From Steromphala cineraria (taxonomy: Eukaryota; Mollusca; Gastropoda; Trochida; Trochidae), in NCBI GenBank assembly GCA_916613615.1, contig OU744728.1, forward strand, positions 34,308,450-34,372,449: DNA of 64,000 bases, written 5' to 3'. A program made the translations under genes and the position numbers. Positions 1 through 64,000 of this stretch are shown here, piece after piece; positions within the stretch are counted from its first letter, which is position 1, and every line of letters starts with the position of its first letter. A model generated the notes under the pieces. It searched no databases, was not told where the DNA came from, and saw only the letters and a program-made list of their open reading frames with translations.

Positions 1-616
1 ATATAACGAACTGAACACGGGACCCCCGTGCTGAGTGATGTCTCAATGAGAAGAAGCGAGATTTAATAGTTACCAACTGAGACCGGGGTTTCCAAGTTAG
101 AACGAGCTAGGTGTTCATGTTTCACGTGCGCGTGGGTTCATCTAACTTAAACCCGAGGTCGAGGTCGGTAACTATTTTACAAATTACACACTTAGTGTAA
201 CTGAACACTTCATCGATCAGAACACGACAAAAGTTCTGATAGTGCAACAATGAACATTTTATATATATCAAAATGTTTCCTTGATAAACTGAAAAGGTGA
301 AACATTGAAATTTAGAAGCGGGATCAGAACAGTCTGTCAGCCAGACCCTGATATAAGATAAAAGCCTAAGCAAATCTATAATAAGACTTGAGAGAGAAAA
401 TGAAGAAATCTGTCTCCCTTTCATTATATATCTATTCACTTATTTTCAAATTTTAGATTTATTGAAAAAAAAATTTCATGACATTTGTTAATATAACCCA
501 ATTTTGGTGCATGTGATGTTTTAAATGATCAATATATCATATATAATTCACGGTAATGTTTGTCCTAAAACATAAACCTAATCATAAGGTTATGTAAAAC
601 ACCATGTAATATTTAC

Positions 617-693
617 TGGCCTCCGTGGTCTGATGGCTAGTTCACACCGCCTAAAACCAACAGTTCACAAGTTCGAACCCATTCTTCGACTGC
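617..693 (+). other. tRNA-like fragment
   Basis: TGGTCTGATGGCTAGTTC resembles box A and AGTTCGAACCC matches box B. Arms do not fold cleanly, so it is a SINE head or tRNA pseudogene. Confidence 0.45.
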
Positions 694-860
694 AATACTT
701 GTTAATATAAAATTCAGGGATTGTTTTTTGATTTGCGAAGGAAGTTTGAACGTGAATTAATTTCGATAACCACGATGAACGTGCATTCCACAGAGATATG
801 AGTTAGTTGATTACTCGAATAAAGAGAGGAATTCCAGTTTAACCTTGCTATTGGACGTCC

Positions 861-933
861 TGTGGGCGGTACAGCTCAGTTGAAACATTGGGGAAGCCTT
901 ATCAGCCAGGCCGTTTCAGAGTTCAATTGTAAG
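861..933 (+). other. Weak tRNA-like fragment
   Basis: GTACAGCTCAGTTG resembles box A; GAGTTCAATTG is a poor box B. Probably a decayed SINE head. Confidence 0.25.
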
Positions 934-1400
934 ACTAACGTTCGAAAAATTTCATTTTTCATGGTATTCAAGGGTATATCTTAATCTCCGTAATGCGCAA
1001 TCTCGACAAAAGAATTACAATTTCATCATATTGATTCAGTCTATGCTAACAGTCAAAGAGCACGTTTAGCGTTTGCGCACTGGTACGAAAGTAAGCAGTT
1101 TTCCCCATGTGCGAACGCAGTGAGCAAAGGGTGGCAACAACTTTTTTTAATAACTTTTTATTTTTGTTGCATTTTTGGTTGCACATTGGTGTAATAGAAA
1201 CAGCACATGAGTTTACATAAACAACTTGTTACACATTGACCAATATTTATAAAACATAGATAGGTTGTCATTTGAATGGCATTATATTTGGCTAAGTAAT
1301 ACTATTTGGCAATCTCTGCTTGGATCGCTCGGAACTCTGGCACAGAGTGTCTTATTCTATGGTCAAAAATTATGGTGGCAACGACTTTCTCTCGCCTTGA

Positions 1401-2470
1401 ATCAAAATAATGTTGATGTGTCAAAACTTATTACTCCAAAACTTTGATAAAGACATAAAAGTCTCCAAAATGTTTACTCTCTTAAGTTAACACCTCAGAA
1501 ATGTCATTAATCACGTGAATTATAGGCCTATGAAATTGAACGTTTAAGACGTTCAAACACAGCCTCTTCAATCGTTCTTCGGGTCCATTACCCCCACAAG
1601 CTTCCGGTTTACGGAGTGAAGAAACAGGTTTAGGTAGTAAATAAGGAAGAGTTATCGATAAGGCCTCCTTTTGTCACAGAACGTTTTGATTTAAATCAAA
1701 GTTATGAGGTGTGGTGTTTCTTGATTTTAAGATAGATAAACATAAGACCACTAATAATAAGACCACGTCAAAGCGAGATTAAACCAACCTGCAAAATGCA
1801 AAGCAATTTCCACGGGACGCACGTGCGTTGTCACAGCAACTGTGAAACTGACATCAAATTCCACGGACGAATTCGTAAGAAACATTATTTTGAAACAGTA
1901 GCTAAATTTTAGGACTTGATTTTTAAAGATCGTTGTATATTTTAATATCATCAGATGTATAACTTTTAGAGAACAAATAATAAATAAATCGTGTACATTT
2001 TCCGTAACGCTGACAGTATTGATTCTAACGTACTTATCTTTCATCGGAATATATACAACTTCAACTTCAAAAGTATTACGAGGTGTCCAAAAACCCGTTA
2101 TACTGTCCTGTAAATCTCCAGGTAACCAAAAACAACTTACCGAACAAAATAACTATTTAACATTAAAATTTCAGCTCTGTACCTTGTTAAGAATATGTAT
2201 ATGTACAATATATATGTATTTAGAGTTTATTCCCTTTTCTATTGTTTTTAATAGCTATTCACTCAGTAAACCGGAAGCTTGTCACGGAAGGTAATGAACC
2301 CGAAGAACGATCAGTTGAGAGGCAGTGTTAAGCGATTAAAATCCTCGATCTATCTTACGTGAATAAATGAAATTTCTGGATTGTTAAATGGGAGAGTAAA
2401 ACGAAGGCATACACGTCTTTTATCAAATTGTTGGAGAAATAAGTTTTGACACACCAAAATTATTTTGATT
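1401..2470. mobile_element. Large foldback element with 210-230 bp imperfect inverted arms
   Basis: 1,401-1,622 is matched in reverse by 2,255-2,470. Shared pieces in mirror order include ATCAAAATAATGTTG, TGTCAAAACTTATT, TTTACTCTC, AATCGTTCTTCGGGT and AAGCTTCCGGTTTAC. No transposase is visible. Confidence 0.75.
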
Positions 2471-2728
2471 TCAGACGCTAAACCTGCCCTTACAGGGCAC
2501 ATGAACACAACTCCATAGATCCATGTACTACTATTACGTTAAGTAGATTGTATTTCTACGATACCGAATATAACCTTAAATGTATGCGATTTTTGTAACC
2601 GACCGTTTCTTTATTTGAAGCGAAGTTGTCTTCATACCATGATTGAACAACTCGTGTATATGATTAGTGCTCTTTTGAAACTTGTTTCGTCATTGTTCGT
2701 CATTAAAGTACATGTCGTCATATGTAGT

Positions 2729-2829
2729 AAATAATAACCCGGTACCGAGGGGTTATGGAAAATAACTTCGCGAGGGCGTAGCCCGACCAGAGGTTATTTC
2801 CATAACCCCTCGGTACCGGGTTATTATTT
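2729..2829. mobile_element. Short palindromic foldback, core GGGCGTAGCCC
   Basis: Arms AAATAATAACCCGGTACCGA... and their complement pair for about 37 bp with one bulge around a small loop holding GGGC-GTA-GCCC. See the related foldbacks at 9.3 and 50.4 kb. Confidence 0.85.
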
Positions 2830-2844
2830 GACTTACACTCCCGC

Positions 2845-3185
2845 GGATGGTTTCAACTTAATTTGTTTATACACAATTAATTTTAAAACGTTTTACTGAT
2901 ATCCTTCGCGGGTTTATAATGTCTTGATAAGAAAAAATATTTAAAATACCCCAAGATTAGGGTTTTAGAAATAAACGCTTGATTTCTTACAATAAAAACT
3001 ATTTTATTACGGTGTTTCAACTAATTTGGTTTACATACATATAATTGAAAAACGTTTTAGTGATCCATTTTGCGATTTTGATATGTCTTGATAAGAATAC
3101 TATTTTGAATTACTTATAATACCCCCTGCTTACGGTTTTAGTACTAAAAACTTGATTCCTTAAATTAAAAACTTTTTTATTGCAA
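2845..3185. repeat. Two degenerate copies of a 175 bp unit
   Basis: Both copies share ACGTTTTA(C/G)TGAT, ATGTCTTGATAAGAA, ATACCCC and TTTTAGTACTAAA-like segments in the same order. AT-rich and non-coding. Confidence 0.7.
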
Positions 3186-3255
3186 TATTACTATATATTT
3201 ATAGGGGGAAATAAAAAACCAAACATGACACACAAAAATTTACATCAAATGGCAT

Positions 3256-3329
3256 GGATCCTCGGTAGCTCAACAGGTAAGAGCGCAGCGTGGCAACATA
3301 GAGGTCCCTGGTTCGAATCCCACTTTCGT
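3256..3329 (+). other. tRNA-like sequence (pseudogene or SINE head)
   Basis: TAGCTCAACAGGTAAGAGC (box A) and GGTTCGAATCC (box B) are at tRNA spacing, but the T stem and acceptor stem pair poorly, so I do not call a functional tRNA. Confidence 0.45.
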
Positions 3330-3559
3330 TGTTCATAATTCTTAACTTTCTTATTTCATTAAAAATCCAAATTTTACAAGTCCAATTGTTTGCGATCTTT
3401 ATAATATAACCAACCTACGCGGATAGAGCTCACGGCATATAACATTCAACTTAAATAAAGGCAAAAACTTCCCAAGGGGTGTAAATTAAGGGTAAACACC
3501 AATGAGAAGGTAGTTATGAGTTAAAACCAATTGAAAAAAGAAGGGATATAACCGCCCAA

Positions 3560-4890
3560 GGGGTGTAAATTAAGGTACATGTCGAGTTAATGGTTTGCGC
3601 TTGCCACTACGAGTAGTTTTTAGTTACAATCTTTGTTAAACAGCCCTCTGTCAACATCGTATTTACTCGACCGTTTCCGAGAGAACGATCCATCAAAGAT
3701 TAACATTAGCTTTGGAAGAAATTTTATCATTTTCACAATCGGAGATTTGTAAGTTTTAGTAACATTTTTTTAGATAAAACCATGCAGAGCTACTATGTGT
3801 TGTATACAGAGGGGAAGGATACGACAGAGCGACCAAGCTTCATGCCACGGTCCTAGTGTTATATTCCCGCAAATAACAGAGGTATATATATATGCGCCTT
3901 CTCTTTCGTCGAGATAATCTAATACTCGTGCGTGGAATAGCATTTTATGTCGCGTGTAAGAGTGCGTTTTGCTAGAAATAGTTCTCTGTGCCCGATCTAT
4001 TGGATATGAAGAGTTGCATAGGCTATAAACCTGCGCTTTGATGTGCTGAGATAAAACCTGATTCTACCGATACGCAGCGCTAGCCTTTCAGCGATATTCA
4101 TTTGCCGGAGGAAAACTGATGTACTTTTACCTCATCTTTAGCGTATAAATGCTTGTCTGCAAAACACATTATAGCATCACAACGTTGTAACTTCTTTTGT
4201 GGGTAGAGCCGCAATTACAAGCAAGCTTATTCACTGTTCAAAAGAAATATTGTGTGCATTGGGATGTCTTGTAAAACGATCATTGCAATGCAGTGAAATA
4301 TCTTGGCCGCTCTGCATACGGAACATTTATTGGCGCTTCGAGAAGTTCATTATTGATAGGTAGAGGCTGGTGTCCAGTTGTGGAGAATTAGGGTTCTGTC
4401 AGTCAGTCACTGATTGTACCGATTGTCAGCGTACCAAGAATAAACTGCGGATCTTTATTGTACCGCTTTGACCGAATACGTTTCCTGCAGCATGGGAATT
4501 AGCTGTATATATATAATGTAAGTGTGTCAAGACGCGCGCACTCGGTGTGAACACCATGCATGATGAGCAGATAGATAACCCTCACTCCAATTTACTGCCA
4601 CGTCTTCTAATGCCTCTAGTTTGTCTTGAAAAACTCATATTTCAGACTTGCAGGATAAAGCTTTCACAACATTTACAGTAATTAGTCATTACTAAAAACG
4701 CTTCGGCTCCATCTCAATATGTTTATACCCACGGTAATGAGTTTCTCGCATGCAGAATATTTGAGAGCTTATTGTTTTTTGTTAAACACTTATATTTCAA
4801 GATGGAAGAAGACACGAGCTGCTCATTACATCGATAATAAACGAGCGGAGGATATACCTAGATATGCAGTCAGCTTATCACGAATATAGC
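3560..4890. other. Intergenic, nothing recognised
   Basis: No coding sequence, repeat unit or RNA gene that I can support. Just before it (3,470-3,560) the phrase CCAAGGGGTGTAAATTAAGG occurs twice. Confidence 0.5.
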
Positions 4891-4892
4891 TA

Positions 4893-5452
4893 CCGGGAAT
4901 CCTCGTATTTAAGCCCTGCCTTTATTAAGCCCCTAGGCTTATTAATGAGTTCTGATTTTCGAATTTTAGTCCATGGGCTTAAATTTGATATTACATTTCT
5001 TCCTTCAAAATGTTCAAACAAGGGCTTCGATGGTATTATTCGTTCTGTATTAGGCTACGATATCGGTTTAACAGGATTTCAGACGTAGAAAAGGTTTGGT
5101 CTCCAAATACAAGTGTCACTAAAGACACAAACATGAACGTTTTCATACATTTGACATACTTATTCAGGAGCTGATAAGGGTAAAATAGTTTATTTTGGTT
5201 ATCAACTCGTTTAAAAACGAAACTTGATTTTCTTTCATTCGCTTTTGGAGCGTTTCACATATGTGGAATTATTAACAAATAAACCCTTTACTTCTAATTT
5301 TCCATACATGTATTCGTTATATTAAAAGTAAAACGTTGTATTTTATTTCTCTTCGAAATTACGCCCAGTGCTTAATTTCAGAAAATATATTTCTCTTATG
5401 AAATGGATGAAATTCGAAATTAAGCCCAGGGCTTAAATACGAGGATTCCCGG
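4893..5452. mobile_element. Tc1/mariner-type MITE, 26 bp inverted ends, TA duplication
   Basis: CCGGGAATCCTCGTATTTAA begins the left end and its complement closes the right end, with TA on both outer sides (4891-4892 and 5453-5454). 560 bp, no transposase. An open frame of 74 codons inside it is not convincing. Confidence 0.85.
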
Positions 5453-6006
5453 TATGTCGACACAGCTAATACTATTAGTTACACGGCGTTTTGACAGGGT
5501 GTACGGGACTGTAAGACCCTTGTACATTTTGTATTTTCCTGAGGCGGTACCGATACTCAGAAATGGAAAAGGCTGAAACATTACCACACATAAAATGGTA
5601 ATGTTCATCAACAAACAGTACTTCTGACGATGAGATAATACCTTGCCAACATTGGCCATATATTTGTTTGTAATTGTTAGTGATACTTACCTCACAAAAA
5701 CAAAAGGAAACTGTAACTCACTAGACAATTCATCATGATCGAGCGATGCAAGCAGATATTCGAGCAGGGCGTTGGCTTTATAGGCAAAGGATTGGGTGCC
5801 GCGAAAATGAATGTTTCTCTGCATTTTAAAATATTTATGTTAACTTTAAAACGCGACTCGCTCGACGCCTGCAGCTCCTTAATCGTATCTATATACCTGT
5901 TTTTCTCGTACAGTTTAGGGTCGTGTCTTCATCACTGTATATACATAGTTCAAAAGATAAACAGCAACCTTGTGTGAATAATTTGTAAAGTCAAATCTCC
6001 TTAAAA

Positions 6007-6873
6007 ATAGAGCCATTGGCACTGTAGCTCATCAAGCTTCATATTAAAATTTGCTTTACGGGGTTGGCCAGTGTGGTTTCCCCTTTTGTAGGCGCCACAG
6101 GGTCACTAATTCTAAGTATGTAATGGATTTATTTTTCGGATACTGGTAACCAATTTAGAAAAGCAAATTGTTCAAACATTCAAAATGTGAAAAGTTGTAA
6201 CAGATCAACCCTAAATTTGGGTATTGTAAGAAGAGTACCAAATCACAAATTGATGATACAGGGTACTGGATCCCTTATTAGGGGTCATATGTATCCAAAA
6301 CTGTAAATCATAATCCTCACTTTTCTAGGCCTTATGTTTCTGGAGAATACGATGATGACAAATAGGTTTTAAGGGTGTAACCTCCTCGGGCCTTATTAGG
6401 GGCCACTGGACCACCAAAGAAATTATAAACCTCACAAGTCAAGGAGTCCGTACACAAAGTTACAGATTTCAAGGCCTTTTGCTTCTGAAGAAGAAGATGA
6501 AAATATGTTTACGGGCGTGGCCCCTGTGACCACTGGACCACCAAGGCTATAAATTAAAATTTTCACTAGTCAAGGAACTGTACAAAAAGTTTCAGCTTTC
6601 TAGGCCTTATGCTTCGGGAGAAGAAGATGGAAATAGTTTTTAAGGACGTGGCAACTGCCCGTATTAGGGGCCACATGGTCACCAAAGCTATAAATTATAA
6701 TCCTCAGCAGTCAAGGAGTACGTACACAAGATTTCAGTTTTCTGGGTCTTATGCTTCTGGGGAAGAAATCGAAAATTCACAAAATTTATAGCCGGACGGA
6801 CGGACGGACGCCGGACCTCATGCCATACCATAGCCTAAGCCCACCGGGCCTTGAAAGGCCAGACGAGCTAAAA
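6007..6873 (+). mobile_element. Pearl-like tandem-repeat element (family A), diverged copy
   Basis: Opens with GAGCCATTGGC...GTAGCTCATC, has about four degenerate units of about 145 bp (TTTCAGCTTTCTAGGCCTTA, GGCCACCAAAGCTA), then (GGAC)n and closes with GGCCAGACGAGCTAAAA. Short ORFs here are artefacts. Confidence 0.8.
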
Positions 6874-8300
6874 TGTCTTTTAGCAAAGAGCTTGATTACA
6901 CAGAATCATATATGTCAATGCAAAAACAAGTTCCTGCCACAAAACAATGAAATGAGATTATGAATTTTCAAGCGATATGCTGACATCTGATTGGATCTAA
7001 CAACATTCATTTCAGTGCCTGCTGATTTGACTAAACATGGTCATGTGAACATATGAACTATTTTAACAATGTAGCATTGCACAGTGATGAAACACCACAA
7101 CAATTGTTTTTACAAATATCTTTTTGAGAGTGTTTCGAAAAAACTAAATGTTTAATAATTGACTGGCTACGCCAGTTACACAAGTTTAACTTGCTTGTTT
7201 TACTGTGTTAACAAACACCACATGAAAGTTCTTATTTAGATCGTTTTCTTTTGTATTGCCACAAATACTAAAACTTAAAATTACTGCTTCGACTTCAAAT
7301 TACACTTATCTCATTTGGCGTTAATCGTAAAGCAAATATTCACTTATCCAAAGCTACTTTTTTTATATCTTGTCTGTCGTGATTTATATTTGATTACAAT
7401 AAGAAGCGTCTTTTAAAGGTAAAATCCTCCTACTTTTGAATATGAAAACAAAATTCGACTAATTAAAATGAGTATCAGAAATGTATTTCAACCTTCGATT
7501 TTGAGATGACCCATTTATGTTCGATCTTGACAGCATTGAAAGATGGTTCCTATAGAGCCAATTTTTTATATCATATTTGTGAATCATTTCGTTGCCAACA
7601 TCGGGATCTCTCAGTGAAATTCAAGCAGTATTTTACATTTTTTATATTCTTTGACCTTATTTGCATTGATCTTTAGACGGTTTTGATTTCTGATGATGGG
7701 GGATTAGAAAACATTATGTTGAATATTTTTCCTATTATAAAATCCTCTTTAAATACACCACATGGCTTTACCAATTTGCATTTTACCAAAAGTAGAACAT
7801 CAACCAAATATTTAGTTATTTGATAGTTGTTATGGGGTAAAAATTAAATACACTCCACTTCTAAACATTTCATTTGCACGATACGCGAATTTCACGTGCA
7901 GATTTAGCATGTCATGGCGAAGTTGTCAATCAGACAAATCTGAGCAAGAAACCATCTGTTTCTAGTTGTTTCGACTTAAAACAGAACCAAAATTCTACAT
8001 TGAACTGAAATTAATGTGAACTCAATTTGTCAAAAACGTCACCGAAATTGTGGTTTATGGTAAATGATATTCTTATCTTTAAACACTATTCAGTTTATCA
8101 AATATTTCCCTTTTATGAAACAAAAGGTGTTGCTGCACAAACGTTGTCAATTTCATCTTGTGATGCACGGATTTTAAGTAAATAATGTATCGCACGAGCT
8201 GTACACAATCGAAAGCACATGGTTTGAAGGTGGAGACGATATGAAGTGGTCTCATGTTCTGAACAAATTTATGATCGTGTTTCAAGGTCTTTTCACTTTC
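6874..8300. other. Intergenic AT-rich, nothing recognised
   Basis: Non-repetitive AT-rich DNA with only very short open frames. Confidence 0.5.
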
Positions 8301-8302
8301 AG

Positions 8303-9155
8303 GAGGAAGTAAAGGTGAGTTAAACTTTTACGTATATTCATGTATTTGCTGTTGAATGTTTTTAATGCGTGGATCTACGAAAATGTTGAAGTAGGTTACA
8401 GAGGTATTACACGGTATAAAACAAGCTGTCTACAACCAGGTTCATATTTAATTTATGCATTTTGCTGTTGAAAAATTATTCTTAATGTAATTATTATTTT
8501 CAATATCATTTAGTAATGTGAATAGCAATGTCTACATAATATTGATAAACACATGTAACATGGTGCTTATACTTATAACTCTGAAATTGTAATTAAGTTA
8601 GCATGTTTCTTTCTTACATTTAATCACATTATTCGACATTCATCTTTAAAATATGATTGGTCCATTTACACTAACATTATTCAAAAAGTCGGATTCAAAA
8701 TGTTTTGAAATATAATTAGCTAAAATATTTATACAGAGAGAGAAATTAACATTAAGCAATAAAGTCCAACATCGATAAGCAATTTACAAAGATCACCTGT
8801 GTTTAATTTCAACAACTGACATTACACTTTTGTTTCAGGGATTACACATGGACATTTGATTGACTATCCAAACAACATTAAAGTCAACCTTATTATGAAT
8901 AACTCAACATAGACCATTTACATGGAACAGATTTCAGCTTGTCAAAAGATTAGGAACACTGTTCACTTGGATTCCGTGTCCTGCTTGCCGAAACTTTTCA
9001 GCTAATCGAGAGCGACGTGTATTTTTGTGTGAGTGTTAGGATGAAAATACTAGAAGACCTTGAGGTCTGCATTCATCATGGATAAGCACGATGCACAAAA
9101 TGATATCACCATGTGATGCAAATATATGAAAATAAATTATAAATCTGTAAATAAA
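8303..9155 (+). other. Splice-like signals and polyadenylation signals, possible non-coding transcript end
   Basis: A 12 nt piece (8303-8314) lies between a good acceptor TTTCACTTTCAG and a good donor GTGAGT. Another acceptor, TTTGTTTCAG, ends at 8838, and AATAAA occurs at 9131 and 9150. No supporting coding sequence. Confidence 0.25.
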
Positions 9156-9280
9156 CTACGTTTCAAAATTGTTATTATATTATGTATTCTTTCGTTAATG
9201 TCGTTGACAAAAACGTAAACATTTCAAGGTGTTGGGTACCTTGACGTACCCTAAAACACAGTGGTTGTAAGTTCTTTCGA

Positions 9281-9336
9281 GGTGCGATACCACAAAGAAG
9301 TGAGGCGTAGCCGAACTTGTTTTGTGGTATCGAACC
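9281..9336. mobile_element. Short palindromic foldback, core GGCGTAGCC
   Basis: GATACCACAAA...TTTTGTGGTATC forms a hairpin centred on GAGGCGTAGCCGA, with the same centre design as the 2.7 kb foldback. Confidence 0.75.
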
Positions 9337-9719
9337 GAGAACACATCGACCAAACGCACCTTGGATGTGAAGAGGTAAGGTTATACAATATAACCATGGC
9401 ACGCCTGGTTATACGAAATAGTTAACCTCTGATATTGACCTGATAACCACACCACGTGGTGTATTGTGTTACGCCGCTTGGGCAATATTTCAGCTATAAG
9501 CGGTATGTGTTCAGAAGATATTTCCATAATATCGTTAGCTTTAATATCAAATTGAAAGAATCTCCAGAAAGCATGTTTCTAGCGTTTCCGGCAGTACCAT
9601 TGTCATTTTCCCTCCATTTTGTTGCACCAAATCTATTGGCAAATTTCACATCAAAACCATTAGGAATGACAATACTACCAGTGAAGGGAGACGGGTCAAC
9701 GTACGAGGGGTGTATGGAC

Positions 9720-9784
9720 TAGTCCTTCACCTCTCCATAGGCTGGCCGGTATTGCAACTACAGAGGTTCGAATCTCGGAATGGA
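9720..9784 (+). other. Weak tRNA-like fragment
   Basis: AGAGGTTCGAATCTC matches box B; box A is not clear. Likely a SINE remnant. Confidence 0.3.
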
Positions 9785-10041
9785 CATCATTAGCAATAAA
9801 ATTCCAAAACCTGGACTTTTGCACACGTATATTGTTTAAATATGTTCAGAGAAACCTTTCAAATCAAAGGAAGTTTGTCAAGAAACAAAGAACAAAGCGA
9901 AATTCTCGATATAAAGTATAACAAGCAGCGGACATGGTCGAGCTATATCCCACGCAAATTGCACAACATGTATAGGTTTTCTTTAGCATATTGCTAATTA
10001 ATTTTTGTCGCACAAAATAACACAATCTTTCCAGGATATGA

Positions 10042-10652
10042 CATTCTCTCCCCACAGAGGCAACTCAGTTATACCTGAATTAGCCTCTGTTCTATTACGG
10101 CTAGATCCTGGGGTTCCGGCAGATTGCCCTAGCGGCAAAAAGTTGGAACTTGAGATAGCTCCCTTATCTGCAGCCAATGAAAACACCTTTTGGATATCAA
10201 CGACTATGGGAATTCTCAACGGTCGTACAGTGACTTTCGAAAGCATCATGCCTTTAGGTTTATTTTTCATTAACAGTGTGAGAGGGAAAATATTTAAAAA
10301 TCAGATATGGATAGGGTTTTTCATTAGAAACATACTGTTTTATAATTGTGTAAATTGTTCTTTGTTTTATGATAAATTTTATTTTAATAATTTACCAAAT
10401 AAAAAACTAATTAGAAGGTAAAAAGCGATGTTTTGTAGAAGGAAGAGTTATCTCCCCTGAATGCCGAATCACCGGGAATAGCCGGGAGTAGCCGAGCTTT
10501 TGCGAATGACCCCTTTTGAAACGGCGTCGCTGATTGCACAACTAACTTCGATTGCCTCCAATCAGATTTCTACTTTTCTGTCCCGTGTATTAGCCGTAAT
10601 AGAACAGAGGCTAATTCAGGTATGACTGAGTTGCCTCTGTGGGGAGAGAATG
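10042..10652. mobile_element. TIR transposon remnant with 60 bp ends and 9 bp target duplication
   Basis: Inverted ends begin CATTCTCTCCCCACAGAGGC and extend about 60 bp to TATTACGGCTA. AGGATATGA flanks both sides exactly (10033-10041 and 10653-10661). A 9 bp duplication with long inverted ends is typical of Mutator-like elements. 611 bp; the plus open frame (to 10,421) is not a recognisable transposase. Confidence 0.85.
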
Positions 10653-10814
10653 AGGATATGAAGGAAACTGTTCAAATCCAAAAACTAAATGATACCAACT
10701 ATATGTGCACTGTTGGGAATAATTCGAGTAATATGACAATATTAAATTCAAACAACAAAAATTATGTATTTGGATCTCAAAGATCAATTTTATAATATGT
10801 AAACAAACATATTT

Positions 10815-11330
10815 TCAAATTGTTCTTCATGACACACCATTATATGATTACCAGTATGTATCTCCATATCAAATCTGATTACTATGTGATGATTAGTTTA
10901 GAAGTTGTGAGCCGAACTGGACTTGTAACAGCTTTCCAACAGAGTCCTCATTTTTTGCCGAAAAGGCAAAATTTTATTAAAATGTTTTCAAAATTGATCT
11001 TCATGACACACCTTCAGATGATTGTGTATCTTCATATCAAATTTTGATCAATATGTGATGATAAGTTTAGAAGTTGTGAGCCGGACGGGACTTGTAACAG
11101 TTTTCTTACAAATTTACCAATTTGTTTCCAAAATCCTTATATTTTATGTAGATTTTCAGAAAATTGTTACTCATGACACATTATTACATGTTTCTCCATT
11201 TCCATGACGAAATTGAATTGAAATGGTTGATTAGTTACAAAGTTATGAGCCGGACACAAAGTGTAACGGACGGACGGACGGTACCCATTTTAATACCCCC
11301 CGCAACTTCGTTGTTGCGGGGAATAAAAAA
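10815..11330 (+). mobile_element. Tandem-repeat element, family D
   Basis: About three units of 125 bp (GATGATTAGTTTAGAAGTTG, GAGCCG(A/G)AC), then (GGAC)n at 11,270 and a terminal hairpin CCCCGCAAC-TTCGTT-GTTGCGGGG. Confidence 0.8.
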
Positions 11331-11589
11331 CCAGGTGGACACTCCAGTAGCTAAAACCTTATCGAAAACAGGACCCTCCTACCTTTTCTTACGGTCGGTG
11401 CAATCAAAACTAACTTTTCTCAAAACTATATAGTGGACTCGTAGATCAATCTTTTCACTCATCTCGCCCAACCTCTCAACGTCTTCCAACTTTTGACCAC
11501 TGACCCTCGCATTAACACCACTTCTTTCCTTGAACAAATGTCCGGTTGACAACGGGAAACATTGGCAACACGAATACCACAAATAACAA

Positions 11590-12260
11590 GAAAGTCAAAT
11601 CATTAATCACACGCACGTCGTACGTACGTAGCCCGTCGACACGTCTGGCAGTGAGGAGCTGTGTGCATCGTACGATGCGCACGTGGTACGTGCGTGTGGC
11701 GTGCGTACAACGTGCGTGTGATGTGCGATTGTCACATTGTCGTACGGGGGCCGTGCGTCTCGCGTACAGTGTCCTTACACCACGCACGTTGTAAGTGCGT
11801 GCGAGTGCAACGAGGTTTTTCCCGCCCGATTGACAGGTGCTTGGTTCACATTGTAGCATGTGCTGGAGCCATAAGATGCCGCCCTTTCTACCGCTCCGGG
11901 TCCTGATGCTGCAAGAGCATGTTCTCTTCAAATGATGGCAATCGTCTGTCGGCTCGGCTTATATCCTAAAAAAGGTGCCCAAAACGTGCGTTGTACGTTC
12001 TTACTCGGTACGTTGTACGTGCTTACTCGGTACGATCGGCGTGAGTTTTCTTTAATTATTTGATAGTTAAACTTTGGACGTGCCGAGTAAGCACGAACGA
12101 CGCACGTGAGAAAGTGTGAGTGGGTAAGCTTGAAAAAAACGCACGATGTCGGTGCGTTGTGCGTGCGGTTGTCGTACAGGGCACGCACGTCGATCGTACG
12201 GAGGAAAATTCGCAGCCCGTTCGTAGACTGCACACAGCGAAAGTTCTGCATGCACTAAAA
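11590..12260. other. CpG-rich block of ACGTAC/GCACGT motifs
   Basis: Dense CGTACG, GTGCGT, GCACGT and TACGTA in about 670 bp, sharply different from the AT-rich surroundings. Open frames on both strands follow from the scarcity of stop triplets and are not gene-like. Confidence 0.6.
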
Positions 12261-12289
12261 GTTCTACGACGAGTCTGCGTGCTCCAAAT

Positions 12290-12797
12290 TTGTCCAAAAT
12301 CGGTAATAAAAATAATTTTTGAAATTTTGACCAAAAACTGTCAGATATTCGGACTTTGTGCCGTTTCCGGATCATAATTTAAAAACTATACCACGTGGAA
12401 TTTTCAAACTTGGTATGGCAGTAACCTATATGATGCTGTTGTGCCTTTTAGAGGTTTAAATTCCAAAGTTCAAATAATATTTGAAATTTTTACCACTGCA
12501 AAGAATACATATATTGGAATGTTGATACCACTGCAAAGATTACATATATTGGATTATAAATTGACCTACGTGGAACTGAATGGAAGGTGAGAGTTTGTTG
12601 AAAAAACATTTATTATCATAGTTATACCAGTTCACACCTATTCAGACAAATTAAATTTTAATGTTATTATCATGTGATAGAAATATACGGTAACAATCCT
12701 AGGACTTATCAGAACATATGACTTTTCACTATTTTCGTCAAGGAAAGGCGGTCAAATTACAGGCGGGGGTATGTGAGCTGCGCTCACTTTTGCTTTG
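12290..12797 (+). mobile_element. Tandem-repeat element, family B, diverged copy
   Basis: Shares TTTGGTATGG(A/C)AGTA, CTATATGATGCTGTTGTGCC and the closing GGCGGGGGTATGTGAGC...GCTCAC hairpin with the 40.6 kb copy. Confidence 0.75.
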
Positions 12798-13017
12798 TTT
12801 TTAAACAAATCAAATTTCAGTTTCCAACTGCTAATGTTTTGGTAATATGCAGTCTGGAAGCTGTATACCTCATCCTCATACATGTCCAATCTGAGGATTA
12901 TACCACTGTACTACAGACTCGGAGCTGAAAGATATCGTCATGGGCGCTTTTATCCCCTCAAGGCCGAATGTTTGGTCATATCAATGTAATTGTAATTAGT
13001 TTATGATAAAAAATATT

Positions 13018-13226
13018 CTGAATTGTCCTCTTAACAGAGCAAATTGGTAATTGCCTGCGCGACCATGGCACACGGCAACCACAGGGCAGCGGGAGTCCAA
13101 GTGATGTTCTATCCTTATAATGCGGAGAATCAAACATGGCAGCAAGGTCTCCGTCCTTTAGCGTCTTTTGACTCAGCCAGGAATCGAAACCAGACCCTCG
13201 AGTGATGGGCTGACTCTCTACCATCT
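13018..13226 (-). mobile_element. tRNA-derived SINE
   Basis: On the minus strand: box A-like TTCAGCTCAGATGGTAGAG and box B-like GGTTTCGATTCC, followed by about 150 bp of body (CATGGTCGCGCAGGCAATTA) and an AT-rich tail. Fits a tRNA-head SINE, possibly with a conserved central domain. Confidence 0.7.
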
Positions 13227-13605
13227 GAGCTGAACATCCTCAGTACAAAATAAAATAAATGAATTAAATAAAAAAAAACATAACCTATTCTAGGTTGGAA
13301 GTAAACCATTTGTCATCGCCTTAAGTATGTTTTATTACGTAAACTGTCTGGTTATTTAAGGGTTAAAGAGAAGCATTGTACAACTGTCTGCGTAAGTAAT
13401 TCTACAGATCATCGATCTGACTGCATAGCTTGTAAGGTCTCAACTCAAAAGATTTGACTTCATTTAACACTTCATACTTGGAAGACCACCTCTTAAAAAC
13501 TCGAAGAAACCTGCAAAGGTTTCAGATTTTTTTAAGGGGATCCTCCTTGGGCACAAAATTAATATATTCTGTATTTTTGCTATATGACAGGTTGTGACTA
13601 TTTTA

Positions 13606-13812
13606 AAAAAAACAAGTGTTTGCCACTAATATGGCAATGTCCCCCTCCGCTTGGATTTTGCGATAGAATTGTCACAATAAGCAAATGCTATATAAGTGCA
13701 ATGGTTCAAGAGATATGCATTTAACAAGAGTTTCAAAAGTGGTCAAAGTGCGTACGTACGTACGCCGCTGAATACAATGTCCCCCGTTCTGCGTTGCGGC
13801 GGGGGAAAAAAA
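13606..13812 (+). mobile_element. Tandem-repeat element, family C, minimal copy
   Basis: ACAAGTGTTTGCCACTAATA end, (GTAC)n at 13,750 and GTTGCGGCGGGGGAA end, without internal repeat units. Complementary to the ends of the 49 kb copy. Confidence 0.75.
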
Positions 13813-14144
13813 TACACAAAAACATCCAAGGAGGATACCCTTCTGAAGAAGAATAGAGATCTTGATATGAAGCTCATCAGGCTTGTCTAGAAACTACCTT
13901 TTTATCAGTCTGAATATTACGGACAACAAGGTCACCATATCCAGATGTAAAATGGAAGTAGAAAAAAAACGCCTTTTGTTCCGCAGCTCACCAAGCTCTG
14001 TAAAATACATTTCATATATGCGACACATACCAAAGCATTGCCATCCCATTGGCTTGGCCAAAGTACCTGTACACAATGTGTCAGTCTTCTATGCAGTATT
14101 CGAAATAATGCCTGCTCGCCCGTAAATTGATGGTTACAAATTCT

Positions 14145-15452
14145 ACAACTAGATTAGCGTTTGCGGGATACCGCAAAAGCAGAGCAGCCCCGGAACTTTG
14201 GGTTTCGCCTTACCCTGTTCCGCCTTTTACAGGCCTCACCAAATTGGGAATTTTCTCGTGACCTTGACCTTTGACACTCAAGGTCACACAATCAATGAAC
14301 ACATTTCATTGAGTATAACATTATTGTAATGAAATAAAGTGTTAAAAATACAATTAATCCATTTTCTCCATATATGTTGACCTTGCTGTGACCTTGACCT
14401 TCGACAGTTAGTACCCAAAACTTTTTGAAAATGTTGAACTTCTCAAGAGATAATATATACAAAATCTAAACTTCATAGCACAAAAACTTTTCAAGTTATT
14501 GTGTTTAGAAGGAATTGCAATAACTCATATCTCATGACCTTGACCTTTGACCTTCAAGGTGACACAATAATTGAACACTTTTTATTGAGTATAACAATCA
14601 TGTATTGATTAAAAGTGATCATAGTTAAAATTAAGCATTTTCGCTAAACCATGCTTAAGTCATGACCTTGCTGTGACCTTGACCTTTGACAGATTGTAGC
14701 CGAAACCTTTTCAAATTTTTTTACTTTTCCAAGGATGATATATACCAAGTTAGAGCTTCATAGCACAAAAACTTTTCAAGTTACCGTGTTTACAAAGAAT
14801 TTTGTGGTGATTTTATAACTCGTGACCTTGACCTTTGAACTTGAAAGTGAACATGTCATAATGATTCCCTGGAAGTATTAACATTTAGACATGTTCATGA
14901 GTTCTGAAAAGCTAAATGGGATAAAGTTATACCCCAATTTAGTGCATTTTGTAATAACTCATATCTCATGACCTTGACCTTTGACCTTCAAGGTCACACA
15001 ATCATTGAACACTTTTTATTGAGTATAACAATCATGTATTGATTAAAAGTGTTCATAGTTAAAATAAAGCATTTTCGCTAAAACATGCTTACGTCATGAC
15101 CTTGCTGTGACCTTGACCTTTGACGGATTGTAGCCAAAACCTTTTCAAATTTTTTTACTTTTCCAAGGATGATATATACCAAGTTAGAGCTTCATAGCAC
15201 AAAAACTTTTCAAGTTATCGCGTTTACAAGGAATTCTTAGTGTGAATACATAGCTCGTGACCTTGACCTTTGACCTTGAAAGTGAACATGTCAAAATCGT
15301 TCCCCCTAGGTATGAGGAGTAAGGTATGAATAAGAGTTCTGGAAAGCTTAGGGGAAAAAAGTTATAGCTAGTAGTACGAGTGCGGCGGCGGCGGCGGCGA
15401 TGGAAACTTCACAAAAACTGATAGCAGCCCCGTCCTTAGACGGGGCTGCTAA
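14145..15452 (+). mobile_element. 1.3 kb hairpin-ended element, family E, copy 1
   Basis: Starts ACTAGATTAGCGTTTGCGGG, has internal long units rich in TGACCTTGACCTTTGAC, a (CGG)n run and a perfect 12 bp stem hairpin AGCAGCCCCGTC-CTTA-GACGGGGCTGCT followed by AA. Lies 260 nt past the EIF3C polyadenylation site. Confidence 0.9.
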
Positions 15453-15714
15453 TAAAATGTTCCCATTGGGCAAGATAAATATACATCAGATATCAGCCAT
15501 CTATAGTTTCTGAGTTAAGAATAGAAGATGAAAATTGGTTATTACCGGGTAGCTCATTTTGATGATCAGTGTTTCTTAATGAGAAGTTCATTACGTGAAG
15601 TTTCTCGATGGATAGACAGACAAACCATGTCATAAGCTTTCAGAGCAACAAGCCCTTATTTCTTCATTGCTCGTCACTCTTGTACTGTATACTTGAGGAA
15701 AGACAACAAACACG

Positions 15715-18700
15715 ATCAGACCCATTTCAACTTTTATTTTTCATTTTAAGATTTTTAGGCATTTCATTTTTCAAATAGAAGGAAAGGTAAACTTGATGTA
15801 TCCTACAATGGACAATAGTAACTTGAAAGAGAGATAAGCTGATAAGTCACTTTGTTCTTGAAGCTTGGCTGATGTAGCCCTCGTTCCATGTTGGAGTAGA
15901 ACATCTCATAGCTGTACAGCTGTATACAGACAGACATCCAACAGCTGTATACAGACAGACATCCAACAACTGTATCGGACAGACATGCCAACAGCTGTAT
16001 ACAGTTAGACATCCAACAGCTGTATGCAGGCAGACATGCAAACAGCTGTATACACACATCAAACAGTGCTGTATACAGATGCTGTCAGTCTGAGGGGTGC
16101 TACTCAAATGATCCAAACCGATTAATGTCATTACAAAATCACTAATAATTCCTTTGTTGACGATTCCGGCGATCTGAAACAAAATCAACTGAGTTTCAGA
16201 ATTTGACAACAACTTCATTTATACAGACATATCAACAAGTGTAAATATGGTAAACAGCAATATAGTGAAGTGTGCGAGAGTATAAGAAGAAAGTGTCTGA
16301 GAGTAAACATAAAGAGTACTTACTCCAACCCTGGTTTTGATTATCCCACTCCCGACGGTCTGAAAGTAGATAAAGAATGATACACATCTTGATAGATATC
16401 CATCCCAAACATCTGGCCTGGCCTGGCCAAGCAATATCACTTTGTCCTATGTTATTTCAAGGTTTGATGTAGAGATGCAACACACACACAATGCACAGCA
16501 TACACTGAGTGATAACTGTAACAAGACGTACCTTAGACCTACTTCCAACAACTTTATGACAGCCAGTGAAGAACTTGTGTGTAAATGAAAACTCATAAAC
16601 AGTCTTTACCAACCTAAGATTCTCTGCAAGTTGTTAACTCTTGAATTGATGTCTTACATGTCAGAAATTCACTGTCAGCTCTTTTCTGTGAGAGAATCTT
16701 AATCATAATAGCACAATGCTGCTGCTCTGGTTGTAAGGACAAATATATTGGGAAAACTGAAATGAAGTTTAAATTACGCATGAATTTTTACAGATCTCAA
16801 ATTAATCTTCCCAAAAAATACACGTTAACGCTCCCGTGACCTTTTTCATTCCATCATATGCAATGAGTTGTTTTAGGTAACCGGCAGTTATCATTTTTCC
16901 CAATGTACAACTTAAATTTTGATGACAGTAACCTTTTAGAAACAAAAGAGAGTTGATTTATCCAAATGTTTTCACCAAGACTAAAGAACTTAATGTTTCT
17001 TTGTCCTTCCTATTGTTACCTATACTGTGACGTTAGAATGTCATGTCATAGTGTACACAACGCTGCCTGGCATTTTTATATCAGATTTATGTATATGGCC
17101 TGGAGAGGCTCGTAAATTGAGATGAAAGTACTAGCAAGTAAAATGGATTATTTCTTCTTCTGACTTCATCATACTTTTTCAATACCAATATATATAGGTA
17201 ATAAAAACATGCTGTATACTGATTTTCATTTAATATAACATTGTACACTTGCAATTGAAATTGCAACTTAATGATTTATTGAAATTGAAAGCCATATTAC
17301 TGTTTTATAGAATGATGTATTTGACGTACTTGAATACTTGTTCCAGTTCTGGTTCTGTTGGTAGTTCTGATTACCTACAACACAGAAACACAGATATAGA
17401 CTCTCCTGTGAACTTCAGTCATACAACACAGAAACACAGATACAGACTCTCCTGTCAACTTCAGTCATACAACACAGAAACACAGATATAGACTCTCCTG
17501 TGAACTTCAGTCATACAACACAGAAACACAGATACAGACTCTCCTGTCAACTTCAGTCATACAACACAGAAACACAGATACAGACTCTCCTGTCAACTTC
17601 AGTCATACAACACAGAAACACAGATACAGACTCTCCTGTGAACGTCAGTCATACAACACAGAGACACAGAAACAGACTCTCCTGTCAACTTCAGTCATAC
17701 AACACAGAAACACAGATATAGACTCTCCTGTGAACTTCAGTCATACAACACAGAAACACAGATACAGACTCTCCTGTGAACTTCAGTCATACAACACAGA
17801 GACACAGATACAGACTCTCCTGTCAACTTCAGTCATACAACACAGAAACGCAGATACAGACTCTCCTGTGAACGTCAGTCATACAACACAGAAACGCAGA
17901 TACAGACTCTCCTGTGACATCAGTCATACAACACAGAAACACAGATACAGACTCTCCTGTCAACTTCAGTCATACAACACAGAAACACAGATATAGACTC
18001 TCCTGTGAACTTCAGTCATACAACACAGAAACACAGATACAGACTCTCCTGTGAACTTCAGTCATACAACACAGAAACGCAGATACAGACTCTCCTGTGA
18101 ACGTCAGTCATACAACACAGAAACGCAGATACAGACTCTCCTGTGAACGTCAGTCATACAACACAGAAACACAGATACAGACTCTCCTGTCAACTTCAGT
18201 CATACAACACAGAAACACAGATACAGACTCTCCTGTCAACTTCAGTCATACAACACAGAAACATAGATACAGACTCTCCTGTGAACGTCCGTCATACAAC
18301 ACAGAAACACAGATACAGACTCTCCTGTGAACTTCAGTCATACAACACAGAAACACAGATACAGACTCTCCTGTGAACGTCAGTCATACAACACAGAAAC
18401 ACAGATACAGACTCTCCTGTCAACTTCAGTCATACAACACAGAAACACAGATACAGACTCTCCTGTGAACTTCAGTCATACAACACAGAAACACAGATAC
18501 AGACTCTCCTGTGAACGTCAGTCATACAACACAGAAACACAGATACAGACTCTCCTGTGAACTTCAGTCATACAACACAGAAACACAGATACAGACTCTC
18601 CTGTGAACGTCAGTCATACAACACAGAAACACAGATACAGACTCTCCTGTGAACTTCAGTCATACAACACAGAAACACAGATACAGACTCTCCTGTCAAC

Positions 18701-21700
18701 TTCAGTCATACAACACAGAAACACAGATACAGACTCTCCTGTCAACTTCAGTCAAACAACACAGAAACACAGATACAGACTCTCCTGTGAACTTCAGTCA
18801 TACAACACAGAAACACAGATACAGACTCTCCTGTGAACTTCAGTCATACAACACAGAAACACAGATACAGACTCTCCTGTCAACTTCAGTCATACAACAC
18901 AGAAACACAGATACAGACTCTCCTGTGAACGTCAGTCATACAACACAGAAACACAGATACAGACTCTCCTGTGAACTTCAGTCATACAACACAGAAACAC
19001 AGATACAGACTCTCCTGTGAACGTCAGTCATACAACACAGAAACAGACTCTCCTGTCAACTTCAGTCATACAACACAGAAACACAGATACAGACTCTCCT
19101 GTCAACTTCAGTCATACAACACAGAAACACAGATACAGACTCTCCTGTGAACGTCAGTCATACAACACAGAAACATAGATACAGACTCTCCTGTCAACTT
19201 CAGTCATACAACACAGAAACACAGATACAGACTCTCCTGTGAACGTCAGTCATACAACACAGAAACATAGATACAGACTCTCCTGTCAACTTCAGTCATA
19301 CAACACAGAAACACAGATACAGACTCTCCTGTCAACTTCAGTCATACAACACAGAAACATAGATACAGACTCTCCTGTGAACGTCAGTCATACAACACAG
19401 AAACACAGATACAGACTCTCCTGTGAACTTCAGTCATACAACACAGAAACACAGATACAGACTCTCCTGTGAACGTCAGTCATACAACACAGAAACACAG
19501 ATACAGACTCTCCTGTCAACTTCAGTCATACAGCACAGAAACACAGATACAGACTCTCCTGTGAACTTCAGTCATACAGCACAGAACACAGATACAGACT
19601 CTCCTGTGAACTTCAGTCATACAACACAGAGACACAGATACAGACTCTCCTGTCAACTTCAGTCATACAACACAGAAACATAGATACAGACTCTCCTGTC
19701 AACTTCAGTCATACAACACAGAAACACAGATACAGACTCTCCTGTCAACTTCAGTCATACAACACAGAAACACAGATACAGACTCTCCTGTCAACTTCAG
19801 TCATACAACACAGAAACACAGATACAGACTCTCCTGTCAACTTCAGTCATACAACACAGAAACACAGATACAGACTCTCCTGTCAACTTCAGTCATACAG
19901 CACAGAAACACAGATACAGACTCTCCTGTGAACTTCAGTCATACAACACAGAAACACAGATACAGACTCTCTTGTCAACTTCAGTCATACAACACAGAAA
20001 CACAGATACAGACTCTCCTGTCAACTTCAGTCATACAGCACAGAAACACAGATACAGACTCTCCTGTGAACTTCAGTCATACAACACAGAAACACAGATA
20101 CAGACTCTCTTGTCAACTTCAGTCATACAACACAGAAACACAGATACAGACTCTCCTGTCAACTTCAGTCATACCTGTTGCATTCTTCATACAGATACTC
20201 ACAAACTTAACAGACACTGAATCACATCCTTGAGAAGAGATGAGCTTCTTATTCTGAATTGGTTAAGTGGTTAGTTTGAAATGAAAGTCTTGTTAGTTAA
20301 AGCACCTGGCGTTATTAACAGAGAATAAGCACTGTGAGAGTCATCAGATCAACACCTCATTACACATCTTTCAGTAAATTGCAGTCACTTATCCAATATC
20401 ATATTTATGTTACCATCCTTGAGGTCAACAATCAAGTCTTCACAGGGAAATCACTGAAGCAACAACCTCCATCAACAATTTACACATTGTGCCCACAGCA
20501 AGGACAGTAAGAGTTCCCTCAATGAGAAGATTGATGATGAGCCCAAACTACCCTAAAGCTCTTATTCTGCTCTCTGAAACCTGGCCACATGCTTTCAATT
20601 GCTTCAAGTTTGTTTGTCTTGCTCCCTTATACAGACAGCACAGTGACGGCATACCTGAGCTGGTCAGTGATTGGTCACATACAAGTTGGCAGCATGTAGC
20701 CAGGACACGTGTGAAGGGGAGAGAGCAGAATAAGGTTGGATTGATGGAAGAGGGGGACAGGTGAGTGTGAGGTGAGGAGATGGGAGGAGATGGGAGGAGA
20801 TGGGAGAAGATGGGAGGAGATGGGAGAAGATGGGAGGAGATGGGAGGAGATGGGAGAAGAAGGGAGGAGAGTGAGGTATACAAGCAGAGACCGGGACCCT
20901 CCCACTACCAACACACAGCTTACCAGCCATACAGCTCTGTGTACAGAGTAGTTCATGTTAGCCAGCGGTAACTCAACAAAACACTAACCTAACACATAAC
21001 AACAGAACATGGGTCTTTTATTTAAATCAAGCTGGCAAAATTGTCTATATACTATCTGAATATTTTGATGGTCTGTTTTGATTGCATAAACAAACAGCGA
21101 GAAGAAATGTTAAGTTAGTGGTAGGTATCAAACTCAGGATCAAATGTAGTATCACTATAATGACAAAGTGCACTGCTTTAATTCATAAACAACTGAGAAG
21201 AAAAGTAGGGATCATGGTACAATTGGAAATCATATATCTATTGAAATATGATAAATATGAATTTCTTTAAACATTCATTGGAAAGATTTAAAATTATTTT
21301 CAGAACTGAGATAGTTAGTGAACTTGTTTTTATGTCAAGCTCGAAATGTAAACTCCAAGTTTAAAATTTCCTAGCATTACTGTGACACTGAAAATAAGTG
21401 AAGGTAAACTAAATAAAAAAGCCCTAATTTTCACAAGGAACTTCCATGCTTAAGTTGGAGAGATTGATGGGTTCTTGATATATATAGATATGCAGAAATA
21501 GAAGACAGCAAATGCTGATATCCAAATTTGAAACCTTTTTCTTGTGGTGATGAACCTATTTGTATGGATGTTCACTGGTGAACACTTTATGGTATGTTTT
21601 CTTCTTCAACTAGTGGGATGTACTAATAAATACTGTTTAATCATCAAAAAGTGGCCAGCTACAACATTAGATATCTTTTGTTTTAGATCAAGCACTACAT

Positions 21701-24700
21701 CATAGATTTTGCCAAAATCAATTCATAACAAAGCAATTTCATCCTGGGTTAATGACATCACTTAGAAGAGAGCCTACAAGTGTTAATTCCTCAACGTTGA
21801 TGTGTGTGATGGCATTTGGTGTTTCAGACGTATGTATTCTTTTGTCGTTAACTGTTGATTTGGATGATAAATGAAATTTCACCCTTCTCTACTATATGAA
21901 CATTTGATGAATCAAGAACGAAACCTATGTCTGGCGGTATGTCTCGCAGAGAGATGTGGCGTAGAGCGAGGTTTAGAGACAGGAGACTTACTGGACTTCT
22001 GGAAGTAGAAGTTGCCCTGCTTCATCTCCATGATGCGCTCGTTGTTCTCCACCAGCGTGGCCACCTTCTCCGACAGCTGCAGGGCGAGTGACTGGAGGCG
22101 GCTCGGCTCCGTCCGGTGCATCACCACCGTCTGCGTCGGCTCATCCAACGACGCCTGTGGATAAGTAGGGCAACAGTTATAGAACAGATAAACCTATTCT
22201 TTCAGATTAAAACCGGCATGATTTTCAATCTTAAAAGGAAATGGTTACTATTTAAGTAAAGAGGAATGACTATCTTTTTGCTTAAAATGATTTGGCTTGA
22301 TAATAACTTTGGTGATTACAGTTTGTATTGCTTATTATAATATTAATCTTTGTTTTCTATAGATCTTCAAACTGTTCATTCATCATTTCAATGGACTGCA
22401 AAAAGGAATGGAAATTTAAAGTGTTGATAAGTGAATGTGCTTGTGTTTGAGAGTTCTAGTGTAAGTGAATGTGACAGAAAGTGTGCTAAAGTGTACAAGT
22501 GTGGATGTGTATCTGACCATGAGTTCCTCGTTGATGATCATCTTGCTGATGATTGAGTGCACCACGGCCTTGTTGAGCTCAAACATCTCTGCAAGTGTGT
22601 CCATGGAGAGGGAGTCGTAGACACTGCTGTAGGTGAAGAGGTATGTGCGGAGACTCTCCTCCTGGATCTTGGTTGTGATCATCTCCCGCACCTTGTCCTT
22701 GTTGTAGAACAGCTCCCACACCTAAACAGTACATGTACAACTTCATCACACTTGTACAGTACATGTACATCTTCATCACACCTAAACAGTACATGTACAC
22801 CATCATCACATCTAAACAGTACATGTACACCTTCATCACACCTAAACAGTACATGTACACCTTCATCACACCTAAACAGTACATGTAAACCTTCATCACA
22901 CCTAAACAGTACATGTACACCTTCATCACACCTAAACAGTACATGTAAACCTTCATCACACCTAAACAGTACATGTACACCTTCATCACACCTAAACAGT
23001 ACATGTACACCTTCATCACACCTAAACAGTACATGTACACCTTCATCACACCTAAACAGTACATGTACACCTTCATCACACTTGTACAGTACATGTACAC
23101 CTTCATCACACCATCACACTTCATTCATTCATTCATTCATTCATCTTCATCACACTTGTACAGTACATGTACACCTTCCTCTCACCTGCACAGCACATGT
23201 ACACCTTCATCACACCATCACACTTCATTCATTCATTCATTCATTCATCTTCATCACACTTGTACAGTACATGTACACCTTCACAGCACATGTACACCTT
23301 CATCACACTTGAACAGTACATGTACACCTTCATCACACTTGTACAGTACAATTACACCTTCATCACACTTGTACAGTACATGTACACCTTCATCACACTT
23401 GTACAGTACAATTAACCTATCGCCACCTGTCAATCAAATTTACTTTCCGACCAATCATAGAGCGTTATATATTCACTGCGCCATTGGCCGTGTTGCCGAC
23501 GCCATTTTGTACGTCAAACAATGAAACGTGTTTTACTTCCTTGTTTGATTTCCTCTGCATCCTAATTCAGGATATGCCTTATGAACTCGAAAAGTGTGCA
23601 GCTAGTTCCTTGAGTACCGTCTTGATACACAGACAAATATTATAACATGTGTCATCTTCGGAAGAGGTTGCGTAACATAGTGCAAATAGACGTTGAAACG
23701 GGAAAATTCGAAGCGGTGACGGACCAGGAATTAATTTCCTATTATTATACAACATATACATCTGAATAAAATATGAACAAAATATCCTAAGTATTTATAA
23801 TTGTTGCTGTTTATTCATTTTGGGGCATTTTGTAGATATATTTCCCCCTCTCTTATTTCGTGGTTTGAATGCATTGAAGGCATAAACAACTATAAAAGAC
23901 ACATTACCTAACTGTTTCAAGCAACTTTATTTGGTTATTTACCGTTTGATAACCTTCGTTGATATATTTATCAGACTTTTTGAATTATCAAATGGCATTT
24001 GTTTTAACATTTGCCCCGATACACATGAAAGAATCGCTAAAAATATAATATAAAATGATTAAATATGTCAATGAAACTTATGAATTATGCCATACACAAT
24101 GCACATTTACAAATTCTCATTTTTTATAACTTTTTATCAAGGATTTATATGAAATTTTTCAATAGAAATTAATCTGAATGCAACAATAAAGAACGTTAAG
24201 AATAAAAAAATACATTTTGTACTCATCATAATAATATTACTTTCAATAGTTTGATAATTTTTTTTTACATTTATGTTGTCTGTAACAAATGGACAAACAG
24301 TTTGAATATATATAACAAATCATGTCAACTCTTATGATATTATCAAATTAGAAATATCATAGATATATGCTAATTAATATTTTTGATAATATATCCATAT
24401 ACTATTTATTAATAATTTTACAAGACCTCAATTGTTTGTCAAGTTATTCACTTGAAATATAATAAATGTTTAACCATTATAATGCTTATTATTCAATAAG
24501 TGTTCAAATATGTTGAAAGTGTTTTATGTTCCACAACTATTACAAATAAAATTGCCTTGAAACAATATTCAAGTCAATACTGATGCTGACCATTGACATT
24601 TATAACTCTTAGAAATTGCAAACACAGCTAATCCCTCTCATTGACAAGTGTTCATATTTTCTAGGAGAAAAATCAATTATAAATTTGAAATTTTGAAATT

Positions 24701-27700
24701 GGCATTCTTACAATTGCTTTGGAAAGGTAGAGCCATGGGCCATTTTGTACAATTGATAAAAAAAGCTGGACCATTAAATTGTTGAGGCTTACTATTGTGA
24801 TATATGGGAAATTGCCAATTTGATATGCAGAACAATTATTAAAAGCCTGAAAATGGGTCATTGTAAAAACTGTCTTTCCCAATGCCTGATCATTCTTTTA
24901 GCAAAATATGAATTAACTAATATCTATTGACAAAGCAGAATAGTTCTACTTTTAGAGCAATTTTGATTTTATTTTTATGATTTATAGCTTACAAAGATAT
25001 AATATACTCCCTTACCAATTTCCAACAATTTTGACATCTGATCTCAATTCTTGGCATATATCCATGATCTTAAGTGAATAATTGATAAAAAGTCGATATA
25101 AAAGTAAATATTTGAGTTTAAAAAATTAAAATAAATTGTAAATAAAATTAAAGTAAGATTCAAAACTGAACATTATAAGAGGTATTTCGTCTATAGACGG
25201 GGCTGCTAATTCAATAACCCTTTAAGAATAATTTAACGCTTATGATTTTCAAACTCAATCAAGGCATTGATTGAAACATTGAAAAACACACAGGAAATTG
25301 TTGTATCCTTCGTAGTTTCTGAGAAAATTTGTCAGCTTTGAAAATACCTTTAACAGTCTTAAAACACGGAACATGTGCAATTACTCTATAAAAAATTTCA
25401 CTTGGGAAGCTTCAGATTTTCAACACCATCAAAGTATTTAAAGCCCCAAAGACTCTTCGTGGCGGGGAATACTAATGAAATTTTCAACACATTTCCCTTT
25501 ATCAATGATATCATTCACATTTTCCCCTTTTCAACCTTTTGGAAGACTGACCTTGGCATTCATCTTGTCGTTAATGATGAAGTTCTTGCAGGCCTTCCAG
25601 TCACCGGTCTTCATGGCCTTGGAGGCCGCCACCACATGCTCTCTCATGCTCTCAGGGGGGCCCGTCAGGTTCTGTCTCTCGCTCATCTTCAGCACGTGGT
25701 GGAAGTTCTTGCTGATCATCCTTCGTCTCACATCCAACTCATGAGCTATAGCAGGCCAGCATTGGGGTGTTAATCCACAGTTAATGAAGCCTTACTTTCT
25801 TAAATTGGTGGGAAATAAATATAACTATGTTATTCAACCAACATCGCTACCACTTTACGTTGGTTTTTAACTTATTTCTGTATACAACTCTCAATACTAT
25901 ATATTCTCAAAAGATGCAGCTTTTGGCTGTACTTAACACAATACAATCTAAATAAAAATTCCAGATTTTATTTCCATAAATGATATGGCGCAAATTTCAA
26001 ATGTATTTGAGGCTTTATCGTGTCTGATATCTTGAGGAAGACTACATAAACTATTGAGGATGAAGAGATGATGTCTCTTTGTAACAACGGATAGGTAATA
26101 CTCTTCATACCCTACAATTGACCTACAGATTTAAATAAAGATAGTAATAAGAGAACATGTATCACTTTCAGTTGTTCAACAAGATTCTTTAACTTAAAGA
26201 TAATAAACAATTTTTTTTTGTTATGTTACATAAAAGACATTACAGTTATTCCAAAGACAAATGTTTTAAATAAGAAAACGCTTCACATTATCATGAAAGG
26301 ATATTTAATTCACATATAAATATGTGACCTCTATGCACAGGAAGGCAGGATTTATGTTCCAACATCAGAACTTCAGAAAACGTTGTTATTTATGTATTTC
26401 CTTAACAGAAGCAAGTTATCTGTTTGTTATGGGAATGACCACCATGTGTAAACAGAACGGACAATTATATAGTATTTGCCAAAATGAATGTTGTGTGCCG
26501 ACTTTAATCAAACGACCGATGACCCTAAATGTGAGAAGTATGTGAAGTGTAGACTTCAATCAAACGACCGGTGACCCTGACTATGAGAAGTATGTGAAGT
26601 TCAGACTTCAATCAAACGACCGGTGACCCTGACTATGAGAAGTATGTGAAGTTCAGACTTCAATCAAAGGACCGGTGACCCTGACTATGAGAAGTATGTG
26701 AAGTTCAGACTTCAATCAAACGACCGGTGACCCTGACTCTGAGAAGTATGTGAAGTCCATGAGGAGCACTCACCAGCCATGTAAGGTATCTCGAGGAGCA
26801 TGGCAGAGACCAGGTAGACACACTCCAGCAGCTCCAGGTTGATGTGTTTGTGGTACGGCAGCAGACGCCGCTTCTCAATCTTCTCCTGCTCAGGGGACCG
26901 CTCGTGTTGTCTCTGGGGCAACAGGCCCTGCAATCAGCAACCTACACTCAACGTCTTCATCTTATCAAGGCAATCAGCAATCTACACTCAACGTCTTCAT
27001 CTTATCATAATTCCATTGACAAGTGGCAATAAATCAGCATTTAAGGTTGTATTCTGCACAAAGAAAATATTCTATAAAAGGAATACATTTTATCCTGGTT
27101 ATGTTTGACATTAAAAGATTGAACATAGTGGACCACGACAATATGAGGACATGAAGGGGAGGACCTGAGCAAGGAGTTCCTTGGCCCTGTTGCTACTCTG
27201 TATGTCCACCAGAGCATTGTGAGCGTCACGGATCATGCCTCGCCGGAACCCGCACAAACCGAGCTGCACCAGAGTACGGTTATACAGCAACTGTAACATA
27301 GACAACACAAAGATCTGTCTCGGAATCTGTTCAAGCATGTATTAAAAAAAACTGCATTCAATTCTGAGATAACGTATGTTATTTTTCTGGATGTTAGTCT
27401 TATTCACAGGACCTTGATGGGGTACAGACCTGTGTCCTGACGTCCGAGTGGTGGATGGTGTCCTGCAGGTGAGACATGAGCATGAGATCCCGGGCCTGGT
27501 ACCACCGGTCGTGCAGGGCGTGGTGGTAGATGTGGCACAGCATGGCGCGTGTACGTAGTCTGTCCGTGCTGTCCTTGGCGTAGATATACTTGCATAGTCT
27601 GTCCATCATCTGTTCTGGTGTCTCCTCGCTCTTTTCTCCGCTCTTTTCTCCGCTCTCCCCCGCCTTAACACCTTCCGTTGAGTTTCCGCCTTCCACGGCC

Positions 27701-30700
27701 TTGTAGTCAAACTGCATAAACATTCAACCATTGTAGAAAAACAAAGGAGACACCTATGACTCTTAGTATAAGTATTTCAAGTAAAATTGAACATCTTAAA
27801 CTAAATTGTAACAGAAAGGTAAATAAACTCAAATGCCAATGTCAATGTGGTACAGTCAGACCTCGATAATCCGAATGCCTCCGTTTTTCATCAAAAACTT
27901 TCAGATAGTGAACAAGTTGGAGTAACTCCCCTTTGAATCTACAGACAGACCAGAACGTATTTAGAATATCAAATGAGTTTATTTCATATACATTTGTACA
28001 ACTGGGATACATATATCAATAAAATAATAATAGCAAAAAAAAAATTCTGGACATGCACACAACATGCCAAACATTCAATTTACTCACTCAGGTTTGAAGA
28101 ACCTGCCAAGAACAGATTGGTTAGCCAGTGGCTTAAAGACACACGCATAGTGATCAAAGTTCCTTTCGTCCCTACACACTTAATGTATGTAATCATGGAG
28201 TCTATGTATGCTTTCATGCTATCACACAATTTACTACAATCACAAACTCAATGAACACAAAGTGAGACATTTTAATTTATTACAATCACAAACTACTGAC
28301 ACGCTCAACTCAAGTGTCAATCCACTGTCATTGAAGTTTATCGATCTGATCAGTGTGTTGATCACTTATCCGAACGGTTTTGATGAACAGCCGGATTAAT
28401 GTAGCAGAAATAGTTGTAATTTACTAATCGTTACAGCTAATCGGCGGATTCGGAGACTGAATGAACGGATTAATGAATCAACAATTATTGAGTTTATATA
28501 GAGATTAGTTTGGTTACAGCTTGCTACCGTTCGGATATCGCGAGGTTCGGATTATCGGACGACGGATTATCGAGGTCTGACTGTATATCAAGAGACTGAC
28601 AGAAGGACAGAAGGTCAGTGGTAAAAAGACAAAAACAATAGTAAGAGATATCTGGTGAGGGAGTTAAACAACAGACTGTATCAGTACCTGTTGCTAAAAC
28701 AATAGCTAGAGAAATCTGGTGAGGGAGTTAAACAACAGACTGAACAGATACCTGGTGAGGGAGTTAAACAACAGACTGTATTAGTACCTGTTGCTAAGAG
28801 CGTTTTCAGGATTATGTTGAAAATATGACAGATGGTTGATTTTCTAACAAATGTTCTGTTTTTGTTGACAACATGCTAAAGAATAATGCTCGAGCGATGA
28901 TAAAAGAGAGAAACATGTAGCAGAGGCTAACCTTGTAGTATGTCTGCTCAATACGGCGAAGGTAGACCCGACACATCTCATCTGTTGTGGCTCGCTTGTC
29001 CATGTACTTCTCCAGAAGTTTAGTCAGATCCGCCACTCGCTGCTCGTCCTTCAGTCTGAAACACAGATTGCATGGCTGAATGACTTGATCTTTACTTGAG
29101 ACATGCTCCGTTTCTCTACAATGTGGGGTCATTGGGATGATCTCAACTGTTAATGAAGGCTGCCTTGTACTCACCTCTCCACATACTCGGTGCTGTGAGC
29201 GTCACAGGCCTGCAGCATCTTGGTGAACTCCTCATCCATACGCTCCACCACGGTCAGGATACACCCCCGCACCCGGTACGGCGTAGACTGCACAAAATCA
29301 CAACAGTAAAGTCAGTACAAAGATCAGGACTTCACTAAACACAGTAATATGGTAAAGAGAGAAGTGTTTGGAAGAAGATGCACAGTGAGTCACCTCAAAG
29401 CTCTGTGTGTCCTCCGGGATGTGCTCCCCTATGATGATGTCTTCGTCGTTCATCAGCACCGTCAGCAGGTCCTGGATGTGATTCAGGCAGCTGAAACATC
29501 ACACATCACACTCAACATTCAAAATCACAACTCATCTCAAACATAGCAGACTTCTACATTAATCAATCTATTGTTTATAAGTGGTAAAAAAAGGAAAATT
29601 TGCCTCTGTATCTTAACATCGAAATATGCCTCATATCTTAATCAGGTGTGTTCATAAACTTTATCAGAAGACACAAAGGATACATTCTTATTCAATGAAA
29701 GATTTTCATGAATTTAGGCGAGAAGACAACACATATAAAGAATATCTACTACTAACAGAAGTAATCAGTGAACACTTACCTCTCCCAGACCTCAGAGCGC
29801 ATGCACGTGGCAATGTTTGGGTTGTAGTCGAAGATGGCAGCCACAATATTGAACATGATTTTGACCTGAATTCCGGGGCCAAGTCCAGCAGTGTCTGACA
29901 CTGAGAGTAACTCCTTGAAGAGTTCTATCTGCTCGGACCGGTCCGTGCTTTTCTTGCCTCGGGCTGACATGATCTCTGCCATCTTCTTCAGCACGGCCTC
30001 ATGGGTAATCTCCTGGTCCTTGCTGAACATCTTGGGCTTCTCCTGGTAATACACAGACACATGACGCTCGCTTGTCTCATAGCTGGGTGATTGGTGAACT
30101 CTTATATATAATTTATCTATTTGATAACTACTGATGACAACTAGATTAGCGTTTGCGGGATACCGCAAAAGCAGAGCAGCCCCGGAACTTTGGGTTTCGC
30201 CTTACCCTGTTCCGCCTTTTACAGGCCTCACCAAATTGGGAATTTTCTCGTGACCTTGACCTTTGACACTCAAGGTCACACAATCAATGAACACATTTCA
30301 TTGAGTATAACATTATTGTAATGAAATAAAGTGTTAAAAATACAATTAATCCATTTTCTCCATATATGTTGACCTTGCTGTGACCTTGACCTTCGACAGT
30401 TAGTACCCAAAACTTTTTGAAAATGTTGTACTTCTCAAGAGATAATATATACAAAATCTAAACTTCATAGCACAAAAACTTTTCAAGTTATTGTGTTTAC
30501 AAGGAATTGCAATAACTCATATCTCATGACCTTGACCTTTGACCTTCAAGGTGACACAATAATTGAACACTTTTTATTGAGTATAACAATCATGTATTGA
30601 TTAAAAGTGATCATAGTTAAAATTAAACATTTTCGCTAAACCATGCTTAAGTCATGACCTTGCTGTGACCTTGACCTTTGACAGATTGTAGCCGAAATCT

Positions 30701-33700
30701 TTTCAAATTTGTTTACTTTTCCAAGGATGATATATACCAAGTTAGAGCTTCATAGCACAAAAACTTTTCAAGTTACCGTGTTTACAAAGAATTTTGTGGT
30801 GATTTTATAACTCGTGACCTTGACCTTTGAACTTGAAAGTGAACATGTCATAATGATTCCCTGGAAGTATTAACATTTAGACATGTTCATGAGTTCTGAA
30901 AAGCTAAATGGGATAAAGTTATACCCCAATTTAGTGCATTTTGTAATAACTCATATCTCATGACCTTGACCTTTGACCTTCAAGGTCACACAATCATTGA
31001 ACACTTTTTTTTGAGTATAACAATCATGTATTGATTAAAAGTGTTCATAGTTAAAATAAAGCATTTTCGCTAAAACATGCTTACGTCATGACCTTGCTGT
31101 GACCTTGACCTTTGACGGATTGTAGCCAAAACCTTTTCAAATTTTTTTACTTTTCCAAGGATGATATATACCAAGTTAGAGCTTCATAGCACAAAAACTT
31201 TTCAAGTTATCGCGTTTACAAGGAATTCTTAGTCTAAATACATAGCTCGTGACCTTGACCTTTGACCTTGAAAGTGAACGTGTCAAAATCGTTCCCCCGA
31301 GGTATGAGGAGTAAGGTATGAATAAGAGTTCTGGAAAGCTTAGGGGAAAAAAGTTATAGCTAGTAGTATGAGTGCGGCGGCGGCGGCGGCGGCGGCGGCG
31401 ATGGAAACTTCACAAAAACTGATAGCAGCCCCGTCCTTAGACGGGGCTGCTAACTAACATTTTCCTTATACATTACCCTAATGAACAGACACAATATCAT
31501 TCTATGACGCTGTAGATGGAGAACTGACAAGTTTAGCATGAAGGTCATTACTAACCGTCATGAGAGGGACGCCGCCCTTGACCTCCTTCCATTCGCCCTC
31601 ATCATCCTCCTTGAACTTCTTCTTCAGCTCCTTCTCCTTCTTTCGTTCCTTCTTCTTCTCCTCCCGCCGCAGTCTCTCATCCTCCGTCGTCCTGCAAACA
31701 CATCTCCCTCAGCACCTGCTCCAACTTCCTACACCTCACACATTGGGCATTGTTCAATGCTACAGCACCCTTTCTCCATTGACTCTGAGGCTCATCAGGC
31801 TTTACATTTGATTTTGCTTTAGGGTGTGGCCCCTGTGGCTCTTATTAGGGGCCTCAGGGCCACCAAAGCTACAATTTATAATCCTCACTAGTCAAGGAGT
31901 CTGTACACCAAGTTTCAGCTTTCTAGGCTTTATGGTTCTGGAGAAGAAGATGAAAATAGATTTTAAGGATGTGGCCCCTGTGGCCCTTATTAGGGGCAAC
32001 AGGGCCACCAAAGCTACAATTTATAATCCTCACTAGTCAAGGAGTCTGTACACCAAGTTTCAGCTTTCTAGGCTTTATGGTTCTGGAGAAGAAGATGAAA
32101 ATAGATTTTAAGGATGTGGCCCCTGTGGCCCTTATAAGGGGCAACAGGGCCACCAAAGCTACAATTTATAATGCTTACTAGCCAAGGAGTCTATACAAAG
32201 TTTCAGCTTCCTAGGCCTTATGGTTCTGGAGAAAAAGTCGAAATTCCACAAAGTTGTACTGACGGACGGATGCCGGACACCATGCCATGCCATGCATGCC
32301 ATAAGCCCATTTGGCCTTACAGGACAGATGAGCTAAAAATGTGTTTAGATTTACTCAATCTTTAAAGAGTGCAAACTTGCTTCTTGGTACTTTCACAATG
32401 AGACTTAAGCACCTTGCCTTAATGCACCTTGAAACTGCTGTATGAATACACATAATATTTTTCTACTTATTTTAACATAAAACATCAGTATTAAAATGGT
32501 TACTAGATATCGGCATAAACATTGGTAAGTCTAGTGTGTATGGTAAGCACTAACTTCTTGAGGAAGTACTCTGCGGTGAGTTTCATGGTGTCGCGGCCCT
32601 CTTCACCCGAGTCAGAGTCGGTCTCCGTGTCGGAGCTGCCCCAGAACTCGCTGTCGTCGCTGTCTTCTTCGTCATCAGACATCTGCACACACACACACAA
32701 TGCTTACATGTACTCAACATGACACAACACAGAGAAAATCTACATAAATCAACCAAGAAAGTGGCATGTGTAATAGTCACCACGCATCTTTTATGCTAAA
32801 TACAATTGCAACTCACCTTCCTAGCAGGTTTGAGTGGACTGCCTGATGCGTCCTCGTCACCATCGTCATCATCATCATCATCAGCAGCAGCACGGTCCGA
32901 CACAGCCTCCTTGTGAACAGTCCCAGCCTCTTCTTCATCCCCAGCATCAGGGTTCTCTCGGTACTTGGTGACATCGTTGATGAAGTCGCGGAGGTACTTC
33001 TTGAGCTTCTGCCGGAGTGTGGTGAGCCCCTTAGCGTTGCTCTTGCTGATCTGTTTGCGCCAGTCCTTGTCCTCCCAGCACTACAGCATACAACACTCAA
33101 CATCACCCTCACGTTCATCACTGTTCTCAGTCACAGCACTAAAGCATACAACACTCAACATCACCCTCACGTTCATCACTGTTCTCAGCACTACAGCATA
33201 CAACACTCAACATCACCCTCACGTTCATCACTGTTCTCAGTCACAGCACTAAAGCATACAACACTCAACATCACCCTCACGTTCATCACTGTTCTCAGCA
33301 CTACAGCATACAACACTCAACATCACCCTCACGTTCATCACTGTTCTCAGCACTACAGCATACAACACTCAACATCACCCTCACGTTCATCACTGTTCTC
33401 AGCACTACAGCATACAACACTCAACATCGCCCTCACGTTCATCACTGTTCTAAGCACTACAGCATACAACACTCAACATCACCCTCACGTTCATCACTGT
33501 TCTCAGCACTACAGCATACAACACTCAACTTCGCCCTCACGTTCATCACTGTTCTCAGCACTACAGCATACAACACTCAACATCACCCTCACGTTCATCA
33601 CTGTTCTCAGCACTACAGCATACAACACTCAACATCACCCTCACGTTCATCACTGTTCTCAGCACTACAGCATACAACACTCAACATCACCCTCACGTTC

Positions 33701-36700
33701 ATCACTGTTCTCAGCACTACAGCATACAACACTCAACATAGCCCTCACGTTCATCACTGTTCTCAGCACTACAGCATACAACACTCAACATCACCCTCAC
33801 GTTCATCACTGTTCTCATTCAAATTAACACCTTTTCTTTTGGCCTCTTTAGGAGGTTTTATACAAAATTTCAATGTATTAAAACATAGCTAAATTTGGTT
33901 TCATATTGTGTAAATATATGTCTTGAATCAATTCATGTGTCATGTCAATACAACGTTACTACAGTATATGTTCAATAATTGGTCTCCAATTTCTGGGCCT
34001 TTAGCTGCTAAATTTGATTATCAGTATTTGGTTAATATTTTTCTATAGTTTCAAGGTAATAATAAGTAAATCAAACATAAATAAGATTTTAGAAAAAAAA
34101 ACCAATGCTTTGAGAAAATGTTATTATTCTATTTAATTCAATTTCTAAGATTTCAAAAAAGAAACATTGTATCCTTTATAGACACTTAAATAACATTTAA
34201 AAACAAAAAGCAGAACAAAAGTGTTATGGAATGAGAATTTTACATAAATTTCCTAATGCAACAGAACATTTATACACAATTCAAAAGATTCAAACAATTT
34301 GTGTCAGATTAATGAGGGATGGACAGACACAGTAACTATGTACAGTGGTATAAAGATGTACACTACTAGCCAGACAGGAGGGCTGTATTATATGTTACCT
34401 CGTTCACGAAGTCCTCAAGCTCAACCAGGCAGCGGATGTAGAAGCGTGGAATGCCCTCCTTGTCCACAACTTTCTTGGCTTTTTCATAGGCCTTGCCGAG
34501 GCTCTCAAAATCTTAAAGAAACAGTTGATGATCGCTACACATGAAGTGGTTCATTCAGAGATCATGCCAAGCAAATTAACAGTCCATATTACAATATCAT
34601 ACAAACGTTTTTCAATACCATAAACCATTACCATCAGCAACAGTTGTGTAACAAGATGACATTTTCCATGATTTGCATAAGCTCAGGTATCTTTTACCTT
34701 GTTGATCACTCAAAGTCTCATCCTATGATAGAATGATGAGATCGAAAGTGTTTTGTCCAGACTGCGCCCTGGATACAATTATATTTTTGTGTGGGCCATC
34801 AGGCGCATAACTATTCTGGACAGATTAAAATACTGTGAAATGATTAATAACTAAAAAAAACCACAATTACCTAACATAATGCCAATATCAACATGCATGG
34901 TCAGTAACCTATATGAAACCCATCTCTGATGCTCGAGGTTTCCCAATGTGACTATCTATATTTAGTAAAACAAAATTCATTGGCTACGTCAAAGCTTCAT
35001 GTTCATTTGACCCAATTACGAGCAATAAAAGCATAAAAAGGATTCAGTGTCTTAAAGATCTTACATGGATAGATCATGACAAATTTTGGAAGGCTTTGTT
35101 CGCACATTTCAAATTTTACTAAGGTAATTTAATAACTTGCAACTGTAAGGTTATTTCTTCCAGTAAATGAAAATTTGGTGGCAAAATTTAAATGGATTAA
35201 ACTAATTATACTGATGATTCTTCCATTTGAAGTTGTACTTGAATAAAACATAATTTGAACTTTATTTCTTATTTAATCTCCTAAATCTGTGATATTATGA
35301 GACTTTAATATATTGTCCGTCAACTTTTTATTTAAAGAATTTTCAAATATGGAGACAGTCCGCACAGACCTTTACTAACACTGTTGACAATGACGGAACA
35401 GCTGACTATGTATAAGTGACAGAAACATAGGCTCAAAGTTTCCAACTTGCTAACCTAAGACAGATCTTTGGACCTCTGGTAAATTACTGAAGTGTCAGAT
35501 TGCTAATTTCTCTGAGGAGTAGTTCAACAGGAGCATTCATTTCTCCGTCTTTCTTTCTGATAAACATGGCCTGCAAAGGATACGGTATTGAATAATTTCT
35601 ATTTACTTATTACATTGATAATTCATTATGTAGATAAACAAGGACGGAATGACACTGAATTAAAAGCAACTTTCATTTAAATAAAAGGCCAATAAAGATT
35701 TACTTGACCCAAGCCAAAAGAAAATTACTTATAATTGCAGAGGCCCAATGCCCAATGGCCCAAGGTCTTAAGTGTCTTGGCAAAACACTGATTGTTATAA
35801 AGAAATTTTTGGATACTGAAGTAATTAATAGCACTTGCAAAGGTAGAAGAATCAATAGTACCTGAGAGAACATTGGACATATCCTTGATTTTCTTGTGGT
35901 TCTTCAGTTGTCGGATGACATTGTTGATTTCTTCAAATCTTAAAACAATGGTCAAGAAACTTTAACAACTTGAATAACATACATACGTTGCTTAGAAAAT
36001 TCTGATTGCTGAATATGGACAAGGAATGGAAAATGAACTGTGCAATGGAAGAGAAAAAATAGAGCCGTTGTCTCTGAAGCTCATCAGGCTTCATTTAATT
36101 TTGCTTAAGGGTGTGGTGAATGAGGTTCCCCCCTTAGTAGGGTCAACACTCACCGTCACATGGTCACCAAATGTTTGTTTTAGAGTCCAAATTATCTGAG
36201 GGGATTCTACAAAAATATTTTAGGCCTTGTGCTTCTTGAGAAGATGAAAATAGGTTTTAAGGGTGTGAACCATGTGGCCCCTACTGGATAAGAAGTTGAA
36301 AATGCATAACATTTACAGACGAATGCAGGACACCATGCCATGCCATAAGTCCATTATGCCTTACAGGCCAAATGAGCTAAAAATCCTCTGAGAATCCTCT
36401 GCTTAGTAGGAAAAATGTGAAACATTTCAATCAATTGTTCACTGTATCCTTTATCTAACCTTGATATGTTCATTTCAAAACTCTCCTAAGCAGATCATTA
36501 GTAATGAATTCATCTTACAAAAACAATTGATTAAAATCCTCAGTTTCATTGCCTTTCAAAGTGTATTGAAACTTGTATTTTAAAGAAAAGAGCCAAATAT
36601 AGTGTAGAAGGCACAACAATAAATGAAGATTGTTCAAAATATATAGTTTCAATATGGTTGATACAGGCAAAACAAAATAAAATTCCAGTACTTTACAAGG

Positions 36701-38302
36701 ACATTTTACAATTTTTCAAGTACATATATTCGCAGGTGAACTGACAAAACTTTTGATTTCGATGCCGCCATTTTTCTAAAGTGCCGCACTGCAATATAAG
36801 AATTTCCCGAATGCAAATGATCGTGAAAAGCGTAAATTACCGATCTTTTTTGAATGATTGGTATCTTACAGACTGGTTTTGTTTTATTTTGTTCTCTATC
36901 AATTTGCGCAGTTAGCAGAACAATGATGCTTCCGTGTTTTAGATTGTAATCGATGTCATGGTAACTTCGAGTACAATTTTGAAAATTTACAGGACAATAC
37001 CGTGAAATTCCAGTACTTTTTCAGGACATTTAGTAAGCATTGTAAATTTCAAGTACTTTTCCAGTATCAAAACAAAATTCAAGTACTTTTCCAGGCACGT
37101 GCAAACCATGTTGAATGAGCTAGAACTTTTAGTTTCAGACTTCTGGTCCAGAACATACTCTTTGTTGCATTTACATGGAAAAGAAATAAAGACAAGTATC
37201 AATCAACCAAAAAGTCTGGCAGGAAAAAATTATTGACTTTTCAAATCAAGAAAAAATTACCGTTTGTCCTTTTCACTGCGGACAACACGTTTGGTATCCT
37301 CTTCATCATCACTCAGTTGGAACACATTCCTGTAACAAATCATCATTACTAAGTTGGATTGTAACACATTCCTGTAACAAATCATCATTACTAAGTTGGA
37401 TTGTAACACATTCCTGTAACAAATCATCATTACTAAGTTGGATTGTAACACATTCCTGTAACAAATCATCATTACTCAGTTGGATTGGAACACATTCCTG
37501 TAACAAATCATCATTACTCAGTCGGATAGGAACACATTCCTGTAACAAATCATCATTACTCAGTTGGATTGGAACACATTCCTGTAACAAATCATCATTA
37601 CTCAGTTGGATTGGAACACATTCCTGTAACAAATCATCATTACTCAGTCGGATTGGAACACATTCCTGTAACAAATCACTCAGCTAACGCGCACTCGGGC
37701 CTTCCCTAGGACAAAGGCCTCTCTTTGCTAGAACACCCTCTCAAAAGGGTGTTATCCATTACTTATCCACACATTCACAAATGATTTATCATAAAACTAT
37801 CAAAAATGCCTTGTTATTCTGCTGCAAGGCTTTTCACATCCCAGAGTTTGTACAGAATTTCAAAACCAAATATAAGTTACCGTTTCCTACAAGTCGTTTT
37901 CTTAGTAGAATTGGGGCCAAAATTCAACCAAGAAATAACAAGCATTATTTCCATATAAATGCCGGGGGACAAACAAAGTAACCAATCATTTGCAAAAGAC
38001 CATATGGAAATGTGAAAACAGTTAAAACAGTTAAATCAGTTAAATTTCTGAATGTTTTTATACATAAAGGTATGCAACAGCAAAAAGTATAATTTCAAGG
38101 AAGAAAATGCTAATCGCCGAATAGCTAATATATTAGCTGTTGTCTTAGTTAATGCCAAACGGATATCAATGTGGAGATACCAATAATTCTCACCTGGCGG
38201 CGCCGGCAGCAGCGGGTCGGGGCACCTGTGGTTCCTCCCCACTAGAATCACTCTCGGTTTCAGACTCAGAACCAGCACGGAAAAAACGAGACATGTTTCA
38301 AT
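15715..38302 (-). CDS. EIF3C: EIF3C, eukaryotic translation initiation factor 3 subunit C (whole gene, 18 coding exons)
   Basis: Core subunit of the cytoplasmic eIF3 complex, which binds the 40S ribosomal subunit and recruits mRNA and other initiation factors. I joined 18 coding exons on the minus strand (38194-38294, 37261-37329, 35862-35938, 34399-34511, 32817-33080, 32555-32682, 31556-31691, 29780-30042, 29394-29490, 29175-29287, 28932-29055, 27430-27711, 27165-27290, 26774-26927, 25552-25745, 22518-22721, 21992-22154, 16142-16173). All have GT/AG borders and consistent phase, and they sum to 2640 nt (879 aa plus stop), slightly shorter than the roughly 913 aa human protein. The order matches the family: Ser/Glu-rich N-terminus, eIF3c N domain, acidic linkers in exons 5-6, Lys/Glu-rich coiled segment in exon 7, helical repeats in exons 8-14, PCI/winged-helix region in exons 15-17 and a basic tail. 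The start lies 8 nt inside an exon with its own acceptor, so a non-coding first exon is expected upstream. Tandem repeats overlap three of its acceptors. Confidence 0.96.
15716..16141 (-). other. EIF3C: EIF3C 3' UTR with palindromic tandem repeat
   Basis: About 425 nt between the stop codon and the polyadenylation signal. It contains some six to eight imperfect units of about 25 bp (15,908-16,075). Each carries CTGTATACAG, a perfect 10 bp palindrome, next to a GTTGGATGTCTG-like segment. The transcript would carry several identical short hairpins or self-pairing sites. Confidence 0.7.
15733..15738 (-). terminator. EIF3C: Polyadenylation signal AATAAA for EIF3C
   Basis: AATAAA on the minus strand, about 400 nt after the EIF3C stop codon, and the first good signal downstream of the last exon. 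Cleavage is expected near 15,715. Confidence 0.7.
16142..16173 (-). CDS. EIF3C: EIF3C coding exon 18 (last 9 codons and stop)
   Basis: A strong acceptor (TTTTGTTTCAG) opens a 32 nt coding piece. Joined in phase to exon 17 it ends the protein with [10 protein letters not shown] and TAG, resembling the basic RRGGYRQQ tail of human EIF3C. The intron before it is 5.8 kb. The other possible terminal exon, near 15,890, fits the family less well. Confidence 0.8.
17376..20175. repeat. 46 bp minisatellite in EIF3C intron 17, about 60 copies
   Basis: 2.8 kb of 46 bp units containing CATACAACACAGAAACACAG and CAGACTCTCCTGT. Small variants (GAACTTC, GAACGTC, CAACTTC) are interspersed. It is mid-intron, 1.8 kb from exon 17. 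Long open frames on the plus strand are repeat artefacts. Confidence 0.95.
20776..20874. repeat. Purine-rich 10 bp microsatellite (GGGAGGAGAT)n
   Basis: About nine units of GGGAGGAGAT/GGGAGAAGAT in EIF3C intron 17, with strict purine strand bias except for one T per unit. Confidence 0.9.
21992..22154 (-). CDS. EIF3C: EIF3C coding exon 17
   Basis: Encodes [20 protein letters not shown], then [18 protein letters not shown] and [10 protein letters not shown]. An excellent donor (GTAAGT) follows 21992, so the open frame running on to 21912 is intron, not coding. Confidence 0.95.
22518..22721 (-). CDS. EIF3C: EIF3C coding exon 16 (PCI domain)
   Basis: Encodes [35 protein letters not shown] and [16 protein letters not shown], the PCI/winged-helix core. 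The acceptor TACTGTTTAG plus the first five exon bases (GTGTG) are repeated in the adjoining 30 bp array. Confidence 0.96.
22717..23415 (-). repeat. 30 bp minisatellite carrying the EIF3C exon 16 acceptor
   Basis: About 13 regular 30 bp units (22,717-23,110), then degenerate units mixed with TTCA microsatellites. Each regular unit holds CACACCTAAACAGTACATGT, which on the minus strand is the real acceptor plus GTGTG. On the minus strand one wrong frame is open for 181 codons; this is an artefact of the 30 bp period. Confidence 0.95.
23425..23545 (+). promoter_or_regulatory. Promoter-like motif cluster inside EIF3C intron 15
   Basis: CCAAT (GACCAATCATAG), inverted CCAAT (CCATTGGCC), a YY1-like CGCCATTTTG, a CRE-like TACGTCA and an ETS-like ACTTCCTTG lie within 120 bp, right after the 30 bp array. 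No gene follows that I can recognise. Confidence 0.35.
23546..25185. other. EIF3C intron 15, AT-rich, nothing recognised
   Basis: Very AT-rich single-copy-looking intron without repeats or exons that I can support. Confidence 0.5.
25186..25210 (+). mobile_element. Relic of the family E terminal hairpin
   Basis: CGTCTATAGACGGGGCTGCT followed by AA matches the last part of the family E hairpin; the rest of the element is absent. In EIF3C intron 15. Confidence 0.55.
25552..25745 (-). CDS. EIF3C: EIF3C coding exon 15 (start of PCI region)
   Basis: Encodes [37 protein letters not shown] and NDKMNAK, matching human ARRRMISKQFHHQLR and [18 protein letters not shown]. It ends in phase 0. Confidence 0.97.
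26540..26758. repeat. 52 bp minisatellite downstream of EIF3C exon 14
   Basis: About four units containing GACTTCAATCAAACGACCGG. It ends about 17 nt from the exon 14 donor but does not include it. Confidence 0.9.
26774..26927 (-). CDS. EIF3C: EIF3C coding exon 14
   Basis: Encodes [19 protein letters not shown], then [19 protein letters not shown] and IPYMA. The donor GTGAGT is followed after about 20 nt by a 52 bp tandem array. Confidence 0.97.
27165..27290 (-). CDS. EIF3C: EIF3C coding exon 13
   Basis: Encodes [18 protein letters not shown] and [20 protein letters not shown], matching human ILYNRTMVQLGICAFRQG and [20 protein letters not shown]. Confidence 0.97.
27430..27711 (-). CDS. EIF3C: EIF3C coding exon 12
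   Basis: Starts FDYKAVEGG, passes through a Glu/Lys/Ser linker, then [19 protein letters not shown] and [16 protein letters not shown]. This is one of the best conserved EIF3C segments. Confidence 0.97.
27853..28583. mobile_element. pogo/Tigger-type MITE in EIF3C intron 11
   Basis: CAGTCAGACCTCGATAATCC at the left and its complement (CGAGGTCTGACTG) at the right, with TA on each side. 731 bp, non-coding; the interior contains many GGATTA/TCCGAA subterminal motifs. Confidence 0.85.
28932..29055 (-). CDS. EIF3C: EIF3C coding exon 11
   Basis: Encodes [19 protein letters not shown] and [17 protein letters not shown], aligned with human EEVCRIYLLRILHTYYK. It ends in phase 0. Confidence 0.96.
29175..29287 (-). 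CDS. EIF3C: EIF3C coding exon 10
   Basis: Encodes [20 protein letters not shown], nearly identical to human [20 protein letters not shown]. Confidence 0.96.
29394..29490 (-). CDS. EIF3C: EIF3C coding exon 9
   Basis: Encodes [20 protein letters not shown], then [12 protein letters not shown]. Aligned with human CLDCINELMDILFANPNIFV. Confidence 0.95.
29780..30042 (-). CDS. EIF3C: EIF3C coding exon 8
   Basis: Encodes [17 protein letters not shown], then [20 protein letters not shown] and [17 protein letters not shown]. It is a long, strongly conserved block of the eIF3c N domain. The 1.3 kb hairpin-ended repeat sits just upstream, in intron 7. Confidence 0.96.
30137..31453 (+). mobile_element. 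1.3 kb hairpin-ended element, family E, copy 2 (EIF3C intron 7)
   Basis: Almost identical to the 14.1 kb copy across its full length; the visible differences are a few point changes and a longer CGG run. Inserted antisense to EIF3C. Confidence 0.9.
31556..31691 (-). CDS. EIF3C: EIF3C coding exon 7
   Basis: A Lys/Glu-rich charged stretch (probable coiled coil), then [17 protein letters not shown], matching human GGEWERVRGGVPLV. Confidence 0.95.
31778..32340 (+). mobile_element. Pearl-like tandem-repeat element (family A) in EIF3C intron 6
   Basis: Three near-identical 145 bp units (GGAGTCTGTACACCAAGTTT), then GACGGACGGATGCC and AGGACAGATGAGCTAAAAAT. Ends short of exon 6. Confidence 0.85.
32555..32682 (-). 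CDS. EIF3C: EIF3C coding exon 6
   Basis: Encodes [20 protein letters not shown] and ends TAEYFLKK, the acidic region before the SRFLKK motif of human EIF3C. The acceptor is preceded by a TG repeat. Confidence 0.94.
32817..33080 (-). CDS. EIF3C: EIF3C coding exon 5
   Basis: Encodes [17 protein letters not shown], then [15 protein letters not shown], then an acidic linker with seven consecutive Asp. It matches the human LSTLRQKIRKYNRDF region. The acceptor TATGCTGTAG and the first five exon bases (TGCTG) are copied into the neighbouring 52 bp tandem array. Confidence 0.94.
33076..33820 (-). repeat. 52 bp minisatellite carrying the EIF3C exon 5 acceptor, 14 copies
   Basis: Units of 52 bp (two of about 57 bp) contain CAGCACTACAGCATACAACA. 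On the minus strand this is the true acceptor plus TGCTG, the first five bases of exon 5. Confidence 0.95.
34399..34511 (-). CDS. EIF3C: EIF3C coding exon 4
   Basis: Encodes [18 protein letters not shown] and then [18 protein letters not shown], co-linear with the human LLGKAYGKAKSIVDKEG segment. The donor is GAG|GTAACA and it ends in phase 0. Confidence 0.95.
35862..35938 (-). CDS. EIF3C: EIF3C coding exon 3
   Basis: Encodes [20 protein letters not shown], aligned with the human [20 protein letters not shown] helix. GT/AG borders and phase agree with exons 2 and 4. Confidence 0.94.
36058..36384 (+). mobile_element. Pearl-like element (family A), short copy in EIF3C intron 2
   Basis: Same ends (AGAGCCGTTG...AGCTCATCAGGCTTCAT and GGCCAAATGAGCTAAAAA) with barely two diverged units inside. 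Confidence 0.75.
37261..37329 (-). CDS. EIF3C: EIF3C coding exon 2
   Basis: Encodes [18 protein letters not shown], the highly conserved [18 protein letters not shown] block of animal EIF3C. The acceptor TTTGTTACAG is the innermost of nine equally good copies carried by a 42 bp tandem repeat; 37329 is the copy that keeps the shortest protein. Phase fits exon 1 (AG+G = Arg) and exon 3 (CG+A = Arg). Confidence 0.9.
37321..37680 (-). repeat. 42 bp minisatellite carrying the EIF3C exon 2 acceptor, 9 acceptor copies
   Basis: CTGTAACAAAT (an acceptor read on the minus strand) recurs at exactly 42 bp spacing from 37,330 to 37,666. Each unit holds the intron end, the AG and exon-like sequence beginning GAATGTGTTCCAA. 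The unit is 14 codons long. Confidence 0.95.
38194..38294 (-). CDS. EIF3C: EIF3C coding exon 1 (start codon)
   Basis: ATG at 38294 opens [19 protein letters not shown], matching the conserved EIF3C start MSRFF followed by a Ser/Glu-rich phosphosite-like stretch. The donor follows 38194. It ends with two bases of a codon. A clear acceptor (TTTACAG) ends at 38303, so 8 nt of 5' UTR share this exon. Confidence 0.95.
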
Positions 38303-39397
38303 CTGTAAAGATCAAATTAACATACAGATAAAAAGCTTTATGGAAACAAGACTGGGTAGACACATGACCTGTCAAAACTTCTTATCAAATATGAATAAAT
38401 TTCACACAAAAATATGTCCAACATTCATACCCACATGTCAATTTGAATTTCAATACCAAGTGTGATCAACCTTTGAAACATAGTTAAAAGTTTTGGACTA
38501 GACTCATGCCTGTTTTCCACAGCAATCCTTTTTTTTTGCCAATTTACAACAAAAAAACAGCCCATTTGTTTTCTTTGAAACATTTATTTCCTAACAGGAC
38601 TAGCCTAATTTTTTAAAACAAATTTGACTAAGAGTTTTGATGTTAGAAACAAAACCATCTTGAAAAAGAGCACCCAAAAACTGTTGCCACCCAGTATGGA
38701 GCATTACAGTTTATGAGGTGCTCAAATTTTTTAACATTTAATCAAAACAAAAATAAATATGAAAATAACACTTTATCGAGATACTGGATCCAAGGGTTCG
38801 ATGTATGTTATTGGAAACCATCGGTATATATTATTAACGATTGATTAGGAAACTTCTAATGCCATATGTTTTATCAAATGGGGAGAATTTCCCGGCATTT
38901 TAAGGATTGAAATTATCATATTTACATGGGAAATCGAATTATTTTACCTTGGTATTAACGTAAACAGTCACAAAATAACTTCAATATGCGGACTTGTAAG
39001 CAATGAAATGTCAAATTCATTCGTAAAATAACAAAATACGGTGGTCCTGGTAAACCTTCAGCAACATTCACCACATGGATTGAGGCCGTCACAAAACTTC
39101 GTGACGTAGTACACAAATCCAATACAGGAGATTTATCCGGGCCAAACCATGTGTTTTAAATGTCATAGCGACATGGTCATTTCTAAATCAATTTCATGGA
39201 ATGTCTTCTTTTCTTAGGTTTTAACATCAAATTCATACATTATAAAATGACGATGTTGATTAAAAAAACAAATAGTTAACAAATTTATAAAAAACAATAA
39301 TTTGCAATCATCGAATATTTTCCTCTTAATAAAGACTTCCTGTAAATACGGAAGTGAAATTCCACATGTGCTTTGCTGTTTTACAACACTTGAAGTC
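38303..39397. promoter_or_regulatory. Shared upstream region of EIF3C and FTSJ3
   Basis: 1.1 kb separate the two divergent start codons. On the minus strand an acceptor at 38303 implies a non-coding EIF3C exon; a good donor (CCAAG|GTAAAA) ending at 38948 is its likely partner, so EIF3C transcription probably starts near 39.0-39.2 kb. GTGACGTAG at 39,101 resembles a CRE. There is no TATA box at a sensible distance, which is typical of housekeeping promoters. Confidence 0.6.
39335..39355. promoter_or_regulatory. Dyad ETS/GABP-like site
   Basis: ACTTCC and GGAAGT lie as an inverted pair separated by nine bases, 43 nt upstream of the FTSJ3 ATG. Inverted ETS sites are common in bidirectional housekeeping promoters. 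Seen directly; function inferred. Confidence 0.5.
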
Positions 39398-39464
39398 ATG
39401 GGGAAGAAATCTAAAGTGGGAAAGGCTCGCAAAGATAAATTTTACAGATTAGCGAAAGAGACGG
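39398..39464 (+). CDS. FTSJ3: FTSJ3 exon 1 (start codon)
   Basis: [20 protein letters not shown], matching human [20 protein letters not shown]. The donor GTAAGT follows. It ends one base into the Gly23 codon. Confidence 0.96.
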
Positions 39465-42400
39465 GTAAGTCACTTCTGCGATTTGAATAAAAGTATTTGT
39501 CAATTAATCGTGAATGGCAAAATGGCTGTAGGCGAACTCGTAGACGGATTGAACGGTGGATTCATAGCAGTGTAGGGTGAATTCGTAGACAAAACCGGGA
39601 GCCGCTTATAGAATCTGTTTGCCACGTTTCGTCGCTCTCGATTTCTTTATAAAGAGGGATTTTTGGTGTGAGTATTTAAAAAAGTGGGGTATTATTTTTT
39701 GGGGAGTTTAAAAGAAAGAAAGATGATTTTTTTTAAAAAAGAAGAAAATAAATGTTTTGGTATAACTATAGTACGCCACCCAAATACTTAACATATTGTT
39801 TGACTAAACTCTTCTTAAATTAGGGTTAGGTTTTGATTTAGGTTTAGGGTTAGGGTATGTGTTAGGGTACAGGTTGGGGAAATCCTGAAATCGACGTATG
39901 TTACGTCAATCGACATATAATAGTCCGATCTACGTAGAAAACCATACGTCGATCGGCGTATTTTGATTATTTTGGTCAGATGATTAATGTACGCCGTTTT
40001 CCGAGTAATCGGCAGGTGCCTAATCAAACACGCCATCTATCACGTTGCCGATTATATGAAGTTTAAAACTTCAAAACTTCTACTTTTAGACTTTGACAGC
40101 AATAAACATTACCACGGTCCGTGAACAAAGTGTCAAAACGCGAAATAAAAACACAAAAACAGCCCTAAAGTTGCCAAAACTTACATAAACTGCAGCATTG
40201 ACTTTTCATCGACTGGTGTTCTTAAAACCGGAAGTTGTACTACTCGATAAATTAGTGTATTTTGGTGCCAATTAACAAATAATCCGCCGCATAGTCGAAG
40301 TATGGAGGCTGAGAAAAAAGTGCATCCATCACTTTTGCCGCATTTTGACGTCATCACTGTCAACTTAATTCAAATTGAAATGCAAACATGACATCAAAAT
40401 TCGGCAAAAGTGATGGATGCACTTTTTTCTCAGCCTCCATAATTCGACTATGCGGCGGACTAAAAATGAAGTAGATGTTATTTCTGTATCCATAATCTAA
40501 ATGAATACAAAATAAAAAGAATTGCAGATTTAAAAATTTGATATATTCAACTAGTTATTATACCACCGCTACGACGTAGTCGGGGGTATATAGCGCTCCG
40601 CGTGTCCGTCCGTCCGTGCGTCCGTCCGTCCGAAATGGTTTCCGGGGCATTACTCAAAAACTATACGACTTAGAAACTTCAAATTTGGTATGGAAGTAGC
40701 CTATATGGTGCTGTGGTGCCTTTTAGGGGTTTCAGCTCAATGGTCCAAATAATTTTTGAAATTTTGACCAAAAACGGTCTGATTTTTTGACTTTGTCTCG
40801 TTTCCGGAGCATAACTGAAAAACTATACCACTTAGAAACTTCAAATTTGGTATGGAAGTAGCCTATATGGTGCTGTGGTGCCTTTTAGGGGTTTCAGCTC
40901 AATGGTCCAAATAATTTTTGAAATTTTGACCAAAAACGGTCTGATTTTTGGACTTTGTCTAGGGGTTTCAGCTCAATGGTCCAAATAATTTTTGAAATTT
41001 TGACCAAAAACGGTCGGATTTTTGGACTTTGTCTCGTTTCCGTAGCATAACTGAAAAACTATACCACTTAGAAACTTAAAATTTGGTATGGAAGTAGCCT
41101 ATATTGAGCTGTGGTGCCTTTTAGGGGTTTCAGCTCAATGGTCCAAATAATTTTTGAAATTTTGACCAAAAACGGTCAATTTTTTTCACTTTGTCTTGTT
41201 TCCGGAGCATATATAAATACCAAATGACTTGCACACTTCATATTTGGTATGGAAGTATACAGTCGAACCTCGGATACCCAGACTCCGTTTATCCATAAAT
41301 CTCACCTTACGGACAAAGATTTTTCAAACAATGTGTCTATATTTCTTAAGAAAAATGACCCAGTTAACCGGACGATTTGCTATCCGGACGATTTTCACCT
41401 GTAACCAAAACAAGGTTCGACTGTATAGTGCTGTTGTGCCTTTTAGGGGTAATTCCAGGGTTCAAAAACTACATAGCCAGGGATGTTTTGAAGTGAAATA
41501 GTTTTTAGGGTTGCAAGATCATTGTGTTCTAAGTCATAATCATAAATTTTCAAATTAATGTTACGTGAAGGCGGTCAAACTACAGGCGGGGGTATGTGAG
41601 CCGCGCTCACTTTTGCCTTGTTATTGAAGGTTTGTGAAACGTATCCTGGAAGTAACGCTAAACTCGAAAGAAGATAGTCTTTTTTGTATCCAAGAGTAAA
41701 GGGAGATTGTCGAAGAAGACTAAGATTATATATAGTCAGGTATATATCATATAGGAGAAAGTATGTTACATATCTATGGTTTTACTTTTGTTGTATGTAA
41801 ATTACATGACACATGAAACGTGTGTGGCAATTATCAGTAAACGAAAATAAAACGTAACCTTAACTCCATGAAGTCGTTGCTAAAAATAAAAGACCCACTT
41901 AAAATAGCATTTGTATGTACATCCAAGGGTTGTAATTTACTTGTAAAGGATCTAGTATTTTAGTCAATATTTTGATATGTATCCAAGGGTTAAAAAGATT
42001 GTCGTCTGAAGCAGTTGAATACCGAAACACGGTAGAGGAAAGCTGTTCGGATATCTAAGGGTAAAAGACGATCTCCTACATGTACGATGTCAATATTATG
42101 TAATATAAAATGGTATTTAATGCATCAAAGGAATAAAAAGATTGTCGATGCAGCTATCCTTCCGTAAATTATATATTTGATGATTTGTATAAAGAAGATC
42201 GTCGACGTAGCCATCATTCCGTACATGATAGATTCAATTATTTGTATAAAGAAGATTGTCAACGTAGCTATCATTCCGTACATGATAGATTCAATTATTT
42301 GTATAAAGAAGATTGTCGATGTTGCTATCATTCTATAAATGATATATTCAATGATTTGTATATTTTATGTATTCAAGGGTTAAAGAAGATCATGGTATAC

Positions 42401-45400
42401 AAAAAGACTATAGTTGAACCATAATATTATTAGGTTTAGATAATTTCATTCAATTTAAAAACAAAAATCTGTTATCCCTTACAATTCAGTCAACTATGAA
42501 TGATAGGGGATGAATGTTAGGTTGTTTATTTGAAGATATGTATTTTCAAAGATCGCTGAAAATCTTATATTTTTTAGGTACTTTGTTTAGATGGGATCTT
42601 ATAATTCTAAGATGTTTCATAGCCAATGTGGGATTATACATGGAATAGGCTTACTATGTAGATTTAAAATGATAAATTTTCATAAGACAATAAACATAAA
42701 AAAATAGAGCCAGTGGCTCTGTAGCTCATCAGGCTTCATATCAATTTTGCTTTAGGGTGTGGCAAATGTGGTTCCTCCCTTACTTTGGACCACAGGGTCA
42801 CCAAATGTACAATTTGGATTCCTCCTTATCTGACTTAGGAGTTTGCACACAAAGTTTCAGCTTTCTAGGCCTGATGCTTCTTGAGAAAAAGATGAAATTA
42901 GGTTAGAGTGTGTGGCCCCTGAGGCCCTTATTAGGGGCAGCAGGGCCACAAAATCTATAAATCATAATCCTTGCTAGTCTAAGAGTATATTCACAAGGTT
43001 TCAGCTTTCTGGGCCTATTGCTTCTTGAGATGGAGATGAAAATAGGTTGTAAGGGTGTGGTCCCTCTGGCCCTTAATAAGGGTCAAAGGGCCACCAAAGC
43101 TACAATTTATAATCCTCACTAGTCAAGGAGTCTGTACACCAACTTTCAGCTTTCTAGGCCTTATGCTTTCGGAGAAGAAGATGAAAATAGGTTTTTAGGG
43201 CATGGCCCCTGTGGCCCTTATTAGGGGTCACAGGGCCACCAAAGCTACAATTTATAATACCCACTAGTAAAGGAGTATGTACACCAAGTTTCAGCTTTCT
43301 AGGCCTTATGCTTTTGGAGGAGGAGATGAAAATAGGTTTTTAGGGTGTTGCCCCTGTGGCCCTTATTAGGGGTCACAGGACAACCAAAACTACAATTTAT
43401 AATCCCCACTAGTCAAGGAGTCTGTACACCAAGTTTCAGCTTTCTAGGCCTTGTGGTTCTGGAGAAGAAGATGAAAATAGGTTTTAAGGACGCGGCCCCT
43501 GTGGCCCTTAATAGGGGTCACAGGGCCACCAAAGCTACTATTTATAATCCCCACTAGTCAAGGAGTCTGTACACCAAGTTTCAGCTTTCTAGGCCTTATG
43601 GTTCTGTAGAAGAAGATGAAAATAGGTGTTTAGGGCGTGGCCCCTGTGGCCCTTATTAGGGGTTACAGGGCCACCAAAGCTACAATTTATAATCCCCACT
43701 AGTCAAGGAGTCTGTACACCAAGTTTCAGCTTTCTAGGCCTTGTGGTTCTGGAGAAGAAGATGAAAATAGGTTTTTAGGGCGCGGCCCCAGTGGCCCTTA
43801 ATAGGGGTCACAGGGCCACCAAAGCTACAATTTATAATCCCCACTAGTCAAGGAGTCTGTACACCAAGTTTAAGCTTTCTAGGCCTTGTAGTTCTGGAGA
43901 AGAAGATGAAAATAGGTTTTTAGGGCGTGGCCCCTGTGGCCCTTATTAGGGGTCACAGGGCCACCAAAGCTACAATTTATAATCCCCACTAGTCAAGGAG
44001 TCTGTACACCAAGTTTCAGCTTTCTAGGCGTTATGGTTCTGGAGAAGAAGATGAAAATAGGTTTTTAGGGTGTGGCCCCTGTGGCCCTTATTAGGGGCCA
44101 CGGGGTCACCAAAGCTACAATTTTTAATCCTCACTAGTCAAGGAGTCTGTACACAAAGTTTCAGCTTTCTAGGCCTTGTGGTTCTGGAGAAGAAGTCGAA
44201 ATTCCACAAAGTTTACGGACGGACGGACGGACGCCGGACAACATCCATGCCATAAGCCCATCGGGCCTTACAGGCCAGATGAGCTAAAAATATGGCAATG
44301 ACAAACTTTTAATAACAAGTCATGACCGCGAAAAACCACAACAGTAAACATGACTGAAAGTGTTTAGGTCGCTTGATCGTTCTCTAAATGAAACATGAAA
44401 TTGACTGCATCTTCCAGGCATCTAGAATACAGTAACATCAGTTCTGCAACAAATTCTGTACTTAATGCAAAGTTGATAATATTTCGATGTCTCCAAGCTC
44501 GGTCCCCTTGGACCCAAGGTCCAAACATCACTTAAATAGATTCACTTTTTAACAGGTATGCATGAACCAAGTTACTTTGAGCGCTGCAAGGAGTGTGATC
44601 AGTGATTGCTTTGAAATTTAATGTTTTCATTACAATTGATGAAGTGGATGCATTTCAATCAAAATTGGCACTTGACCAGGATTGAAGTGTGTAAAAGCCG
44701 AAACATTGATTTTTAGGAAACATGGGTTTATATGGAAAAATATGAGTGGCAAACAGATTCTATATTCGCACCAAAACCGTTTCGTAGATGTAAAATACCG
44801 TGGATTCGTAGATGGATTGAGAGGTGGTTGCATTGACGTTCGTAGATATAATAATAATATAATTATAAGAAAACGTTATTTGGTCATTGCATTGTTAAAT
44901 ACTGAAAATATCATCTGTAAGTAAGCTTGAACTAAATAAAATAAATCATGTTTGTAGGAGGTTATTATTTCAAAAGTTTTCCATTAAATGTTAATAACAT
45001 TCGTGTTTGTTGTTTGTGCCTTTTTCTCTGTGTTTTTATTGATATTTGCGGAATTAAGTGAATTAGGGACTGACTCAGATATCTGTTCATCCAATTTATT
45101 ACTGTATTCGACATAATAAGCACACTGCTCCATAAGCGCCCCCCGGTCTAATAACCACCCCACAGTTCCACTTCAGTAGTCTTTATTTTTGGATCGTCAT
45201 TCACATAACTTTTATAAGCCCCCACCCAAGTCAATGTTTTAAGCGCCCTGGGCGCTTATTCGTCGAATACAGTAGTTTGGAAAATAGTCATTGATTAGGC
45301 CAATAATAGTGTTAGTAAACACGGTAGCAGAACTGTTTATATCATCTTTTCATTAAACAGATAGTTCCAATCAGTAGTATGTATAGCCTACTATCAATCA

Positions 45401-48400
45401 GCCCATCATAGGTTGCATGGTTATTGTAAAAGATGGTTTTCTAGAATTTCAGTTAAAAAGAAAAACACATGAAGAAATCCCATTTTATAGATATTTTGAA
45501 ATGTGTCCATGAAACCATCGTCTACGAACCGGTTTTTATTACAAATTTACTGCGTCTACGAACTGGTTTGGTCTACGAAAACACTGCATCCCATAAATAC
45601 GAAATATACATAAGATAAGAATTCAATCATAAATGGCTTCCATAAATTATATTATCAAAAAATTATAATTATAACTTGAATGTTAGTTTGATAAATCATA
45701 ACACATAAAATGCTTTGAACTTGTTTTTGGAGATGAGTTTTCATAAATCTTTTGGCCTACCATTTTTCATGATATGTCATATTTCATTCTAGAATGTTTT
45801 ACTTACCGCAAATGGACAGACTCCATTTCTCATCAAAGCAAGATTTGTAATGGTTGAATTTATATTTACCATTTTGTTTGACATATCTAAAGTTTGATAC
45901 ATTTTATCAATTGAGTACATATCGATGATCGTATTTAGAGCTTGGTTCCATAATAGCATCCTACTTTGAGCTTAGTTTTTTACAGGGATCGTCCCAGTAA
46001 TTTTTTCAAGAAATACAGTTATTATTTTGTGTCAGTAAATTGCGGATGTTCTTCACATCTCCATCGGTTTTCCCCTGCGTATTCATCACTGACTGACATG
46101 CATGTTGCACTTCAAAATAATTGCTAACCCTTGGATACATTCAAGATCTTATTATACCCTTGGATACATTCAAGATCTTATTTAACCCTTGGATACATTC
46201 AAGATCTTATTAAACCCTTGGATACATTCAAGATCTTATTAAACCCTTGGATACATTCAAGATCTTATTAAACCCTTGGATACATTCAAGATCTTATTAA
46301 ACCCTTGGATACATTCAAGATCTTATTAAACCCTTTGATAAATTCAAGATCTTATTAAACCCTTGGATACATTCAAGATCTTATTAAACCCTTGGATACA
46401 TTCAAGATCTTATTAATCCCTTTGAGCCAATAAGATGATGCATTTTATTGGAATTAGGGATTCACTTTGTTGCTAATTATTGGCATTCCCTTCAACTTTT
46501 TATACATGACAGAGTTTCGGTGATTAACTCGTGATCGGGTAGGCTTGATCCTATTAGGGTTTCCAAAGCTTGTTAGTGTCACTGATTGGCACTTCAAAAT
46601 TAGTATGTGGTATTTGCTAACATTTGGATTTATTTCGACAATCTCATTTGCGACCTCGGTTGTTGATTATTGAGTCAAGGAAGAAGCACCTACTTGTTTC
46701 ACATGAAGTTTCAGATCGTGTGTATGATCATGTCTTCTGTTCAATGTTTCAGGCTACAGAGCTCGGTCTGCTTTTAAATTAATCCAGCTGAACAGAAAGT
46801 TTGAGTTTCTGGAGAAGGCGCGTGTGGTTGTGGATTTGTGTGCAGCCCCTGGCGGCTGGTTGCAGGTCGCTGCAGAGAATACTCCTATCTCAAGCCTTGT
46901 TGTAGGTGAGTGCTACCGCAATATTCCCATCATGTTTTATTCTTATGCTATGTGGTTTGGTAAGATAATTGTTTAATTCATATTTATTGAACTTCAGGTG
47001 TTGATTTGGTGAGCATCCGTCCCATCCAGAAATGTACAACATTTCAAGCTGATATTACCACAGAAAAATGCAAACAGGTAATGTGAAATTGATAATCAAT
47101 TTTGAATGAAGTGTTATGAACCAATTGTCTTGGTCATGATTAGTGTGATGGATATCTTACTCTTGTTTGTGGTACGGCAGATGCTCCAACATGAACTGAA
47201 GACCTGGAAAGCAGATGTGTTTTTGAATGATGGAGCTCCAAATGTGGGCAAAAACTGGGTTCACGATGCCTACCAACAAGGTGAGTGTTTGGCTTGGCTT
47301 GTATCAGTGCATTCTTCAAGGAATGTGTCCAGAGCATTACAATCTTTTAGGCTGAGATGAACAGCAGTGTTGAAGTCTTGTGTAAAGTATGGACTTGATG
47401 TGTTCAGTGCAGGGGACACACTTTAAGCTTCTGTAGCAATCATTGTATTGCTTCAAGAATACATGTATCGAGATTCCGTGTATTCCACTAAAACATTCAT
47501 TATAATCTCACCAAAATGGGTCTAAGTTATGTTTGTCATAGTTGCATCAATTTTACAATCCTCAGATAAAGATTGCTTCCCTGGGCCTCTTGAAAAGAGA
47601 AATGGTATTCTAGAAAAGATATATTGAATACAAGTCTAGATTGGTTAACTAACATTTTGATTTGTAAAAAAAATAGTGCTGAAACTTTTTTCAAAAGTGT
47701 ATGAAATTTGCTGATTTATATCTTGTGAAAGCTGTTTATATCATTTGAATATTGAGTAAAGAAAGTTACAACTAAATCAAATAACTTAATGAACATGATA
47801 ATAAACAATAAAACATATGTCTTCATGTGAATGTTCTTAAGTATTTTATCAAAAAACACTAATTTCTTGTGCTTGAACAATCAATGCATATTGTTATACC
47901 CTTTAAACATCATTATGGTAAGTTTAGCAGTTCAAATGTAAACTGAGGCTCTGAGGCCGAGAGAAGCACTTAAGCACAGTAAGATTGAAATGATTCCCTG
48001 TAAGTTATATTGAGGACATAAGAAGAGCACTGTCACCTATTTAACTCAATCCCTCATCAAGCAATGTCCATGTTTATGTTGATAAGGTTATCACTTACAT
48101 GACCATTTCTGCTATATAGACAATATCAGTCCTTTGACAATAATGAATGAGATAATTAATAATTGCAAATTTTGTGTTTCCTCCTCAGCTGAGCTGACGC
48201 TGCACGCAGTGAAGCTGGCGACATGTTTCCTGAAGAAGGGGGGCTGCTTCGTGACGAAGGTGTTCCGCTCCAAGGACTACTTCTCCCTCCTGTGGGTCCT
48301 CCAGCAACTCTTCGCTAATGTGCACGCCACCAAGCCACAGGCCTCCAGGAACGAGTCTGCTGAGATATTTGTGGTGTGTGAGAAGTTCCTGGCCCCGGAC

Positions 48401-51400
48401 AAGATTGACCCCAAGTTCCTCAACCCCAAGTATGTGTTCAAGGATGTGGAGCAGAGCTCCCGCCAGCTCATTGATCTCCTTCGGCCCGAGAAGAAGAAGA
48501 GGTAACCACTAATTTATCTCTAGCTGCTTTACATATTTCTCTTTATCTACAGCACGCACTCTGTCATCCTGTGTAGCTATGTAGCGCCAAGTAGAAGAGG
48601 TAGTCTGTGCTTATTATACGCAACAAAAATTATTAAAAAACCAAATTAGTTAAAGAACAAAGTGTACAGAAAAGCTGACATTTTCTTTCAAAATCAAAAT
48701 GACTTGTGTACTGTACACAATAATTTGTAAAGATTATTCTATTGCTTATAAAAACTATGTCATTGTTAGACTTGTTAACAGATGCTCCAATGTTGCTGAA
48801 ATTTGAACTATATTCTTTCGGATGACTTGTGTCTGGTGTGTCATGATGCCTGTCATTTTGGTCTAAGGCTTTGTTACTTAATGGCAGACCTTGCCAACAG
48901 GAATTCTGAACTTTTTTTGGTTTTGACAGCATTCAACGGTTTCGTTTGTGGAAAGCTTTATTAGATTTGATAACTTTTGTTCATAAAATCAAATCCTGGT
49001 TTATAAATTGTCCCCTGCCGCAATGCGGAACGGAGGTCATTGTATTCAGCGGCGTCCGTCCGTCCGGATCCTTTCTTACACGATATCTCAAGAACTGTTT
49101 CACCCAAAGTCTTTAAATTTTGTCACAGCCTCAATAGGGGGATTACGCAGACACCAGTCACTTTTGGTGACCTTGACCTTATTTTCAAGGTCACAACAGC
49201 ACTTTGACCACTCTTGAAACACTTGTTAACGCGATAGCTCATGAACCCTTGCACCCAATGTCTTCAAATTTGGTCACAGCCTACCTTGGGGGATTACGCA
49301 GACACCAGTCACTTCGGGTGACCTTGACATTATTTAAAGGTCACTACGGCACTTTGGCCACTTTTGTAACTCTTGTTAAAGGATTATCTTATGAACTGTT
49401 GCACCTAATGTCTTCAAATTTAGTCACAGCCTACATTGGAGGTTTACGAAGACACCAGTCACTTCAGGTGACCGTGACATTATTTCACGGTCACTACGGC
49501 ACTTTGGCCACTTTTGAAACTCTTGTTTATACAATATCTCCTGAACCGTTTTACAAAATATCTTCAAATTTAGTCACAGCCTACATTGTGGGACTATGCA
49601 GATACCAAATACTTTAGATGATCTTGACCTTAATTTTCAAGGTCACCACAGTTCCTTGAACATTTTTGAAACATCTTATATCTTATGAACCGATTCATGT
49701 CCTCAAATTTGGTCACAGCCTACATTGAGGGATTACGCAGACACCAGTCACTTTGGGTGACCAAGACTTTAATTTCTAGGTCACAACTTTGGCCACTTTT
49801 GAAACTCTTGTTTACTTGATATCCTATAAACCCCTGCACCAAATGTCTTCAAATTTAGTCAGAGACTACATCGGGGATTTACGCAGACACCAGTCACTTT
49901 TGATGACCTTGACCCTATTTTCAAGGTCACAATGGCACTTTGACAACTTTTGAAACTCTTGTTAACGCCACATCTCTTGAACCATTGCACTTACTGTCAA
50001 TGGGTATATAGCATTTGCTTATTGTGACAATTCTATCGCAATATCAAAGCTGCGGGGGATATTGCCACATTAGGGGCAAACACTTGTTTTAGTTTATTTT
50101 ACACAACAGTAATATTTGAGAACTACTGTTGCTAGGCAACAAATGAATTCCTGCGAATTGGACAAAGTAAACAGAGCACTATATAACCAAATTATTCGCC
50201 CTCTGATTATTCACCGTAGCAATGAGAAGTACTTTGCACATTTATTGAAGAATGAAGCTTTGTTTGAGAAACTGTGGAATTATAGGATTTTGTATCCTCT
50301 ATTCAATGGTTTTGTATAATTCATAATCTGAAAGGACTAATGATTTATCAATGTGATATATATAGAGACTATTTCATTGTTTTTGCCGAATATCATTTCT
50401 ATCTCATCGAGTGGAGTGAGAAAGTGATATTTTCACGAGTGGCGCAGCCACGAGTGAAAATGACACTTTCTCACTTCACGAGATGAGATGGAAATGATAT
50501 TCGGCAAAAACAATGAAATAGTCTATTTATTATAAAATTTAAAGATCATAAAACAGAGTTGTCGGACATCGAAAGGCAAACTTTTCCTGTTGTGATGAAT
50601 GAGAGTCTAGCAACTCCATGTATAATTTCTCAGTAAAAAGAAGTTCGATAGAAATAATGCGATATTTAACCGGAAATAGTTTTTCGAAAAATATATAATT
50701 GTGTGATTGTTAAATGATATCAGATCTACAATATGACATTGTTTTTGGTTATAATTAGGTGAAACAAAGGCTTCTTATCTATTTTGGAAAGTCAGTTTTG
50801 ACGCGAACGGATACAGTGAGGGAAGCGCTATGTCGGTGCGTCAGATCTCTCGCTTCGTAAATTTATTTGGCGATAAAATGAACAATTATTAACTACAACA
50901 ACAGGATATGAACTTCTGGTTGTATTCCGATATCGAAGGATACATTGTCACTGCAAAATGTTAACAATAACATACCGAAAACATCGTAAAGAGTCGTTTT
51001 TCTTCAATCCTAAACAACGCCGTGACGCGAGGCGTGCGTTCGATTTCCTCAAAGGGAGATAATCGTGTTTCAAGGGGAGGTAATAGGTTCTGTCCTACTT
51101 TTCTCACCGCAGTGAAAATATGGATTATATTTTCACTGCAGTGAAAAAATGACTTTCTACTGCTTTTCTTAAAATATGGATTATATTTTCACTGTATAAC
51201 CCTATATTTCATTGCTAATTATATAATAATAAGTTATATTTTAATTGATTTTGAACATGAGGTAAACATGAACCCCAGTAATCAGTAAAACTCACGTTCA
51301 TACCATCAGACATCGAGATGGGTATGCTGACGGAGACTACACGCTGTTCCACACAGTGCCTGCCTCCACTTTTCTCACCGCAGACAACTTTCTTGAGCTG

Positions 51401-54400
51401 CTAGCCGGTGCAAACCAGGTACGTTTGTGTGTCTCATCCGGGACTAATTTTGGTTTGTGTGATTTTGTGTCTTACTCTATTTGTTTGTTTGTTATCACAG
51501 TGTTTGTTATGTCTTTGTCTTATCACATGTCAGTATGGCAGTGTTTGTTATGTCTGTGTCTTATCACATGTCAGTATGGCAGTGTTTGTTATGTCTGTGT
51601 CTTATCACATGTCAGTATGGCAGTGTTTGTTATGTCTGTGTTTTATCACATGTCAGTATGGCAGTGTTTGTTATGTCTTTGTCTTATCACATGTCAGTAT
51701 GGCAGTGTTTGTTATGTCTGTGTCTTATCACATGTCAGTTTGGCAATGTTTGTCTATGGCAGTGTTTTATCACATGTCAGTATGGCAGTGTTTGTTATGT
51801 CTGTGTCTTATCACATGTCAGTATGGCAGTGTTTGTTATGTCTGTGTTTTGTCACATGTCAGTATGGCAGTGTTTGTTATGTCTGTGTTTTATCACATGT
51901 CAGTATGGCAGTGTTTGTCTATGGCAGTGTTTGTTATGTCTTTGTCTTATCACATGTCAGTATGGCAGTGTTTGTTATGTCTGTGTCTTATCACATGTCA
52001 GTTTGGCAATGTTTGTCTATGGCAGTGTTTTATCACATGTCAGTATGGCAGTGTTTGTTATGTCTGTGTCTTATCACATGTCAGTATGGCAGTGTTTGTT
52101 ATGTCTGTGTTTTATCACATGTCAGTATGGCAGTGTTTGTTATGTCTGTGTTTTATCACATGTCAGTATGGCAGTGTTTGTCTATGGCAGTGTTTGTTAT
52201 GTCTTTGTCTTATCACATGTCAGTATGGCAGTGTTTGTTATGTCTTTGTCTTATCACTTGTCAGTATGGCAGTGTTTGTTATGTCTGTCTCTTATCACAT
52301 GTCAGTATGGCAGTGTTTGTTATGTCTGTGTTTTATCACATGTCAGTATGGCAGTGTTTGTTATGTCTGTGTCTTATCACATGTCAGTATGGCAGTGTTT
52401 GTTATGTCTGTGTTTTATCACATGTCAGTATGGCATTGTTTGTTATGTTTTTGTCTTATCACATGTCAGTATGGCAGTGTTTGATGGGCTTATGGCATGG
52501 CATGGCATGGCATGGTGTCTGGTGTCCGTCCGTCCGTCCATCCGTCTATAAACTTTATGGAATTTCGACTTCTTCTCCAGAACCATAAGGCCTAGAAAGC
52601 TGAAACTTTGGTGTACAGACTTCTTGACTAGTGAGGTTTATAAATTGTAGCTTTGGTGGCCCTGTGACCCCTAATAAGGGCCACAGGGGCCACGCCCTAA
52701 AAACCTATTTTCATCTTCTTCTCTAGAACCATAAGGCCTAGAAAGCTTAAACTTTGTGTACAGACTCCTTGACAAGTGAGGATTATGAATTGTAGCTTTT
52801 GTGACCCTGTGGCCCCTAATAAAGGCAACAGGAACATCCTTCAAATCTATTTTCATCTTCTCCTGAAGTATAAGGCCTAGAAAACTGAAACTTGTCGCCT
52901 ATATACTTAATTTTATGATTGGTGACCCTGTGGCCTCTACAAAGGGGGAATCACATTGGCCACACTCTAAAGCATAATTGATGATGAAGCCTGATGGGCT
53001 ACAGAGCCAATGGCTCTATTTTTTCTTAAATTTCCCAAAGGAATTGACCAATTAATTTTCAGGACATGCTAGATTTCCAATCTATTTTATACACTGCGGT
53101 TGGCCGTCAGTCCCAAAATGTTTCCAGAGGAGGACTTGAGAACTGTTTGACTAAGAAACTTTGGTATGGAAGTTTTGGTGGGACAATTCTGAATTTCTGA
53201 CTTTGTTTATGACTTTAAATCAAAAACTATTTTACTTGAAATATTAAATACCATATTTGAGAATTCCATTTACAGTGGGGGTCTCTGAGCTGTGTTCAGA
53301 CTTGCCATGTTTTTCAATGGGCAACTCAGATCTAGAACTTAACACAAAATTGAGCAATTTGCTGCATTTAATACTTGAGTTTAGGCAATATCTATTATTA
53401 TTGAATAGCGAAGTAAATCCTTGTTATGAATTGGTAACATGTAAGAAAATTTTATTTGTGGTATTTATTTTCCTTGATAACAAAAGTTTAGTTAGTGTGA
53501 TTAAAACTGCACCTAGTGCAGTCCAGTACAGTAAAGTGCACTGGTGCAAAAATCTTATACTAAATTTGAAGCCTTATTTGCAATTTCTCCTTTCATTGTT
53601 TTGTTTTGTATGATGAAGCAGAGCCAGAACTGAAGTGTTTTCAGAAGGGAGTGTATAACACTATGAGAGGTGCTGAGCTGCGTTTTGTCTGTTCTGCAGG
53701 TGGTGCTGGACGAGGCGCGGATCAGCGAACACCGACTGACAACTACCGAGATGCAGGAGTGTCTGCGCGACATCAAGGTGCTCGGCAAGAAGGACATCAA
53801 GTCAGTCAATCCTCATCTCTATAATTGGTTGGATATATTATCTGAAAGAACTGATCTTTTATAATATGAAGGTTGATAATGGGTAAATGCATGCCCTATA
53901 TGTTTAACCTGATAGATTGTTAAGAAGTTGATACTTTGCTATTGCAGAGACATCCTTACCTGGAGGAAGAAACTAAGAGAGCAGTTTGGTATGGGAGCAA
54001 CAACCGACAAAGGGACACAAGGAGAGAGGTGTGTCTGGTTGTCTTACTATCAATTATTTAATAACATTGCCTGATATCCATCTAAAGTCCACAATACCTG
54101 GTTTTGCAACTAAACCACATGCTTCATGGGAAAGCAATACATTGAATTTGTTGTAAATTTAGATTTAGGTGAAATCCTTATCAGTGAAGTGTGTTGCAGT
54201 GAGGCGAGTGAGAAGAAGGAAGGAGAGGATGATGACGAAGATGAGGAAGGGGCGGTGGAGAAGCAGCTGGAACAGATGAGGGACGAGGAGAGACGCGCTC
54301 TCAAGAGGTCAGTTACACCAGGCCCTTCCTTCACTTGGGTGTTGTATTCACCCACTGTTCTGTGTAGCACAATATTCATAATGGAGAGAAGAAGAAATGT

Positions 54401-57400
54401 TTACAAATCCATGTTTGAAATGTGTGTGTGTGTCTGTGCAGGAAGCTTAAGAAGACTCGGCGAGAGAAGATCAAGCTGAGGCACCGGATGGACATCAAGA
54501 TGGACATGCCTAATGACGCTCCTGACATCACTGATGATGTTGACATCTTCAACCTCAAAAAGATTAGGAGTAAGCAGGTACACATGTGTAAACTTATTCT
54601 CAATTCAAGTCCTCCTCAGTTGTAAACTCATTCCCTCCTCAATTTGACCTCGGTTGTCTCTAGGGTACACTACTTCCCTCCCCGATTTCACCTCAGTTGT
54701 CTCTAGGGTACTGTCATTCCCTCCTAGATTTCACCTCAGTTGTCTCTAGGGTACAGTCATTCCCTCCTCGATTTCACCTCAGTTGTCTTTAGGGTACACT
54801 ACTTCCCTCCTCGATTTCACCTCAGTTGTCTCTAGGGTACAGTCATTCCCTCCTCAATTTCACCTCAGTTGTCTCTAGGGTACACTACTTCCCTCCTCGA
54901 TTTCACCTCAGTTGTCTCTAGGGTACACTACTTCCCTCCTCGATTTCACCTCGGTTGTCTCTAGGGTACACTACTTCCCTCCTCGATTTCACCTCAGTTG
55001 TCTCTAGGGTACACTACTTCCCTCCTCGATTTCACCTCGGTTGTCTCTAGGGTACACTACTTCCCTCCTCGATTTCACCTCAGTTGTATCTAGGGTACAG
55101 TCATTCCCTCCTCGATTTCACCTCAGTTGTCTCTAGGGTACAGTCATTCCCTCCCCGATTTCACCTCAGTTGTCTCTAGGGTACTGTCATTCCCTCCTAG
55201 ATTTCACCTCAGTTGTCTCTAGGGTACAGTCATTCCCTCCTCGATTTCACCTCAGTTGTCTTTAGGGTACACTACTTCCCTCCTCGATTTCACCTCAGTT
55301 GTCTCTAGGGTACAGTCATTCCCTCCTCGATTTCACCTCAGTTGTCTCTAGGGTACAGTCATTCCCTCCCCGATTTCACCTCAGTTGTCTCTAGGGTACT
55401 GTCATTCCCTCCTAGATTTCACCTCAGTTGTCTCTAGGGTACAGTCATTCCCTCCTCGATTTCACCTCAGTTGTCTCTAGGGTACACTACTTCCCTCCTC
55501 GATTTCACCTCAGTTGTCTCTAGGGTACACTACTTCCCTCCTCGATTTCACCTCAGTTGTCTCTAGGGTACACTACTTCCCTCCTCGATTTCACCTCAGT
55601 TGTCTCTAGGGTACACTACTTCCCTCCTCGATTTCACCTCGGTTGTCTCTAGGGTACACTACTTCCCTCCTCGATTTCACCTCAGTTGTCTCTAGGGTAC
55701 ACTACTTCCCTCCTCGATTTCACCTCAGTTGTATCTAGGGTACAGTCATTCCCTCCTCGATTTCACCTCAGTTTTCCATAGGGTACAGTCATTGACTGTC
55801 ACTTCCTCCTAGATTTCACCTCAGTTGTCTCTAGGGTACAGTCATTGACTGTCACTTCCTCCTCGATTTCACCTCTGTTGTCTCTAGGTTACAGTCATTG
55901 ACTGTCACTTCCTCCACGATTTCACCCCAGTTGTCTCTAGGTTACACTCATTTCCTCATTCCAGTTGTCTCTGGGGCTTTGGCATCTTACTTCATCCTCA
56001 GTATTTTAAAGGAAATCATGAAAATGTTGAGATACATACACTTAATGAATCATGTCAAATCATTGTTATGTTGAGGTATGCATATTTATTACTCTCGGTT
56101 GAAGGATATTTCTGTTAGATAAGTGTGTGTGTGTGTGTGTTAAGGACATTGTGAAGTACTGTGTAAATGAAGGTTTGTGTGTGTTGAAGCACCTTGCGGA
56201 AGTGGACAGAGGAGGCCAGGAGCCAGAGGAGGAGGACGAGGAGGACCTTGAGTGGGAGGATGACCTCCACCTGTCCTCTGACAGACCACGCACGGTGTCC
56301 TACGATCGAGACACCCGCGACTACCTGCAGAGGGATGATGTGTCTGATGAAGACTTGGACTCTGATCCAGACATTGAGGAGGATTTGCAAACACACGTGG
56401 ACACACTTGAGTGAGTAATAAGATGCCCTGCATGCTTCTGTTAGAGTGACACAGAGTATCTTTCATAAAATTTTAATTGGTTTTGATAAGCAACAAAATT
56501 TCTCATATGCTGATTGAAGTTCATATCTAATCACTGGACTAGCAAATATAACCATTTTTGCATAATATCTCTAAAATGCTTGATTTTATGGAAAAAACAA
56601 TTATTTTTTTTAATACGTTTAATATTTGAAATTTTCATCCAATTAATCTACCTAGTAGTTACAATACCTAATAAACACTATCGAATCGAATGTATCTTCC
56701 TGTCAGCTTATGACAAGGTTTCAAAATTTACGCACGCCACTCAAGCCACATTGTCCGGTTTTCGATCAAAATCCCGACTTTGAATGGCCGTATTTTCGCT
56801 CAAATGTACTGATTGACCTTTAACTTGTTATTTTCAGAAACAGTTAGTGGTTCCCGATGTAATAACATCGATTTCAAAATTTGACATATGTGATCCTATC
56901 AACATACTCTGTGTCTCTTTAACATTGTGAGTACATTCTGGCTGAATATTCTTGTGTATTATTGATGTTTTACTAAAAGCCAGGTGATGTGAGTGCATTG
57001 AGAGCTCTCTACGGCAAAACTCTATTATAGCTGGTTGGGTGAGAGGACAAGGAGAAAACTCTGATCTATTTCCCTCACACAGTGTTCGGTCATTTGTTTG
57101 CGTATCTGAAACCACATTTCAAATATATTTCAAACACTGCCAAAATAGCTTAACATTCTTAAAAGGGTCAATTTAAGTCAGAGATTTGACTGTTCAGGGC
57201 AAATAAATAAACTTCAATGTCAATAAGCCAAGCTAGTTGGACTAGGCCATCTTGTTTGCTGAGGTAAGAGGCAGGGATAAGTGATGCAGTGGAAAATAAC
57301 TTTGTTGTTATAAGCGCTAAAAGTTTTGGGAAGATTTCTATTATAATATGAAATATAGCATTTATTATCTATACGGATGATGGAGCTAAATCTGCCTAAG

Positions 57401-57803
57401 CCAGAAACTGTCATTCTGTATCAATTCTAGAATACTATAGCGCATAATTGTTTTATAAGTTTGTACAAAGTCATAGATAGATAGATTGTCTTTATTTCCT
57501 CCAAGATTGAAGATTACATGAGTACATTCAAATAGTTAAATAGTTTAATATGCAGGTATATAAGTTTGTACAAAGTCATATGATCAGGGGCAAGACAAAA
57601 AAAATTAAACCTGTAGGTAAGCTTCAGTGTGAACCACAAGAGTTACTTCCCTTGCTTTAGCCGTCTCTACTAATGTATTTGGGTATATATAGTGCTATTC
57701 AGTTGCTTACTGTTGCAGAGAAGAGGAGGGAAACCCTCTTGTGGTCGACTACCAGCCAGAAAACATGAAGAGGCAGGATCGCGTCAACTCGTGGTTCAGT
57801 AAG
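39398..57803 (+). CDS. FTSJ3: FTSJ3 / Spb1-type pre-rRNA 2'-O-ribose methyltransferase (12 exons, C-terminus beyond window)
   Basis: Nucleolar SAM-dependent methyltransferase that modifies pre-rRNA ribose in large-subunit assembly (family Spb1/FTSJ3, RrmJ fold). Exons 39398-39464, 46753-46905, 46998-47077, 47181-47280, 48189-48501, 51310-51418, 53700-53800, 53948-54028, 54200-54307, 54442-54577, 56190-56410 and 57719-57803 join in phase to 1554 nt = 518 codons. The SAM-binding motif DLCAAPGGW is at about residues 52-60, and the catalytic tetrad expected for the fold is complete: K31, D117, K157 and E192. After the catalytic domain come the DUF3381-like helical region (exons 6-8), acidic coiled segments (exons 9-11) and a motif ending NSWFSK, equivalent to human NLWFSK. 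The Spb1 C-terminal domain (about 320 more residues in human) must lie past 64,000. Confidence 0.95.
39820..39880 (+). repeat. Short interstitial telomere-like TTAGGG stretch
   Basis: TTAGGGTTAGG, GGTTTAGGGTTAGGG and GTTAGGGTA occur within 60 bp, 360 bp into FTSJ3 intron 1. It is degenerate. Confidence 0.7.
40282..40458. mobile_element. Foldback MITE with about 57 bp inverted arms
   Basis: CCGCCGCATAGTCGAA and AAAAAAGTGCATCCATCACT on the left recur as the reverse complement on the right (to 40,458), separated by about 60 bp. In FTSJ3 intron 1. Confidence 0.85.
40556..41627 (+). mobile_element. Tandem-repeat element, family B, with nested MITE
   Basis: Starts ATACCACCGCTACGACGTAG, has (CCGT)n at 40,605, about four units of about 140 bp (CTATATGGTGCTGTGGTGCC) and closes with GTATGTGAGCCGCGCTCAC, a GC hairpin. 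A 164 bp MITE is inserted at 41,260. Confidence 0.85.
41260..41423. mobile_element. pogo/Tigger-type MITE nested in a tandem-repeat element
   Basis: CAGTCGAACCT...AGGTTCGACTG ends, with TA on both sides; 164 bp. It interrupts a repeat unit of the surrounding element at TATGGAAGTA, so it is the younger insertion. Confidence 0.85.
41690..42400 (+). repeat. Degenerate repeats with GTATCCAAGGGTTAAA core and 58 bp sub-array
   Basis: Scattered TATCCAAGGGTTAAA...GATTGTCG units at 41,690, 41,930, 41,980, 42,050 and 42,370, with a four-unit sub-array of about 58 bp (42,130-42,360) containing CATTCCGTACATGATAGATT. The core is the reverse complement of the 46.1 kb array. Confidence 0.75.
42703..44290 (+). 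mobile_element. Pearl-like element (family A), longest copy, 11 units
   Basis: Begins AGAGCCAGTGGCTCTG, has about 11 units of about 145 bp, (GGAC)n at 44,215 and closes with GGCCAGATGAGCTAAAAA. The two ends hold a 12 bp inverted pair, AGCTCATCAGGC and GCCAGATGAGCT, with one mismatch. Confidence 0.9.
44291..46127. other. FTSJ3 intron 1, otherwise unremarkable
   Basis: AT-rich intron. Apart from the 171 bp MITE, it holds scattered CGTAGA/TCTACG phrases (44,790-44,850 and 45,520-45,580) that also occur at 39,540; they may be ends of a decayed element. Confidence 0.45.
45102..45272. mobile_element. TA-flanked MITE, 171 bp
   Basis: Inverted ends CTGTATTCGAC / GTCGAATACAG with TA at each side; the interior has AAGCGCCC and GGGCGCTT inverted motifs. 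In FTSJ3 intron 1. Confidence 0.85.
46128..46424 (+). repeat. 29 bp minisatellite in FTSJ3 intron 1, about 10 copies
   Basis: Units contain CCCTTGGATACATTCAAGAT and CTTATTAAA, 330 nt upstream of exon 2. The same core occurs reverse-complemented near 41.9-42.4 kb. Confidence 0.95.
46753..46905 (+). CDS. FTSJ3: FTSJ3 exon 2 (SAM-binding motif)
   Basis: Encodes [19 protein letters not shown] and [20 protein letters not shown]. It holds catalytic Lys31 and SAM motif I. A 7.3 kb intron precedes it. Confidence 0.97.
46998..47077 (+). CDS. FTSJ3: FTSJ3 exon 3
   Basis: Encodes [18 protein letters not shown], then ITTEKCKQ, matching human VDLVPIKPLPNVVTLQQD. Confidence 0.95.
47181..47280 (+). CDS. 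FTSJ3: FTSJ3 exon 4 (catalytic Asp)
   Basis: Encodes [20 protein letters not shown] and [13 protein letters not shown]. Asp117 of the LNDGAPNVG motif is the second tetrad residue. Confidence 0.96.
47281..48188. other. FTSJ3 intron 4, nothing recognised
   Basis: Plain AT-rich intron with no repeat or RNA gene that I can support. Confidence 0.5.
48189..48501 (+). CDS. FTSJ3: FTSJ3 exon 5 (catalytic Lys and Glu)
   Basis: Encodes [39 protein letters not shown] and ends RPEKKKR. It holds Lys157 and Glu192 of the tetrad. GC-rich compared with the flanking introns. Confidence 0.97.
49008..50097 (-). mobile_element. Tandem-repeat element, family C, full copy
   Basis: Reverse orientation: TTGTCCCCTGCCGCAATGCG end, (CCGT)n at 49,053, six units of about 150-170 bp (TTACGCAGACACCAGTCACT, TTCAAATTT(A/G)GTCACAGCCT) and GGCAAACACTTGTTTT end. 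Units carry TGACCTTGACC-type motifs. In FTSJ3 intron 5. Confidence 0.85.
50364..50527. mobile_element. Palindromic foldback, 78 bp arms, core GTGGCGCAGCCAC
   Basis: Arms starting AGACTATTTCATTGTTTTTG and ending in the complement pair almost fully; the centre is GTGGC-GCA-GCCAC. Lies in FTSJ3 intron 5. Confidence 0.85.
51310..51418 (+). CDS. FTSJ3: FTSJ3 exon 6
   Basis: Encodes [19 protein letters not shown] and [10 protein letters not shown], aligned with human EGYAEGDLTLYHRT. The donor GTACGT follows, and a 41 bp tandem array begins about 80 nt downstream. Confidence 0.93.
51500..52482 (+). repeat. 41 bp minisatellite in FTSJ3 intron 6, about 24 copies
   Basis: Units contain CACATGTCAGTATGGCAGTG and TTTGTTATGTCTGTG. 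None of the three plus frames holds a stop, and the period is not a multiple of three, so all three stay open for more than 350 codons. These are not genes. Confidence 0.95.
52483..53022 (-). mobile_element. Pearl-like element (family A), minus orientation, FTSJ3 intron 6
   Basis: Reverse-complemented copy with about three units; its closing end (GGCCAGATGAGCT) is missing, and it starts directly where the 41 bp minisatellite stops. Confidence 0.85.
53700..53800 (+). CDS. FTSJ3: FTSJ3 exon 7
   Basis: Encodes [20 protein letters not shown] and [13 protein letters not shown], aligned with human IRVCCQDIRVLGRKEL. Confidence 0.93.
53948..54028 (+). CDS. FTSJ3: FTSJ3 exon 8
   Basis: Encodes [18 protein letters not shown], aligned with human SLLNWRTKLRRYV. 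Confidence 0.92.
54200..54307 (+). CDS. FTSJ3: FTSJ3 exon 9 (acidic)
   Basis: Encodes [20 protein letters not shown], an acidic coiled segment equivalent to the Glu-rich stretch in human FTSJ3. Confidence 0.9.
54442..54577 (+). CDS. FTSJ3: FTSJ3 exon 10
   Basis: Encodes [19 protein letters not shown], then [20 protein letters not shown], aligned with human RERVELKMDLPG. Confidence 0.92.
54612..55965 (+). repeat. 43 bp minisatellite in FTSJ3 intron 10, about 31 copies
   Basis: Units contain CCTCGATTTCACCTCAGTTG and TCTCTAGGGTACA, with two alternating sub-variants (CACTACTTCC and CAGTCATTCC). It begins about 35 nt after the exon 10 donor. Confidence 0.95.
56190..56410 (+). CDS. FTSJ3: FTSJ3 exon 11 (acidic)
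   Basis: Encodes [19 protein letters not shown] and [18 protein letters not shown], parallel to the human [20 protein letters not shown] region. The acceptor (TTGAAG) is weaker than the others, so the left edge could shift slightly. Confidence 0.85.
57470..57530 (-). mobile_element. Possible LINE 3' tail
   Basis: On the minus strand GGAGGAAATAAAGACAATCT followed by (ATCT)n resembles the end of non-LTR retrotransposons that finish in short tandem repeats. No reverse transcriptase is present. Confidence 0.35.
57719..57803 (+). CDS. FTSJ3: FTSJ3 exon 12, last exon in window
   Basis: Encodes [17 protein letters not shown], then RVNSWFSK, matching human NPLLVPL...NLWFSK. Its last 21 nt and donor are repeated about 100 times in the following 5.8 kb. 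Confidence 0.93.
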
Positions 57804-60800
57804 GTCAGTACATCGGACATCAGCTTTTCAACTCGTGGTTCAGTAAAGTCAGTCAGTCAGTACATCGGACATCAGCTGAATAGGGTCAACTCGTGGTTCA
57901 GTAAGTTCAGTCAGTCAGTACATAGGACATCAGCTGAATAAGGTTAACTCGTGGTTCAGTTAGGTCAGTCAGTCAGTACATCGGACATCAGCTGAATAGG
58001 GTCAACTCGTGGTTCAGTAAGTTCAGTCAGTCAGTACACAGGACATCAGCTGAATAAGGTTAACTCGTGGTTCAGTTAGGTCAGTCAGTCAGTACATCGG
58101 ACATCAGCTGAATAGGGTCAACTCATGGTTCAGTTAGGTCAGTCAGTCAGTACACCGGACATCAGCTGAATAGGGTCAACTCGTGGTTCAGTTAGGTCAG
58201 TCAGTCAGTACACAGGACATCAGCTGAATAGGGTCAACTCATGGTTCAGTATGGTCAGTCAGTCAGTACATCGGACATCAGCTGAATAGGGTCAACTCGT
58301 GGTTCAGTAAAGTCAGTCAGTCAGTACATCGGACATCAGCTGAATAGGGTCAACTCGTGGTTCAGTTAGGTCAGTCAGTCAGTACATCGGACATCAGCTG
58401 AATCAGTGGTTCAGTATGGTCAGTCAGTCAGTACATCGGACATCAGCTGAATCGGGTCAACTCGTGGTTCAGTAAGGTCAGTCAGTCAGTACACCGGACA
58501 TCAGCTGAATAGGGTCAACTCGTGGTTCAGTTAGGTCAGTCAGTCTGTACATCGGACATCAGCTGAATAGGGTCAACTCATGGTTCAGTTAGGTCAGTCA
58601 GTCAGTACATCGAACATCAGCTGAATAGGGTCAACTCGTGGTTCAGTAAGGTCAGTCAGTCAGTACATCGGACATCAGCTGAATCGGGTCAACTCATGGT
58701 TCAGTAAAGTCAGTCAGTCAGTACACAGGACATCAGCTGAATAGGGTCAACTCGTGGTTCAGTAAGGTCAGTCAGTCAGTACACAGGACATCAGCTGAAT
58801 CGGGTCAACTCGTGGTTCAGTAAGGTCAGTCAGTCAGTACATCGGACATCAGCTGAATAGGGTCAACTCGTGGTTCAGTAAGGTCAGTCAGTCAGTACAC
58901 CGGACATCAGCTGAATAGGGTCAACTCATGGTTCAGTTAGGTCAGTCAGTCAGTACATCGGACATCAGCTGAATAGGGTCAACTCGTGGTTCAGTAAGGT
59001 CAGTCAGTCAGTACATCGGACATCAGCTGAATAGGGTCAACTCATGGTTCAGTAAGGTCAGTCAGTCAGTACACAGGACATCAGCTGAATAGGGTCAACT
59101 CATGGTTCAGTTAGGTCAGTCAGTCAGTACATCGGACATCAGCTGAATCTGGTCAACTCGTGGTTCAGTAAGGTCAGTCAGTCAGTACATCGGACATCAG
59201 CTGAATAGGGTCAACTCGTGGTTCAGTAAGGTCAGTCAGTCAGTACACAGGACATCAGCTAAATAGGGTCAACTCATGGTTCAGTTAGGTCAGTCAGTCA
59301 GTACACCGGACATCAGCTGAATAGGGTCAACTCGTGGTTCAGTTAGGTCAGTCAGTCAGTACACAGGACATCAGCTGAATAGGGTCAACTCATGGTTCAG
59401 TATGGTCAGTCAGTCAGTACATCGGACATCAGCTGAATAGGGTCAACTCGTGGTTCAGTAAGGTCAGTACATCGGACATCAGCTTTTCAACTCGTGGTTC
59501 AGTAAAGTCAGTCAGTCAGTACATCGGACATCAGCTGAATAGGGTCAACTCGTGGTTCAGTAAGTTCAGTCAGTCAGTACATAGGACATCAGCTGAATAA
59601 GGTTAACTCGTGGTTCAGTTAGGTCAGTCAGTCAGTACATCGGACATCAGCTGAATAGGGTCAACTCGTGGTTCAGTAAGTTCAGTCAGTCAGTACACAG
59701 GACATCAGCTGAATAAGGTTAACTCGTGGTTCAGTTAGGTCAGTCAGTCAGTACATCGGACATCAGCTGAATAGGGTCAACTCATGGTTCAGTTAGGTCA
59801 GTCAGTCAGTACACCGGACATCAGCTGAATAGGGTCAACTCGTGGTTCAGTTAGGTCAGTCAGTCAGTACACAGGACATCAGCTGAATAGGGTCAACTCA
59901 TGGTTCAGTATGGTCAGTCAGTCAGTACATCGGACATCAGCTGAATCGGGTCAACTCGTGGTTCAGTAAAGTCAGTCAGTCAGTACACAGGACATCAGCT
60001 GAATAGGGTCAACTCGTGGTTCAGTAAGGTCAGTCAGTCAGTACACAGGACATCAGCTGAATCGGGTCAACTCGTGGTTCAGTAAGGTCAGTCAGTCAGT
60101 ACATCGGACATCAGCTGAATAGGGTCAACTCGTGGTTCAGTAAGGTCAGTCAGTCAGTACACCGGACATCAGCTGAATAGGGTCAACTCATGGTTCAGTT
60201 AGGTCAGTCAGTCAGTACATCGGACATCAGCTGAATAGGGTCAACTCGTGGTTCAGTAAGGTCAGTCAGTCAGTACATCGGACATCAGCTGAATAGGGTC
60301 AACTCATGGTTCAGTAAGGTCAGTCAGTCAGTACACAGGACATCAGCTGAATAGGGTCAACTCATGGTTCAGTTAGGTCAGTCAGTCAGTACATCGGACA
60401 TCAGCTGAATCTGGTCAACTCGTGGTTCAGTAAGGTCAGTCAGTCAGTACATCGGACATCAGCTGAATAGGGTCAACTCGTGGTTCAGTAAGGTCAGTCA
60501 GTCAGTACACAGGACATCAGCTAAATAGGGTCAACTCATGGTTCAGTTAGGTCAGTCAGTCAGTACACCGGACATCAGCTGAATAGGGTCAACTCGTGGT
60601 TCAGTTAGGTCAGTCAGTCAGTACACAGGACATCAGCTGAATAGGGTCAACTCATGGTTCAGTATGGTCAGTCAGTCAGTACATCGGACATCAGCTGAAT
60701 AGGGTCAACTCGTGGTTCAGTAAGGTCAGTACATCGGACATCAGCTTTTCAACTCGTGGTTCAGTAAAGTCAGTCAGTCAGTACATCGGACATCAGCTGA

Positions 60801-63592
60801 ATAGGGTCAACTCGTGGTTCAGTAAGTTCAGTCAGTCAGTACATAGGACATCAGCTGAATAAGGTTAACTCGTGGTTCAGTTAGGTCAGTCAGTCAGTAC
60901 ATCGGACATCAGCTGAATAGGGTCAACTCGTGGTTCAGTAAGTTCAGTCAGTCAGTACACAGGACATCAGCTGAATAAGGTTAACTCGTGGTTCAGTTAG
61001 GTCAGTCAGTCAGTACATCGGACATCAGCTGAATAGGGTCAACTCATGGTTCAGTTAGGTCAGTCAGTCAGTACACCGGACATCAGCTGAATAGGGTCAA
61101 CTCGTGGTTCAGTTAGGTCAGTCAGTCAGTACACAGGACATCAGCTGAATAGGGTCAACTCATGGTTCAGTATGGTCAGTCAGTCAGTACATCGGACATC
61201 AGCTGAATCGGGTCAACTCGTGGTTCAGTAAAGTCAGTCAGTCAGTACATCGGACATCAGCTGAATAGGGTCAACTCGTGGTTCAGTTAGGTCAGTCAGT
61301 CAGTACATCGGACATCAGCTGAATCAGTGGTTCAGTATGGTCAGTCAGTCAGTACATCGGACATCAGCTGAATCGGGTCAACTCGTGGTTCAGTAAGGTC
61401 AGTCAGTCTGTACATCAGACATCAGCTGAATAGGGTCAACTTGTGGTTCAGTAAGGTCAGTCAGTCAGTACACCGGACATCAGCTGAATAGGGTCAACTC
61501 GTGGTTCAGTTAGGTCAGTCAGTCTGTACATCGGACATCAGCTGAATAGGGTCAACTCATGGTTCAGTTAGGTCAGTCAGTCAGTACATCGAACATCAGC
61601 TGAATAGGGTCAACTCGTGGTTCAGTAAGGTCAGTCAGTCAGTACATCGGACATCAGCTGAATCGGGTCAACTCATGGTTCAGTAAAGTCAGTCAGTCAG
61701 TACACAGGACATCAGCTGAATAGGGTCAACTCGTGGTTCAGTAAGGTCAGTCAGTCAGTACACAGGACATCAGCTGAATCGGGTCAACTCGTGGTTCAGT
61801 AAGGTCAGTCAGTACATCGGACATCAGCTGAATCTGGTCAACTCGTGGTTCAGTAAGGTCAGTCAGTCAGTACATCGGACATCAGCTGAATAGGGTCAAC
61901 TCGTGGTTCAGTAAGGTCAGTCAGTCAGTACACCGGACATCAGCTGAATAGGGTCAACTCGTGGTTCAGTAAGGTCAGTCAGTCAGTACATCGGACATCA
62001 GCTGAATAGGGTCAACTCATGGTTCAGTAAGGTCAGTCAGTCAGTACACAGGACATCAGCTGAATAGGGTCAACTCATGGTTCAGTTAGGTCAGTCAGTC
62101 AGTACATCGGACATCAGCTGAATCTGGTCAACTCGTGGTTCAGTAAGGTCAGTCAGTCAGTACATCGGACATCAGCTGAATCGGGTCAACTCGTGGTTCA
62201 GTAAGGTCAGTCAGTCAGTACATCGGACATCAGCTGAATAGGGTCAACTCGTGGTTCAGTAAGGTCAGTCAGTCAGTACACCGGACATCAGCTAAATAGG
62301 GTCAACTCATGGTTCAGTTAGGTCAGTCAGTCAGTACACCGGACATCAGCTGAATAGGGTCAACTCGTGGTTCAGTTAGGTCAGTCAGTCAGTACACAGG
62401 ACATCAGCTGAATAGGGTCAACTCATGGTTCAGTATGGTCAGTCAGTCAGTACATCGGACATCAGCTGAATAGGGTCAACTCGTGGTTCAGTAAAGTCAG
62501 TCAGTCAGTACATCGGACATCAGCTGAATAGGGTCAACTCGTGGTTCAGTTAGGTCAGTCAGTCAGTACATCGGACATCAGCTGAATCAGTGGTTCAGTA
62601 TGGTCAGTCAGTCAGTACATCGGACATCAGCTGAATCGGGTCAACTCGTGGTTCAGTAAGGTCAGTCAGTCTGTACATCAGACATCAGCTGAATAGGGTC
62701 AACTTGTGGTTCAGTAAGGTCAGTCAGTCAGTACACCGGACATCAGCTGAATAGGGTCAACTCGTGGTTCAGTTAGGTCAGTCAGTCTGTACATAGGACA
62801 TCAGCTGAATAGGGTCAACTCATGGTTCAGTTAGGTCAGTCAGTCAGTACATCGAACATCAGCTGAATAGGGTCAACTCGTGGTTCAGTAAGGTCAGTCA
62901 GTCAGTACACCGGACATCAGCTGAATAGGGTCAACTCATGGTTCAGTTAGGTCAGTCAGTCAGTACATCAGACATCAGCTGAATAGGGTCAACTCGTGGT
63001 TCAGTAAGGTCAGTCAGTCAGTACATCGGACATCAGCTGAATCGGGTCAACTCATGGTTCAGTAAAGTCAGTCAGTCAGTACACAGGACATCAGCTGAAT
63101 AGGGTCAACTCGTGGTTCAGTAAGGTCAGTCAGTCAGTACACAGGACATCAGCTGAATCGGGTCAACTCGTGGTTCAGTAAGGTCAGTCAGTCAGTACAC
63201 AGGACATCAGCTGAATCGGGTCAACTCGTGGTTCAGTAAGGTCAGTCAGTCAGTACATCGGACATCAGCTGAATCTGGTCAACTCGTGGTTCAGTAAGGT
63301 CAGTCAGTCAGTACACAGGACATCAGCTGAATAGGGTCAACTCGTGGTTCAGTAAGGTCAGTCAGTCAGTACACCGGACATCAGCTGAATAGGGTCAACT
63401 CATGGTTCAGTTAGGTCAGTCAGTCAGTACATCGGACATCAGCTGAATAGGGTCAACTCGTGGTTCAGTAAGGTCAGTCAGTCAGTACATCGGACATCAG
63501 CTGAATAGGGTCAACTCGTGGTTCAGTGAGGTCAGTCAGTCAGTACATCAGACATCAGCTGAATCAGTGGTTCAGTATGGACAGTCAGCTGC
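57783..63592 (+). repeat. 58 bp minisatellite carrying the FTSJ3 exon 12 donor, about 100 copies
   Basis: Units of about 58 bp repeat GTCAACTCGTGGTTCAGTAA(G), the last 21 nt of exon 12, followed by the donor GTCAGT and intron sequence ending ATCAGCTGAATAG. Many units have TTAG, TATG or TAAA before the GT, and some lose it (TAAGTT). It fills the rest of intron 12 inside the window. Confidence 0.97.
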
Positions 63593-64000
63593 ACCAGCAA
63601 CAGCTACACAAGTGTCCTCCAAGTTACTGAGTGCACTAGCAATGGGTTCACATTAAAATTGTGAGCTGCATTGGGCAGTCACAACCTCGTTAAACTCCTA
63701 ATCATGTCACATTATTATTACCCGATAAAGTTTGTCATATAACTTTAACAAAACAATTTGACATTTTGATATTGACCCAACCAGAACAAGGATAGTGAAC
63801 ATATTTACAAAAGTATCTCACAATTCCAAATGAGATAATTTTGTGTATCTTTACACTTCAATTTGAAACTGAAACTAATGATGCGAAGAAATGGTGATAT
63901 TGACACTGAAACAAATCATTCTAAGCAATTGTTATATTAGCACATTTGCATAATATTGATTGATAACTTTGCATGAGTGAAAAAATAATTGAGTTAGAAG
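63593..64000 (+). other. FTSJ3: FTSJ3 intron 12, unique sequence after the array
   Basis: The 58 bp array ends near 63,592 and AT-rich sequence follows to the window edge with no exon. The remaining FTSJ3 exons should follow. Confidence 0.6.

Follow-up and report, generated by a model that had tools for sequence, protein, structure and literature searches.

Mirage-type minisatellites at exon–intron junctions of two adjacent genes in Steromphala cineraria

Minisatellites that occupy exon–intron boundaries have been described in amphioxus under the name 'mirages', in Adh3 and in the globin genes BflGb6 and BflGb9 (Canestro 2002, via PMC3087553). Their units are 10–160 bp long, AG or GT signals are present in many, not all, of the copies, and the authors state that RT-PCR suggests regular splicing (PMC3087553). 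In lancelet PGBD5, tandem repeats abut or overlap the splice sites of exons 3 and 4; the copies are imperfect, number 2–7 according to the assembly and have units of 60 and 108 bp, and one exon is predicted inside a repeat (PMC3902484). In these two sources, mirages in amphioxus are described case by case (PMC3087553, PMC3902484). The Rogers model, in which introns are gained through tandem duplication, is cited in the former (PMC3087553). Among the matches listed in the mollusc and bivalve literature, titles and opening lines announced no junction arrays in molluscs, and the print record may differ.

Here, we analysed a window of 64 kb (the whole stretch of DNA under study) from Steromphala cineraria, in which an initial annotation had pointed out four minisatellites with periods of 30, 42, 52 and 58 bp at splice junctions of two neighbouring genes. 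The window was picked for its striking look and represents one individual's sequence. In protein matches, the EIF3C model scored 1114 bits against human eIF3c, and the FTSJ3 model scored 485 bits against human FTSJ3. The exon numbers first given to the four sites (EIF3C exons 16, 2 and 5; FTSJ3 exon 12) are the same in these GT-AG, phase-consistent models (Table 1). The end of FTSJ3 exon 12, NSWFSK, aligns with human NLWFSK, and the assignment of EIF3C exon 18 is based on a tail of poor conservation.

Table 1. Gene models and arrays near their splice junctions, in window positions
Feature	Coordinates	Strand	Units	Description
EIF3C	17268..38294	-		18 coding exons, 904 aa; GT-AG introns, consistent phase
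FTSJ3	39398..57803	+		Coding exons 1-12; GT-AG introns, consistent phase; gene runs past window end
30-bp array	22717..23410	-	~21	EIF3C exon 16 acceptor + 5 exon bases; junction 22721/22722
52-bp array (exon 5)	33076..33817	-	14 aligned	EIF3C exon 5 acceptor + 5 exon bases; junction 33080/33081
42-bp array	37303..37690	-	9	EIF3C exon 2 acceptor + 27 exon bases; junction 37329/37330
58-bp array	57783..63580	+	~101	FTSJ3 exon 12 donor + final 21 exon bases; junction 57803/57804
46-bp array	17376..20174	-	61	Ends 1 nt short of EIF3C exon 18 acceptor junction 17374/17375
40-bp duplication	26930..27007	-	2	Ends 2 nt short of EIF3C exon 14 acceptor junction 26927/26928
52-bp array (exon 14)	26500..26759	-	5	Ends 14 nt from EIF3C exon 14 donor junction 26773/26774
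43-bp array	54631..55952	+	~29	53 nt downstream of FTSJ3 exon 10 donor

All four arrays were found again with TRF, and the junction claimed for each unit is present, together with the exon bases listed in Table 1. Each has a tandem repeat unit across an exon–intron boundary, as is typical of mirages, with 5–27 exon bases, and the arrays belong to the kind already described in amphioxus. TRF placed the 52-bp exon 5 array at 33134–33817, the 42-bp array at 37317–37678 and the 58-bp array at 57828–63564. The starts move to 33076 in the first if a 6-nt insertion is accepted, and to 37303 and 57783 in the other two when indels are allowed; the far ends of the 42-bp array (37690) and the 58-bp array (63580) are approximate and were placed by eye. 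The five exon bases of the exon 5 unit are exact and become eight if one mismatch is accepted, and the 27 of the exon 2 unit are reached by allowing one mismatch and an indel of 5 nt. As to whether edge copies escape homogenisation, the arrays disagree: relative to the unit, 8 consecutive nt are missing from the functional copy of the 58-bp array and 5 from that of the 42-bp array, whereas that of the 52-bp exon 5 array is identical to the consensus. Coding bases inside the units are conserved with human (VW in exon 16, LS and D in exon 2, N and WFSK in exon 12), indicating that the direction of copying was from exon to array.

As in the amphioxus mirages, the units lie across a junction on the acceptor or donor side, and splice signals are kept in many, though not all, copies. 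The present case differs in that six or seven arrays occur in two adjacent genes, with up to ~101 units, and that they were tested against chance placement. In amphioxus splicing was checked by RT-PCR, whereas here the outermost site is supported by coding phase.

The initial annotation put the number of working splice-signal copies in these introns at 9 to ~100, which is too strong. The AG is indeed kept in all units of the 42-bp array (9 of 9) and of the 52-bp exon 5 array (14 of 14 aligned units), but the donor of the 58-bp array is intact in less than half of the units: the exact functional 9-mer occurs 41 times, functional one included, in ~101 units. In the 30-bp array, 11 TTTAG acceptors, again counting the functional one, were found in ~21 units. 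Inner sites often score equal to the functional site in four arrays, and a scanning model would prefer the first AG. We assumed correct splicing at the outermost site, and coding phase suggests that the outermost copy is the functional splice site. At EIF3C exon 16, all 10 inner acceptor candidates lead to stops, as do 5 of 8 at exon 2 and, at exon 5, all 14 that are listed of 15 candidates. At FTSJ3 exon 12, 93 of 95 donor-like sites (functional one included) lead to a stop at codon 74.

In three of the four arrays that hold them (58, 52 and 30 bp), splice cores deviate more than other parts of the unit, and the inner copies of two further arrays described below (46 and 40 bp) are without the junction AG. 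Both observations argue against a role of the arrays in splicing, such as tuning splice choice or buffering the loss of the functional site. We consider such a role extremely unlikely, although it would fit the many inner sites that score like the functional one, the acceptor core of the 42-bp array, which is unchanged in 9 of 9 units, and three inner exon 2 acceptors that are in frame (+42, +84 and +126 nt, i.e. 14, 28 or 42 extra residues). Selection acting to keep splice signals within arrays was not supported in the 58-, 52- and 30-bp arrays and is possible in the 42-bp array, the copies being non-independent.

Three further arrays, which the initial annotation did not name, lie near EIF3C junctions. 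At exon 18, the unit of the 46-bp array runs on as TGTTGTATG, versus TGTTGTAG in the exon-side copy. The copies of the 40-bp duplication at exon 14 are 97% matching according to TRF. These two arrays abut the junction at -1 and -2 nt, respectively, hold no exon bases and are mirages only in a loose sense. They are resembled by the repeats at the splice sites of lancelet PGBD5, which differ in the copy number, imperfection, unit lengths and predicted exon given above. In the unit of the 52-bp exon 14 donor array, no exon or donor bases were found, which sets it apart from mirages; a junction origin of this array was not supported, as 494 of 500 shuffles were as good in a crude base-pair shuffle.

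The placement of arrays at junctions had been proposed to be non-random, and inside this window the proposal is supported. The gene span has 57 junctions and 12 minisatellites, seven of which come with an edge to within -20..+30 nt of a junction, limits that were chosen after the arrays had been seen and with array ends hand-adjusted from alignments. Random placement gave an expectation of 0.65–0.81, and none of 4000 placements gave as many as 7. Thus, in this window arrays at junctions are several times commoner than under random placement (~9–11 times for the 12 arrays). The set of 12 leaves out arrays with a TRF period outside 20–100 or a score <100, mobile-element-like blocks and everything before 17268, where there is no gene model; four low-score rows were restored in a later test, and a 10-bp array at 20774–20870 is outside all placement tests. 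The tests capped array length at 60 or 400 bases (main test) or at 400 (the rest) and let an array take in up to 30 exon bases. Five mobile-element-like repeat blocks also lie in non-coding sequence of the gene span. With these added (17 arrays), the excess was 6–8 times, and counts as high were reached by 0 of 4000 placements at -20..+30 and by 1 of 4000 at the wider limits of -60..+30. When EIF3C exon 18, the least certain exon, was dropped, 6 of 11 arrays were at junctions, a count that none of 4000 placements reached.

Clustering by chance in a window rich in repeats, noticed by an attentive reader, would have to account for these counts and also for the eight arrays absent from the initial annotation, of which three are at junctions versus 0.43 expected (34 of 4000 placements). 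Such clustering is very unlikely, even allowing for the single window, the post hoc limits, the two of seven cases that have just 2 and 5 copies, and the strictest count. In the latter, restricted to arrays with exon bases, 4 of 12 was reached by 2 or 3 of 4000 placements, and 4 of 17 (blocks added) by 12 or 16. A preference for acceptors over donors was not supported (5/28 vs. 2/29, P 0.25). Small tandem repeats showed no junction excess, with 1 of 27 intronic rows at a junction; rows more than half exonic or within larger arrays had been removed, and the placement test for this set kept the repeats' own lengths and allowed them to be up to half exonic.

We propose that the arrays are mirage-type minisatellites that arose by junction duplication, expanded intronward and had their outermost copy kept by coding selection, a reading to which we give a probability of about two in three. 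Judging from the array ends, a segment of ~30–60 bp across or touching an exon–intron junction would first duplicate in tandem on the spot, with 2–3 bp of common sequence or a 2-nt filler at the joint, the kind of trace that end joining or template switching leaves. The joints that were legible by eye have TGA in common at exon 2, TG at exon 5 and GTA at exon 18, and a CT filler at exon 14. The array would then grow inside the intron, partly in larger blocks, which appear in outline in the 58-bp array as a period of ~1262 bp. In this array, autocorrelation was 0.52 at lag 1262 and 0.51 at both 745 and 629, and low-score rows were found at 58708, 59970 and 61232, i.e. 1262 apart. The copy beside the intact exon would stay the working splice site, as the reading frame suggests, because most other junction-equivalent copies, if used, would bring in a stop. 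With exon definition and nonsense-mediated decay at work, the inner copies would do no harm. Finally, junctions would be preferred sites of array birth or survival. The two-copy exon 14 duplication suggests that the junction placement was already there at birth, before expansion.

Each array's intron also contains non-repeat sequence that extends beyond the array, which favours introns that existed before the arrays; growth of an existing intron is a simpler reading than intron gain. Zhuo 2007 is said to derive human introns from tandem arrays. In tandem-duplication intron gain (Zhuo 2007, Rogers), compared here by citation only, duplication likewise copies splice signals within a gene, but a new intron results, whereas the present arrays lie within introns holding non-repeat sequence.

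Two causes of the bias had been offered, seeding at junctions and tolerance of the duplicates, and seeding fits better. If there were one duplication rate everywhere and junction cases survived since the outer copy still splices, the array frequency at junctions should only match that of the unconstrained intron interior and could not be raised past it, yet the count reported above is several times the expectation, and small repeats have no junction enrichment. Tolerance alone is therefore quite improbable, although inner copies that were ignored or, given stops in most of them, sent to decay would be harmless, and although in two junction arrays the unit ends before the AG, so that inner copies are no competitors at that site. 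Alternatively, arrays in introns may be deleted or overwritten by mobile elements while those anchored on an essential splice site accumulate. The junction sequence cannot be deleted, and the mobile-element-like blocks in the non-coding gene span fit such a survival bias. However, the junction arrays tend, if at all, towards lower divergence (TRF matches of 91–97% vs. 81–96% in the other five, P 0.07, a comparison blurred by concerted evolution) and do not look older, and the exon 14 copies are nearly alike. We regard survival bias as rather unlikely; it is compatible with the first three steps of our scheme and departs from it over what causes the bias.

Our preferred, though unproven, cause is a mutational hotspot at junctions. 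Within the window, a slippage hotspot from short direct repeats was not supported, as junctions are poorer in such repeats than introns. The mean number of exact 5-mers repeated at 25–65 nt across the site was 2.14 at acceptors (n = 22) and 1.12 at donors (n = 24), both free of arrays, against 4.04 at random intron sites (n = 600), a comparison not fully matched since junction surroundings are half exon and random sites are not; repeated 6-mers and 7-mers followed the same trend, with fewer at junctions. Hairpin-prone units were not supported either, as none of nine folded clearly better than its own shuffles (z -0.71 to 1.13). It is conceivable, but doubtful, that in some animal genomes splice junctions are a general hotspot of tandem duplication of 30–60 bp, acting via transcription, splicing or chromatin rather than DNA repeats, and that introns owe much of their growth and many of their minisatellites to it. 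Should over half of the minisatellites in a genomic stretch begin at splice junctions, the junctions may be prone to mutation in their own right, which would bear on the length of introns, on how splice sites evolve and on loci that are unstable within ordinary housekeeping genes.

Two arrays in FTSJ3 were also compared with nearby junctions by crude base-pair shuffles. A junction origin of a 41-bp array at exon 6 was not supported, since 42 of 500 shuffles did equally well. The stretch from the exon 10 donor (G|GTACAC) to the 43-bp array aligns with the unit as a degenerate copy, with 4 of 500 shuffles as good, which is suggestive of a possible eighth junction-seeded array.

The start codons of EIF3C and FTSJ3 lie about 1.1 kb apart in the window, and this head-to-head arrangement suggests a shared two-way promoter region (38295-39397). 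All introns of both gene models were GT-AG with consistent phases. The predicted proteins matched human eIF3c over residues 1-881 (1114 bits) and human FTSJ3 over 1-518 (485 bits). EIF3C also carried an atypical exon 13 donor at 27165 (CAG|GTCCTC, score 6.7) and a 12-bp in-frame tandem repeat in coding exon 12 (27627-27656).

Genes and further junction-associated arrays (positions within the window)
Feature	Position	Strand	Description
EIF3C	17268-38294	minus	gene model, 18 coding exons
FTSJ3	39398-57803, running on beyond the window	plus	gene model, exons 1-12
46-bp array, 61 copies	17376-20174		halts one base before EIF3C exon 18
40-bp duplication, two copies	EIF3C exon 14		halts two bases before the exon
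52-bp array at EIF3C exon 14			end 14 nt from the exon 14 donor

The initial annotation claimed four minisatellites with a splice junction inside the repeat unit, and alignment of each consensus unit to its own junction bore this out. The exon content was 5 bases (GTGTG) in the 30-bp unit of EIF3C exon 16, 5 bases (TGCTG; 8 allowing one mismatch) in the 52-bp unit of exon 5, 27 bases in the 42-bp unit of exon 2 (allowing one mismatch and a 5-nt indel), and 21 bases in the 58-bp unit of the FTSJ3 exon 12 donor. Unit bases encode residues conserved in human, namely VW (exon 16), LS and D (exon 2), and N and WFSK (exon 12), which argues that these exons are older and that the arrays were copied from them. 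In the 58-bp array (57828-63564), autocorrelation was 0.52 at a lag of 1262 bp, an apparent higher-order period at which low-score rows also recurred; lags 745 and 629 gave 0.51. Given this period, block duplication may explain part of its growth.

Further arrays lay close to junctions (Table). Since the 46-bp array halts short of exon 18, its junction AG is confined to the exon-side copy; exon 18 is the least certain exon model because its tail is poorly conserved. The 43-bp array in FTSJ3 intron 10 may likewise have originated at the donor: beginning with the last exon base, the sequence that separates donor and array aligned to the repeat unit, and 4 of 500 shuffles did equally well. Also in FTSJ3, a 41-bp array (51498-52483) begins 79 nt downstream of the exon 6 donor and contains a 263-bp higher-order unit in three copies at 97%.

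We compared the placement of 12 arrays in the gene span (period 20-100, TRF score of at least 100) with 4000 random placements per test, using 57 junctions (28 acceptors and 29 donors). Seven of the 12 had an edge within -20 to +30 of a junction, against 0.65-0.81 expected, and no placement reached seven (maximum 4). This agrees with the earlier claim that junction arrays are too many for random placement, although the distance limits were chosen after the arrays had been seen and the counts are therefore a guide, not clean probabilities. Limits of -2 to +30 gave 6/12 (expected 0.42-0.52) and -60 to +30 gave 8/12 (expected 1.12-1.32), each with 0/4000 placements. With five mobile-element-like blocks added, the counts were 7/17 for -20 to +30 (expected 0.89-1.17; 0/4000) and 8/17 for -60 to +30 (expected 1.54-1.90; 1/4000). 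Arrays with exon bases alone (4/12) were equalled in 2 or 3 of 4000 placements, or in 12 or 16 with the five blocks added (4/17). Without exon 18, 6/11 arrays were near junctions (0/4000), and 6/15 after adding four low-score rows (1/4000). The eight arrays unnamed in the initial annotation gave 3/8 against 0.43 expected for -20 to +30 (34/4000), 2/8 for -2 to +30 (156/4000) and 4/8 for -60 to +30 (22/4000). Small tandem repeats showed no junction excess (1/27 within -20 to +30; 1.95 expected).

Junction duplications might merely be tolerated, but we infer that tolerance alone could not lift their rate above that of intron interiors. Alternatively, junction arrays might persist longer. Such survival bias predicts that they are older, whereas TRF identity was 91-97% among them and 81-96% among the five remaining arrays (P 0.07); if anything, the junction arrays are younger. 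For these two reasons our preferred candidate cause is a birth bias at junctions. The odds of this reading and of survival bias overlap, because both accept the same anatomy. The proposed cause stood in part: non-random placement was supported within this window and birth bias is favoured over tolerance, but neither direct-repeat nor folding seeds were supported. Short direct repeats of the kind that could seed slippage were rarer at array-free junctions than in introns: 5-mers averaged 4.04 at 600 random intron sites, against 2.14 at the 22 acceptors and 1.12 at the 24 donors. Unusual folding was found in none of the nine repeat units tested. Duplication joints, judged by eye from the array ends, were legible in four cases (those of exons 16 and 12 were not clearly readable). 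Three shared TGA (exon 2), TG (exon 5) and GTA (exon 18), and that of exon 14 had a two-base filler. These bases fit end joining or template switching.

Splice sites were scored with a matrix built on 23 acceptors and 28 donors in EIF3C and FTSJ3, array sites excluded. Other AG sites equalled or exceeded the score of the functional one in 26/47 cases in the 30-bp region, 11/73 in the 52-bp region and 8/22 in the 42-bp region, but in 0/232 and 0/8 in the 46-bp and 40-bp regions; in the 58-bp region, 42/771 GT sites did so, the functional one counted in. With so many equal or stronger sites, local strength does not explain site choice in four arrays. Deviation from consensus was higher in the splice core than in the rest of the unit for the 58-bp (0.090 versus 0.042), 52-bp (0.024 versus 0.009) and 30-bp (0.230 versus 0.046) arrays, and lower for the 42-bp array (0 versus 0.046). 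Overall, these values leave little sign of selection of inner sites for splicing.

On general grounds, exon definition and nonsense-mediated decay would make inner copies harmless. In the reading-frame check, use of inner copies mostly introduced stop codons: from 10/10 inner acceptors at exon 16, 5/8 at exon 2, all of the 14 candidates listed out of 15 at exon 5 (the functional one not among the 14), and 93/95 sites in the FTSJ3 donor array (two open; the functional one within the 95). On the reading frame, the outermost site is predicted to be used. The earlier claim that the outermost copy is the functional site holds to that extent. The three inner copies nearest exon 2 were open (+42, +84 and +126 nt). 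These copies (37330-37455) carry CTTAG where the others carry CTGAG, and hence the frame is open; their use would add 14, 28 or 42 residues.

The window arrays are of the same kind as the amphioxus "mirages", minisatellites of exon-intron boundaries (PMC3087553). To that record they contribute a dense set, with six or seven arrays within two genes, lengths that reach about 101 units, and a placement test. An account of lancelet PGBD5 describes repeats adjoining or overlapping splice sites (PMC3902484), and one of human variable tandem repeats at exon-intron boundaries states that these may form new introns (PMC2812944). The reported observation is confirmed and extended, and its interpretation is partly supported.

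Other repeats were also present. Blocks 14254-15304 and 30246-31296, about 16 kb apart and one of them within EIF3C intron 7, have near-identical consensus units with 285/434-bp periods and GACCTTGACCTTTGAC motifs, and appear to be copies of a single mobile element. Tandem 145-bp units with GTGGCCCCTGTGGCCC motifs occur at 31821-32237 and 42837-44195, and related sequence was read by eye in reverse orientation at about 52540-52990; these sites probably represent a dispersed element that contains a tandem array.
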